A DNA stretch of 64,000 bases from Dipteronia dyeriana (lineage: Eukaryota > Streptophyta > Magnoliopsida > Sapindales > Sapindaceae), in assembly GCA_032871835.1 (NCBI GenBank), contig CM065301.1:34418405-34482404 (forward strand), in the 5' to 3' direction. The position numbers and the translations under genes are program-made. The notes under the pieces were generated by a model that made no database searches, had not been told where the DNA came from, and worked only from the letters and a program-made list of their open reading frames with translations. Shown in pieces: positions 1 through 64,000 of this stretch (the first letter of the stretch is position 1; each line of letters begins with the position of its first letter).

Positions 1-1551
1 GAAGATGTTGATTGTCGCCATTGGCAAAAGGCAATGCGATCCAAAATTGAATCCATGTTCAAAAACAAAGTTTGGTCTCTTATAGACTTGCCTAAAGAGA
101 TAAAACCCATCGGGTGCAAGTGGGTATACAAGAGGAAAAGAGGAATGGATGGTAAGGTGGAAACCTTTAAAGCTAGATTGGTAGCTAAAGGTTATACACA
201 GAAGGAAGGTATCGATTATGAAGAAACCTTCTCTCATGTGGCCATGCTTAAATCCATTAGGAAACTCTTATCCATTGCGGCATCTCTAGACCTAGAGATT
301 TGGAAAATGGATGTCAAGACAACTTTCCTTAATGAAAGTCTTGATGAAAGCATGTATATGATGCAACCAGAAGGATTCATTGAAAAGGGCCAAGAGGAAA
401 GGGTATGCAAGTTGAAAAGATCCATATATGGATTGAAGCAAGCATCCAGATCTTGGAACATAAGGTTCGATCAAGCCGTTAAAGGTTTTTAATTTATTCA
501 AAACCTTGATGAACCTTGTGTATACAAAAGGATTAAAGGCGACAAATTAGTTTTCCTAGTTCTTTACGTTGATGATATACTACTCATCGAAAACGATGTA
601 GGCGTATTGACATCAATAAAAGAATGGCTAGCAAAACAATTTGATATGAAGGACTTAGGAGAAGCATGTTATATTCTTGGTATCCAAGTCATAAGGGATA
701 GAAAGACTAGAACGATTGAATTATCCCAAGCTTCATATATAGATAAAATCTTGTCTAGGTTCTCCATGCAAGATTCCAAGAAAGGTATGTTACCTTTCAG
801 GCATTAAAACTAACTTTTTAAGGAACAAGTTCCTAAGAATGAGCATGAAGAGCAATTCATGAGTAGGGTTCCATATGCATCGGCAGTTGGAAGTCTCATG
901 TATGCAATGCTTTGCAATAAACCAGATATTTGTTTTGTTGTCGGCATAGTTAGCAGGTTTCAATCGAAGCCTAGTTCTGATCATTTGACGACAGTCAAGC
1001 TTATTTTTAAGTATCTTAGGAGAATGAGATATTATATGCTTGTATGCTCTGAAGGGGATTTAATTCCCGTTCGGTATACAAATTCTGATTTTCAATCAAA
1101 TTCTGACTCTAGAAGATCAACATTAGGATCTGTGTTTACCATTAGAGGAGGGACACTCATATGAAGGAGTATCAAGCAATCTTGTATTGTTGATTCCACC
1201 ATGGAAGCCGAGTATGTTGCCGCATGCGAGGCTGCTAAAGAGGCTGTCTGGCTCCGCCAATTCTTGATTGACTTGGTAGTGGTTCCTGAAGCGAATAAGC
1301 AGATCACTATCTATTGTGACAATAATGAAGGAGTGGCTAATTCAAGAGAACCAAGAAGTCATAAGAGAGGGAAACACATTGAAAGAAAGTATCACCTTCT
1401 AAGGGAAATTGTGTATAGGGGTGACGTGACAATTACCAAGATCGAGTCAGGAGAAAATCTAGCGGATCCCTTTACAAAGGCTCTTCCTCAAAAGAGTATT
1501 TATGGGCATCTAGAGAACATGGGGATGAGAGATATGACACATTTGCTATAG
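1..1551 (+). pseudogene. Ty1/copia polyprotein, 3' part (reverse transcriptase and RNase H), degenerate
   Basis: One uninterrupted frame starts before the window and runs to the stop at 1549-1551, broken by four in-frame stops (490, 805, 811, 1162) but no frameshift. It begins inside the copia-type reverse transcriptase (KARLVAKGYTQKEGIDYEETF, then WKMDVKTTFLNESL), keeps the catalytic YVDD at 565-576 and continues into RNase H (IVDSTMEAEYVAACEAAKEA; IYCDNNEGV; HIERKYHLLREIV; LADPFTKALP), the usual C-terminal end of a copia polyprotein. In the family this protein makes cDNA from element RNA inside a virus-like particle. The gag, protease and integrase parts lie outside the window. The stop at 1162 sits where relatives carry a tryptophan codon, consistent with a G-to-A change. 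A polypurine tract and LTR follow directly. The family call is firm; the exact copia lineage is not resolved. Confidence 0.93.
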
Positions 1552-1555
1552 AGAA

Positions 1556-1565
1556 AGTGGGAGAT
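1556..1565 (+). other. Copia polypurine tract
   Basis: The purine-rich AAGTGGGAGA lies a few bases after the copia stop codon and directly before the TGTGAGG that opens the LTR. This is the expected place and composition of the primer for plus-strand DNA synthesis. Confidence 0.75.
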
Positions 1566-4044
1566 TGTGAGGATTATGCTCGATAGCAAGAGTGTATTAT
1601 TGTAATTAACATTCTTTTCATATGAATATAGTGATTTCTAGTTTAACAAATCTTATAGCATTTATAGTTTAATTACTATAATTGTCAAAAGGAAATAATC
1701 ATAAGGTCAAAAGACTATGAGAAAAGAAGAATTGTTCATACATCTAGATATGTATGAGGTAGACACAATTCATTAGTTAGTCTTGAATAATAGTCACAAC
1801 TTAAGATAGAAAGTTGGGCGCCTTTATCTTGTCAAAGTTGTAGATTCTTTTGCTAGTATTTGAGTGGGATCAAATGTGTTATGATGAGTCTAAAATCATC
1901 AAAGTGTGGTGTCTTTGGACAAAAGAATCTAGTGCACTGGGTGCATTGAATAGGATCAAAATGAAATACTTTATCTAGAATCGTTAATGGATAAAAGTTT
2001 TCATGTGAAGACAATCGGAGAGTCTATCTCAATCCTGAGATAAATGATGGACTTATGGTTGCAAGTGTTATCATTTGAGCTATCAATGAGTATGATTATA
2101 TAGCATAGTCTATCCTCGATAGTTTGGTGGTATTCATTTGTTAATCGATAGAGGACTTCATTTATAGATATGGACATCGTGGCTCCATTTATTGAATGAG
2201 AGTAGAATACCATCACATGGATGTTTTGAGGTATTGGATATTAAATCTTAACGTTAAGTTTTCAATAGTGTCTATTGAAATATGGCTTCTGGACAAGTCA
2301 AAATATCCAAGTTCAAAATGTGGTCATATTAGTAAATATGGTAACTTAGAGAGCTATAGGCGGTCTATGAGCTCTTGGCGATTACTGGTATTCTTCACGA
2401 GGATACACTTTCTCCAATAAGGTTGACTAGGGTACGAATGAGTAATATCAACTTGTTCTATCTTTATTTAAGAGTTCAATTTTAGTTCTTTAGTGGAATG
2501 AACTAAAATTAAATAGATTGGACCTATGTGAATCATTTGTTGACTGTGATTGGGTTGTGTCTATTGGAGCTTAAATTTAGATAGCCTGCCAAAATCCCCA
2601 ATCCACACGAACTTGCATGGATCACTTGATATATTCTACCGGACCAGTTTAGGGGTCCATCTAGAATTGTATTAAGGCATGTGAACTTGTTTCTTTTTGT
2701 AAGAATAGGTCTAGTTCACATGTGGACTTTTTATTAAGGTCCAATGGATTTAATAAAATAAGAAAAATAATATATGGCCTTTATACTAGGTATGGACGGC
2801 AAAGGCTATGGTGAATAGCTTAAATATATTATTTTTATTTTATTATTTTTTAATTAAATGGGAATTAATTAATTTGTTGATTAATTAATTATTTAATTAA
2901 AAGTCAAAATCTTTTCCTATTAGGAGATGGTCTCCTAAAACTATACTATTGTTGGTAGTACAGTTAATGTTAAAAACTATATTTGATAAGTGGATAAATA
3001 AAAGAAGTTATTTCTCTAATCAAATTTGGAAGTCTTTAATATGGTTACAAACACACTATTGTGTTGGATTATGAGTCTTGGTGTAGAAAAGAATTCTTTT
3101 AGGAAAATGATTCTTGGTCACCAAGTAAAACTACTTAGTGGTAGAATTCTTATTTGAAAAGGATTCATAACCACCAAGTTAATCTACCTAAGGATAGGAT
3201 TCTTGTCCATCAAGTAATCCTTTTTTGGAAAGATTAAACTCTCCTAATCTATATCAAAGACCAAAAATTCGGCCAACAACATATGGTTATAGGAGTAGTT
3301 AGATTTCATTTTAGATAAGGACTGTTAACTACCAAATAAATCCACCAAAGGAAAGGATTCTTGACAACCAAGTAAATCCTTCTTAGGAAAGGATTTATGA
3401 ACCTATATATATGTGTGAAAGAATTTCGGTCATGACCAAGGCAATTTAGAGGTGATTTCGGCCAAGCTAATTTTTCTAAGAGAAGAATTTGGTCATCATA
3501 GGAATTTTGAGGGAGAAAAATCTGATTTTACTCTAGACAAAATTCGATCATCTCTAAGCATTAGTGTGGGAATTCGGCCAAGTAAAGAAAAAAAGGGAAC
3601 ATTTTTGTATTCGATAGTATACTAATATCCTTTACATCAAAAGGGTTTTGTGTACAATATCGAATCAAGGTTCACGCGAGTTTCAATCAAATTGATTGAT
3701 AATTCACAAGTGACCGGACGTTCTTGGATTTTTCTCTTGGAGGATATTTTGTAACTAACAAAGAAAATATTTTTGCTTTGTCTCCATCCTCAGGAATACA
3801 ATTTAAAGAAAAAAAGCCCACACTCCTAGGTGATTCACGTTCGTGATTGGATTGGAAGATATTACGAAATCAATTCGGCGCTTGTTCAATCGTCACGGGA
3901 AAAAGGTACGATACTTTTATATACATCAATTAATCTAGGGTTAAGGTTCTCGTTGCATAAAAGGGAAATATTTTAGTTATACGCAAACCCTAATTTTGTT
4001 TTTTATCATGCTTTCGTTGCGTTTTGAACCCGTTTTGCCCTACA
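1566..4044 (+). repeat. Copia 3' LTR (about 2.5 kb)
   Basis: It starts with TGTGAGG after the polypurine tract and most likely ends with CCCTACA at 4044, where sequence homologous to the gypsy element A LTR resumes. It is noncoding and AT-rich, with a TATA box near 3404. Downstream lies a U5-like stretch (3860-3960) with a GTCACGGGAAAAAGGTACGA motif resembling other plant copia LTRs. At 2479 bp it is long for a copia LTR but within the range of the larger lineages. The 5' LTR is outside the window, so the length cannot be confirmed by pairing. A fragment matching about 2618-3338 occurs inverted at 39744-40427. Confidence 0.75.
3404..3412 (+). promoter_or_regulatory. Putative TATA box of the copia LTR
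   Basis: TATATATAT lies about 640 bp before the LTR end, which fits the U3/R boundary of a plant LTR promoter. Inferred from sequence and position only. Confidence 0.5.
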
Positions 4045-4902
4045 GTAAGCTCTCCGAAGCACCATGGTGGTATTATTTCTCCATTGTTGTAAGCTCCTCT
4101 GAGCATATGTGATATTTACATAAGGAAGGGTATTCCTCCTTCCATTGGATACTGCCTTGGGCTTTTTCAGTATGTGATCATTCATGATGCTTTTTCCCGC
4201 TTGGTCAGTCCACCTCTCTCTATAATAGACTTCTGTTTTTTATATTGTATACTGTATTATGCATGTGTGTATGCGGGCTTGGTACGAACCCCATTGATCC
4301 TAGCTATCTAATCCTTCTTATATGAGATGGAAACTACAACGAAAATCTAGGGAACCAGATCTAGATTTCTACCTCGCTGGACCTAACGCTCTTATCCTCC
4401 CGTCTACATGCCAAAGTCACACATCAAGATGAGGAGAAACCACCCAGACCAGCTTGAAGGGAGTCGATGAGCCATTCTGCATCCTCTCAATGGAAGAAAT
4501 CAACCTCTTTAACACTGGAGCTAGATAAGCCCCCATTCTTACTTGATATCTAGGTCAGGGAACTACAGGAAGGAATCAGGCTCCAGAATCGGGCTCTAGG
4601 TACCAGGACGGGCTCCAACCCTGACTGAGGACCAGGACCAAGCCCCTTCATACCAGTAAGGGAACCTCGAGCTCTCTTCATCTCTTACCAACCATAAAGC
4701 CCGACGGATGGAATGACTTGTCTCCTACCTACTGCAAAGCCCGATGAGTGGGATGACTCATCTCCCACCTACCGCTTCATACTCCATATTCATACAAGAT
4801 CTCTCTAAGATACAAGGTACCAACCCCGGCCACCACCTCCGTGGTAGTGGTGTCGTAGGTGTTAGCTGTAATTCCTCACACTGAGCGAATTTTCGGTTAA
4901 CA
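4045..4902 (+). repeat. Element A1 5' LTR, 3' part
   Basis: It is the inverted match of 45967-46538 joined to about 58642-58880 (for example the TCCTCCTTCC region near 4136 and CCTCGCTGGACCTA near 4373). It ends in GGTTAACA at 4902, followed by CTTTCTGGCACCGTC, the usual join between a Tat-type LTR and its primer site. The 5' part is missing because the copia LTR abuts at 4044/4045; the copia insertion evidently lies inside this LTR. Confidence 0.8.
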
Positions 4903-4927
4903 CTTTCTGGCACCGTCTATGGGAAGT
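4903..4927 (+). other. Primer-binding-site region of element A1
   Basis: TGGCACCGTCTATGGGAAG begins at 4908, a few bases after the LTR end. Elements D, C and B carry variants at the same place (TGGCGCCGTCTGTGGG in D). The TGG start fits pairing with a tRNA 3' CCA end. I do not assign the tRNA. Confidence 0.7.
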
Positions 4928-5194
4928 TTCCACACCCCTTTTGAAAGCCTCTATGTCTCTACGTGAGTATCATTATACCATCGAGGTAACAGATTCATTA
5001 TTCATGGAATATCATTTACTATATACGATATCCTTTCTTTATACTTGTCTATATCGCCTATGCATTGCATGTGGTGCTCATTTTATTCGTTAACGAGTTT
5101 TGTTTGTCGTGGAACCAGCATGGTACGTGGGATGCATGATGGATCTGGCCTACTACACTATCCCAACGAAGCAGTGTTGCTCAGTTATTGGTAA
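4928..5194 (+). other. Leader of element A1, noncoding
   Basis: No credible reading frame is seen. Sequence at 4920-5060 (AAAGCCTCTATGTCTCTACG and following) is matched inverted at about 45800-45950, confirming that it is shared leader of A1 and A2. Confidence 0.6.
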
Positions 5195-5625
5195 AACCTC
5201 TCTACAGTAACTCCGTATTGGGAGGGCTCTTTCACAATAGATCTACTCCAGTACCGTTAGAACACCTCTACAGTAGCTCTACATCTGGAGGGATCTTCCA
5301 CAATAGACATGCCCAGTACCGTTATAGCTCCAGTGCAGCAGAGCCGCACATATCTAGCTCTTCTATAGCTGATTTGCTTCGGTACCTCTAGAGCTCCTAT
5401 GCAGTAGAGTTACACATCTCATGTTTCTTCACCGAGTATTTGCTCTGTACCAGTATATATCCTCTACACAAAGTCCTTTACGCGGCCTCGTGCTTGGAAG
5501 ACTCCTCCACAACTAGACAACTCCAATATCTAGAGAGCTCCTATACAGTAGAGTTACACCTCTCCTGCTCTTTTACAATAGATTCGCTCTACCACCAGTG
5601 TATCACCTATCCAGTAGATCCACTG
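5195..5625 (+). repeat. Degenerate tandem repeat of about 67 bp in the A1 leader
   Basis: A unit with CTCTACAGTA, CACAATAGA and CCAGTACCGTTA recurs at 5199, 5266 and about 5331, and in weaker form near 5391 and 5526. Spacing between the clear copies is 66-67 bp. Short reading frames here are by-products of the repeat. Confidence 0.65.
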
Positions 5626-5699
5626 AGCTTCGACCTGTTCATACGGATCCCCTCATGCCTCCGGGTTCGCCCTTCATAAGCTTCTATGTAGCAGTAACA

Positions 5700-6850
5700 G
5701 GTCAACTCATGAATCCGAGAAGCCAACTCAGCTGTGTAGCCTTTAGAGCAGCATCATCAGTAGAGGCTTAGTGGCTCCTCACTTCTTGTACCGGGCAGGT
5801 CAATACCCAAGTGAGCCACTAAACTCTCGGTTCATCCAAGGAGTGTCTTGAGCTTTCTCTCAGTTGTTGGGGACTTCTAGGATCCCAAGCATGCTTCTGG
5901 ACCAGTACAAGACCGGTGGCTTTGCTCCATATGTACCAGGCCTTTTCAACACCCTAGCAAGCCACCAAAGCCTGATCCGATCAAAGAGTTCCCAGAAGCT
6001 TCCCATATTTGGTAAGGCCACCTACATGCTTAAGCAAGCTTCTGGAGCAGTAGCTACGCTACAAGATCGGTGGCTTCACTCCATATGTACCACGACTTTT
6101 ATCGGCCGAGCAAGCCACCGAAGCCTGATTTCATCGAGAAGAGCCCAGAGGTTTCCCACTCTTGATAAGGCCTCTTACATGCCTAACCAAACCTCTGGAG
6201 TAGCAACCTCACTGTCAGGCCAAGTGGCTCCTCACTTCTTATATCGGGCCAGTCAATAACTAAGTGAGCCACTAAATTCTCGGTTCATTCCAGGACGGTC
6301 CAGAGCTTTCTCTCAGTTGCTGGGGACTTCTAGTATCCCAAGCATGCTTCTAGACCAGTACCAAACCGGTGGCTTTGCTCCATATATACCGAGTCTTTTC
6401 ATCACCCTAGCAAGCCACAGAAGCCCGATCCGATCGAAGAGTTTCTAGAAGCTTCCCATATTTGGTAAGGCCATCTACATGCATAAGTAAGCTTCAAGCA
6501 GTAGCTACGCTACATGATCGGTGGCTACGCTCCATATGTACTGGGCCATATATTACCCTAGCAAGCCACAGAAGCCCAATCTGATAGAGGACAACCTAGG
6601 TGCTTCCCATATTTTACGTGGTCTAGAGCCTTCACTCAGTTGCTGTGGGCTCCTTGAATCCCAAGTATGCCTTTAGACCGGTACCAGACAGGTAGCCCAT
6701 CCCCATTTATATATGGTCAACAAATGCTCAAGTGAGTCACTAGTCATTCCGGAAGGGTCCAAAGTCTTCTCTCAGTCACGGGAAGCTTCTTGAATCCCGA
6801 GCATGTCTCTAGACAGTTACTAGGCCGGTGTCTTCTCTCCACTTAAATGG
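5700..6850 (+). repeat. Direct repeats of about 450 bp in the A1 leader
   Basis: The unit starting GTGAGCCACTAAA at 5811 recurs at 6264 (453 bp later) with the same landmarks in order: AGCTTTCTCTCAGTTG, CAAGCATGCTTCT, CCGGTGGCTTTGCTCCATAT, AGCTTCCCATATTTGGTAAG. Weaker copies follow to about 6850. Shorter echoes (CCTAGCAAGCCAC and similar) continue to 9300. The same family occurs inverted in A2 at 44690-45450. No coding capacity is recognised. Confidence 0.7.
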
Positions 6851-8860
6851 GGCCATTCATCGCCCTAGTGAGCTACCTTAGTCCCGATCTACCTCTCTGG
6901 TTAGTCTCCTCAATAGTAGCAGCTTCTTCCTCTTTAGTCCCATTGCTTGGTTGAAGGATGGGTCATCATCCCCTAACGGCGCTACTTCGGAGCCAGCTTC
7001 CAACACTTTGGTCGGATCAGCTTCAATCAGCCTTGACCTCCATCTCCCCAGTGAGATCAATCGAGATCTCTCCTACCTCCCTTACATCTCCTACCTTGGG
7101 GACTTTGAGATACGTTCTACCCTAATATGGCCTAGCAATAATATGGAGATGGACAACATGTCCTCCTCATCATCAGTGCACATTGTTGCTCGAGATGGAC
7201 CGGCTTCAGTGAGAGTGGACCCAATAAACTTTCAGCTCTCTCCATGATCTCCTTCAGAGCGGTCCTTGCATGGCACGGAGCACGTATTCGAGTCTCTCTA
7301 TATCATATGCACACTGCATCTGCTCTCTGTCTACTTGCATCTTAGTTGTGATTACCTCAACTCTAGTAATGGCTTTGCTCAAGACAAGCGCTCACCTCAT
7401 TATCTTGATCATCTTCTCATTGGTCTGCTCAAGCTCGACTTTAGCAGCAACAACTTGCTCCTAAAAGCATCATATCAGTGGCTTTACTCCATTCAGCGCC
7501 CTAGCAAGCCACTGAAATTCTTGTTCATTCGAGATGAGCCTAGAGGCTTCCCATATTCAGTGAGGCCTCCTACGTGCCTGAGCAAGCCTCTAGAGTAGCA
7601 GCATCAGCACCGCTGTAAGTACTAGAGCCTCCTTGTATCTAGTACCAGATCGATGGTTCCTCTCTATTTGTATCGGGCCATTCAATGCCCTAGCAAGTTA
7701 TCGGAGTCCTGGTTCATTCGAGATAAGCCCAGAAGTTTCCCACAATCGATAAGGCCTCATACGTGACTGAGTAAGCCTCTAGAGTAATAACAGCATTGCT
7801 GCAAGGCCCGGAGCTTCCTCATATATAGTACCAGACTAGTGACTCCTCTTCATTTGTATCAAACCGTTCAATGCCATAGCGAGCCACCGTGGTCCCGATC
7901 CACATCCTAGGTTAGTTTCATCTACAGTGGCCGCTACTTCCTTCCTGGTCTTACTGCATGGTAGAGGCAGAACCACCATCCTTTAGCACTACTACCTCAG
8001 AGCTAGCTCTACCACCTTAGTCATGTTAGCCTGAATCACCTCGGTCCCTTACCACTTCAGCTGGATTGATCGGGACCTCATCCATCACTATGGCTTCAGT
8101 ATGGAGCTCCCCTTATTGGGTAAGGGCGATCTAGATCCTTACCTCCTTGACAGATTTAGACGGACATATACTTAGGTTTAAAGCTTCACCTACATCCATA
8201 ACCGCTGTAGTGACCTATATCTACCAGACCAGTTCATACCACCATTTCCCTAGAAAGATCAAACTAGACCTTTACTTTGGATGATTCTGATGGAGAGGTG
8301 GGAGGGCTTGGAGCCTCCCATGCATCTACAACAACAGAGGACTTTAAGGTAGTTCCTACCCCAACATGACTAGACATGAAAGCAGAAATGAGAACCAAGT
8401 CCTCCTCATCATTTGCGCATCTATCATTTCAATAAGGTCTGGCTTCAGTCGGAGCGGACCCAGGTAACTCTCAGCTTTCTCTGTGATCTACTCAAGGTAT
8501 CCATCCTCCAATGATGATCAGGTCAGAGGAAAGAGGAGTTCGAGCTACTTAGCAAGCAACACAGAAGTGTCATTCATTAAATGAAGCACCCATCTTGGCT
8601 TCCAAGGTAGCCACACTGCCATGCAGAGTTTAAACCACTCCCTCAAGAGTTTACCTCCTCATTCAGAGCAATCCTCACATGCAATGACGCATGGGCCCGA
8701 GTCTCTCCACATCACATGCATGTTGGATCCACTCCCGGGTTACCTGCACATTAGCCATGGTTGCCTCAATTCTGGTCATGTCTTCATTTAGAATAACTAT
8801 GCCTCTCACTACCGTGGTCAGCTCCTCCTCCTTTTGGTTTGACGTCCCATGAGACAGAAG
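6840..8860 (+). repeat. Diverged direct duplication of about 0.6-1 kb in the A1 leader
   Basis: Blocks near 6870-7470 recur in the same order near 7890-8850. Matching landmarks are TCCCGATC(T/C)AC with CTACTTCC; GTCCTCCTCATCAT followed by a CGGCTTCAGT-like box; and the stretch from GAGTCTCTCTATATCATATGCA (7292) against GAGTCTCTCCACATCACATGCA (8699). Divergence is high, so the duplication is old. The plus-strand reading frames here are short and unlike any known family. Confidence 0.55.
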
Positions 8861-8925
8861 TTTTCTCCATCCGAAACGTCTACTTCTGGATCAACCGGGG
8901 CTCACCTGCCATATAAACAACCACC

Positions 8926-9207
8926 TCAGTTGTGGCCTTTATTTGAGGGAGAAGCTTCATCTTCGGATTGATCATCTACTGCACCATGGGATTTTGAGCT
9001 CGGGTCTGCTTCAGCAACCCAAGACTTGCCAGCTACGATGGGAACATACACAGCCATATTAACAACTTTCTTCTTAATCCCCTCCCTTTTTCGTCCATCA
9101 ATGACTCTTAAGTCAAATAGGGGAAGAAGAGCCAGCTCTACCTGGAAGGTTGTGAAGAAGTAACCATCCTTCTTGGCTTGCACAAGCTTGGCCTTAGCAA
9201 ACACCAT
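8926..9207 (-). CDS. Unrecognised reading frame antisense to element A1, probably a remnant
   Basis: A 93-codon frame reads against the direction of A1. It is rich in lysine and arginine in the middle and has an acidic, serine-rich C-terminal end (DDQSEDEASPSNKG). I recognise no domain. Beyond its stop, the minus strand towards 8640 keeps short helix-like stretches (TRIEATMANVQVTREWIQ) broken by stops, which suggests a decayed longer frame. In Tat-type elements an antisense gene lies near the 3' tandem repeats, as in element B, so this could be a distant remnant of such a gene; that is inference. Chance is the main alternative. Confidence 0.25.
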   Translation of the reverse strand: MVFAKAKLVQAKKDGYFFTTFQVELALLPLFDLRVIDGRKREGIKKKVVNMAVYVPIVAGKSWVAEADPSSKSHGAVDDQSEDEASPSNKGHN

Positions 9208-9828
9208 CTTGCTCTCAAATATTATAATACCGATGGCTCCTCTACATTTGTACTAGGCCTTCCAATGCCCTAGTGAGCCATCGAAGTCTCGATCCGTTTC
9301 AGGAGCAACCAAAGGTCCTGATTCGTTCACAGTGGGGTCTCGAGCTCCATTAAGATTGTTGAAAACTCTTATCTACCCCAAGTGGACTTCTAAACCGGTT
9401 ACATCACTTAGGGACTAGAAGCTCAATATTTTCTCAGTACGCCAGTGAGAGGGCCGATGACCCCACTGTGAGACCAGTTCCCTTAGTTCACAATAAAAAT
9501 CATCTTTTACGAAGAGCCATTCTACTATCTATATTTATAATACAGATCATCTCAACAGATTCTACTCATGAAAAAGCTCCTAGAGCGAGACTGGTTATCA
9601 ACCGATACCACCAGGCATTGATACAACTTCATATCGGCTCGGTATGAGTTTGCATCTCCTTCAATTTCGATATCTGTAATAGATCTCATGTGATCGCCTT
9701 GACTAGGAGAGTTAGATAGCCCTTATAATGCCATGCACTAGATTACTCCCTCTAGGAGGATCACCATAGTATTTTGACAGTGATCTCAACAAGGCCAGAG
9801 ACTGGTCGGGGAAGCCCCCTCACTACCT
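9208..9828 (+). other. A1 region upstream of the satellite array
   Basis: No gene is seen. The last 60 bases before the array (TTTTGACA near 9773, GGGGAAGCCCCC near 9809) match, in sense orientation, the sequence just upstream of the short repeat run in element B (minus strand, 51430-51480). This marks a shared junction between unique element sequence and the 99-bp repeats. Confidence 0.65.
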
Positions 9829-12800
9829 CTGATGCCTCGGCCTGGCACCACCCCCTGCCAAGAAGAGTCTGTGTGTAAGAGCGTAGTTGCCATCCGGATA
9901 AAATTACCATGACATAGCTAGATAGCGCTCCTTATGCCTTGGTCAGGCTACGACCCCCAAGAAAGGTCTTAGTGTAAGAGCATAGTTGCCATCCAGGTCG
10001 AAATAAAAAGATATAGCTAGATAGCTCTTTTGATGCCTTGGTCGAGCTACGACCACCAAGAAGGGTCTGTGTGTAAGAGCATAAATTCCATCTAGTTCGA
10101 AATACCAGGATATAGCTAGATAGCGCTTCCGATGCCTTGGTCGTGCTACGACCCCTAAGAAAGGTCTGAGTGTAAGAGCATATTTGGCATCCGGATGAAA
10201 ATACCATAATATAGCTAGATAGCACTCCTGATGCCTTGGTTGGGCTACGACCCCCAAGAAGGATCCAAGTGTAAGAGCATAGTTGCCATCTGGATCTAAA
10301 TACCAGAATATAGCTAGATAGCTCTCCTGATGCCTTATTCGGGCTACGACCTTTAAGAAGGGTCTGAGTGTAAGAGCATAGTTGCAATCCGAATCAAATT
10401 ATCAGGATATAGCTAGATAGCACTCCTTATGCCTTGGTCAGGCTACGACCCTAAGAAGGGTCTCAGTGTAAGAGCATAGTTGCCATCCAGGTCGAATTAC
10501 TAGGATATAGCTAGATAGCGCTCTTGATGCCTTGGTTGGTCTATGACCCCCTAGAAGGGTCTGAGTGTAGGAGCATAGTTGCCATCCAGATTAAAATACC
10601 ATGATATGGCTAGATAGCGCTTCAAATGCCTTGGTCGGGCTACGACCCCTAAGAAGGATCCAAATGTAGGAGCATAGTTTCCATCCAGATCAAATTACCA
10701 GGATATAGCTAGATAACGCTCCTTATGCCTTGGTTAGGCTACGACCCCCAAGAAGGGTCTTAGTGTAACAGCATATTTGCCATCCAGGTCGAAATACCAG
10801 TATATAGCTAGATAGCTCTACTGATGCCTTGGTCAGGCTAAGACTCGCAAGAAGGGTCTGAGTTTAAGAGCATAGTTGCCATCTCGATCAAAATACCATA
10901 ATATAGCTAGATAGCACTCCTTATACCTTGGTCGGGCAACGACCCTCAAGAAGAGTCTGAGTGTAATAGCATAGTTACCATACGGATCTAAATACCAGGA
11001 TATAGCAAGATAGAGCTCCTAATGCCTTGGTCGGGCTACAACCCCTAATAAGAGTTTTAGTGTAAGAGCATAGTTGCCATCCGGATCAAAATACCAGGAT
11101 ATAGCTATATAGCGCTCCTAATGCCTTGGTCGGCTATGACCCCTAAGAAGGGTCTGAGTGTAAAAGCATAGTTGCCATCCAGATCAAATTACCAGGATAT
11201 AGCTAGATAGCGCTCCTTATGCATTGGTCAGGCTACGACCCCCAAGAAGGGACTCAGTGTAAGAGTATAGTTGCCATCCAGATCAAAATACTAGGAAACA
11301 GCTAGATAGCGCTCCAGATGCCTTGGTCGGGCTACGACCCCCAAGAGGGGTCTGAGTGCAAGAGCATAGATTCCATCAGGATCTAAATACCCGGATGGAG
11401 CTTGATAGGACTTCTGATTCCTTGGTAGATCTAGGACCCCCTAGAAGGGTCTTATTGTAAGAGCATAGTTGCCATCCGAATTAAAATACCACGATATAGC
11501 TAGATAGCGCTCCTGATTCCTTGGTCAGGCTACGACATTCAATAAGGATCCAAGTGTAGAAGCATAGTTACCATCCGGATCAAAATACCAGGATATAGCT
11601 AAATAGCGCTCCTGATGACTTGGTCAGGCTACGACCCTCAATAAGGATCCAAGTGTAGGAGCATAGTTGCCATCCGGATCTAAATACCAGGGTATAGCTA
11701 GATAGCGCTCCTGATGCCTTGGTCAGGCTACGAACCCTAAGAAGGGTCTGAGTGTAAGAGCATAGTTGCCATCTGGATTAAATTACCAGGATATAGCTAG
11801 ATAGCGCTCCTTGTGCCTTGGTCAGGCTACGACCCCAAGAAGGGTCTCAGTGGTAGAGCATAGTTGCCAGCCAGGTCGAAATACTAAGATATAGCTAGAT
11901 AGCGCTCATGATGCCTTGGTTGGTCTACGACCCCCTAGAAGGGTAATTGCCATCCGTATTAAAATACCAGGATATAACTAGATAGCGCTTCTGATGCCTT
12001 GGTCGGGCTACAACCCCTAAAAAAGGGCTAAGTGTAAGAGAATAGTTCCCATCTAGATCAAAATACCAGGATACAGCTACATAGCGTTCCTGATGCCTTG
12101 GTGGGGTACGACCCCCAAGAAAGGTCTGAGTGTAAGAGCGTAGTTGCCATCCGGATCAAAATACCAGGATATAGCTAGATAGCGTTCTCAATGCCTTTGT
12201 CGGGCTACGACCCCCAAGATGGATTCGAGAGTAATAACATAGTTTCCATCCATATCAAAATACTAGGAAAAAGCTAGATAGTGCTCCTGATGCCTTGGTC
12301 AGGCTACGACTCCCAAAAGGGGTCTTATTGCAAGAGCTTAGTTTCCATCCGGATCAAAATACAAGGATAGAGTTAGATATCGCTCCATATGCCTTGGTCA
12401 GTCTATGACACCCTAGAAGGGTCTGACTATAAGAGTATAGTTGCCATCCCTATTAAAATACCAGGATATAGCTAGATATTGCTCCTTATGCCTTGGTCGG
12501 GCTACGACCCCCAATTAGGGTCTAAGTGAAAGAGCATAGTTTCCATCTAGATCGAGATTCCAAGATATAGCTAGATAGCGCTTGATGCTTGGTCGGTCCA
12601 CTATCCCCAAGAAGGATTCGAGTGTAAGAGCATAGTTTCCATCTGGATCAAAATACTATGAAATAGCTAGATAGCGCTCCTGATGCCTTGGTCGGTCTAC
12701 TACTCCCAAGAGGTGTCTGAAAGTAAGAGCATAGTTGACATCTGAATCGAAATACCATGATAGAGCTAGATAGCGCTATTGATGCCTTGGTCAATCTACT

Positions 12801-13739
12801 CTGACTGTAAGAGCATAGATGCCATCCGGATCAAAATACCAGGATATAGCAAGATAGCACTCCTGATGCCTAAGTCGGGCTACGACCCCCAAGAAGGGTC
12901 TGAGTGTAAGAGCAATGTTGCCATCCTGATCAAATTACCTGGATATAGCTAGATAACGCTCTTTATGCCTTTTTTGGGCTACGACACCCAAGAAGGGTCT
13001 AAGTGTAAGAGCATAGTTGCCATCCAGGTCGGAATATCAGGAAAATGCTAGATAGCTCTCCTGATGCCTTGGTTGGGCTATGATCCCCAACAAGGGTCTG
13101 AGTGTAAGAGCTTCGTTTCCATCCGGATCAAAATGCCATGATATAGCTAGATAGCTTTCCTGATGCCTTGGTCAGGCTACAACCCCAAGAAGGGCCTGAG
13201 TGTAAGAGCATAGTTGCCATTCGGATCAAAATACCATAATATAGCAAGATAGTGCTCTTGATGCCTTGGTCGAGCTACGACCCCCAAGAAAGATCCAAGT
13301 GTAAGATCATAGTTGACATCCGGATCAAAATACTAGGATATAGCTAGATAGCGCTCTTGATGCCTTGGTCGGTCTACTACTCTCACGAAGGATTCGAGTG
13401 CAAGAGCATAGTTTCCATCTAGATCAAAATACTAGGAAATAGCTAGATAGCACTCTTGATGCTTTGGTCGGGCTACGACAAAAGAGAGGGGTCTGACTAT
13501 GAGAGCATAGTTGTCATCCAGGTATAAATACCAGGATATAGCTACATAGCTCTCCTGATGCCTTGGCCGGGTTACAACCCCCAAAAAGGGTCTGAGTGTA
13601 AGAGCATAGTTGCCAACCGTATCAAAATACCATGATATAGCTAGATAGCGCTCCTGATGCCTTAGTCAGGTTACGACCCTCAAGGAGGGACTAAGTGTAA
13701 GAGCATCGATGCCATCCAGATCAAAATACCAGGATATAG

Positions 13740-14730
13740 CTAGATAGAGCTTCATATAAGTTGATCGGGCTACTTTTCCCAAGAAGGATCCGTGTGTAAG
13801 AGCGTACTTGCCATCCTGATCAAAATACTAGGATATAGCTAGATAGCGCGCTTGATGCCTTGGTCTGGCTACGACCCTTAAGAGGGGTCTGAGTGTAAGA
13901 ACATAGTTGCCATCTGGATCAAAATACCAAGATATAGCTAGATAGCACTCATGATGCCTTTATCGGTCTACGACCTAGAAGGGTCTGAGTGTAAAAGCAT
14001 AGTTGTCATCCATATTAAAATACCAGGATATAGTTAGATAGCGCTTCTAATGCCTTGGTCGGGCTACGATCCCGAAGAAGGGTCTAAGTGTAAGAGCATA
14101 GTTGCCATCCGGATAAAAATACCATGATATAGCTAGATAGCGCTCATGATGCCTAAGTCAGGCTACGACCCTCAATAAGGGTATGAGTGTAAGAGCATCG
14201 ATGCCATCCGGATCAAAATACCAGGATATAGCTAGATAGCGATTCTGATGCGTTGATCGGGCTACAACCCCTAAGAAGGATCTGTGTGTAAGAGCATACT
14301 TTCCATCCGGATTAAAATTTTAGGATATAGCTAGATAGTGCTCCTGATGCCTTGGTCGGGCTACGACCCTTATGAGGGGTCTGAGTGTAAGAACATAGTT
14401 GCCATCGGGATCAAAATAACAGGATAAAGCTAGATAGCGCTAATGATGCCTTGGTCTGTCTACGACCCCCTAGAAGGGTCTGAGTGTAAAAGCATAGTTG
14501 TCATCCATATTAAAATACCAGGATATAGTTTGTTAGCGCTCCTAATGCCTTGGTCGGGCTACGATCCCGAAGAAGGGTTTAAGTGTAAGAGCATAGTTTC
14601 CATCTAGATCGAAATACAAGGATATAGCTAGATAGCGCTCCTGATGCCATGGTCGGGCTAGGAACCCCAAGAAGGGTCGAGGTGTAAGAGCATAGTTGCC
14701 ATCAGGGTCGAAATACCTGGATATAGCTAG
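13740..14730 (+). repeat. Higher-order repeat: five-monomer unit (495 bp) in two copies
   Basis: The variant run GTTGTCATCCATATTAAAAT is at 14002 and again at 14497, 495 bp apart. The neighbouring GATCGGGCTAC...AAGGATC variants near 13754 and 14248 keep nearly the same spacing. Outer edges are approximate. Confidence 0.65.
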
Positions 14731-15149
14731 ATAGCTCTCCTGATGCCTTGGTTGGTCTACGACCCCCTGGAAGGGTATGAGTGTAAGAGAATAGTTTCCA
14801 TCTAGATTAAATTACCAGGATATAGTTAGATAGCGCTCCTAATGCCTTGGTCGGGCTACGATCCCCAAGAAGGTCTAAGTGTAAGAGCATAGTTGCCATT
14901 TAGATCGAAATACATGGACATTGCTAGATAACGCTCCAGATGCCTAGGTCGGGCTACGATCTCAAGAAGAGTCTAAGTGTAAGAGCATAGTTGCCGTCCA
15001 TATTGAAATACCAGGATATAGATAGATAGTGCTCCTTATGCCTTGGTCTGGCTACGACCCCCAAGAAGGTCTGAGGGTAGGAGCGTAGATGCCATCCGGA
15101 TCAAAATACCATGATATAGATAGATAGAGCTCCTGATGACTTGGTCAGG

Positions 15150-16140
15150 CTACGACCCCTAAAAAGGTTCTAAGTTTAAGAGCACAGTTGCCATCCCGAT
15201 TGAAATACCAGGATGTAGCCAGACAGCGCTCTTGATGCCTTAGTCTTGGAATGACCCCCAAGAAGGGTACGAGTGTAAGAGCAAAGTTGCCATTCGGATC
15301 AAAATATAGGGATATAGCTAGATTGTGCTCTTGATGCCTTGGTAAGGCTACAACTCCCAAGAAGGATCTGAGTGTAAGAGCATAATTGCCATCCGGATAA
15401 AAATACTAGGATATAGCTTTATAACGCTCATGATGCCTTGTTAGGGCTACGAACCCGAAGAGGGGTCTAAGTGTAAGAAAATAGTTGCCATCCGGATCAA
15501 AATACCAGGATATAGCTAGATAGCGCTTCTGATGCCTTGGTCAGGCTACGACCCCTAGGAAGGGTGTGAGTGTAAGAGCATAGTTGCCATCCGGGTCAAA
15601 TTACCAGGATATAGCTAGAAAGAGCTCCTTATGCCTTGGTCTGGCTACGAACCCCAAGAAAGGTCTAAGTGTAAGAGCATAGTTGCCATCCAGGTCGAAA
15701 TACCAGGATATAGCTAGATAGCTCTTCTGATGCCTTGGTCGAGCTACGACCCCCAAGAAGGGTATGAGTGTAAGAGCAAAGTTGCCATTCGGATCAAAAT
15801 ATAGGGATATAGCTAGATAGTGCTCTTGATGCCTTGGTAGGGCTACAACCCCCAAGAAGGATCTGAGTGTAAGAGCATAATTGCCATCCGGATAAAAATA
15901 CTAGGAAATAGCTATATAGCGCTCATGATGCCTTGTTAGGGCTACGACCCCGAAGAGGGGTCTAAGTCTAAGGACATAGTTACCATCCGGATCAAAATAC
16001 CAGGATATAGCTAGATAGCGCTTCTGATGCCTTGGTCAGGCTACGACCCCTAGGAAGGGTCTGAGTGTAAGAGCATAGTTGCCATCCGGGTCAAATTACC
16101 AGGATATAGCTAGAAAGCGCTCCTTATGCCTTGGTCTGGC
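15150..16140 (+). repeat. Higher-order repeat: five-monomer unit (495 bp) in two copies
   Basis: GCAAAGTTGCCATTCGGATC with the rare ATATAGGGATATAG variant occurs at 15281 and 15776. The following monomers (CTTGTTAGGGCTACGA, CCTAGGAAGGGTGTGAG) repeat in the same order, so the unit is exactly five monomers. Confidence 0.75.
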
Positions 16141-19100
16141 TACGACCCCCAAGGAAGGTCTAAGTGTAAGAGCATAGTTGCCATCCAGGTCGAAATACCA
16201 GGATATATCTAGATAGCTCTTCTGATGCCTTGGTCGAGCTACGACCCCTAAGAAGGGTGTGAGTGTAAGAGCATAGTTGCCATCCGGATCAAAATAAAAT
16301 TATATAGCTAGATAGAGCTTCTCATGCCTTGGTTAGGCTACGATCCCCAAAAAGGGTTTAAGTGTAAGAGCATAGTTTCCATCCCGATCGAAATACCAGG
16401 ATATAGCTAGACAGCGCTCCTGATGCCTTGGTCTGGCTACAACCCCTAAGAAGGGTCTGAGTGTAAGAGCAAAGTTGCCATCCAGATCAAAATACCAGTA
16501 TATATAGCTAGATAGTGCTCTTGATGCCTTGGTCAGGCTACGACCCCCAAGAAGGTTCCGAGTGTAAGAGCATAGTTGCCATCTGGATATAAATACTATG
16601 ATATAGCGAGATAGCGCTCCTGATGCCTTGGTCAGGCAACGACACCGAAGAAGGGTCTGACTGTAAGAGCATAGTTGCCATCTGGATTAAAATACCAGGA
16701 TATAGCAAGATAGCGCTTCTGATACGTTTGTTGGGCTACGACCCCCAAGAAGGATCCATGTGTAAGAGCATCCTTGCCATCCTGATTAAAATACTAGGAT
16801 ATTGCTGGATAGCGCTCCTGATGCCTTGGTCGTGCTACGACCCTTATGAGGGGTCTAAGCGTATGAACATAGTTTCCGTCCAGATCAAAATACCAGGATA
16901 TTGCTAAAAAGCGCTTATGATGCCTCTGTCGGTCTACCACCCCCTAGAAAGGTCCGAGTGTAAGAGCATAGTTGCCATCCTCATTATAATACCTGGATAT
17001 AGTTAGATAGAGCTCCTAATGCCTTGGTCGGGCTACAATCCTAAGAAAGGTCTGAGTTTAGGAGCATAGTTGCCATCCGGATCAAAATATCATGATCTAG
17101 CTAGATAGTGCTCTTGATGCCTTGGTCAGGCTACGACATCCAAAACGGGTCTAAGTGTATGAGCATAGTTGCCATCCCGTTTGAAATACCAAGATATAGC
17201 CAGACAGCGCTCTTGATGCCTTGGTCTGGCTACGATCCCCAAAAGATTACGAGTGTAAGAGCAAAGTTGCCATTCGGATCAAAATACAGGGATATTGCTA
17301 GATAGCGCTCTTGATGCCTTAGTCGGGCAACGACCCCTAAGAAGGATCCTAGTGTAAGAGCGGAGTTTCCATCCTAATAAAAATACTGTGATATAGCTAT
17401 ATAGCGCTCCATATGTCTTGGTCAGGCTACGACCCCGAAGAGAGGTTTGAGTGTAAGAACATAGTTGCCATTCGGATCAAAATACCAGGATATATCCAGA
17501 TAGCGCTCCTGATGCCTTGGTCAGGCTACGACCTCTAAGAAGACTCTGAGTGTGTGAGCATAGTTGCCATCCGGATTAAATTACCAGGATATAGCTAGAT
17601 AGCGCTCCTTATGCCTTGGTCGGGCTAAGACTCTCAAGAAGGGTCTATGTGTAAGAGTATAGTTGCCATCCAGGTCAAAATACCAGGATATAGCTAGATA
17701 GCTCTCCTGATGCCTTAATCGGGCTATGACCCAAGAAGGGTCTAAGTGTAATAGCATAGTTGCCATCCGGATCAAAATCCCATGATATAGGCAGATAGAG
17801 CATCTAATGCCTTGGTTAGGCTACGACCCCCAAAAAGGGTCTAAGTGTAAGAGCATAATTGCCGTCCAGATCGAAATACCAGGATACAGCTAGACAGCGC
17901 TCCTGATGCCTTGGTTTGGCTACGACAACCAAGAAGGGTCTGAGTGTAAGAGAAAAGTTGTCATTCGGATCAAAATACTAGTTTATAGCTAGATAGTGCT
18001 CTTGATGCCTTGGTCAGGTTACGACCCCCAAAAAGGTTACGAGTGTAAGAGCATAGTTGCCATTTGGATAAAATACTAGGATATAGCTAGATAGAACTCT
18101 ATATGCCTTGGTCAGGCTACGACCCCCAAGAAGGGTCTAACCGTAAGAGCATAATTTCCATCCAGATCAAAATACCAGGATACAGCTAGATAGCGTTGCT
18201 GATGCCTTGGCCTGGCTACGACCCCTAAGATGGGTCTGAGTGTACGAGCGTAGTTTCCATCCGGATCAAATTACCAGGACATAGCTAGATAGCGCTCATT
18301 ATGCCTTGGTTGGGCTACGACCTCTAAAATGGGTCTAAGTGTAAGAGCATAATTTCCATCCATATCGAAAGACCAGGATATAGCTATATAGCGCTCCTAA
18401 TTCCATGGTCGGGCTACGACCCTAAAGAAGGGTCTGAGTGTAAGAGCATAGTTTCCATTCGGATCAAAATACTAGGATATATCTAGATAGTTCTCTTGAT
18501 GCATTGGTTGGGCTACGACCCCCAAAAGGATCAGAGTGTAAGAGCATAGTTATCATCCGGATCAAAATACTAGGATATAGCTAGATAGCGCTCCTGATGC
18601 CTTGGGCAGGCTACGACCCACAAGAATGGTCTATGTGTAAGAGCATTGTTGCCATTCGGATCAAAATACCAGGATATAACTATATAGCGCTCCTGATGCC
18701 TTGGTCCGGCTACTACTAACAAGAAGAGTCTGAGTGTAAGAGCATAGTTGCCATCCGGATCAAAATACCAGTATATAGCTAGATAGTACACTTGATGCCT
18801 TGGTCAGGCTACGGCCCTCAAGAAGGTTCTGAGTGTAAGAGCATAGTTGCCATCCGGATAAAAATACTAGGATATAGCGAGATAGCACTCCTGTTGCCTT
18901 GGTCAGGCAACGACACTCAAGAAGGGTCTGACTGTAAAAGCATAGTTGCCATCCGGATTAAAAAAACCAGGATATAGCTAGATAGCGCTTCTGATGCGTT
19001 TGTTGGGCTACGACACCCAAGAAGGATCTATGTGTAAAAGCATACTTGCCATCCGGATCAAAATAGTAGGATATAGTTGGATAGCGCTCCTGATGCCTTG

Positions 19101-22100
19101 GTCGGGCTACGACCCTTAAGAAAGGTCTGAGTGTATGAACATAGTTGCCATCCGGATCAAAATACCAAGATATTGCAAGATAGCGCTTATGATGCCTCTG
19201 TCGGTCTACGACCTCCTAGAAAGGTCTGAGTGTAAAGGCATAGTTGCCATCCAGACTATAATACCATGATATAGTTAGATAGCTTTCCTAATGCATTAGT
19301 CGGGCTACGATCCCAAGAAAGGTCTGAGTTTAGGAGCATAGTTGCCATCCGGATCAAAATACCATGATATAGCTAGATAGAGCTAATAATGCCTTGGTCA
19401 GGCTACGACATCCAAAAAGGGTCTAAGTGTAAGAGCATAAGTGCCATCCCGATCGAAATACCAGGATTTAGCCAGACAACGCTCTTGATGCCTTGGTCTG
19501 GCTACAACCACCAAGAAGGGTACGAGCGTAAGAGCAATGTTACCATTCAGATCAAAATACAAGGATATAGCTAGAAAGTGCTCTTGATGCCTTGGTCGGG
19601 CTACGACCCCCAAGAAGGATCCTAGTGTAAGAGCATAGTTGTCATCCTAATAAAAATACTATGATATAGCTATATAGCGCTCCTGATGTCTTGGTCGGGC
19701 TACGACTCCGAAGAGAGGTCTGAGTGTAAGAACATAGTTGCCATCCGGATCAAAATACCAGGATATATCTAGATAGCGCTCCTGATGCTTTGGTCAGGCT
19801 ACGACCCATAGAAGACTATGAGTGTATGAGCATAGTTGCCATCCGGATCAAATTACCAGGATATAGGTAAATAGCGCTCTTTATGCCTTGGTCGGGCTAT
19901 GACTCCCAAGAAGGGTCTAAGTGTAAGAGTATAGTTGCCATCCATGTCGAAATACCAGGATATAGCTAGATAGCTCTCTTGATGCCTTGGTCGGGCTACG
20001 ACCCCCAAGAAGGGTCTGAGTGTAATAGCATAGTTGCCATCCGGATCAAAATACCATGATATAGCTAGAAAGAGCTTTTAATGCCTTGGTCAGGCTACGA
20101 CCCCCAAAAAGGGTCTAAGTGTAAGAGCATAGTTGCCAACCCGATCGAAATACCAGGATATAGCTAGACAGCGCTCCTAATGCCTTGGTTTGGCTACGAC
20201 CCCCAAGAAGGGTCTGAATGTAAGAGAAAAGTTGCCATTCGGATCAAAATACCAGGATATAGCTAGATAGTTCTCTTGATGCCTTGGTCAGGTTACGACC
20301 CCCAAAAAGGTTCTGAGTGTAAGAGCATAGTTGCCATCTGGATAAAATACTAGGATATAGCTAGATAGCACTCCTGATGCCTTGGTCGGGCTACGACCCC
20401 CAAGAAGGATCCGAGTGTAAGAGCATAGTTGCCATCCTAATTAAAAATACTATGATATAGCTATATAGCGCTCCTGATGTCTTGGTCGGGCTACAACCCT
20501 GAAGAGAGGTCTGAGTGTAAGAACATATTTACCATCCGGATTAAAATACCACGATATATCTAGATAGCGCTCCTAATGCCTTGGTCAGGCTACGACCCCT
20601 AAGAAGACTCTGAGTGTGTGAGCATAGTTGCCGTCCGTATCAAATTACCAGGATATAGCTAGATAGCGCTCCTTATGCCTTGGTCGGGCTATGACACCCA
20701 AGAAGGGTCTAAGTGTAAGAGCATAGTTACCATCCAGGTCGAAATACTAGGATATAGCTAGATAGCTCTCTTGATGCCTTGGTCAGGCTACGACCCCCAA
20801 GAAGGGTCTGAGTTTAATAGCATAGTTGCCATCCGGATCAAAATACCATGATATAGCTAGATAGAGCTTCTAATGCCTTGGTCAGGCTACGACCCCCAAA
20901 AAGGGTCTAAGTGTAAGAGCATAGTTGCCATCCCGATCGAAATACCAGGATACAGCTAGACAGCGCTCATGATGCCTTGGTTTGGCTACGACCCCCAAGA
21001 AGGGTGTGAGTGTAGAAGAAAAGTTGCCATTCGGATCAAAATACCAGGATATAGCTAGATAGTTCTCTTGATGCCTTAGTCAGGTTACGACCCCCAAAAA
21101 GGTTCCGAGTGTAAGAGCATAGTTGCCATCTGGATAAAATACTAGGATATAGCTAGATAGCACTCTTGATGCCTTGGTCAGACTACGACCCCCAAGAAGA
21201 GTTTGACTGTAAGAGCATAGTTGCCATCCGGATCAAAATACCAGGATATAGCTAGATAGCGCTCTAGATGCCTTGGTCGGGCTACGACCCCCAAGAAGGG
21301 TCTGACTGTACGAGCGTAGTTTCCACCCAGATCAAATTACCAGGACATAGCTAGATAGCGCTCCCTATGGCTTAGTCAGGCTATGACCCCCCAAAAGGGT
21401 CTAAGTGTAAGAGCATAGTTGCCATCCATATCGAAAGACCAGGATATAGCTAAATAGCGCTCGTAATGCCTTGGTCAGGCTACGACCCCCAAGTAGGGTC
21501 TGAGTGTAAGAGCATAGTTGCCATTCGGATCAAAATACCAGGATATAGCTAGATAGTTCTCTTGATGCCTTGGTCGGGCTACGACCCCCAAAAGGATCCC
21601 AGTGAAAGAGCATAGTTATCATCCGGATCAAAATACTAGGATATAGCTAGATAGCGCTCATGATGCCTTAGTCGGGCAACGACCCCCATGAAGGGTATGA
21701 GTGTAAGAGCATAGTTGCCATTCTGATCAAAATACAAGGATATAACTATATAGAGCTCCTGATGCCTTGGTCGGGATACTACCCCCAAGAAGGGTCTGAG
21801 TGTAAGAGCATAGTTGCCATTCGGATCAAAATACCAGGATATAGCTAGATAGTGCTCTTGATGCCTTGGTCTGTCTACGACCCCAAAGAAGGATTCGAGT
21901 GTAAGAGCATGGTTTCCATCCGGATCAAAATACTAAGAAATAGCTAGATAGCGCTCATGATGCCTTGTTCGGGCTACGACCCCCAACAGAGGTCTGAATG
22001 TAAGAGCATAGTTTCCATCCGGATCAAAATACCAGGATAGAGCTAAATAGCACTACTGATGCCTTGGTCGGTATACGACCCTCAAGAAGGGTATGAGTGT

Positions 22101-23410
22101 AAGAGCATAGTTGCCATCCGGATTAAAATATCATGATATAGCTAGATAGCGCTCCTAATGCCTTGGTCGGGCTACGACCCACAAGAAGGATCCGAGTGTA
22201 GAAGCGTAGTTTCCATCCATATCAAAATACCAGGATATAGCAAATAGCACTCATGATGCCTAAGTCGGGCTATGACCCCCAAGAAGAGACTGGGTGTAAG
22301 AGCATAGTTGCCATCCTGATCAAAATACCAGGATATAGCTAGATATTGCTCTTGATTCCTTGGTTAGGCTACGACCCCCAAGAAGGTTCCGAGTGTAAGA
22401 GCTTTGTTTCCATCCGGATAAAAATACTAGGATATAGCGAGATAGCGCTCCTGATGCATTGGTCGGGCAACGACACCAAAGAAGGGTCTGACTGTAAAAG
22501 CATAGTTGCCATCCGGATTAAAATACCTAGATATAGCTAGATAGCGCTTCTGATGCGTTTGTTGGGCTACGACCCCCAAGAAGGATCCATGTGTAAAAGC
22601 AAACTTGCCATCCGGATCAAAATACTAGGATATAGCTTGATAGTGCTCCTGATGCCTTGGTCAGGCTACGACCCTTAAGAGGGGTCTGAGTGTGTGAACA
22701 TAGTTGCCATCCGGATCAAAATACCAGGATATTTCTAGAAAGCGCTCATTATGCCTTTGTCAGTCTACGACCCACTAGAAGGGTCTGAGTGTAAGAGCAT
22801 AGTTACCATCCGGATTATAATAGCAGGATATAGTTAGATAGCGCTCCTAATGCCTTTGTCGGGCTACGATCCGAAGAAAGGTCTAAGTTTAGGAGCATAG
22901 TTAACATCCGGACCAAAATACCATGATATAGCTAGATAGAGCTCATGATGCCTAGGTCAAGCTACGACATCCAAAAGGGACTAAGTGTAAGAGCATAGTT
23001 ACCATCCCGATTGAAATACCAGGATATTGCCAGACAACGCTCTTGATGCCTTGGTCTAGCTACGACCACCAAGAAGGGTACGAGTGTAGGAACAAAGTTG
23101 CCATCTAGATCAAAATACAGGGATATAGATAGATAGTGCTCTTGATGCCTTAGTCGGGCTAAGACCCCCAAGAAGGATCTGAGTGTAAGAGCATAGTTGC
23201 CATCCTAATAAAAATACTAGGATATAGCTACATAGCACTCCTGATGTCTTGGTCGGGCTACGACCACGAAGAGAGGTCAGAGTGTAAGAACATAGTTTCC
23301 ATCCGGATCAATATACCAGGATATATCTAGATAGCACTCCAGATGCCTTGGTCAGGCTACGACCCCCAAGAAGTCTCTGAGTGTATGAGCATAGTTGCCA
23401 TCCGTATCAA

Positions 23411-26400
23411 ATTACCAGGATATAGCTAGATAGCGCTCCTTATGCCTTGGTCGGGCTATGACTCCCAAGAAGGGTCAAAGTGTAAGAGTATAATTGCCAT
23501 CCAGGTCGAAATACCAGGATATAGCTAGATAGCTCTCCTGATGCCTTGGTCGGGCTACGACCCAAGAAGGGTCTGAGTGTAATAGCATAGTTGCCATCCG
23601 GATCAAAATCCCATGATATAGCTAGATAGAGCTTCTAATGCCTTGGTTAGGCTACGATCCTCAAAAAGGGTCTAAGTGTAAGAACATAGTTGCCATCCTG
23701 ATCGAAATACCAGGATATAGCTAAACAGCGCTCCTGATGCCTTGGTTTGGCAACGACACCCAAGAAGGGTCTGAGTGTAAGAGAAAAGTTGCCATTCGGA
23801 TCAAAATACCAGGATATAGCTAGATAGTGCTCTTGATGCCTTGGTCAAGTTACGACCCCCAAAAAGGTTCCGAGTGTTAGATCATAGTTGCCATCTTGAT
23901 AAAAAACTAGGATATAGCTAGATAGCACTCCTGATGCCTTGGTTAGGCTACGACCCCCAAGAAGGGTCTGACTGTAACAGCATAGTTGCCATAAGGTTCA
24001 AAATACCAGGATATAGCTAGATAGCGCTCATGATGCCTTGGTAGACACCCAAGAAGGGTCTGAGTGTACGAGCGTAGTTTCCCTCCGGATCAAATTACCA
24101 GGACATAGATAGATAGCGCTTCTTATGCTTTGGTCGGGCTACGACCCCCAAAAAGGGTCTAAGTGTAAGAGCATAGTTGCCATCCATATCGAAAGACCAG
24201 GATATAGCTATATAGCGCTTCTAATGCCTTGGTCGGGATACGACCCCCAAGAAGGGTCTGAGTGTAAGAGGATAGTTGCCATTCGGATCAAAATACCAGG
24301 ATATAGCTAGATAGCTCTCCAGATGCCTTGATCGGGCTTCGACCCCCAAGAAGATTCTGAGTGTAAGAGGATAGTTGCCATTCGGATCAAAATACCAGGA
24401 TATAGCTAGATAGTGCTCTTGATGCCTTAGTCCGGCTATGACCCCCAAAAGGATCCGAGTATAAGAGCATAGTTGCCATCTGGATCAAAATACTAGGATA
24501 TAGCTAGATAGCACTCCTGATGCCTTGGTCAGGCTACGACCCCCATGAAGGGTCTGAGTGTAAAAGCATAGTTGCCATTCAGATCAAAATACAAGAATAT
24601 AACTTTATAACACTCATGATGCCTTGGTCAGGCTACTACCCCAAGAAGGGTCTGAGTGTAAGAGCATAGTTGCCATTCGGATAAAAATACCAGGATATAG
24701 CGAGATAGTACTCTTGATGCGTTTGTCTGTCTACGACCCCCAAGAAGGATTCGAGTGTAAGAGCATAGTTTACATCCGGATAAAAATACTAAGAAATAGC
24801 TAGATAGCGCTCCTAATTCCTTGTTTGGGCTACGACCCCCAAGAGAGGTCTGAATGTAAGAGCATAGTTGCCATCCGGATCAAATCACCAGGATAGAGCT
24901 AGATAGCGCTACTGATGCCTTGGTCGGTCTACGACCCTCAAGAAACGTCTGAGTGTAAGAGCATAGTTGCCATCCGGATTAAATTACCAGGATATAGCTA
25001 GAAAGCGCTCATTATGCCTTGGTCTGGCTATGACTCCCAAGAAAGGTCTAAGTGTAAGAGTATAATTGCCATCCAGGTCGAAATACCAGGAAATAGCTAG
25101 ATAGCTCACCTGATGCCTTTGTCGGGCTACGACCCAAGAAAGGTCTGAGTGTAATAGCATAGTTGCCATCCGGATCAAAATCCCATGATATAGCTAGATA
25201 GAGCTTCTAATTCCTTGGTTAGGCTACGACCCCCAAAAAGGGTCTAAGTGTAAGAGCATAGTTGCCATCTTGATCGAAATACCAGGATATAGCTAGACAG
25301 CGCTCCTGATGCCTTGGTTTGGCAACGACACTCAAGAAGGGTCTGAGTGTAAGAGAAAAGTTGCAATTCGGATCAAAATACCAGGATATAGCTAGATAGT
25401 GCTCTTGATGCCTTGGTCAAGTTACGACCCCCAAGAAGGTTCTGAGTGTTAAAGCATAGTTGCCATCTGGATAAAATACTAGGATATAGCTAGATAGCAC
25501 TCCTAATGCCTTGGTTAGGCTACGACCCCCAAGAAGGGTCTGACTATAACAACATAGTTGCTATCCGGATCAAAATACCAGGATAAAGCTTGATAGCGCT
25601 CCTGATGCCTTGGTAGACACCCAAGAAGGTTCTGAGTGTACGAGCATAGTTTCCCTCCGGATTAAATTACCAGAACATAGCTAGATAGCGCTTCTTATGC
25701 CTTGGTTGGGCTACGACCCCCAAAAAGGGTCTAAGTGTAAGAGCATAGTTGCCATCCATATCGAAAGACCAGGATATAGCTATATAGCGCTTCTAATGCC
25801 TTGGTCGGGATACGACCCCCAAGAAGGGTCTGAGTGTAAGAGGATAGTTGCCATTCGGATCAAAATACCAAGATATAGCTAGATAGCTCTCCAGATGCCT
25901 TGGTCGGGCTTCGACCCCCAAGAAGAGTCCGAGTGTAAGAGGATAGTTGCCATTCGGATCAAAATACCAGGATATTGCTAGATAGTGCTCTTGATGCCTT
26001 AGTCCGGCTATGACCCCCAAATGGATCCGAGTGTAAGAGCATAGTTGCCATCCGGATCAAAATACTAGGATATAGCTAGATAGCACTCCTGATGCCTTGG
26101 TCAGGCTACGACCCCTAAGAAGGGTCTGAGTGTAAAAGCATAGTTGCCATTCGGATCAAAATACCAGGATATAATTTTATAACACTCATGATGCCTTGGT
26201 CAGGCTACTACCCCAAGAAGGGTCTGAGTGTAAGAGAATAGTTGCCATTCGGATAAAAATACCAGCATATAGCGAGATAGTGCTCTTGATGCCATGGTCT
26301 GTCTACGACCCCCAAGAAGGATTCGAGTGTAAGAGCATAGTTTACATCCGGATCAAAATACTAGGAATTAGCTAGATAGCGCTCCTGATGCCTTGTTTAG

Positions 26401-26554
26401 GCTACGACCGCCAAGAGAGATCTGAATGTAAGAGCATAGTTGCCATCCGGATCAAATCACCAGGATAGAGCTAGATAGCGCTACTGATGCCTTGGTCAGT
26501 CTACGACCCTCAAAAAGGGTCTGAGTGTAAGAGCATAGTTGCCATCCGGATTAA
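23411..26554 (+). repeat. Higher-order repeat: 1572-bp unit in two tandem copies
   Basis: Rare variants recur at a constant 1572-bp offset: GAAAGACCAGGATATAGC with the following GTAAGAGGATAGTT (24125-24448 against 25697-26020), the shortened TTGGTAGACACCCAAGAAGG monomer, and CAAATCACCAGGATAGAGC. Similarity is high but not complete. Related single-copy runs begin near 17581, 19850 and 20640, so the same multi-monomer pattern has been copied more than once. Confidence 0.8.
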
Positions 26555-28077
26555 ATAACCAGGATATAGCTAGATAGCGCTCCTAATGCCTTGTTCGGGC
26601 TACGACCCCCAAGAAGGATCCGAGTGTAGAAGCATAGTTTCCATCCGGATCAAAATACCAGGATATAGCATATAGCACTCCTGATGCCTAAGTTGGGCTA
26701 CGACCCCAAAGAAGGGTCTGAGTGTAAGAACATAGTTGCCATCCGGATCAAAATACCATGATATAGCTAGATAGCGCTCCTGATGCCTTGGTCAGGTTAC
26801 GACCCTCAAGAAGGGTCTAAGTGTAAAAGCATAGTTGCTATCCAGATCAAAATACCAGGATATAGCTAGATAGCGCTTCTAATGCGTTGGTCGGGCTATA
26901 ACCCCCATGAAGGATCCATGTGTAAGAGCATAGTTGCCATACGGATAAAAATACTAGGATATAGCTATATAGCGCTCCTGATGCCTTGGTCGGCTACGAC
27001 CCCCAAGAGGAGTCTAAGTGTAAGAACATAGTTGCCATCCGGATCAAAATACCAGGATACTGCTAGATAGCGCTTAAGACGCCTTGGTCTGTCTACGGCC
27101 CCCTAGATGGGTCTGAGTGTAAGAGCATTGTTGCCATCCGCATTAAAATACTAGGATATACTTAGATAGCGCTCCTAATGCATTGGTCGGGCTACGATCC
27201 CCAAGAAGGGTCTAAGTGTAAGAGCATAGTTGCCATCTAGATCGAAATACCAGGATATAGCTAGATAGCGCTCCTGATGCCTTGGTCAGGCTACGACCCC
27301 AAAAAGAGTCTAATTGTAAGTGCATAGTAGCCATCCAGAACGAAATACCAGGATATAGCTAAATAGTGCTCCTGATGACTTGGTCTTTCTACGACCCACA
27401 AGAAGGGTCTAAGTGTAAGAGCATAGTTGCCATCAGGATCAAAATACCAGGATATAGCCAGACAGCGATCTTGATGCCTTGGTCTGGCTATGACCACTAA
27501 GAAGAGTTCGAATGTAAGAGCAAAGTTGCCATTCGGATCAAAATACATGGATATAGTTAGATAGTTCTCTTTATGCCTTGGTCGGGCTACGACCCCCAAG
27601 AAGGATCCTAGTGTAAGAGCATAGTTACTGTCCTAATAAAAATACAAGGACATAGCTATATAGCGCTCCTGATGTCTTGGTCGGGCTATGACCCCGAAGA
27701 TAGGTCTGAGTGTAAGAACCTAGTTTCCATCCGGATCAAAATACCAGGATATAGCCAGATAGCGCTCCTGATGCCTTGGTCAGGCTACGACCCCTAAGAA
27801 GAGTCTGAGTGTATGAGCATAGTTGCCTTTTGGATCAAATTACCAGGATATAGCTAGATAGTGCTCCTTATGCCTTGCTCGGGCTACGACCCCTAAGAAT
27901 GATCCAAGTGTAAGAGCATGGTTACCATCCGGATCAAAATACCAAGATATAGCTAGATAGAGCTCCTAATGCCTCGGTCGGTCTACGACCCCCTATAAGG
28001 GTTTGAGTGTAAGAGCATAGTTGCCATCCGGATTAATATACCAGGATATAGCTAGATAGCGCTCTTGATGCCTTGGT

Positions 28078-31000
28078 CAGGCTATGACCCCAAGAAGGAC
28101 CCGAGTGTAAGAGCATTGTTGCCATCTAAAACAAAATACTAGGATATAGCTAGATAGCGCTCATAATGCCTTGGTCAGGCTGCGTCCCCCAAGAAGGGTC
28201 TGAGTGTAATAGCATAGTTGCCAACAAGATCAAAATAACAGGACAAAGCTAGATAGCGCTCCTGATGCCTTTCTAGATAGCGTTATTAGTGCCTTAGTCA
28301 AGCTTTGATCCCTAAAAAAGGGCCAAAGTGTAAGAGCATAGTTGCCATCTAGATCAAAATACCAGGATATAGCTAGATAGTGCTTCTGATGCCTTGGTTG
28401 GTCTATGACCCCCAATAAGGGTTTGAGAGTAAGTGCATAGTTGCCATCCAGATTAAAAGACCAGGATATGGCTAGATAGCGCTCTTGATGCCTTGGTCGG
28501 GCTACGACCCCTAAGAAAGACCTGAGTGTAGAATCGTAGTTTCCATCCGGATCAAAATACCAGGATATAGCAGATAGCCCTCCTAATGCTTAAGTCGAGC
28601 TACGACCCCCAATAAGGGTTTGAGTGTAAGAGCATAGTTGCCATCCAGATCAAAATACCATGATATAGCTAGATAGCTTCCCTGATGCCTTGGTCAGGCT
28701 AAGACCGTCAAGAAGGGTCTGAGTGTAAGAGCATAGTTGCCATCCGGATCATAATACCAGGATACCGCGAGATGGCGCTTTTGATGCATTGGTCGGTCTA
28801 CGGCCCCATAGAAGGGTCTAATTGTAAGAGCATTGTTGCCATCCGCATTAAAATACAAGGATATTGTTAGATAGCGCTCCTAATACATTGGTCCGGCTAC
28901 GATCCCTAAGAAGGGTCTAAGTGTAAAAGCATAGTTGCCATCTAGATCGAAATACCAGGATATAGCTAGATAGCGCTCTTGATGCCTTGGTCAGGTTACG
29001 ACCCCAAAAAGAGTCAAAGTGTAAGAGCATAGTCGCCATCCAGAATGAAATGCCAGGATATAGCTAGGTAGTGCTCCTAATGCCTTGGTCTTGCTACGAC
29101 CCCCAAGAAGGGTCTGAGTGTAAGAGCATAGTTGCCATCAGGATCAAAATACCAGGATATAGCCAGACAACGCTCTTGATGACTTGGTCTGGCTATGACC
29201 CCCAAGAAGGGTACGAGTGTAAGAGCAAAGTTGCCATTCGGATCAAAATACAGGGATATAGCTAGATAGTGCTCTTGATGCCTTGGTCGGGCTACGACCC
29301 CAAAGAAGGATCCGAGTGTAAGAGCATAGGTGCCATCCTAAAACAATACTAGGATATAGCTAGATAGCACTCCTGATGTTTTGGTCGTGCTACGACCCCG
29401 AAGAGAGGTCTGAGTGTAAGAACATAGTTTCCATCAGGATCAAATTACCAAGATATAGCTAGATAGCGCTCCCGATGCCTTGGTCAGGCTACGACCCCTA
29501 AGAAGAGTCTGAGTGTATGAGAGTAGTTGCAATCCGGATCAAATTACCAAGATATAGCTAGATAGTGCTCCTTATGCCTTGCTCAGGCTATGACCCCAAG
29601 AAGGACCCGAGTGTAAGAGCATTGTTGCCATCTAAAACAAAATACTAGGATATAGCTAGATAGCGCTCATAATGCCTTGGTCAGGCTGCGTCCCCCAAGA
29701 AGGGTCTGAGTGTAATAGCATAGTTGCCAACAAGATCAAAATAACAGGACAAAGCTAGATAGCGCTCCTGATGCCTTTCTAGATAGCGTTATTAGTGCCT
29801 TAGTCAAGCTTTGATCCCTAAAAAAGGGCCAAAGTGTAAGAGCATAGTTGCCATCTAGATCAAAATACCAGGATATAGCTAGATAGTGCTTCTGATGCCT
29901 TGGTTGTCTATGACCCCCAATAAGGGTTTGAGAGTAAGAGCATAGTTGCCATCCAGATTAAAAGACCAGGATATGGCTAGATAGCGCTCTTGATGCCTTG
30001 GTCGGGCTACGACCCCTAAGAAAGACCTGAGTGTAGAATCGTAGTTTCCATCCGGATCAAAATACCAGGATATAGCAGATAGCCCTCCTAATGCTTAAGT
30101 CGAGCTACGACCCCCAATAAGGGTTTGAGTGTAAGAGCATAGTTGCCATCCAGATCAAAATACCATGATATAGCTAGATAGCGTCCCTAATGCCTTGGTC
30201 AGGCTAAGACCGTCAAGAAGGGTCTGAGTGTAAGAGCATAGTTGCCATCCGGATCATAATACCAGGATACCGCGAGATGGCGCTTTTGATGCATTGGTCG
30301 GTCTACGGCCCCATAGAAGGGTCTAATTGTAAGAGCATTGTTGCCATCCGCATTAAAATACAAGGATATTGTTAGATAGCGCTCCTAATACATTGGTCCG
30401 GCTACGATCCCTAAGAAGGGTCTAAGTGTAAAAGCATAGTTGCCATCTAGATCGAAATACCAGGATATAGCTAGATAGCGCTCCTGATGCCTTGGTCAGG
30501 TTACGACCCCAAAAAGAGTCAAAGTGTAAGAGCATAGTCGCCATCCAGAATGAAATGCCAGGATATAGCTAGGTAGTGCTCTTAATGCCTTGGTCTTGCT
30601 ACGACCCCCAAGAAGGGTCTGAGTGTAAGAGCATAGTTGCCATCAGGATCAAAATACCAGGATATAGCCAGACAACGCTCTTGATGACTTGGTCTGGCTA
30701 TGACCCCCAAGAAGGGTACGAGTGTAAGAGCAAAGTTGCCATTCGGATCAAAATACAGGGATATAGCTAGATAGTGCTCTTGATGCCTTGGTCGGGCTAC
30801 GACCCCAAAGAAGGATCCGAGTGTAAGAGCATAGGTGCCATCCTAAAAAAATACTAGGATATAGCTAGATATCACTCCTGATGTTTTGGTCGGGCTACGA
30901 CCCCGAAGAGAGGTCTGAGTGTAAGAACATAGTTTCCATCAGGATCAAATTACCAAGATATAGCTAGATAGCGCTCCCGATGCCTTGGTCAGGCTACGAC

Positions 31001-31095
31001 CCCTAAGAAGAGTCTGAGTGTATGAGAGTAGTTGCAATCCGGATCAAATTACCAAGATATAGCTAGATAGTGCTCCTTATGCCTTGCTCAGGCTT
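28078..31095 (+). repeat. Higher-order repeat: 1505-bp unit in two nearly identical copies
   Basis: GCTATGACCCCAAGAAGGAC at 28081 returns at 29587. The next 1.5 kb match almost base for base, including the odd GATGCCTTTCTAGATAGCG short monomer and the TCTAAAACAAAATACTAGG variant. Only scattered differences are visible (for example CTTCCCTGATG against CGTCCCTAATG, and one missing G near 29905). This is much closer than the match between neighbouring monomers, so it is the most recent duplication seen in the array. Confidence 0.9.
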
Positions 31096-33363
31096 TGACC
31101 CCCAAGAAGGATCGGAGTGTAAGAGCACAGTTGCCATCCGGATCAAAATACCAGGATATAGCTAGATAGAGCTCCTGATGCCTCGGTCGGTCCCCTTATA
31201 AGGGTTTGAGTGTACGAGCATAGTTGCCCTTCGGATTAAAATACCAGGATATAGCTAGATAGCGCTATTAATGGCTTGGTCGGGCTACGACCCCCAAGAA
31301 GGACCTGAGTGTAAGAGCATAGTTGCCATCTGGATAAAAATACCAGGATATAGCTAGATAGCGCTCCTAATGCCTTGGTCGGGCTACGACCCCCAATAAG
31401 GGTATGAGTGTAATAGCATAGTTGCCAACCAAATCAAAATAACAGGACAAAGCTAGATAGCGCTCTAGATGGCTTTCTAGATAGCGTTCCTGATGCCTTG
31501 GTCAGGCTTTGACCCTCAAAAATACCAGGATATAGCTAGATAGAGCTCCTGATGCCTTGGTCGGTCTACGACCCCCTATAAGGGTTTGAGTGTAAGAGCA
31601 TAGTTGCCATCCAGATTAAAATACCAGGATATAGCTAGATAGCGCTCTTGATGCCTTGATCGAGCTACGACCCCTAAGAAGGACCTGAGTGGAGAAGCGT
31701 ACTTTCCATCCGGATCAAAATACCAGGATATAGCAGATGGCACTCCTGATGCCTAAGTCGGGCTATGACCACCAAGAAGGATCCATGTGTAAGAGCATAG
31801 TTGCCATCCGGATCAAAATACCATGATATAGCTAGATAGCGCTCATGATGCCTTGGTCAGGCTACGACCCTCAAGAAGGACCCGAGTGTAAGAGCATAGT
31901 TTCCATTTGAATCAAAATACCAAGATACAACTAGATAGCGATCCTAATGCCTTGGTCGGGCTACGACCAGCAAGAAGGGTCTGAGTGTAAGAGCATAGTT
32001 GCCAACCGGATCAAAATAATAGGACATAGCTAGATAGCTCTCCTGATGCCTTTCTAGATAGCGCTTCCAATGCCTTGGTCTGGCTACGACCCCCAAAAAA
32101 GGTCTAAGAGTAAAAGCATAGTTTCCATACAGATCAAAATACCAGGATATAGCTAGATAGCGCTCCCGATGCCTTGGGCGGGCTACGACACCCAAGAAAG
32201 GTCAGAGTGTAAGAGCATAGTTGCCAATCGGATCAAAATAAAAGGATATAGCTAGATGGCGCTCTTAATGCCTTTGTCGGCCTATGACCCCCATGAGAGA
32301 TCCGAGTGTAAGAGCGTAGTTGCCATCCGGATCAAAATACAAGGATTTAGCAAGATAACGCTCCAGATGACTTGGTCTGGCTATGACCCCCAAGAGGGGG
32401 CTGAGTGTAAGAGCATAGTTTCCATCCGGATCAAAATATCAGGATATAGTTAGATAGAGATCATGATTCCTTGGTCAGGATACGACCCCTAAAAAGGGTT
32501 TAAGTGTAGGTGCATAGTTTCCATTCATATCGAAATACCGGGATATAATTATATAGCGCTTCTGATGCCTTGGTCGGGCTACGACCCTTTTGGAGGACCC
32601 CCAAAAGGGTCTGAGTGTAAGTGCAAAGTTGCCATTCGGATTAAAATACCAATATATAGCCAGATAGTTTTTTTGATGCCTTGGTCGGGCTACGACCCCC
32701 AAGAAGGATCCGAATGTAAGAGCATAGTTGCCATCCGGATAAAAATACATGGATATAGCTAGATAGCGCTCCTAATGCCTTGGTCAGGCTACGAACCCCA
32801 AGAAGGGTCTGATTGTAAGAGTATAGTTGCCATCCGGATCAAAATACCATGATATAGCTAGATAGCGCTCCTGATGCCTTGGTCAGGCTACGACCCCCAA
32901 GAAGGGTCTGAGTGTACGAGCGTAGTTGCCATCCGGATCAAATTACCAAGATATAGCTAGATAGCGCTTCTTTTGCATTGGTCGGGCTACGATCCTCAAA
33001 AAGGGTCTAAGTGTTAGAGCATAGTTGCCATTTAGGTCGAAATACCATGGTATAGCTAGATAGCTCTCCTGATGCATTGGTCGGGCTACTACCCCTTAGT
33101 AGGGTCTGAGTGTAAGAGCATAGTTGCCATCCGAATCAAAATACCATAACATAGCTAGATAGCACTTCTGATGCCTTGGTCATGCTACGATCTTAAAGAA
33201 GGGTCTGAGTGTAAGAGCATAGTAGCCATCTGGATCAAAATACCAGGATATAGCTAGATAGCGCTCTTGATGCCTTTGTCGGGCTACGACCCCAAGAAGG
33301 ATACGTGTGTAAGAGCACAATTGCCATCCGGATCAAAATACTAGGATATAGCTAGATAACGCT

Positions 33364-35101
33364 TACACCCCCAAGAAAGTTCTAAGTGTAAGAGCATAGT
33401 TGCCATCCGGATTAAATTACAAGGATATAGCTAGATAGCTCTGTTGATGTCTTGGTCGGGCAACAACCCCAAAGAAGGGTCAAAGTGTAAGAGCATAGTT
33501 GCCTTCTAGATCGAAATACCTGAATATAGATAGATAGCGCTCTTGATGCCTTGGTCGGGCTACGACCCCCAAGTAGGGTCTGAGTTTCAGAAAATGGTTG
33601 CCATCCGGGTCAAAATACCATGATATTGCTAGATAGTGCTCCTGATGCCTTGGTCAGGCTACGACCCCCAAAAAGGGTCTAAGTGTAAGAGCATAGTTGC
33701 CATCTAGATCGAAATACCAGGATATAGCTATATAGCGCTCCTCATGCCTTGGTAGGGCTACTACCCCCAAGAAAGGTGTGAGTGTAAGAGCATAGTTGCC
33801 ATTCGGATCAAAATACCAAATTATAGCTAGATAGTGCTCTTGATGCCATGGTCGGGCTACGACCCCCAAAAGGATCCAAGTTTACGAGAATAGTTGCCAT
33901 CCGGATAAAAATACTAGGATATAGCTAGATAGCGCTCTTGATGCCTTGGTCGGTCTACGACCCCAAATAAGGATTTGAGTGTAAGAGCATAGTTTCCATT
34001 CGGACCAAAATTCTAGGAAATAGCTGGATAGCGCTCCTGATGCCTCGTTCATGCTACGACCCCCATGAGAGGTCTGAATGTAAAAGCATAGTTGCCATCT
34101 GGCTCAAAATACCAGGATGTAGCTAGATAGTGCTCCTGATGCCTTGGTCGGGCTACGACTCCCAAAAGGATCCGAGTGTAAGAGCATAGTTGCCATATGG
34201 ATCAAAATACTAGTATATAGCTAGATAACGCTTAGCCCCTCAAGAAAGTTCTAAGTGTAAGAGCATAGTTGCCATCCGGATTAAATTATAAGGATATAGC
34301 TAGATAGCTCTCTTGATGCCTTGGTCGGGCAACAACCCCAAAGAAGGGTCAAAGTGTAAGAGCATAGTTGCCATCTAGATCGAAATACCTGAATATAGAT
34401 AGATAGCGCTCTTGATGCCTTGGTCGAGCTACGACCCCCAAGTAGGGTCTGAGTTTCAGAAAATGGTTGCCATCCGGGTCAAAATACCATGATATTGCTA
34501 GATAGAGCTCCTGATTCCTTGGTCAGGCTACGACCCCCAAAAAGGGTCTAAGTGTAAGAGCATAGTTGCCATCCAGATTGAAATACCAGTATATAGCTAT
34601 ATAGCGCTCCTCATGCCTTGGTCGGGCTACTACCCCCAAGAAGGGTGTGAGTGTAAGAGCATAGTTACCATTCGGATCAAAATACCAAGATATAGCTAGA
34701 TATTGCTCTTGATGCCATGGTCGGGCTACGACCCCCAAAAGGATCCAAGTGTACGAGCATAGTTGTCATCCGGATAAAAATACTAGGATATAGCTAGATA
34801 GCGCTCTTGATGCCTTGGTCGGTCTACGACCCCCAAGAAGGATTCAAGTGTAAGAGCATAGTTTCCATTCGGACCAAAATTCTAGGAAATAGCTGGATAG
34901 CGCTCCTGATGCCTCGTTCGTGCTACGACCCCCAAGAGAGGTCTGAATGTAAAAGCATAGTTGCCATCCGGCTCAAAATACCAAGATATAGCTAGATAGT
35001 GCTCTTGATGCCTTGGTCGGGCTACGACTCCCAAAAGGATCCGAGTGTAAGAGCATAGTTGCCATATGGATCAAAATACTAGGATATAGCTAGATAGCGC
35101 T
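33364..35101 (+). repeat. Higher-order repeat: 869-bp unit in two tandem copies
   Basis: AAGAAAGTTCTAAGTGTAAG occurs at 33373 and 34242. Both copies start with a monomer lacking the GATGCCTTGGTCGGG part, which explains why the offset is 22 bp short of nine monomers. Later shared variants are GGGCAACAACCCCAAAGAAG, the TTTCAGAAAATGG run, and CCTCGTTC(A/G)TGCTACG. Confidence 0.8.
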
Positions 35102-35655
35102 CTTCATGCCTTGGTCGGTCTACGACCCCATGACGGATTCGAGTGTAAGAGCATAGTTTCCATCCGGATCAAAATACTAGGAAATAGCTAGATAGCGCTC
35201 TTGATGCCTTGTTCGGGCAACGACCCCTAAGAGAGGTCTAAATGTAAGAGCATAGTTGCCATCCGGATCAAAATGCCAGGATTGAGCCAGATAATGCTAT
35301 TGATTCCTTGGTCGGGCTACGACCCTCAAGAAGGGTCTGAGTGTAAGAGCATAATTGCCATCCGGATTAAAATACAAGGATATAACTAGATTGTGCTCAT
35401 GATGCCTTGGTCTGGCTACGACCCCCAAGAAGGGTCTAAGTGTAAGAGCATAATTGCCATCCAGATCGAAATACCTCGATATAGCTAGATAGCGCTCCTG
35501 ATGCCTTAGTCGAGCTACGACCCCAAGAAGGGTATGAGTGTAAGAGCATAGTTTCCATCCGGATCAAAATACCATGATATAGCTAAACAACGCTTTTGAT
35601 GCCTTGGTCGGGCTACGACCCCCAATAAGGATTCGAGTGTAAGAGCATAGTTTCC

Positions 35656-36088
35656 TACCAATTCCAGGAATAGATATTTTAGGCTCTCAACCACTAAAGC
35701 TTCATCCGACATGATCGAGCAATACAGTTTGTGACCTTTCCCACTTACCAAATTTTACACTAACTAGAGCGTCGAAAATTCCACATAGGAAATATCCTCT
35801 CTGTGGTCTACCATTGCTCATTTATTTTACAGGTACGCCAAATGCATTTATGTTTTGCCTATGTAAAAAGAACTGGTGAGAAAGTTGCCTTAGTTGCCTA
35901 CCAAGATCTTCTTCGCCAAGTGTACCAAGACTCCTAAAACAGAAATGACTAGTACTCTGGTTCGCTAAGCCAAACACTGGGAGCGATTCTGGTTACAAGT
36001 AAGAAGCAACAAGCAAAATTCTTCATGTAGTACCAGATTCAGACTCCAACCTCAAATACTTGTCGGTGTTCAAGTCAGAGGGGACTTC
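35656..36088 (+). other. Element A1 3' UTR and polypurine tract
   Basis: Unique noncoding sequence follows the last monomer. It matches 60284-60560 inverted (GAAGCTTCATCC/GACATGATCGAGCAATAC). It ends with AAGTCAGAGGGGACTTC (36072-36088), a purine-rich tract directly before the LTR start, where the plus-strand primer is expected. No reading frame here is convincing. Confidence 0.7.
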
Positions 36089-37152
36089 TGTTAATAGCAA
36101 AATTTGGCTAGGGACTAAAGAAGAATTTTCTACTTCCCAGCCTTTCTGCAAGGGTTTAAATTCAAGCTTATATGACGGAGTTTCAAAGTCTCCGAGGTCG
36201 AGCTACCACGCGATCCTACAGGACCAAGGAGATGCCGCCCATACCATTTGTGCATCTCGCACGTGTCCAGACTTACCAAATAAAGCCTGACGATACCGCG
36301 TCAAGCTCTTTATACCAGGAAAAAAGCCCGAAGCTAGGTCGACGTGAAAGGACCTAGGTCCCCCGATATCAAGGTATCTCGTAACACTCTCCTAGAGCTT
36401 GCTATTATCTCTACATTTACTAGGAGACCTTCAAGGTGCCGATCTTGTCTTGTAAAAGCCCTTCTGTCTTATAGAGGTATAATCTCGACCTGTCCGAGCA
36501 TAAAAGGAAGAAGCCCGTAAAGCTTTATCATCACCAAAAATGCCAAGATCCACTGTAGATCTTGGCATGGTTAAATCAAGTAGCAAGAGCAGTCTTCGAG
36601 CGTACCTCTCCACCCTTTTAGAAGTAAGCCAAAGTTTCCTGTTTATGGTGATCACCTTACCAGGGCTTGCCAATCAAGCCCACCACCCCGCTAGAAAGCC
36701 TACAAAATTAGGTCAAGCTCTATGATAAAGCTCGGCATAGCTAAACCAAGTTCCCAACTACAAGGTTGGAACCCTATAGGATATTTCACCAGAAAAATGG
36801 TTAGCACAAACTCCATGGGAAGACCAACACGATCGATCTAGCTTCGTGACCATCGAGAGGTCCTTGGGACCTTACCAGTGTACTGGATCCTAGGGTACCT
36901 CGCCCTCAAGGAATATCAAATGTCACCTCAGGTAACCTCCATGAAGTACCTCTCCAAAGTGACATGTAGAACTAGAGCTCTCCTCTCAGCAACATAGAAA
37001 GAGAGGGTTGACTTTCATGACATTTAAAGTACCATTAATAAGGACAACCTTATTAATGGAGGTAGTCAACCCTATTAATGAGGTCAAATATATTAATAGA
37101 GACAGTCAACCCAATTATTGACATGATCAACACCATTAATAAGAGAATATTC
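36089..37152 (+). repeat. Element A1 3' LTR, first half, truncated
   Basis: It opens with TGTTAATAGCAAAATTT right after the polypurine tract. It is matched inverted by 60280 down to about 59260, up to ATTAATAAGAGAATATTC. At 37152/37153 the LTR stops and a gypsy protease-RT fragment in the opposite direction begins. About 1.15 kb of the 2.2 kb LTR is missing. Confidence 0.8.
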
Positions 37153-37537
37153 ATCGGGATCACCTGCATCTCCGTATGACTCTAGGTAAAAATATCATTT
37201 AATTTCGTGAAGAGCCTAATCAAGCCCTCTTTCATTCTTGGCTTAAGGGGAGCTCCGATCTTGACGACCTTCGAGGGATCGGTTAGTCGAATGGGAATCT
37301 TCTCTAACTTATAAACCAGGTGGCCGCTGCCCCATTCCCTTCTCTGTTCTTCCATGTCGGGCACCACAAGAACTTCTTCAGGATAATCGATGGAGCCCGC
37401 GTCTTCCAGGTTTAGTACCGGGGTTATCCCGTCTTGGATAGTCGTTATTTGGGTGAGCTGTTTAGCTAGAGCTGCTGGGTTAGCTGACACTGCGTATCAT
37501 TTCCTAGCTGCTTGCTGATCACCCTGAACCTCTCCCA
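37153..37537 (-). pseudogene. Element D protease-to-RT linker fragment
   Basis: The minus strand encodes the conserved linker between gypsy protease and reverse transcriptase (GDQQAARK, SANPAALAKQLTQITTIQDG, MEEQRREWGSGHLVYKLEKI, PSKVVKIGAPLKPRMKEGLI, FTKLNDIFT). It is closely related to 54760-55124 in element B. Neither the protease active site nor the RT catalytic box is present. On its right it is fused directly to gag sequence by an internal deletion. On its left it is cut by the A1 LTR. Confidence 0.85.
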
Positions 37538-37544
37538 CCTTGTC

Positions 37545-38605
37545 TGGGCTTAACCCCTTGGAACTGTGACCAGAAATCAGTTGATAGTTTGGTGAAAGAA
37601 TCTACGCTTCTGACGGGTAGTTTCCTAAACCTGGTCTTAGCATATTTTACGTGAGTGTAGTGGGGAACATCCAACACATTACGGCCATGGTTGTGTTCTG
37701 AACCTCCATCTGTTGAACAAAGCTCTCTAAGTGGCTCAGCGGTTCTTCATTCCAGAAGAACCTGTCAGCTGGCATTTTCAACTTAGGTGGGAGCCCTGCC
37801 TCCAGGATCCTTCTGGTGAAGGAGGCGTTCATTTCATTTAGAGGATCTTTCTTGTCCTCCTTATACTTCCCCTTCTTCATCAATTGGTCTTTCTGTAGCT
37901 ATGCCAACGGATCCCTTAGTCGATTGCTTTCTGACTTCCTTGAGTCGATCTCGGATTCCTCACCATCAAATCCCTCTGATGAACTTGTGACCTCTACTCG
38001 GTTTATTATTTGGATGGGGCTCGCTCGGGGGCTTTACTGACTTTCTTCTTCTTTACCCCGGGCTTCCCTCCATATAGTCGTTGGGTGGAGAAGCTCTTCC
38101 TATCCCCGGGGAAGGACATCTACCATTGATCTGAGTTGTCATGGTTGGTAGCATGGCAGCGTTTCGGGAACATGGCGCACGGGCCCTAGCATATCCAGGA
38201 TCGAAGTCGGGAGCCTTGCTTTGTTATGAGTTGATTCCCGAAGGGGCAGTCCCCAAGTGATCAAAGGAGGGTTGCCTAGCCCCTAGCCTACTTGATTCCC
38301 CTTGATTGCAAAGACCCATTTTTTGGATAGCGATACTCTCAATGAGTAGTCAAAGGCGGACATTCTCTACAAAGGCCGCCGCTTGTTGGTCAAGCTCGAC
38401 CTGGCTTCAAAGATGGGGATCCAGAGCCCGCACAGTTGCTGGCTGGTTGGGAATCTGACTGGATAGAAATCTAGCTATGGAGCCCGGATTTTTTCCTTTT
38501 CCTCAGGACCTTTCGTGTCGATGTAGCAGAAGGTTGTCCCGAGGTGCCCTGCTGCCCTTGTGAGGAGCGGAGCTTTATGATGACTTTGAAATAACGAACT
38601 TTTTG
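37545..38605 (-). pseudogene. Element D gag, degenerate
   Basis: The minus strand keeps pieces of Tat-type gag: an N-terminal region with QVELDQQAAAFVENVRL and NQGESSRLGARQPSFD, then the capsid core with MPADRFFWNEEPLSHLES and FTKLSTDFWSQFQGVKPR. It resembles 56400-57451 of element B. Several stops and at least one frameshift interrupt it. The zinc-knuckle end and the protease are lost in the internal deletion near 37537-37545. Gag would form the virus-like particle. Confidence 0.8.
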
Positions 38606-38631
38606 AATGTAAAAAGAGAGTGGTGTAAAAG

Positions 38632-38656
38632 GTTTCCCACAGACGGCGCCAAAAAG
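38632..38656 (-). other. Primer-binding-site region of element D
   Basis: Read on the minus strand, directly after the LTR end, is CTTTTTGGCGCCGTCTGTGG, the least mutated of the primer-site regions in this window. It fixes D as a minus-strand element with its 5' LTR on the right. Confidence 0.75.
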
Positions 38657-39743
38657 TGTTGACGGGAAATTTCCTCAAGATGAGAAATTTCTGTTAACAC
38701 CCTCCATACCATTACCACGAAAGCGGTGGCCGGGGTCGATACCGTTGGTTCCCGACCTGTTTAAGAGACAGACGAGTGGCTGAACTGTAATAACAGTAAA
38801 TGATAGCTCTATTATTGATATAATGCTTTAAGATACAAATAACTCTCTTGTTTGCTCACAATCTCTTGGAAGTGTAGGGTGTTGGAAACTTAGTGCCTGT
38901 TGAATAGTGGAGATGAAGGTGACCGTGTTCTGAATCAGAATTTAGGCCCCCCTTCTATGTGTATATATGTTGTTTATGATTTTCTGTCTCTATCGTTAGT
39001 TGTCGTCTCACATTCCATGCTTGGCTTCATATATATCGTCCAAGTAGGTTTTTCGTTAGCGAATACTCCACCGTAATCTCATGAATCCGTTCCCTCCTTA
39101 TCGCGTGGGATTCGTTATTTAAATTTGAATTGTTGACGAAGATAAGTTTGTTCCCTTATTTGAATTTAAACTCTTGACGTGTATGTAAATATTATGTGGA
39201 GATGATCCTGTGTGCACTCTTGCCATAGATCTTCATAGAGGCCACCCTGCCAACTACCCATTTCCCCGTAGAGCGAGGTAGACCCCTGCTCTGGCACTGT
39301 TCTTAGAAGCTTAAGATGGATTTTCCCCTACCCGTTGGGGCTTGAAGTGCTCTTGTAGACCTTCCCGGGAGGCAGCTGGGGTAGTGTAGATTTGGGCGTG
39401 ACTCTTCTTTTATGTCCAGCAAGAACAGTGGGCTTCTGGAGAGGTTGGTGGGCTTCTTTCGAATGTCTCTTGAGCTTTGAGACTTCCCCTGGCATTCACG
39501 GGGCGGTTGTGAAGTCCAAACTCAGAGCCAAGGTTCCTCGATAGATGGCCTGGAGAAGCCCTGCTTCCAGTACTCTTTTGGGGGCTGGTCCCAGTCGCGC
39601 TTTGCTTGTCTTCTGGTAGCTTTGAAGCCGAACTGACCTTCTCTGCTCCTGCGGGGTGGCTTTACGGTCTTTCCGGGCTTCATGATTGTCGATTTTGGGT
39701 GGAAAATTTCTGTTTGACCCCTAGCCAAATTTCACTATTAACA
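38657..39743 (-). repeat. Element D 5' LTR (1087 bp)
   Basis: On the plus strand it runs from TGTTGACGGGAAATTT to AAATTTCACTATTAACA, with terminal inverted repeats. It matches the B LTRs (46539-47644, 57530-58636) along its length. Its internal sequence lies to the left. No partner LTR is present; D was truncated at 37153. Confidence 0.85.
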
Positions 39744-40427
39744 ATTTGGTAGTTAGAATCCTTATCTAAAAGAAATCTATCCTATCCCAAATTGCATATT
39801 TGATAACCGAATTTCATGTCTTTGTTATAGATAAGGAGATTTCAATCTTTCCTAAGGATTACTTGATGGACAAGAATCCTATCCTTAGGTAGATTAACTT
39901 GATGGTTACGAATCCTTTCGAAATAAGAATTCTACCATTAAGTCGTTTTACTTGGTGACCAAGAATCCTTTTTTAAAATGAATTCTTTCATACACCAAGA
40001 CTCTTAATCCAACTCAATAATTTGATTAGATAACTAATTCCTTTTATTTTTCTACTTATCAAATATAGTCTTTAACAATAACTATACTACCAACAATAGT
40101 ATAGTTTTAGGAGACCATCTCCTATTAAGAAAAAGATTTTGACTTTTAATTAAATAATTAATTAATCAACAAATTAATTAATTTCCATTTAATTAAATAA
40201 TAAAATAAAAATAATATATATAAGCTATTCACCATAGCATTTGCCGCCCATACCTAAAATAAAATGCCATATATTATTTTTCTTATTTTATTAAATCCAT
40301 TGTACCTTAATAAAAAGTCCAAATGTGAACTAGACCTATTCTTACAAAAAGAAACAAGTTCACATGCCTTAATACAAATCTAGATGGACCCCTAAATTGG
40401 TCTGGTAGAAATCTACAAGTTCACATC
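39744..40427 (-). repeat. Inverted fragment of the copia LTR
   Basis: It is the reverse complement of about 2618-3338 in the copia LTR. Shared marks are the long TTAATTAATTAATT region, GGAGACCATCTCCTA, AGTTCACATG, and the repeated AAGGATT/CCAAGTAAATCC-type boxes. It has neither LTR end, no PBS and no polypurine tract, so it is a fragment. It sits between the LTRs of D and C. Confidence 0.85.
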
Positions 40428-40698
40428 GAGCCTAAATTATGTTATTAGAACACAGCCATTATGGTATCCTTTATTCGACAAGCACGAAGTTGCCACCTTC
40501 CTATGTCCCAGAGAGATTGTGAGTGTATGTGAGAAATTTCTATATATCACGAGTGTTCAATAGTAAAGCTCTCATTTGCTATTATCATTCAATCATTCGT
40601 TTCTATCTAAGCAGGTCAGGTATCAAAGGTACCTCTATGGTAGAGGTCTCGAGGGTGTTAGTTGGAATTTCTCATCTGAAGCAAATTTCCCGTTAACA
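40428..40698 (+). repeat. Element C LTR, last 270 bp
   Basis: It matches the sense-orientation 3' part of the B/D-type LTR (AGAACACAG...CATT, GAGAGATTGTGAG, GGTCTCGAGGGTGTTA) and ends GCAAATTTCCCGTTAACA. A primer-site-like CTTTCTGGATCCGTTTGTGG follows (PBS about 40704). The rest of the LTR is missing where the copia fragment abuts. Confidence 0.8.
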
Positions 40699-40755
40699 CT
40701 TTCTGGATCCGTTTGTGGGAAAATCACACACCACCATTTTTATATTCACAAGTTT

Positions 40756-42480
40756 GTTGTTTTACAGTTGGCATAAAGGTTCGTTCCTTCCAAGGATAGC
40801 CAGGTGCATCGGGACAACCTTCCGCTGCATCGACACAAAAGGTCCCAAAGAATGGAAGAAAATCATGGCTCCATTGCCAAGTCCTAGACCAGCTAGCCAC
40901 TGTGCGGGCTTTGGATCCCTCTATGGGAAGCCAGGTCGCGCTTGACCAACAAGCGATGGCCATCGTGGAAAACGTCCACCTACAGTTGCTTGCTGAGGGT
41001 ATTACTGTCCAGAAAGCAAACCTCTGCAATCGAGGGGAATAAAGCAGGCCTGGGACTAGGCAACCCGCATTTGATGGCCTGGGACCTACCCCTCTAGAGC
41101 CAGCTCGTAATAGAAAGGGACTCCAACCCTCGATCCGGGATAGGTTAGGGCCCATACCCCTTATTCCCGAAATGCTGCCACGCTACCAACCCAGACAAGT
41201 CAAGTCCGCGGTAGACGTCCCTCTCCAAGAGTGACGAGAGTTTCTTCACCCAATGACTTCAAGGAGAGGAGCCTGAGCAAGGGAGGAAGAAAGCCAGTAA
41301 AGCGCTTAGGCGGACCCCCTCCTAAGAAGGAATCAAGTAGAGGTCACCAGCTCGTCAAAAGGGTCTGACAGTGAGGAGACCGAGATTAACTTAAGGAAAT
41401 CTGAGACCAAGTGCCTGAGAGACCAGTTGGTAAAGCTTCAGAAAGAGGTCTAGTAGATGAAGAATGGGAAGTAAAAAGAGGGCAAGTGAGATGAACACAC
41501 TTTTCACCAGAAGGATCAAGGACGTGGAGCTCTCGTCAAAATTCAAAATGCCGACTGACAGATTCTCTGAGACTGAAGACCCCTTGAGCAATTTGTAGAG
41601 ATTTGTTTAATAGATGCAGGTCCAGAAGATGACCAGGGTCGCTATGTGTCGAATTTTCCCAACTACACTGACAGATTATGCTAAGACCTAGTTTAAAAAG
41701 CTACCCGCTGGCAGTAAGGATTCCTTCACAAAATTGTCAATTGATTTCTGCTTAAAATTCTAGAGAGTTAACCCCTGATTGAAAGATCCAATCCATCTAC
41801 AGTGCTTGCTCCAGAGAGAGGGGAAACCTTCTGAGCTTATGTAGAGTGTTTCCACAAGGAAGTCATCCGGATGGGGGTCTTCACAGAGAAAGAAACCCTC
41901 GCCAACTTTAAAATGAATTTATGGGCAGGCAAGCTTTTCCGGTCTTTTGCAAAGAGACCTACCAAGAAGCCTATGATCGGGTTGTGGAGCAAATTAAAGT
42001 CGATGAACAACTCTAGGTCAAGATGGAACACGACGATATGATAGCCGTAAAGCGATAAAAGAAGGAAGCTCCCAAGCCTGAGCAAGCTTAGAAAAGCCAG
42101 AACAAACTCCCCAATAGGTCGACGTATCGCTTCCCTATTTCTCAACGCAGATCAGAAAGACATCCAGTAAAACGAACTCCTCCACTGGCTTCACCTCCTC
42201 CCAGGACAGTGGCCTAAATAGCTCAAGATGAGAGAGGATATGATCGCTACACCCCATTAAATACATCCCGTGAAAGCCTCTATCGATAAGAGGAATCAAT
42301 ATAAGTATTGTGACTTTCATAAAGACGTGGAACACAACACTTCAGAGTGCTATAACCTACAAAATCAGATCGAGGCTTTGATAAGAGAAGGATGCTTGGT
42401 AGAATTCTTACAGCAAGTCAGGGATAACATTTAGATTGGAACAGAAGTGCAAGCCAAGATCCGTGACCACACTGAGAAAA
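40756..42480 (+). pseudogene. Element C gag, heavily degenerate
   Basis: The plus strand keeps an N-terminal region (LDQQAMAIVENVHLQLLAEG), the capsid core (TTLTDYAKT near 41665, DSFTKLSIDF near 41730, LKDPIHLQ near 41790) and a zinc-knuckle-like end (YCDFHKDVEHNTSEC near 42305). It is related to gag of B and D. Many in-frame TAG/TAA codons fall where relatives have glutamine (for example 41606-41613, 41761, 42015), and frameshifts occur near 41815. It follows the C primer site, so it is the first gene of element C. Confidence 0.8.
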
Positions 42481-42649
42481 AAAAGAGGAGCAGGCGGATT
42501 TGATGCAACAAATCCAGATAATACATACCATTAGCGGAGGGCCTACTCTGGCTGGGACCTCCAAAAATTCCATAAAAAACCACACAAGGAAAGTCTCTCG
42601 TATGGAAGAACGGTGGGGTATCTTTAAGGTCGACCAGAGCTCGACCAAC

Positions 42650-43230
42650 CCCTCCTAATTGTCACAGTTCATTTTTACCGAATCGGATGTCTACAACACC
42701 GTGCAGCCTCATGATGATCCCATGGTGATCACTGTACATTGCCAATTGTAAAGTACACCGTGTGCTCGTCGACACAGGCAGCAACGTCGATCTCCTAATT
42801 AAAGGCACACTAGAAAGATTGAACTTGAAATAGTGGTGTTACAATAGTTGCACTACCCTGCTGTATGGGTTCATTGGGGACTCGATCATACCCATGGGAT
42901 CAAAAATCGTGCCAGTAATCATTGGAGCCACACCTCTCCAGTAGTATATCATGATAGATTTCATGGCGGTGGATGCCCCGTCGGCCTACAATACAATATT
43001 AGGAATGCCGTTTTTATCATCCTTGAAAGGGGTCCTATCCATCTACCACAACGTTCTGAAGTTCCAGTAGGAGAAAGGGTGATAAAAGTTCGGGGTGACC
43101 AGCAAGCAGCCAGAAGATGTTATGCAATGTCTGCCAACCCAATAGCTCTAGCAAAACAACTTGCCCTGGTAACAACGATCCAAGATGGGGCAACCCGTAT
43201 ATGTAGAACCCACAAATCACCCATAGGTTG
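42650..43230 (+). pseudogene. Element C aspartic protease and linker
   Basis: It keeps the retropepsin active-site box DTGS at 42771-42782 (VLVDTGSNVDLL) and the later AYNTILGMPFLSSLKGV. The linker GDQQAARRCYAMSANPIALA leads to RT. Frameshifts near 42750 and 42840 and a stop near 42830 break it. In the family this enzyme cuts the Gag-Pol polyprotein. Confidence 0.8.
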
Positions 43231-43289
43231 ACCCTGTGGTGCCAAACAAGGAGGAGCAGATAAGGGTATGGGCCAACTGCCATTCAGTG

Positions 43290-44685
43290 GATAAGCTATA
43301 AGAGGTTCTTATCTGAATGGGTGATCCCTCGAAGGTCGTCAAAGTCAGAGCAAACATTGAGCAGGGAGTGAAAGAGGGTTTGATCGGACTCCTTAAAGAG
43401 TTCAATGATATCTTCGCTTGGAGTCACGACGAGATGATTGGGATTCCGATGACTTTGGCTGCTCACCGATTGACAGTGGATCCAACCTTCAAGCCCATCA
43501 AATAAAAAAGGCTTCACTTCTACACTGAAAGAAATATTACGATTCAGGGAGAAGTAGACAAACTGACCCAAGCAGGCTTCATTAGGGAAGTGCGCTAGCC
43601 CGAATGGATTGCCAACGTAGTTATGGTAACAAAGGCAAATGTAAAGTGGCACATATGCGACGTTTATTCGACATCAACCGGGTATACCAGAAAGACCGTT
43701 TCCCTCTACCAAAATTGATCAGTAGTTGACTCCACCTCTGGAAATAAGCTCTTGAGCTTTATGGATGCATTTTCAGGGTACAATCAAATTATGATGCACC
43801 CTGTTGACCAGGAAAAGACCAGTTTCATCACAGGTCGAGGTTTTTACTACTACAAAGTCATGCCTTTCCGGCTTAAAAATGTAGGAGCTACTTATCAACA
43901 GTTAATCAACTGGCTGTTTAATCTAGAAATAGGAAAATCAATGGAGGTGTACATCGACGACATGATCACCAAGTCATCAACCTTTGGAGGTCATCTGGGC
44001 GACCTGCGCAGAACCTTCATGATCCTAAGGGAAAACCAGATGAGATTAAACCCTTCCAAGTGCACCTTTGTGGTGACTGCGGGGAAGTTTCTAGGTTTCA
44101 TGGTCCATGAGAGAGGCACAGAGGCTAATACGAAAACGATTAAGGCTATCCTGGATCTGGAGTCCCCCACATTGCTTAAACAGGATCAAGTCTTGACCGG
44201 TTAGGTAGCAGCGCTCAACAGGTTCATTTCTCGGTCTATCGATAAGTGTCTCCCATTCCTAAAAGCCATTAAGCAGAGAAGAAACATGAAATGGGACCAA
44301 GAGAGTGAACAAGCTTTTCAAGCCTTGAAAAAAATACCTATCAAGACCTCTGCTTCTGGTTAAGCCAAGCCCTGTAGAAGAACTGCAAATCTACTTGGCA
44401 GTTTCAGAAACTACTGTAAGTGGGGCCTTGGTCAAGAAATGTGGAGATAGGATCCAACAGCCTATCTACTACGTGAGTCATGCTCTAACCAAGCCCGAGA
44501 AGAACTATACCCTTTTGGAGAAGCTCGCTTATGCCTTGGTAACCTCGGTAAAGAAGTTCCTCCCTTACTTCCAAGCTCATTCAATAGCAGTAGTGACAGA
44601 CCAACCCCTCCATCAATTCTTGCAAAGGCCGGATATTTCCAGAAGGTTTATTTTTTTGGCCTTAGAGCTCACCCAGTTTGATTGA
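43290..44685 (+). pseudogene. Element C reverse transcriptase and first RNase H
   Basis: It runs from the RT entry (LAAHRLTVDPTFKPIK, then EVDKLTQAGFIRE) through SFMDAFSGYNQIMMHP and the catalytic YIDD at 43950-43961 to MRLNPSKCTF and FLGFMVHERG. After a stop near 44203 it continues into RNase H (MKWDQESEQAFQALKK, YYVSHALTKPEKNYTLLEKL, VVTDQPLHQFLQRPD). The catalytic aspartates of the palm are present, unlike in element B. Stops near 43503, 43600 and 43720 and frameshifts disable it. Coding stops abruptly after LALELTQFD at 44685, where inverted A-type leader begins; the second RNase H and integrase are absent. Confidence 0.9.
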
Positions 44686-45966
44686 AGGTATAAGCCTAGA
44701 GGGGTAGGTCCCAGGCCATCAAATGCTAGGGCGATGAATGACCCGGTACATATAGAGCAAAGCCACCGACCTTGTAGCTGTGCTACCACTCTAGAAGCTT
44801 GCTTGGGCACGTAGGAGGCCTTACCAAATATGGGAATCTTCTAGATTATCCTCGATCAGATTGAGCTTCGACGGCTTGCTAGGGCGGTGAATGGCCTGGT
44901 ACACACGGAGCAAAGCCACCGGTCTGGTACTGGTCCAGAAGCATGCTTAGGATGCTTGGGATCTTTGGAGTCCCAGCAATTTGAAAAGAGGCTCTGGACC
45001 ATGCTAGAATGGATTGGAGTCGTAAAGGCTCACTTGGGCGTTGATCGGCCCTATATAAGAACTGAGGAGCAACTTGGCCTTACAGTGAGGCTGTTACTCT
45101 AGAGGTTTGCTTAGGCATGTAGGAGGCCTTACCAAAAGTGGGAAACCTCTGGGCTTTTCTCGATCAGATCGGGCTTTGGTGGCTTGCTAGGGAATTGAAT
45201 GACCCGGTACATATAGAGCAAAGCCACCGGTCTAGTACTGGTCCAAAAGCATGCTTGGGATCATTGGAGTCCCCAGCAATTTGAAATGAGGTTCTAGACC
45301 ACGTGGAATGAACCGAGAGTTTAGTGGCTCACTTGGGCATTGACTGGCCCTGTGCATGAGGCGTGGAACCACTAATCTTCTACTGGTCGTGGTGCTCTAG
45401 AAGCTACACAACTGAGTTGGCTTCTTAGATTCATGGTTCGACCTGCTACCTCTACCTAAGAGGCTTACGAAGGGCAGATCTGGAGGCATGAGGGGATCCG
45501 TATGAACAGGTCGAAGCCCAATGGATCTGCTGGATAAGTGATACACTGGTGACGGAGCGAATCTGCTGTTAAAGAGCAGAAGAGGTACAGTTCTACAGTA
45601 TAGGACCTCTCGATGTATCAGAATGGTCCAGCTATACAGGAGATCTTCAAGCGGTGAGCTACTGTATTAGAGCTATATGATTATCTGAGCAGGTTCACTT
45701 CATAAGAGTAGAATAATGAATTGGTTCAACCAGGAATCCCACGTACCATATTTTCTCCACAATGAACGAAACTCATTAAATAATAAAATGACCACCACAT
45801 TCGATGCATAGGCGATATAGACAAGTATGGAGAATAAACATCGTATATAGTAAATGATATTCCATGAATAATGATTTTGTTACCTCGATAGTATAATAAT
45901 ACTCATGTAGAGACATGGGGGCTTTCAAAAGGGGTGTGGAAACTTCCCACAGAATGTGCCAGAAAG
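44686..45966 (-). repeat. Element A2 leader fragment
   Basis: It is the inverted match of the A1 leader at 4903 to about 6100. Shared marks are GGGGTGTGGAAACTTCCCA by the primer site, GAGGGGATCCGTATGAACAG near 45490, and the 450-bp repeat units (GCAAAGCCACCGGTCT...GAAGCATGCTT near 44925 and 45220). A degenerate primer site (TGGCACATTCTGTGGG on the minus strand) lies at its right end next to the LTR. It is noncoding, and is truncated at 44686 against element C. Confidence 0.8.
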
Positions 45967-46202
45967 TGTTAACGGGAAATTTGTTTAGGATAAGAAATCC
46001 TTGTTAACAGCCTTGAGACCACTACAACAGAGGTGGTGGACGGGGTTGGTATCGTAGATACCTGACCTTATCTTGTATGAATATGAAGGAGGATGAAACA
46101 AGAGGTAGGAGAAAAGCCATCCCTTCTGTCGGGCTTCGTGCTTCGTGCTTTTGAAGTAGATCTTGGGAGCATGAGGTTCTCTTGCTGGTGTGAAAGGGTT
46201 GA

Positions 46203-46237
46203 TCTTGGTCTTGGTCTTGGTCTTGGTCTTGGTCCTG
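46203..46237 (+). repeat. Hexanucleotide microsatellite (CTTGGT)n
   Basis: About five copies of CTTGGT lie inside the A2 LTR. The A1 LTR has only a short AGGACCAGGACC-type counterpart near 4630, so the run has changed length between copies. Confidence 0.8.
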
Positions 46238-46533
46238 GTAATCGGTCGGGGGTCGGAGCCCCTCATGGTACCTGGAGCCCAGTTATTGAGCCCTATTCCT
46301 TCCTGTAATTCCCCGACCTAGATAGCAAGTAAGGAGAGGGCTTCTCTAGCTCTAGTGTCGGAGAGCTCGATTTTTGCCATAAAGATGATGCAGGAGAGTC
46401 CATCGACTTTCTTCAAGCTAGTCTGGGTTGTTTCTCCACAACTTGATATGCGACTTTAGCATCTAGATGGGAAGATAAGAGAGCTAGGTCCAGCGAGGTA
46501 GGAACTTAGCTCACACTCATATACGCATGCATT

Positions 46534-46538
46534 ACACA
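46534..46538. other. Target-site duplication of element B, left copy
   Basis: ACACA lies directly before the TGTTGACAGG that opens element B. It is identical to 58637-58641. Five bases is the usual size for plant LTR retrotransposons. Confidence 0.85.
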
Positions 46539-47644
46539 TGTTGACAGGAAATTTGCTTGGGATGAGAAATTCCAGTTAACACCCTCGAGACCACTACAAC
46601 GAAAGTGGTGGTCGGGGTCGGTACTGTTAGGTCCCTACCTAGTTAAGAAATAGATTAGTGGCAGTAACAATAAATGGGAACTCTATTATTGATATATTGC
46701 TTTAAGATGCAAATAACTTTCTTGTTTGCTCACAATCTCTCGGGGGTGTAGGGTGGTGGCACATTGGTGCTTGTCGAAGAGTGGAGATGAAGGTGACCGT
46801 GTTCTGTAATCAGAATTTAGGCCCTCCTTCTATGTGTATATCTGTTGTTTATGATTTTTTGTCTTTTTCGTTCGTTTTCTCTTCCTCTTTACCATGCTTG
46901 GATTCACATATATATATCGTCCAAGTAGGTTTTTAGTTTGCGAATACTCTACCGTAATCTTGTGGATCCATTCCCTCCTTATCGGGCGAGATTCTTTAAT
47001 TAAATTTGAATTGTTTCTGGATTCGATGATATCGTTTGACGAAGATAAGTTTGTTCCCTTATTTAAATTTAAACTCTTGACATGCATTTAGATATCATGT
47101 GGAGATGATCCAGTGTGCACTCATGCCATCGATCTTCATGGATGTCAACCTGCCAGCTGCCTGTTGCCCCGTAGAGCGAGATGGATCCATACTCTGGCTC
47201 TGTTCTTAGAAGCTTAAGATGGATTTTCCCTGACCCTTGGGGCTTAAGGTACTCTTGTAGACCCTCCTGAGAGGTAGCTGGGGTAGTGTAGATTTAGGCA
47301 TGATTCCTTATTTATGTCCAGCAAGGACACCGGGCTTCTGGAGAGGTTGGCGAGCTTTTTTCGAAGCTCTCTTGAGCTTAGAGACTTCCCTGGCATTCAC
47401 AGGGCCGTTATGGAGCTCAACCTCAGAGCCGAGGTTCCCCGATAGATGGCCTGGAGAAGCTCGGCTCCCAATACTCCTGACGGGGTTCATCCCAGTCGTG
47501 CCAAGCTTATCTTCTAGTAGCTTTGAAGATGAACCGGCCTTCCTTGCTCCTACGGGGTGGCTTTACGGTCTTTTCGGGCTTCATGATTGTCGATTTAGGG
47601 TGGAAAATTTCTCTTTGATCTTTGGCCAAATTTCCCTATTAACA
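46539..47644 (-). repeat. Element B 3' LTR (1106 bp)
   Basis: It runs TGTTGACAGGAAATTT to AAATTTCCCTATTAACA on the plus strand, aligns with 57530-58636 from end to end, and lies next to the left ACACA. A TATATATAT near 46906-46914 could be its TATA box on the minus strand. Confidence 0.9.
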
Positions 47645-47662
47645 GATGTCCTTTCTGACTTG
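47645..47662 (-). other. Element B polypurine tract region
   Basis: Read on the minus strand just before the 3' LTR is CAAGTCAGAAAGGACATC, purine-rich and similar in place and sequence to the A1 tract at 36072-36088. Confidence 0.55.
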
Positions 47663-47856
47663 AACACTGGTGGTAAAGTTGGGGTTGGAGTCAGATTCCT
47701 TGTTTAATTGAGAAAGTTTTTCGCCATAAAAATAATTAATGAGAGTGAAATTTTCTCATTAATTACCCAACATTTTGAATTTGAAGCTGAGTGTTATTCG
47801 AAGTAAAACAGCTGTAATACGACAGTGATCTTCTCGAAGATATCACCCATAGACCT

Positions 47857-47865
47857 CTATTTAAG
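47857..47865 (+). promoter_or_regulatory. Putative TATA box for the antisense gene of element B
   Basis: CTATTTAAG lies about 120 bp before the ATG at 47983. A C/T-rich stretch typical of a plant 5' UTR follows (47870-47980). There is no other gene on this strand for it to serve. Inferred from sequence only. Confidence 0.5.
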
Positions 47866-48900
47866 CCTGGTCTAACCTTCACCTTCTTCATACTTTCTCA
47901 AATCTCAAAACTTTCAAATTTCTTCTTCCCCATTTTCTCTGTCGAAATCTTCCACTTGCTTTCTCACCTTTCTTTCCCATCAATGTTGACTTCCGCAGAT
48001 AGTGTTGATGCCTTGGTGGAGGGCTCCGGGGGCCCTGACCTAGCTCTTCTTAAGTGGGTGTGAGGGATTTCAAGTGACGAGGAATCTTCCCCCCTCCACC
48101 AGCGCCATCGTTCTAACAGGAATGCTCTTATAGGCTCTGGTTTTTCGAACCGGCCTGACAACCCTCTGAACTTATTCGACGAAGACTCTAACATCGGGGA
48201 GAGATGAGATATGGTTAGGAGGGCTCAAGTCACGGTGGTAGAGCTTCCTGCAATGATAGCCCTTCATTTCGAAATGAGGGTAATCCCCGACTCTACTGTC
48301 CATCCTCAGTCGATCGGCCGTCTACGGGACAATTATGGTATTCCGGATACCGTTTATCTAACCGTCCTTCATCGAAATTACGATGCTTTTAGCTCGCCTA
48401 AGGGCTTGCTTCCTATTCATATCGTGGCTTTTGAGAGCGGGGTGAGGCTCCCTCTCCACCACCTTACGGCGGGCTCTCAATGCCCTTCAGCTAGCTCCGC
48501 TTTAACTGACGCCTGGCTTTTGGAAGCATCTAATCGGCTTTCTGGTATTGTGGAGGGAGCAATGCGAGCAGAGCTGTTTAACTAGGGAGCCCGGGGCTAT
48601 GGAGCTCACTTTCCTTTTCCAGATCGATAGCCTGGCAGGAGTCCCACGAGGCCAATTCTATGCCAAGGCTAAGAATAGGCTCAATTTTATCATCCTCGGG
48701 GCTTCAAAGAAGGACGCGGCTTGGAAAGAAGAATGGGTATTGGTGGGGGGAGACTGAAGGAGCTCTGTCTTCATCGGCGGGCTTAAGCTCGAGGTTCCCA
48801 CGACCTTACCCGATGAGTTTGAAGCCGTGCTGAAGACCATCCTAGCTCGGAACTATTTGAATATGAAGTTTCCGACTGCTGACCCCTTTGATCCCTGCAG

Positions 48901-49033
48901 GTAAACAGGTACTTGTGGATATCTGGTGCTACCCCTCGTGAGTATCTCGATCTATATTGTTTTTTTTTTCTTTTTCTTCTTTTTTTTATTTGAGGGTTCA
49001 GTTCTGATGATCTTGATTCTTTTCTCTAACTAG
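48901..49033 (+). other. Putative intron 1 of the antisense gene
   Basis: The donor CAG|GTAAAC is at 48900/48901. The body carries a T/C-rich run (48959-48990), and the acceptor TCTCTAACTAG ends at 49033. Coding similarity stops at the donor. Another donor, CTC|GTGAGT near 48940, is possible. Confidence 0.5.
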
Positions 49034-49494
49034 TCCTTGGGAGCTCTCCCGACTGTTCTGAAGAAGAAGGGTCAATCACTATGGTAGGTTCCCCGTTTGT
49101 TCCTTCCCCCTCTTATTCCTCTGGTGAAGTCCAAGATGGCTCTTCTGGCATCTCAGGCTGCGAATTCTCTAAACCAAGGAGGGTCTGCTTCCTAAGTCAC
49201 CAATAAGTCTTTTCCTGCCCCTCTTCCAGAAGTTAATGCTCCAAATGATGCCCCCCGAGTCCCGCTACCATTTTCTACAGATCCAGCTTTATCCCAGGTA
49301 GTCGAGGTTCCCAGGAAGCCCGATACCGATTTTTTGAGGTTGCCCCTTCTCGTCCCCACCAGCAGTCGAGCTCGATGTGTCAGGATGAGGTCCTGAAGAA
49401 GTTTGTCGCATCTTGTCTAGGCAGCTGGCTTTCTAGGATGAACGCGATGCCCGTGGACATCTTGATCACCAAAAGGTCCGCCTTTTTAGCCGAA

Positions 49495-49564
49495 GTAATT
49501 GTTGCTTTTACTTCTTCATTGAGCTGCTTGACTTGTCATTTTCTAACCTGATTTTCCTTTGCAG
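49495..49564 (+). other. Putative intron 2 of the antisense gene
   Basis: The donor GAA|GTAATT is at 49494/49495 and the acceptor TTTTCCTTTGCAG ends at 49564, with a pyrimidine-rich interval. Removing it joins RSAFLAE to AFKFQVAMEHQ in one frame. At 70 bp it is near the lower size limit for plant introns. Confidence 0.55.
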
Positions 49565-50413
49565 GCTTTCAAGTTTCAGGTGGCCATGGAGCATCAGGTA
49601 GCCTTCCTTCCTGATCGGGCAGCCAAGGCTGAGGCTGAAGCTGAACTAGCCATGGGGTTGCTTGCAAGGGCTCAGACCCTGGTCTAGGAGATGACCTCTA
49701 GCCAACAAGGAATGGAAACACAGCTAGCTGATCTGTAATGCGATCATGAGAGGCTGAAGCTAGCTTTTGATCAAGAGACTCTCCGGTCGAAGCGGCTGGC
49801 TAGCCATCAGGATGTCCGGAGAGGAGAGGAGAAGGCCTTAGACTTTGAAAACCAAAACTTACAGGCTCGAATTACCCTGCTCCAAGCCAAAGTGGAAGCC
49901 TCCTATCAGGTTACAGAGGCACTCCCTCCCGATCTCTCCAGCATTGCTGGCTGGGATAGAGCAAAGGTCATATCACGGGTTGTGGAGATGTCTCGCCCTT
50001 AAACTGATAGAACTGGATCTTCTGGGAAGGGAGCTGGGAAGCAGTTTGATATGTCAGATCTGCCTCCTCATGTTCCAGCCTTTCCAGTATCTGGTCCCGG
50101 TGAATCCTCGAAGGGGATTCACAATGAGGAGCTAGAAGCAGACCTTGATGAAGCCCGAGATCCCCTCGCAGTGCTCTCAGGATTGGAGCCAACAGATGGC
50201 GGGAACATGCCTAAGTCGGTGACCATCTTTCTTGATCCAGCCATATAGCCTGAAGTTATGGCGGTGTTCGATGAAATTGTGGAGGAAGATCCTGTTGACC
50301 CCGAGGCAGCCAAGGCTGATCCCTATGAGGAAGTGGCGGTAGCGGTTGATGCAGCTGATCAGGATAAGCTGCTACTAGAGAGGGGAGCAGGAGGCGAGGT
50401 CCATCCTTTGTAG

Positions 50414-51002
50414 GAGGAAACTGAAAGCCCTTAGGAAAACGAAAGAGATTGAGTTCTCTCCCAGGTGATCTATTTTGAATTCCCGGAAAGAGGGGTGGTC
50501 ATCCCTTATTTAATCGAGTTTGACCTCTTATTATTATTATTTTTTTGTAGCCCGGTACCAGGGATTTGGCCCCCCTTACATGTTGTAGCCTTGTTGGGGG
50601 ATAGGCTCCCTTACTTGATAAAAAAAAATTAATCTCAGGTCTAACTCTGGCTTGCATGTACTTGCTTGGTCGTCCAACTTTTATATCGAAACGAGATATC
50701 TTATAAGAAAAAAGTTGTTGGCATTGAGCCCCCATTCTAATGAAATTCCTGGCTCAACTTCTTCTGTTGACAGTCCACTTGTTTGATTGTGGGTCTGCTG
50801 TAGTAAGAAACCCTGTATCAAGGAGAGCTAGTGAAATAACATGAGCATTAAGAGTTTAAGTAAATCGATCCCTCCATCCCTGAGCTCTTTTGGGAGGCTA
50901 TAGCCTGAATAGAACATTTATGTAAAGACCTGTTTAGCCCCCTTCAAGGGCTCGAGATTAGGAGGGCTTCTGCGCTTTCAATCTCGATTCCAACTTAGGG
51001 GG
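50414..51002. other. Noncoding interval between the antisense gene and the tandem repeats
   Basis: It contains T- and A-runs (50530-50545, 50620-50628) and no convincing reading frame. It should hold the 3' end of the antisense transcript. I see nothing else in it. Confidence 0.5.
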
Positions 51003-51425
51003 AACGGTAGCCTGACCAAGGTATCAGGAAGGCTATCTAGCTATTTCCAGGTCTCGAGATCTGGAGGGTAACTATACTCTTACACTCAGATCCTTCTTAG
51101 GGGTGGAAACCCGACCAAGGCATTAGGAGCGCCATCTAGCTATTTCCTGGTCTTGAGATCAGGATGGCACTTATGCTCTTACACTCAGATCCTTCTTAAG
51201 GGTGAAAGCCCGACCAAGGAATCAGGAGCGCTATCTAGCCATTTCCTGGTCTTGAGATCTGGATGGCAACTATGCTCTTACACTCATATCCTTTTTAAGG
51301 GTGGTAGCCCGACCAAGGAATTAGGAGCGCTATCTAGCCATTTCCTGGTCTTGAGATCTGGATGGCAACTATGCTCTTACACTCATATCCTTCTTGGGGG
51401 TGGTAGCCCAACCAAGGCATCATGA
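51003..51425 (-). repeat. Short run of the 99-bp repeat inside element B (4-5 monomers)
   Basis: GACCAAGG or a one-base variant recurs at 51014, 51113, 51212, 51311 and 51410, exactly 99 bp apart. In sense orientation (minus strand) the monomers read in the same direction relative to the element as the large A1 array. They belong to a variant with GAGATCTGGATGG where most array monomers read TTTTGATCCGGATGG on this strand. Confidence 0.95.
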
Positions 51426-51634
51426 GTTGCGGGGGGGCTTCCCCGGCTTACCCCTAGTCTTGACATGATAATGTCAAAACTTTCCATGTATCCCAAATCA
51501 TTGTAGGACATAGTTGAAGAAGGAGTAAACAGGAAAAGGCAAGCTTTATTGATGTGGAAGATGGAGTATAATACTGTCAGAAGAAAAAAAAAAAAAAAAG
51601 ATAGTCGGAGGTTGCCTGCTCCAGGATCCCCTGT
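51426..51634 (-). other. Segment between element B integrase and its tandem repeats
   Basis: It holds the shared junction sequence (GGGGGGCTTCCCC near 51430; TTGACATGATAATGTCAAAA, a near-palindrome, at 51461-51480) and a 16-base A run ending at 51599. The junction is matched at 9770-9828 before the A1 array. Confidence 0.7.
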
Positions 51635-52880
51635 TTAAGGGTAGAATTTCCGTTGGTGATCCGCATACCAAGTATGGTAGATGAGTCGGCCATCCATATC
51701 CTCGAGCTTGTATGCCCCATTACGGATCACCATCTTTATTAGGTAGGGTCCATCCCAGTTGGGCCCTAGGACCCCGTCTGACCTCTTCTTGGTGTTCAAC
51801 GTCACTTTCCTGTGGACCAAATCCTCTTCTTTAAAGCTTCTAGTTTTAACCCTCTTGTTGAAGTACCTGGCAATCCTGCATTGGTAATTGCTACCTTTTC
51901 AGCTATTCAATCTTGCTTTTCCTTCAGGAGGTCTAAACTAGCTCGGAGCTTACTTTCATTGCTCTCCGGTTTAAATCGTTGGACTCTAAAGGAGGTCAAC
52001 TTGTGCTCTATAGGTAGGACTGCTTCAACCCTGAAGGCCAGTGAGTAGGGCATTTCCCAGGTAGCTGTTATCCTTGAAGTACGGTAAGCCTAGAGGACTT
52101 CGGGAAGCTCCTCTACCTATCTACGTTTTTTGTTGTAGTTTTTTCTTCAACAACTTCTTGATGGTTTTGTTCATGGATTCTACCAAACCATTGGTCTTTA
52201 GGTGAGCTACCAAAGCAAAGCGAAGGTCGATTCCCAGACCTTGACAGAAATCTCTGAATCGGGCATTATCGAATTGTTTTCTGAGATCGGTTATGATGAT
52301 AAGAGGGGTTCCGAACCTGTAAACTACATTGGACTTGATGAACTTTGTTGTGTTCTTTTTAGATAACTGGGATAGTGGTCCGGCTTCAACCTATTTTGTA
52401 AAGTAATTAATCGCTACGATAGCGTGCTTGGCCTGTCTCGAAGCTGTAGGAAGCGGTCCAATCAAATCGACTCCCCACATAGCAAAGGGGTATGGCGAGC
52501 TAAGGGATGACAGTCGCTCAGGAGGGAGGCTACTCAAATTTACAGCCTTCTGGCATGCCTCACAGGTTTGCACCAAGCTCTTAGCATCTTGATGGATGGT
52601 TGGCCAGTTATACCCCATACGAAGAATCTGATATGCTAAGGCCTCTCCACCAATATGGTTCCCGCATTCCCCAAAATAAACCTCTCTCAAAGCCCACTTG
52701 GCATCTTCAGGGTGTAGACATCGGAGTAGGGGAAGGGATTTTCCCCTTCGGTATAAATACCCATCTACCATACAATACCGGACAGAGAGCCTTTTAACCA
52801 TCCTAGCTTGGTCGGGCTCCCTGGGGAGTTTTCCGTCCTGTAGATATTCTGCTATTGGATCCATCCAGCATGGCTGTCAT
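51635..52880 (-). pseudogene. Element B integrase
   Basis: The minus strand holds all three integrase parts. The zinc-binding domain has the H-H-C-C pattern (GNHIGGEALAYQ then VQTCEACQK). The catalytic core has aspartates in WGVDLIGPLP and IITDLRKQFDN and the glutamate in GLVESMNKTI. The C-terminal part contains VLGPNWDGPYLIKMV and GAYKLEDMDGR. In the family this enzyme inserts the cDNA into chromosomes. The N-terminal 158 codons (52391-52864) are open. The core is broken by stops and frameshifts near 52390 and 51880-52130. The last 62 codons before the stop at 51635 are open again, so pol ends here. Confidence 0.92.
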
Positions 52881-52884
52881 TCTA

Positions 52885-53900
52885 GCGTATAAGCTTCCTT
52901 ACCAGTCATAATGCTAGGTAGGGGGATTACTTGAAGAGGGACTCCCTGTTTTAGGGTCTGGCCATCATTGGCAGCTATCTTGGCTAGGATGTCAGCCCGA
53001 TGATTTAGTTATCGAGGTATCTGCTCGATTCTGAATCCCCTAAATCTGGTCCTAAGTTGTTACACCAGTTTCAGGTAAGCGATCATGTTATCCCCTTTGG
53101 CTTGATAATCCCCGAAAAATTGATTGACCACGAGTGAAGAGTCACTCTTGATATTCAGGTAACCAACCCCGAGCTCTATGGCATTTTTTGTCCCTACTAG
53201 CAGGGCTTCGTATTCCGCTTCATTGTTAGTGGCTTTAAATTTAAACTCGAAACAATGGTAGCACTCAGTTCCTTCTAGGTCGATGAGGATTATGCCCGCT
53301 CCTCCCCCGGACTTTTCGGAAGCTTCATCAGTGTAGAGAGACCATGACTCGCAGCTCTTTGGCCAGTTGTCAGATTCTGGAATCCTCTCAAGGGTTACAA
53401 TGCTACAGTGGGGGTTGCCTGATCTGAAGGTACTGAAAGCTCGGCTACAAAGTCCGCTAATGCTTGAGCTTTTATCTTGGTCCTATTCTTATACTTTAAA
53501 TCAAACTGGGTAAGCTCTAGGGCCCATAGAACAAGCCTTTCAGAATCATCCGGCCTTTACAAGAGCTTATGGAGGGGTGGGTCCGTCACCACTGCTATTG
53601 AATGAGCATGAAAGTAAGGACGAAGTTTCATTACTGAGGTTACCAAGGCTTAAACGAGCTTTTCTAACAGAGTATAGTTCTTTTCGGGTTTGGTTAGAGC
53701 GTGACTCATATAGTAGATAGGTCGTTGGATCCTATCCTCGCATTCCCTGACCAAGGCCCCACTTACAGCGGTTTCTGAAACGGCCAAGTATATTTGGATC
53801 TCTTCTCCAGGATTTGGCTTGACCAGCAGTGGAGGGCTTGTTAGGTATCTTTTCAAAGCTTGGAAAGCCTGTTTGCTCTCCTGATCCCACTTCATGTTTC
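52885..53900 (-). pseudogene. Element B tandem RNase H domains
   Basis: Two RNase H domains follow RT. The first (53480-53900) has MKWDQESKQAFQALKR, VSETAVSGALVRE and YYMSHALTKPEKNYTLLEKL. The second (about 52990-53350) has SLYTDEASEKSGGGAGI, KATNNEAEYEALLVG and LNIKSDSSLVVNQFFGDYQ, with NHRADILAKIAAND after it. The acidic residues expected for catalysis are visible in the second copy (Asp in YTD, Glu in NEAEYEAL, Asp in KSDSS, Asp in HRAD). An added RNase H after the first is known for the Tat lineage. In-frame stops near 53570, 53065 and 53010 show that it is dead. Confidence 0.88.
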
Positions 53901-53959
53901 TTCCCTACTTGATTGCTTTGAAGAATGGTAGGCACTTATCGGTAGACCGGGAGATGAAC

Positions 53960-54929
53960 CTGTTGAGCGCTGCTACCTGTCCGATCAAGACTTGAACCTG
54001 TTTAAGAGATGCGGGGGATTTTAGATCTAGGATAACAGTTATTTTTTATGGTTAGCCTTTATGCCTCGTTCATGGACCATGAAGCCCTAAAACTTCCCCG
54101 TAGTTACACCAAAGTCGCATTTCGAAGGGTTCAACCTCATTTGGTTTTCCCTTGGGATCATGAAGGTCCTTCGAAGGTCGTCCAGGTGGCCTTCCGAGGT
54201 CGAAGATTTAGTGATCATATCGTTGTTATATACCTCTATCAACCTTCAAATTTCGGGCTTGAACAAACGGTTGACTAACCGCTAGTAAGTAACTCAAGCA
54301 TTTTTGAGCTCGAAAGGCATCACCTTGTAGCAGTACAGGCCTTGTACAGTGATTATATAGGTCTTTTCTTGGTCCGCGGGATGCATCATAATTTGATTAT
54401 AGCCAGAAAATGTGTCCATGAAGCTCAGGAGCTTGTTCACGGAGGTAGAATCGACCAACTAATCAAATTTTGGCAGAGGAAAATTATCCTTCGGGCATGC
54501 CCGGTTGAGGTCGGTGTAGTCCACGCACATGCGCCACTTCCCCTTTGCCTTCGTGACCATGACCATGACCATGTTGGCGAGCCATTCGAGATAGCAGGCT
54601 TCTCGAATGAAGCCTGCCTGGGTAAGTTTATCCACCTCTTCTTGAACCGCCATATTTCTTTCATTGTTAAAGTGGTGCCTTTTCTTTTTGACGGGCTTGA
54701 AGGTCGGATCCACCGTCAGTCGATGTGCAGCTAATTCCATTGGGATCACCGACATCTCCGTATGACTCTAGGAGAAAATATCGTTGAACTCCATAAGAAG
54801 CCTAATCAAACCCTCTTTCATTCTTGGCTCAAGGGTAGCTCCGATCTTGATGACCTTTAAGGGATCAGTTAGTCTAACAGGAATCTCCTCTAACTTGTCG
54901 ATCGGGTGGCCGTTGACCCATTCCCTTCT
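53960..54929 (-). pseudogene. Element B reverse transcriptase
   Basis: The minus strand keeps the linker (HPIDKLEEIPVRLTDP) and RT entry (ELAAHRLTVDPTFKPVKKKR, AVQEEVDKLTQAGFIREA, CVDYTDLNRACPKDNFPLPK). The palm motif that should hold two aspartates reads YNND (54219-54230), so one catalytic aspartate is replaced. The VMVMVTK stretch near 54555-54570 looks like a short internal duplication. Stops and frameshifts follow from 54440 leftwards. It is the RT of element B and cannot be active as written. Confidence 0.9.
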
Positions 54930-55493
54930 CTATTCTTCCATGTCCAGTACCACAAGGTTTTCTTCGGGATAATAAGTGGAGCCCGCGTCTTCCAGGTTTA
55001 GTGCCGAGGTTATCCCGCCTTGGATAGTTGTTACTTGGGCGAGTTGTTTAGCTAGAGCTGCTGGGTAAGCCGACACTGCATAGCATTTCCTAGTAGTTTG
55101 CTGATCACCCCGAACCTCTCCCACTGGAAACTTCAGGACATTGTAAAAAATAGAAAGGACCTCCTTCAGGGATGATAGGAATGGCCTCCCTAATATTGCG
55201 TTTGTAAGCCGACGGGGTATCCAACACCACGAAGTCAGTCATGATGTTTTGTTGGAGAGGTACGACTTTTATGATCACTGGTAGAATTTTTTATCCTACG
55301 GGTGTGATGGAGTCCCAGTGAAACCGTATAATTGAGTAGTACAACTGTTGTAGCACCAATGCTTCAAGTTTAGTTTTTCCAAAGTGTCTTTGAACAGAAC
55401 GTCAACGCTGCTACCTGTGTCGACGAGCACACGGTGCACCATGAAGTTGGCAATTTGTAATGTAATGACTATGGGCTCATCATGTGGCTGCAC
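54930..55493 (-). pseudogene. Element B aspartic protease and linker
   Basis: It keeps HDEPIVITLQIANFMVHRVL and the active-site DTGSS (Asp codon at 55419-55421). After a break near 55296 comes the linker GEVRGDQQTTRKCYAVSAY and AALAKQLAQVTTIQGGITS. It lies between gag and RT as expected. Confidence 0.88.
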
Positions 55494-55699
55494 AGTGTTA
55501 AAGACATATGCTTCTGTGAAGATGATTTGAGACAGCTGGGAGGGGTAGGTCGGTGTCTGGTTGACCTTGAAAATATCCTGCCCCTCCTCTGTACGAGTGA
55601 CCTTCCTAGCATGGTTTTTCCTGGAATTGTTAGAGGTGCCTACCAGAGTGGGACCTCCGCTGATAGTGTGTATTACTTAAATTTGTTGCATTAAGTCCG

Positions 55700-57451
55700 C
55701 CTGCTCTCCCTTCCTCTTCTCAGCGTGTTCCCGGATCTCGGCTTGCACCTCCCTTCCCATTTGAATGTTCTCCTTAACTTGTTGTAAGAACTCTATCGAG
55801 CATCTTCCCCTGGTCAAAACCTCAATCTGGTTCCGTTGGTTGAAGCATTCTAAAGTATTGTGCCCTACATCCTCTTGAAAGTCGCAATATTTGTAACGAT
55901 TTCTTTTATCGACCAGGGCTTAAATAGGAGCGGGCTTCGTTAACAAACCCTTATCCCGAATGGTGAGGTAGATTGTTTCTCAGGATGCGTTTAAAGGAGT
56001 GTAATTTTCGTACCCCCTCCAATCGCGAGCTATAGGGGCTACTGCCCTAGGAGGTGGTAAAGCTTGAGAATGAGCCTGTTTGTCTGGATACCTTTCTGAT
56101 CTGGCCTGAGGAAGAGGGAAACTGTATGTTGACTTATTAAGGGGTTTGTTCCAGCTTTTCTGATCTTTCTCAGGTCTGAGAGCTTCCTTCTTTTATCGCT
56201 TTTCGGCTCTTATGTCGTCATGCTCCATCTTGACCTTGAGTTGCACGTCGACCATTATCTGTTACAGAGCCCGATCATAGGCTTCCTAGTAGGTTTCCGG
56301 TGGTCTCTTGGCAAAAGACCGGAATAGTTTTCCTGCCTAAAAGTTTCTTTTGAAGTTGGCGAGGGTTTCTCTCTAGATGAAGACTCCCATCTGGATGAAT
56401 TCCTTGTGGAACCGTTCGACATAAGCCCGGAGAGTTTCTGTTCTCTCCTGGATCACATATTGTAGATGAATCGGGTCTTTCAGTCGGGGCTTAACCCCCT
56501 GGAACTGTGAACAGAAATTAATTGATAATTTGGTGAAAGAATCTACGCTCCTGGTGGGTAGTTTCCTAAACCAGGTCTTAGCATAATCGGTGAGTGTAGA
56601 GGGGAACATCCGACACATAGCGGCCCTGGTAGTGTTTTGGACCTCCATCTGTTGAATGAAACTCTCTAAGTGGCTCAGTGGATCTTCAGTCTCGGAGAAC
56701 CTATCAGCTGGCATTTTAAACTTAAACGTTCATTTCACTTAGAGGATCTTTCTTTTCCTCCTTGTATTTCCCCTTCTTCATCAATTGGACCTTTTTCTGT
56801 AGCTGTGCCAACTGGCTCTTTAGTCACTTGCTTTCGGACTTCCTTGAGTCGATCTCGGATTCCTCACCGTTAGATCTCTCTAATAAACTGGTGGCCTCTA
56901 CCCGGTTCCTTCTTTTGAGGGGGCTTGCTCGGGGACATGGCTGACTTTCTTTTTCTCTACCCCAGGCTTCCCTCCTTGTAGTAGTTGGGTGGAATAGCTC
57001 TTTCCGTCCCCGGGAAAGGACGTCTGTCACCGATTTGACTTGTCATTGTTGGTAGCATGGTAGCGTTTCGGGAACATGGGGCATAAACCCTAGCCTTTCC
57101 TGGATCAAGGTCGGGAGCCCCGCTCTGTTACGAGTTGATTCCCGAAGGGCAGGCCCTAAGCTATCAAAGGAAGGTTGCCTATCCCCGGGCCTGCTTGATT
57201 CCCCCTGATTGCAAAGACCTGTTTGTTGGATAGCGATACCCTCAGCGAGTAGTCGAAGGCGGACGTTCTCTACAAAGGCCACCGCTTGTTGGTCAAGCTC
57301 GACTTGGCTTCCCATAGGGGGATCTAAAGCCCGTTCAGTAGCTGGCTGGATGGGAATCTGGCAATAGAGCCCAGATTTTTTCCTTTTCCTTGGGACCTGC
57401 TGAAGGCTGTCCCGAGGTGCTCTGCTGCCCTTGTGAGGAGCCGAGCTTCAT
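55700..57451 (-). pseudogene. Element B gag
   Basis: The likely start is the ATG at 57451 (MKLGSSQGQQSTSGQPSA). The N-terminal region contains QVELDQQAVAFVENVRLRLL; a charged, arginine-rich stretch is at 56824-57030. The capsid core (retrotransposon gag family) is open at 56373-56714 (LSHLESFIQQMEVQNTT, FTKLSINFCSQFQGVKPRLK, ERTETLRAYVERFHKEF). A zinc-knuckle-like YCDFQEDVGHNTLEC is near 55860-55900. In the family the protein packages element RNA in particles. Frameshifts (near 56720-56760) and stops (near 56375 and 56195) break it. Confidence 0.9.
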
Positions 57452-57504
57452 GATGACTTTGAAATAAAGAAATTTTTGAATGTACAAAGATGGTGGTGTG
57501 AGAG

Positions 57505-57529
57505 GTTTCCCATAGACGGCGCTAGAAAG
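57505..57529 (-). other. Primer-binding-site region of element B
   Basis: On the minus strand, directly after the 5' LTR, the sequence is CTTTCTAGCGCCGTCTATGG. Compared with element D the first G of TGG is mutated. Confidence 0.7.
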
Positions 57530-58636
57530 CGTTGACGGGAAATTTGCTCTGGATAAGAAATTCCAGTTAACACCCTCGAGACCACCACCACGAAAGTGGT
57601 GGCCGGGGTCGGTACTGTTGGTTTCTGACCTAGTTAAGAAATAGATGAATGGCAGTAACAATAAACGGGAGCTCTATTATTGATATACTTCATTAAGATA
57701 CAAATAACTCTCTTGTTTGCTCACAATCTCTCGGAGGTGTAGGGTGGTGGCACCTTGGTGCCTGTCAAATGGTGGAGATGAAGATGACCGTGTTCTGTAA
57801 TCAAAATTTAGACCCTCTTTTTATTTGTATATCTGTTGTTTATGATTTTGTCTTTGTCGTTCGTTTTCTCTTCCTCTTTACCATGTTTGGCTTCACATAT
57901 ATATATCGTCCAAGTAGGTTTTCAGTTTGCGAATACTCTACCGTAATCTTACTGATCCATTCCCTTCTTATCGGACTGGATTCGTTATTTAAATATAAAT
58001 TGTTTCCGGATTCGATCATATCATATGATGAAGATAAGTTTGTTCCCTTATTTGAATTTAAACTCATGACGTGCATGTAGATATCATGTGGAGATGATCT
58101 TGTGTGCACTCGTGCCATCGATCTTCATGGAGGTCAACCTGCCAGCTTCCTGTTGCCCCGTAGAGCGAGGTGGATCCATGCTCTAGCCTTATTCTTAGAA
58201 GCTTAAGATGGATTTTCCTTGACCCTTAGAGGTTTAAGGTCATCTTGTAGACCCTCCTGAGAGGTAGCTGGGGTAGTGTAGATTTAGGCATGATTCCTCC
58301 TTTAAGTCCATCAAGGACAACGGGGTTCTACAGAGGTTGGCGGGCTTCTTTCGAAGCTCTCTTGAGCTTGGAGATTTCCCCTGGCATTCACGGGGTGGTA
58401 ATGGAGCTCGACCTCAGAGCTGAGGTTTCCATATAGATGGCCTGGAGAAGCCTGGCTCCCAGTACTCTTGAAGAGGTTCGTTCCGGTCGTGCCTGGCTTG
58501 TCTTCTTGTCGCTTTGAAACTGAATCGGCCTTACTTGCTCTTGCTGGGTGGCTTTACGGTCTTTTCAGGCTTCATGATTATCGATTTAGGGTGGAAAAAT
58601 TTCTCTTTGACCCCTGGCCAAATTTCCCTGTTAACA
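57530..58636 (-). repeat. Element B 5' LTR (1107 bp)
   Basis: On the plus strand it begins CGTTGACGGGAAATTT (T to C at the first base compared with the other LTRs) and ends AAATTTCCCTGTTAACA next to ACACA. It aligns with 46539-47644 over the full length. TATATATAT near 57898-57906 is a candidate TATA box on the minus strand. Confidence 0.92.
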
Positions 58637-58641
58637 ACACA
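58637..58641. other. Target-site duplication of element B, right copy
   Basis: ACACA, identical to 46534-46538. Confidence 0.85.
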
Positions 58642-60280
58642 GAACACATGTAAAAGAATAACAAATCTTTTGTAGAGGGAGGTGGACTGACCAAGAGGGG
58701 AAAAAGCATCACGAGTGATCACATGCTGAAAAACCCCAAGGTAGTATCCGGAGGAAGGAGGAATACCCTTCCTTATGAATATATCAAAGAATGCTCCGGG
58801 GAGCTTACAATGATGGTGAAGTAATGCAACGTAGTTGCTCTGGAGAGCTTACAATGGTAGTCGAATGTAGACCGATATTTTCCCGGTCGGGGTACATATA
58901 CAATAATGATGTAGAGAGAACTTTTAACGAAACATGTGTCTTCTGTCATTGATCGAAGAGCTATACAATATGCCTTTTATAGGCATATTTATACATGATG
59001 ACCACCTTGGCGTGCAAGTTCGGTACTCTTTAATTAGTCTTTGTTTCCTTATCGAATACGATCCTTCCTTAATGTAGTTGATCGGCTTGTAGCTATTATC
59101 TCGGAGAAGATATTTTGTTTCCTCTTCGGACTCTTCCTTCCTTGACAGGCAGGATTTTTTTTTTTAGTTAACCCCTAATAATCGATTGTGGAGGATATCT
59201 TGGAGGAAAAGGTATTTGTTTCCTCTTGGGACTCTTTTAATAATGATGGCCATTAAAGAGTTGAATATTCTCTTATTAATGGTGTTGATCATGTCATTAA
59301 CTGGGTTGACTGCCTCTATTACTGCGGTTGACCTCATTAATTGTACTTTAAATGTCATGGAAGTCAATCTTCTCTTCCTACGTTGCCTAGATGAGAGCTC
59401 TAGTTCTGCATGCCACTTTGGACAGGTACTTCATGGAGGTTACCTGAGGTGACATTTGTTATTCCTTGAGGGCGGGGTATCCTAGGATCCAGTACACTGG
59501 TGGGGTCCCCCGGGGACCTCTCGTTTGTCATGGAGCTAGATGCCGGTCTTCCTATGGAGCTTGTGCTAACCATTTTAGAGGCAAAATATCCCATTGGGTT
59601 CTAACCCTATAGTTGGGAGCTTGGTTCAGATACACCGAGCTTTATCATGGAGCTTGACCTAATTATGCAGACTTCCTAGCAGGGTAGCGGGCTTGGCTAG
59701 CAGGCCTTGTTAAGGTGTTTGCTATAAACAGGCAACTTTGGTTAACTTCTGGAATGGTCGAGAGGTACGCTCGAGTACTGCTCTTGCTACTTGATTTGAC
59801 CATACCATAAGCTATAGTGGATCTTAGTGCTTTTGGTGACTACGGGGCTTTACGGGCTTCTTTCTTTTATGCTCGGATAAGTTGAGATTATATCTCGACG
59901 AGGCAGGAGTGCCTATGCAAGACAAGTTCAGTACCTTGAAGGTCTCCTAGTGAAAATAGAGATAGTAGCAAGCTCTAGGAGATTGCCATGAGATACCTTG
60001 ATGTCGGGGGACCTAGGTCCTTTCACGTCGACCTAGCTTTGGGCTTTATCCTGGTATAAGGAGCTTGAGGCGGTCTCGTCGGGCTTTACTTGGTAAGCCA
60101 GGACACATGCGAGATGCTCAGATGGTATGGGCGGCCTCGCCTTGCTCCTGTAAGATCGTGTTGTAGCTCGACCTCAGGGACCTTGATACCCCGTCATACA
60201 AGCCCGAATTTGGACCTTTGCGGGAAGGTTGGGAAGTGGAACATTATTTTTTAGTCCCTAGCAAAATTTTGCTATTAACA
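58642..60280 (-). repeat. Element A2 LTR, part 2 (right of the element B insertion)
   Basis: In sense orientation it starts at 60280 with TGTTAATAGCAAAATTT, matches 36089-37152 inverted, and near 58700-58880 matches 4045-4220 inverted (TCCTCCTTCC, CTTGGTCAGTCCACCTC). A TATA-like TATAAATAT lies on the minus strand at 58985-58993. Short plus-strand reading frames inside (such as 59186-59452) have no support as genes. Confidence 0.85.
58985..58993 (-). promoter_or_regulatory. Putative TATA box of the A2 LTR
   Basis: On the minus strand TATAAATATGCCTATAAAAG contains two TATA-like elements. The position inside the LTR fits a U3/R boundary. Sequence inference only. Confidence 0.5.
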
Positions 60281-60556
60281 GAAGTAAACTCTGACTTGAA
60301 CACCGGTAAGTATTTAGGGTTGGAGTCTAGATCTTGTACTACATGAAGAATTTTGCTTGACCCTTTTTATTGGTAACCAGTATCGTTCCCAGTAATTGGC
60401 TTTAGAGAAGCGGGGTACTATTAAATCCTGCAAAATAAATGAGCGTATTGCTCGATCATGTTGGATGAAGCTTCTATGGTTAATATAGGTACCTAGAGTT
60501 CCTTTTCCAGGAATCACGGTACTAAGATGAGCAAGCGAAATGATTATAGTAGGCAT
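60281..60556 (-). other. A-type 3' UTR and polypurine-tract region upstream of the A2 LTR
   Basis: It matches the A1 3' UTR at 35656-36088 inverted, including TGCTCGATCATGTTGGATGA near 60451. The tract next to the LTR (AAGTCAGAGTTTACTTC on the minus strand) is a mutated form of the A1 tract. No gene is seen. Confidence 0.7.
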
Positions 60557-63500
60557 CTATGCCATCTAGATCCTTCCTACCGGGGTTGGCCTATCCAAGG
60601 CAGCAGGATGACCTTTTGATTGTTCTGATCTTGTGATCTAGCAGGTAACTATGCTCCTATGCTCAGATGCTTCTTGAATGTCTTAGCTAGACCAAGGCAT
60701 CAGCAGCGCTATCTAGCTATATCCTGGTATCGAGATCTGGATGGCAACAATGCTCTTATAATCAGATCCTTCTTGGCGGTTGTAGCCCGACCAAGGCATA
60801 AGAAGCACTATCTAGCTATTTCCTGGTCTCGAGATATGGATGGCAACAATGCTATTACACTCAACCTTTTCTCAGGGGTCGTTGCCCGACCAAGGCTTCA
60901 GGAGCGCTATCTAGCTATATCCTGGTATTTCGATCCGGATGGCAACTATGCTCTTACACTCGGATCCTTCTAGGGGGTCGTAGCCCGAACAAGGCATCAG
61001 GAGTGCTATCTAGCTATTTCCTAGTATTTCGATTCGGATGGCAACTATGCTCTTACTGTCGGATCCTTCTTAGGGGTCGTAGCTCGACTAAGGCATCAGG
61101 AGCACTATCTAGCAATATCCGGGTATTTTGATCCGGATGGCAACTATGCTCTTACTTATGGATCCTTCTTGGGAGTCATAGCCCGACCAAGGCCTCAGAA
61201 TCAGTATCTAGCTGTATACTGGTATTTTGTTCCGGATGGTAACTATACTATTACACTCGGATCCTTGTTGGGGGTCGTATCCTGACCAAGGCATCAAGAG
61301 GGCTATCTAACTATATCCTGGAATTTCGATCCGAATGGCAACTATGCTTTTACACTTGGATTCTTCTAGGGGGTCGTAGCCCGACCAAGGCATCATGAGG
61401 GCTTTCTAGTTATATCCTGGTATTTCGATCCGAATGGCAACTATGCTCTTACACTCGGATCCTTCTAGGGTCTCATAGCCCGACCAAGGCATTAGGAGCG
61501 CTATCTAGCTATGTCTTGATATTTCGATCAAGATGGAAACTATGCTCTTACTCTTGGATCCTTCTTGGGGTTTGTAACCCGACCAAGGCATAAGGAGCGC
61601 TATCTGGTTATATCCTGGTATATCGATCCAGATGGAAACTATGCCCCTACACTAAGACCCTTCTTGGGTCGTAGCCTGACCAAGGCATCAGGAGCGCAAT
61701 CTAGCTATATTCTGGAATTTTAATCCGGATGGCAACTATGCTTTTACACTCGGATCCATCTTGGGGGTCGTAGCCTGACCAAGGCATTAAGAGCGCTATC
61801 TAGCTATAACATGGTATCGAGATCTGTATGGCAATAATGCTCTTATACTCAGATCCTTCTTGGGGGTTGTAGCCCGACCAAGGCATTAGGAGCGCTATCT
61901 AGCTATTTCCTAGTCTCGAGATCTGGATGGCAACTATGCTCTTACACTCAGATTCTTCTTGAGGGTCGTAGACCGACCAAGGCATCTGGTGCGCTATCTA
62001 GCTATATCCTGGTATTTTGATCCGGATGGCAACTATTCTCTTACACTCAGACCCTTCTTGGGGGACGTAGCCCGACCAAGGCATTAGGAGCGCTATCTAG
62101 CTATATAATAGAATTTTGATCCGAATGGTAACTATGCTCTTACACTCGGATCCTTCTTGGGGATCGTAGCCAGACCAAGGCATCAGAATTGCTATCTAGC
62201 TATATCCTGGAATTTTGATCCGGATGGAAACTAAGCTCTTACACTCAGACCCTTCTTGGGGGTCGTAGCTCAACCAAGGTATCAAGAGCACTATCAAACT
62301 ATATCATGGTATTTTGATCTGGAAAGAAACTATGATCTTAAACTGGGATCCTTCTTGGGGGTCGTAGCCCGACCAAAGCATCAGAAGCGCAATCCAGCCA
62401 TATCCTGGTATTACTATCTGGATGGCAACTATGCTCTTACTCTCGGATCCTTCTTTGGAGTCTTTGCCAGACCAAGGCATCAAGAGCGCTATCTAGTTAT
62501 ATCCCGGTATTTCGATTCAGTTGGCAACTATGTTCTTACACTCGGATCCTTCTTGGGGGTCGTATCTCGACTAAGGCATGAGGAGCGCTATCTAGCAACG
62601 TCTTGGTATTTCGATCCGGATGGCAACTATGCTCTTACACTCGGATCCTTCTTGGGGATCGTACCCAGACGAAGGCATCAGAATTGCTATCTAGCTATAT
62701 TCTGGAATTTGATCCGGATGGAAACTATGGTCTTACACTCAGATCCTTCTTGCGGGTCGTAGCCCGACCAAGGCATCAAAAGCACAATCTAGCTATATCC
62801 TGGTATTACTATCCGGATGGTAACTATGCTCTTACTTTTGGATCCTTCTTTGGAGTCCTAGCCAGACCAAGGCATCAGGAGCGCTATCTAGTTATATCTA
62901 TGTATTTCTATCCCAATTGTAACTATGCTCTTACACTCGGATCCTTCTTAAGGTTCGTAGCCCGACCAAGGCATTAGATCGCTATCTAGTTATATCCTGG
63001 TATTTCGATCCGGATGGCAATTATGCTCTTACACTCAGATTCTTCTTGGGGGTCGTACCTCAACTAAGGCATCAGGAGTGCTATCTAGCTATGTCTTGGT
63101 ATTTTGATCCGGATGGCAACTATGCTCTTGCTCTCAGAACATTCTTGGGAATCGAAGCCCGGCCAAGGCATCATGAGCGCTATCTAGCTATATCCTGGTA
63201 TTTCGATTCTGATGGCAACTACGCTCTTACACTCGGATCCTTCTAGGGGATCGTAGCCCGACCAAGGCATTAAGAGCGCTATCTAGCTATTTTCTGGTCT
63301 CGAGATCTGAGTGGCACCTATGCTCTTACACTCAGACCCTTCTTAAGGGTCATAGTTCGACCAAGGCATCAGGAGCGCTATCTAACTATATCCTGGTATT
63401 TGGATCCGGATGGCAACTATTCTCTTACACTCAGACCCTTCTTGGGGGTCGTAACCCAACCAAGGCATTAGGAACACTATCTAGCGATATCCTAGAATTT

Positions 63501-64000
63501 CGATCCGAATGGAAACTATCCTCTTACTCAGGGATCTTTCTTGGGGGTCGTAGCTTGACCATGGCATCAGAGGCTCTATCTAGCTATATTCTTGTATTTC
63601 GATCCGGATGGCAACTATGCTTTTACTATTGGATTCTTCTTAGGGGACGTAGCTTGACCAAGGCATCTGGAGCACCATCCAGCTATATCATGGTATTTTG
63701 ATCCAGATGGCAACAATGCTCTTACACTCGCATCCTTCTTATGGGTTGTAGCCCGACCAAGGCATCAGGAGTGCTAACTAATTATATTCTAGTATTTCGA
63801 TCCGTATGATATTTAAGCTCTTACTCTCGGATCCTTCTTTCGGTTCGTAAACCGACCAAGGCATCAAGAGCGATATCTAGCTATATCCTGGTATCGAGAT
63901 CTGGATGGCAATAATGCTCATATACTCAGATCCTTCGCAGGGGTTGTAGACCGCCCAAGGCATCAGGAGCGCTATCTAGCTATATCTTGATATTTTGATC
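60557..64000 (-). repeat. 99-bp satellite array, inverted, continuing beyond the window (about 35 monomers seen)
   Basis: The same repeat family as 9829-35655 but in the opposite orientation: GACCAAGGCATCAGGAGCGC recurs at about 99-bp spacing to the window end. The first monomer (60557-60670) is degenerate. The GAGATCTGG variant shared with element B appears at 60730, 60830, 61815, 61915, 63300 and 63895. Paired variants recur at 60726, 61813 and 63890, that is 11 and 21 monomers apart, and a five-monomer (about 495 bp) duplication links 62160-62280 with 62655-62775. Long plus-strand frames (such as 62256-62762) are repeat by-products. Confidence 0.95.

What the first reader, a model, noticed from the sequence alone, without database searches (positions are those of the whole stretch)
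9829..35655. A 25.8 kb satellite array sits inside one LTR retrotransposon
About 260 copies of a 99-bp monomer lie between the leader and the 3' UTR/polypurine tract/3' LTR of element A1, all in element orientation. Seen directly: the period, the flanking LTR parts, and the same order (repeats, 3' UTR, LTR) in A2 at 60280-64000. Known: in legume Ogre elements, tandem repeats of the 3' region have given rise to free satellites (PisTR-A). Here the array is far longer than any plausible mobile element cargo yet still framed by element parts, so it looks like a satellite caught during or after amplification in place.
Basis: partly seen in the sequence, partly recalled or inferred. Interest (0 to 1): 0.9.

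Follow-up and report, generated by a model that had tools for sequence, protein, structure and literature searches.

The report
Retrotransposon-embedded satellite array in plant
A 26 kb stretch of about 260 copies of a 99-base repeat sits inside an old plant retrotransposon and owes about half of its copies to duplication of its own blocks; this is a clear new case of a route to satellite DNA that is already known from other plants.

Summary
About 262 monomers (modal length 99 bp, mean identity to consensus 0.889) fill 9858-35652 in one orientation, between LTR-PBS-leader (4045-9857) and 3'UTR-LTR start (35653-37152) of one element type, A1. The same order recurs in A2 (minus strand, 64000 to 58637).

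New here: E2 (46539-58636, minus), a decayed gag-pol-bearing Tat-clade Ty3/gypsy element, carries 4.2 copies of the same monomer shortly after pol, so its kind is the likely source. A1 shows no clear gag or pol and looks like a non-autonomous relative.

The array is not one fresh burst. Monomers differ by about 18.5% whatever their distance, but on that background lie 18 significant collinear block pairs (5-20 monomers, identity 0.870 to 0.993), not all independent, five of them head-to-tail. They link 262 monomers into 118 groups; A2 shares none. Stepwise growth in place by unequal exchange is the best reading.

The kind is published: Ogre-derived arrays in Lathyrus sativus reach 174 kb (Vondrak et al.). 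Untested: A1's insertion age (its two LTR pieces do not overlap) and the rest of the genome (the search tool did not complete).

The parts
1..1565 (+). Ty1/copia element, end of internal region (RT; further ORF pieces assigned by eye), inserted in A1's 5' LTR
   Evidence: Pfam RVT_2 E 6.6e-47 for 1-489; ORF pieces
1566..4044 (+). Ty1/copia 3' LTR (about 2.5 kb), ends where A1's 5' LTR was interrupted
   Evidence: start TGTGAGG at 1566, end ...CCCTACA at 4044, read by eye; A1/A2 homology begins at 4045
4045..4902 (+). A1 5' LTR, 3' part only
   Evidence: matches A2's LTR: 4045-4258 p 0.20, 4351-4905 p 0.30; terminus TTAACA
4903..9857 (+). A1 PBS (4908) and long leader with its own diverged internal repeats; 9758-9820 resembles E2's UTR before its repeats
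   Evidence: PBS; leader homology to 45967-44724(-) and self-repeats; left-junction alignment; 4 of 4 ORF pieces scanned without a Pfam match above cut-off
9858..35652 (+). 99-bp satellite array, about 262 monomers, with 18 significant collinear block pairs
28090..31101 (+). youngest detected in-array duplication: 15 monomers copied head to tail, shift 1506 bp, identity 0.993
   Evidence: seen at DNA level
35653..36088 (+). A1 3' UTR with PPT-like stretch
   Evidence: alignment to A2; last ~50 bp also match E2 (36036-36133 vs 47698-47600, 76%)
36089..37152 (+). A1 3' LTR, first ~1.06 kb, cut by a junction to element B
   Evidence: start TGTTAATAGC; p-distance 0.154 to A2's LTR
37153..39744 (-). 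element B: fragment of an E2-like element, LTR 38657-39744 and gag side of the internal region
   Evidence: DNA homology to E2, PBS-like TGGCGCC at 38651; its two ORF pieces scanned gave no Pfam hit
40430..44694 (+). element C: E2-like fragment from LTR end to RT and RNase H
   Evidence: RVT_1 E 8.7e-19, RT_RNaseH E 2.9e-16, homology to E2
44724..45966 (-). A-type PBS and leader following A2's LTR (one LTR shared by two A-type units), broken at 44724
   Evidence: homology to A1 leader, PBS-like site at 45961
46539..58636 (-). E2: decayed Tat-clade element with gag, RNase H, second RNase H, integrase; LTRs 57531-58636 and 46539-47644; TSD TGTGT; nested in A2's LTR
   Evidence: above Pfam cut-off: Retrotrans_gag, RT_RNaseH_2, RVT_3, Integrase_H2C2; rve below cut-off; RT by homology to element C, its own RT piece 54462-54767 had no Pfam hit; TSD; LTR p-distance 0.110
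51009..51426 (-). E2's short array, 4.2 copies of the same 99-bp monomer, about 210 bp after the last pol-like ORF piece (51638-51898, no Pfam hit, assigned by position)
   Evidence: consensus differs from A1's at 8 of 99 positions
58637..60280 (-). A2 LTR, 5' part (continues at 46538-45967 beyond E2)
60647..64000 (-). A2 array, 35 pieces (33 full), runs off the window end

Best explanation
The array is a satellite grown out of the short tandem repeats that Tat-clade LTR retrotransposons carry downstream of pol. A non-autonomous A-type element (LTR, PBS, long leader, 99-bp repeats, short 3'UTR, LTR; no clear gag or pol) inserted here with an array of unknown, probably shorter, length. Shown: framing by element parts; block duplications inside the array. 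Inferred: that unequal exchange between misaligned arrays added blocks of 5-20 monomers in place over a long time; that methylation-driven C to T decay diverged the monomers meanwhile; that E2-like elements supplied the enzymes in trans (from shared LTR ends, PBS and PPT region).
For: Same order in both A copies. The same monomer stands as 4.2 copies after pol of E2. A1's monomer consensus differs from A2's at 3 and from E2's at 8 of 99 positions. 18 collinear block pairs exceed the 99% level of the maxima of 100 monomer-order shuffles; five are head-to-tail (lag 15, n 15, identity 0.993; lag 16, n 17, 0.948; lag 9, n 10, 0.957; lag 8, n 8, 0.947; lag 5, n 5, 0.966); linked through them, 262 monomers fall into 118 groups. 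At DNA level 3 repeats of 1.0-2.3 kb, against a longest of 357 bp in 20 shuffled orders. No multi-monomer block shared with A2's 35 pieces. CpG and CHG sites mutate most, mainly C to T / G to A.
Against: A1's insertion cannot be dated, so block duplications could predate it. A1-A2 divergence is uneven: 0.154, 0.20 and 0.30 along the LTR, while E2's LTR pair is fairly even (0.138, 0.094, 0.102, 0.105 by quarter), so A1 or A2 may be a mosaic. Monomers within A1 (0.185) are not closer to each other than the A1 and A2 LTR starts (0.154), so founding monomers may be older than the insertion. The 18 pairs are not 18 events: several lags are sums of others. Two of them (scores 0.33, 0.32) barely pass the threshold 0.306. 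The left-junction match to E2 is modest (2 of 1000 shuffles as high). E2's 3' region does not match A1's UTR beyond chance except for the last ~50 bp.
Confidence: 0.75

Rival explanations
1. Cargo: the long array was already present in the RNA and was copied in at insertion; little happened afterwards.
For: Mean monomer difference within A1 (0.185, 6000 sampled pairs) and A2 (0.202) nearly equals that between them (0.203, 6000 sampled pairs) and is not below the A1-A2 LTR-start distance of 0.154, so many monomers may predate the A1-A2 split. E2's four full monomers (0.133, 6 pairs) are about as diverged as its LTRs (0.110).
Against: Block duplications of graded age, one at 0.993 identity, and no block shared with A2. 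A1's internal region would be about 31 kb, against 7.4-12.9 kb in the Retand clusters of Vicient 2025, Table 1.
Confidence: 0.13
2. Independent satellite locus into or beside which element pieces fell; the framing is coincidental.
For: The region is a dense nest of broken elements; A1's left and right parts cannot be paired by LTR identity; A1-A2 divergence is uneven.
Against: Order, orientation and right flank recur in A2, and E2 carries the same monomer inside an element with a 5-bp TSD.
Confidence: 0.08
3. Assembly artefact: the length or the youngest duplication is wrong.
For: A 1.5 kb duplication at 0.993 identity could be a misjoin; no reads were available.
Against: Monomers differ by about 18.5% on average, and of all monomer pairs in A1 only 49 are at least 95% identical, so long reads should place them.
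Confidence: 0.04

Closest known systems
Ogre-derived satellites of Lathyrus sativus, nine families such as FabTR-51, -52 and -54 (Vondrak et al., PMC7004042; abstract, sections 6, 7 and Discussion read)
   Same: Short tandem arrays downstream of gag-pol in Ogre elements that in some copies expanded (FabTR-51 from under 5 to 174 kb); for FabTR-54 and -57 many arrays lie in non-autonomous elements lacking pol.
   Different: Here one array is resolved base by base with its block duplications, in an unnamed plant; the carrier shows no clear gag either. Monomer sequences were not compared with the FabTR families.
Retand elements with tandem arrays between pol and 3' LTR (Vicient 2025, PMC11963269; abstract and part 1 of section 11 read)
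   Same: E2's size (LTR about 1.1 kb, internal about 9.9 kb), repeats after pol, long 3' region.
   Different: No Transposase_28 domain was found in E2's 3' region; A1's internal region is about 31 kb against at most 12.9 kb in their Table 1.
Satellites from the hypervariable 3' UTR of plant LTR retrotransposons (Macas et al. 2009; seen only as a reference and as cited by Vondrak et al.; PisTR-A is named in the finding, in no call of mine)
   Same: Proposed origin of satellites from 3' UTR tandem repeats.
   Different: Not compared in sequence.

Membership tests
Tat clade of plant Ty3/gypsy (E2) | second RNase H (aRH); in angiosperm Ogre and Retand between RH and INT (Neumann et al. 2019, PMC6317226, passages seen) | tested here: met
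   on the minus strand in order: RT_RNaseH_2 at 53653-53904, RVT_3 at 53063-53482, Integrase_H2C2 at 52394-52876, each above its Pfam cut-off. That RVT_3 is the aRH is inferred from its position.
Retand subclade (E2) | antisense ORF with Transposase_28 (PF04195) downstream of pol | tested here: not met
   8 of 8 plus-strand ORF pieces of 80 aa or more between 47818 and 50245 gave no PF04195 hit up to E 5; shorter pieces were not scanned, the region is decayed, and Neumann et al. find the domain in only 23% of Retand. E2 is therefore not filed as Retand.
Retand or Ogre subclade (E2) | RT/RH/INT phylogeny | not tested
LTR retrotransposon (A1) | two matching LTRs, PBS, PPT, TSD | tested here: inconclusive
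   PBS-like site, PPT-like stretch and LTR termini present, but the two LTR pieces do not overlap and no TSD can be read
Satellite derived from Tat-clade tandem repeats | same monomer as a short array inside an element and as an expanded array | tested here: met
   4.2 copies in E2, about 262 in A1
Satellite derived from Tat-clade tandem repeats | genome-wide arrays and their chromosomal location | not testable with these tools
   The genome search did not complete in 10 of 10 calls

The most novel reading that the evidence does not exclude
The A-type elements are a non-autonomous family whose main content is the satellite itself: long arrays are copied through RNA, inserted at new sites by E2-like enzymes, and then grow by unequal exchange, so that satellite loci spread by retrotransposition of whole arrays and not only by local growth.
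Probability: 0.12. Interest if true: 0.65.

Novelty: new member of a known kind. Interest (0 to 1): 0.36.

Why it matters
It is a well-resolved intermediate between a short repeat in a mobile element and a satellite. A gag-pol-bearing relative with 4 copies, an expanded copy with about 262, and a partly readable set of block duplications stand in one 64-kb stretch. In a full assembly the growth steps could be counted and dated against LTRs.

Tried and rejected
Star-like burst: monomer identity does not fall with distance (overall mean 0.814, lag 1 mean 0.809, shuffled order 0.814 with sd 0.0014), which first suggested a single rapid amplification. After correcting for each monomer's own divergence, collinear block duplications appeared, so that reading was dropped for the array as a whole. 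How many monomers count as lying in a later copy depends on the window used: 62, 133, 195 and 234 of 262 for windows of 3, 5, 10 and 20 monomers; the block method gives 118 linked groups, which may be somewhat too low. The variance of pairwise differences also exceeds the column-shuffled expectation (16.7 against 13.2 with 43 of 250 monomers in the largest duplications left out; 0 of 100 shuffles as high).

Dating amplification against insertion by monomer and LTR distances was not decisive.

A repeat-encoded protein: 99 is a multiple of three and one of six frames of the consensus is open, but that frame has more stops than a neutral simulation (202 observed, 144 expected, sd 9). Against this, plus frame 1 shows more synonymous changes than simulated (587 against 516, sd 20); it has a stop in the consensus, and site-specific rates are not modelled, so I do not take it as coding. 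PF18429 (DUF5609) matches E2's repeat ORF just above its cut-off (26.3 against 25 bits); I take it as chance on repeats.

gag or pol remains in A1's leader: no blastn match. tblastx listed a few short weak ones near pol regions (for example 8849-8947 to 52555-52653, 30% over 33 residues, whose output was cut); I do not count them, but cannot exclude an old remnant.

E2's ORF piece 48208-48582 (+) and the leader's 8929-9252 (-) found no homologue at E 0.001 (7 and 2 candidates). A 21-base monomer core had no match in viral contigs or genome contigs (the tool says that records near the window's own genome may be left out).
Full report
What is there. The window is, by its elements, plant DNA made of nested LTR retrotransposons. 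The array at 9858-35652 is real: Tandem Repeats Finder reports it, lag 99 is the best or joint best autocorrelation lag in 13 of 13 2-kb windows over it, and a wrap-around alignment divides it into about 262 monomers, 250 of which pass a filter for gaps and inserts. Mean identity to consensus of the 249 full pieces is 0.889.

Framing. On the left, in order: a Ty1/copia element whose LTR ends at 4044, the last 858 bases of an LTR (4045-4902), a PBS-like site at 4908 and a leader of about 5 kb. On the right: a 436-base UTR with a PPT-like stretch, then an LTR start at 36089 running to 37152, where it is cut by a junction to another element. A2 repeats the order on the minus strand: array, UTR, LTR from 60280. 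A2's LTR is split by E2, which has the 5-base duplication TGTGT on both sides. Beyond E2 the LTR resumes to 45967 and is followed by a PBS-like site and an A-type leader, so one LTR is shared by two A-type units; recombination between LTRs of two elements is a published way to such units (review PMC12628747, passage seen). A1's own two LTR pieces share no sequence, so that they belong to one insertion is inferred from order and orientation.

The source of the monomer. E2 (46539-58636, minus strand) has gag, RNase H, a second RNase H and integrase zinc-binding matches above the Pfam cut-offs; its integrase core match is below cut-off, and its RT is assigned by homology to element C, whose RT matches Pfam. 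Its reading frames are broken, so it is decayed. Two RNase H domains with the second before integrase mark the Tat clade, Ogre or Retand in angiosperms (Neumann et al. 2019, PMC6317226, passages seen). E2 has 4.2 copies of the same 99-base monomer about 210 bases after its last pol-like ORF piece. Its consensus differs from A1's at 8 of 99 positions; A2's differs from A1's at 3. The left edge of the A1 array resembles E2's left edge (score 62, above 500 of 500 shuffles; with monomer sequence excluded, 2 of 1000 shuffles reach the score). A1 and E2 share the LTR-end-to-PBS stretch (4817-4936 vs 57615-57495, 79%) and the PPT-LTR start (36036-36133 vs 47698-47600, 76%). No clear gag or pol match was found in A1's leader, so A1 is most simply a non-autonomous relative.

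How the array grew. Pairwise identity of monomers is 0.81 on average and does not fall with distance. After removing each monomer's own divergence, 18 collinear block pairs exceed the 99% level of the maxima of 100 order shuffles. They hold 5-20 monomers and have identities from 0.870 to 0.993. Five are head-to-tail duplications (lags 15, 16, 9, 8, 5); others are copies of copies, since lags such as 59 = 23 + 36 and 75 = 59 + 16 add up, so the number of separate events is smaller than 18. Linking monomers through them leaves 118 groups of 262. Three are seen again by blastn as repeats of 1.0, 2.2 and 2.3 kb, against a longest match of 357 bases in 20 shuffled orders. The 35 pieces of A2 share no multi-monomer block with A1 and have none of their own above the 95% level of 200 shuffles; A2's visible part is short, so this test is weaker for it. 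Substitutions concentrate at CpG and CHG sites and are mainly C to T and G to A, as methylated heterochromatin would give. I conclude that the array grew stepwise by unequal exchange within this locus or its direct ancestor, long after the founding monomers formed, with the latest detected step recent.

What remains open. Mean differences within A1 (0.185), within A2 (0.202) and between them (0.203), set against LTR distances of 0.154, 0.20 and 0.30 for three parts of the LTR, do not fix whether the founding array came in as cargo. E2's LTR pair is fairly even along its length (0.094-0.138 by quarter), so the unevenness between A1 and A2 may reflect mosaic descent. The source genome could not be searched: the genome search gave no answer in ten calls.

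Comparison with what is known. Vondrak et al. (PMC7004042; abstract, sections 6, 7 and Discussion read) showed that nine of eleven major satellites of Lathyrus sativus come from short arrays downstream of gag-pol in Ogre elements, with lengths from under 5 to 174 kb for FabTR-51, and for FabTR-54 and -57 often in elements lacking pol. Vicient 2025 (PMC11963269; abstract and section 11 part 1 read) found tandem arrays in about half of likely recently active Retand elements; internal regions in Table 1 are 7.4-12.9 kb. The present array is therefore a new member of a known kind: long for an element (internal region about 31 kb), but not for such a satellite. Three word searches of the open library did not look for this monomer's sequence, so I claim nothing about whether the monomer itself is in print.

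Noticed in passing
44696-44726 and 41067-41097: At the junction between element C's RNase H and the A-type leader there is a 31-base perfect inverted copy of sequence 3.6 kb away, suggesting a templated repair event.
   Followed up: no
45967-46538 and 58637-60280: One A-type LTR (split by E2) is followed by a PBS-like site and leader and preceded by array and UTR, so two A-type units share one LTR.
   Followed up: partly
5740-8827: The A-type leader holds its own diverged repeated modules, some shared with 44724-45652; stretches of 6796-7418 recur in 7808-8827 at 64-68% identity.
   Followed up: partly
2624-3337 and 39744-40420: A copia LTR stretch recurs inverted next to element B's LTR (85% identity), so B appears to have inserted in a copia LTR of the same family.
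   Followed up: no
28189-28312, 29695-29818, 31970-32092: Three monomers carry 24-25 bases of internal insertion; the first two correspond through the 15-monomer duplication.
   Followed up: partly
8929-9252: A 108-residue open frame on the minus strand of the A1 leader without Pfam or database match.
   Followed up: yes
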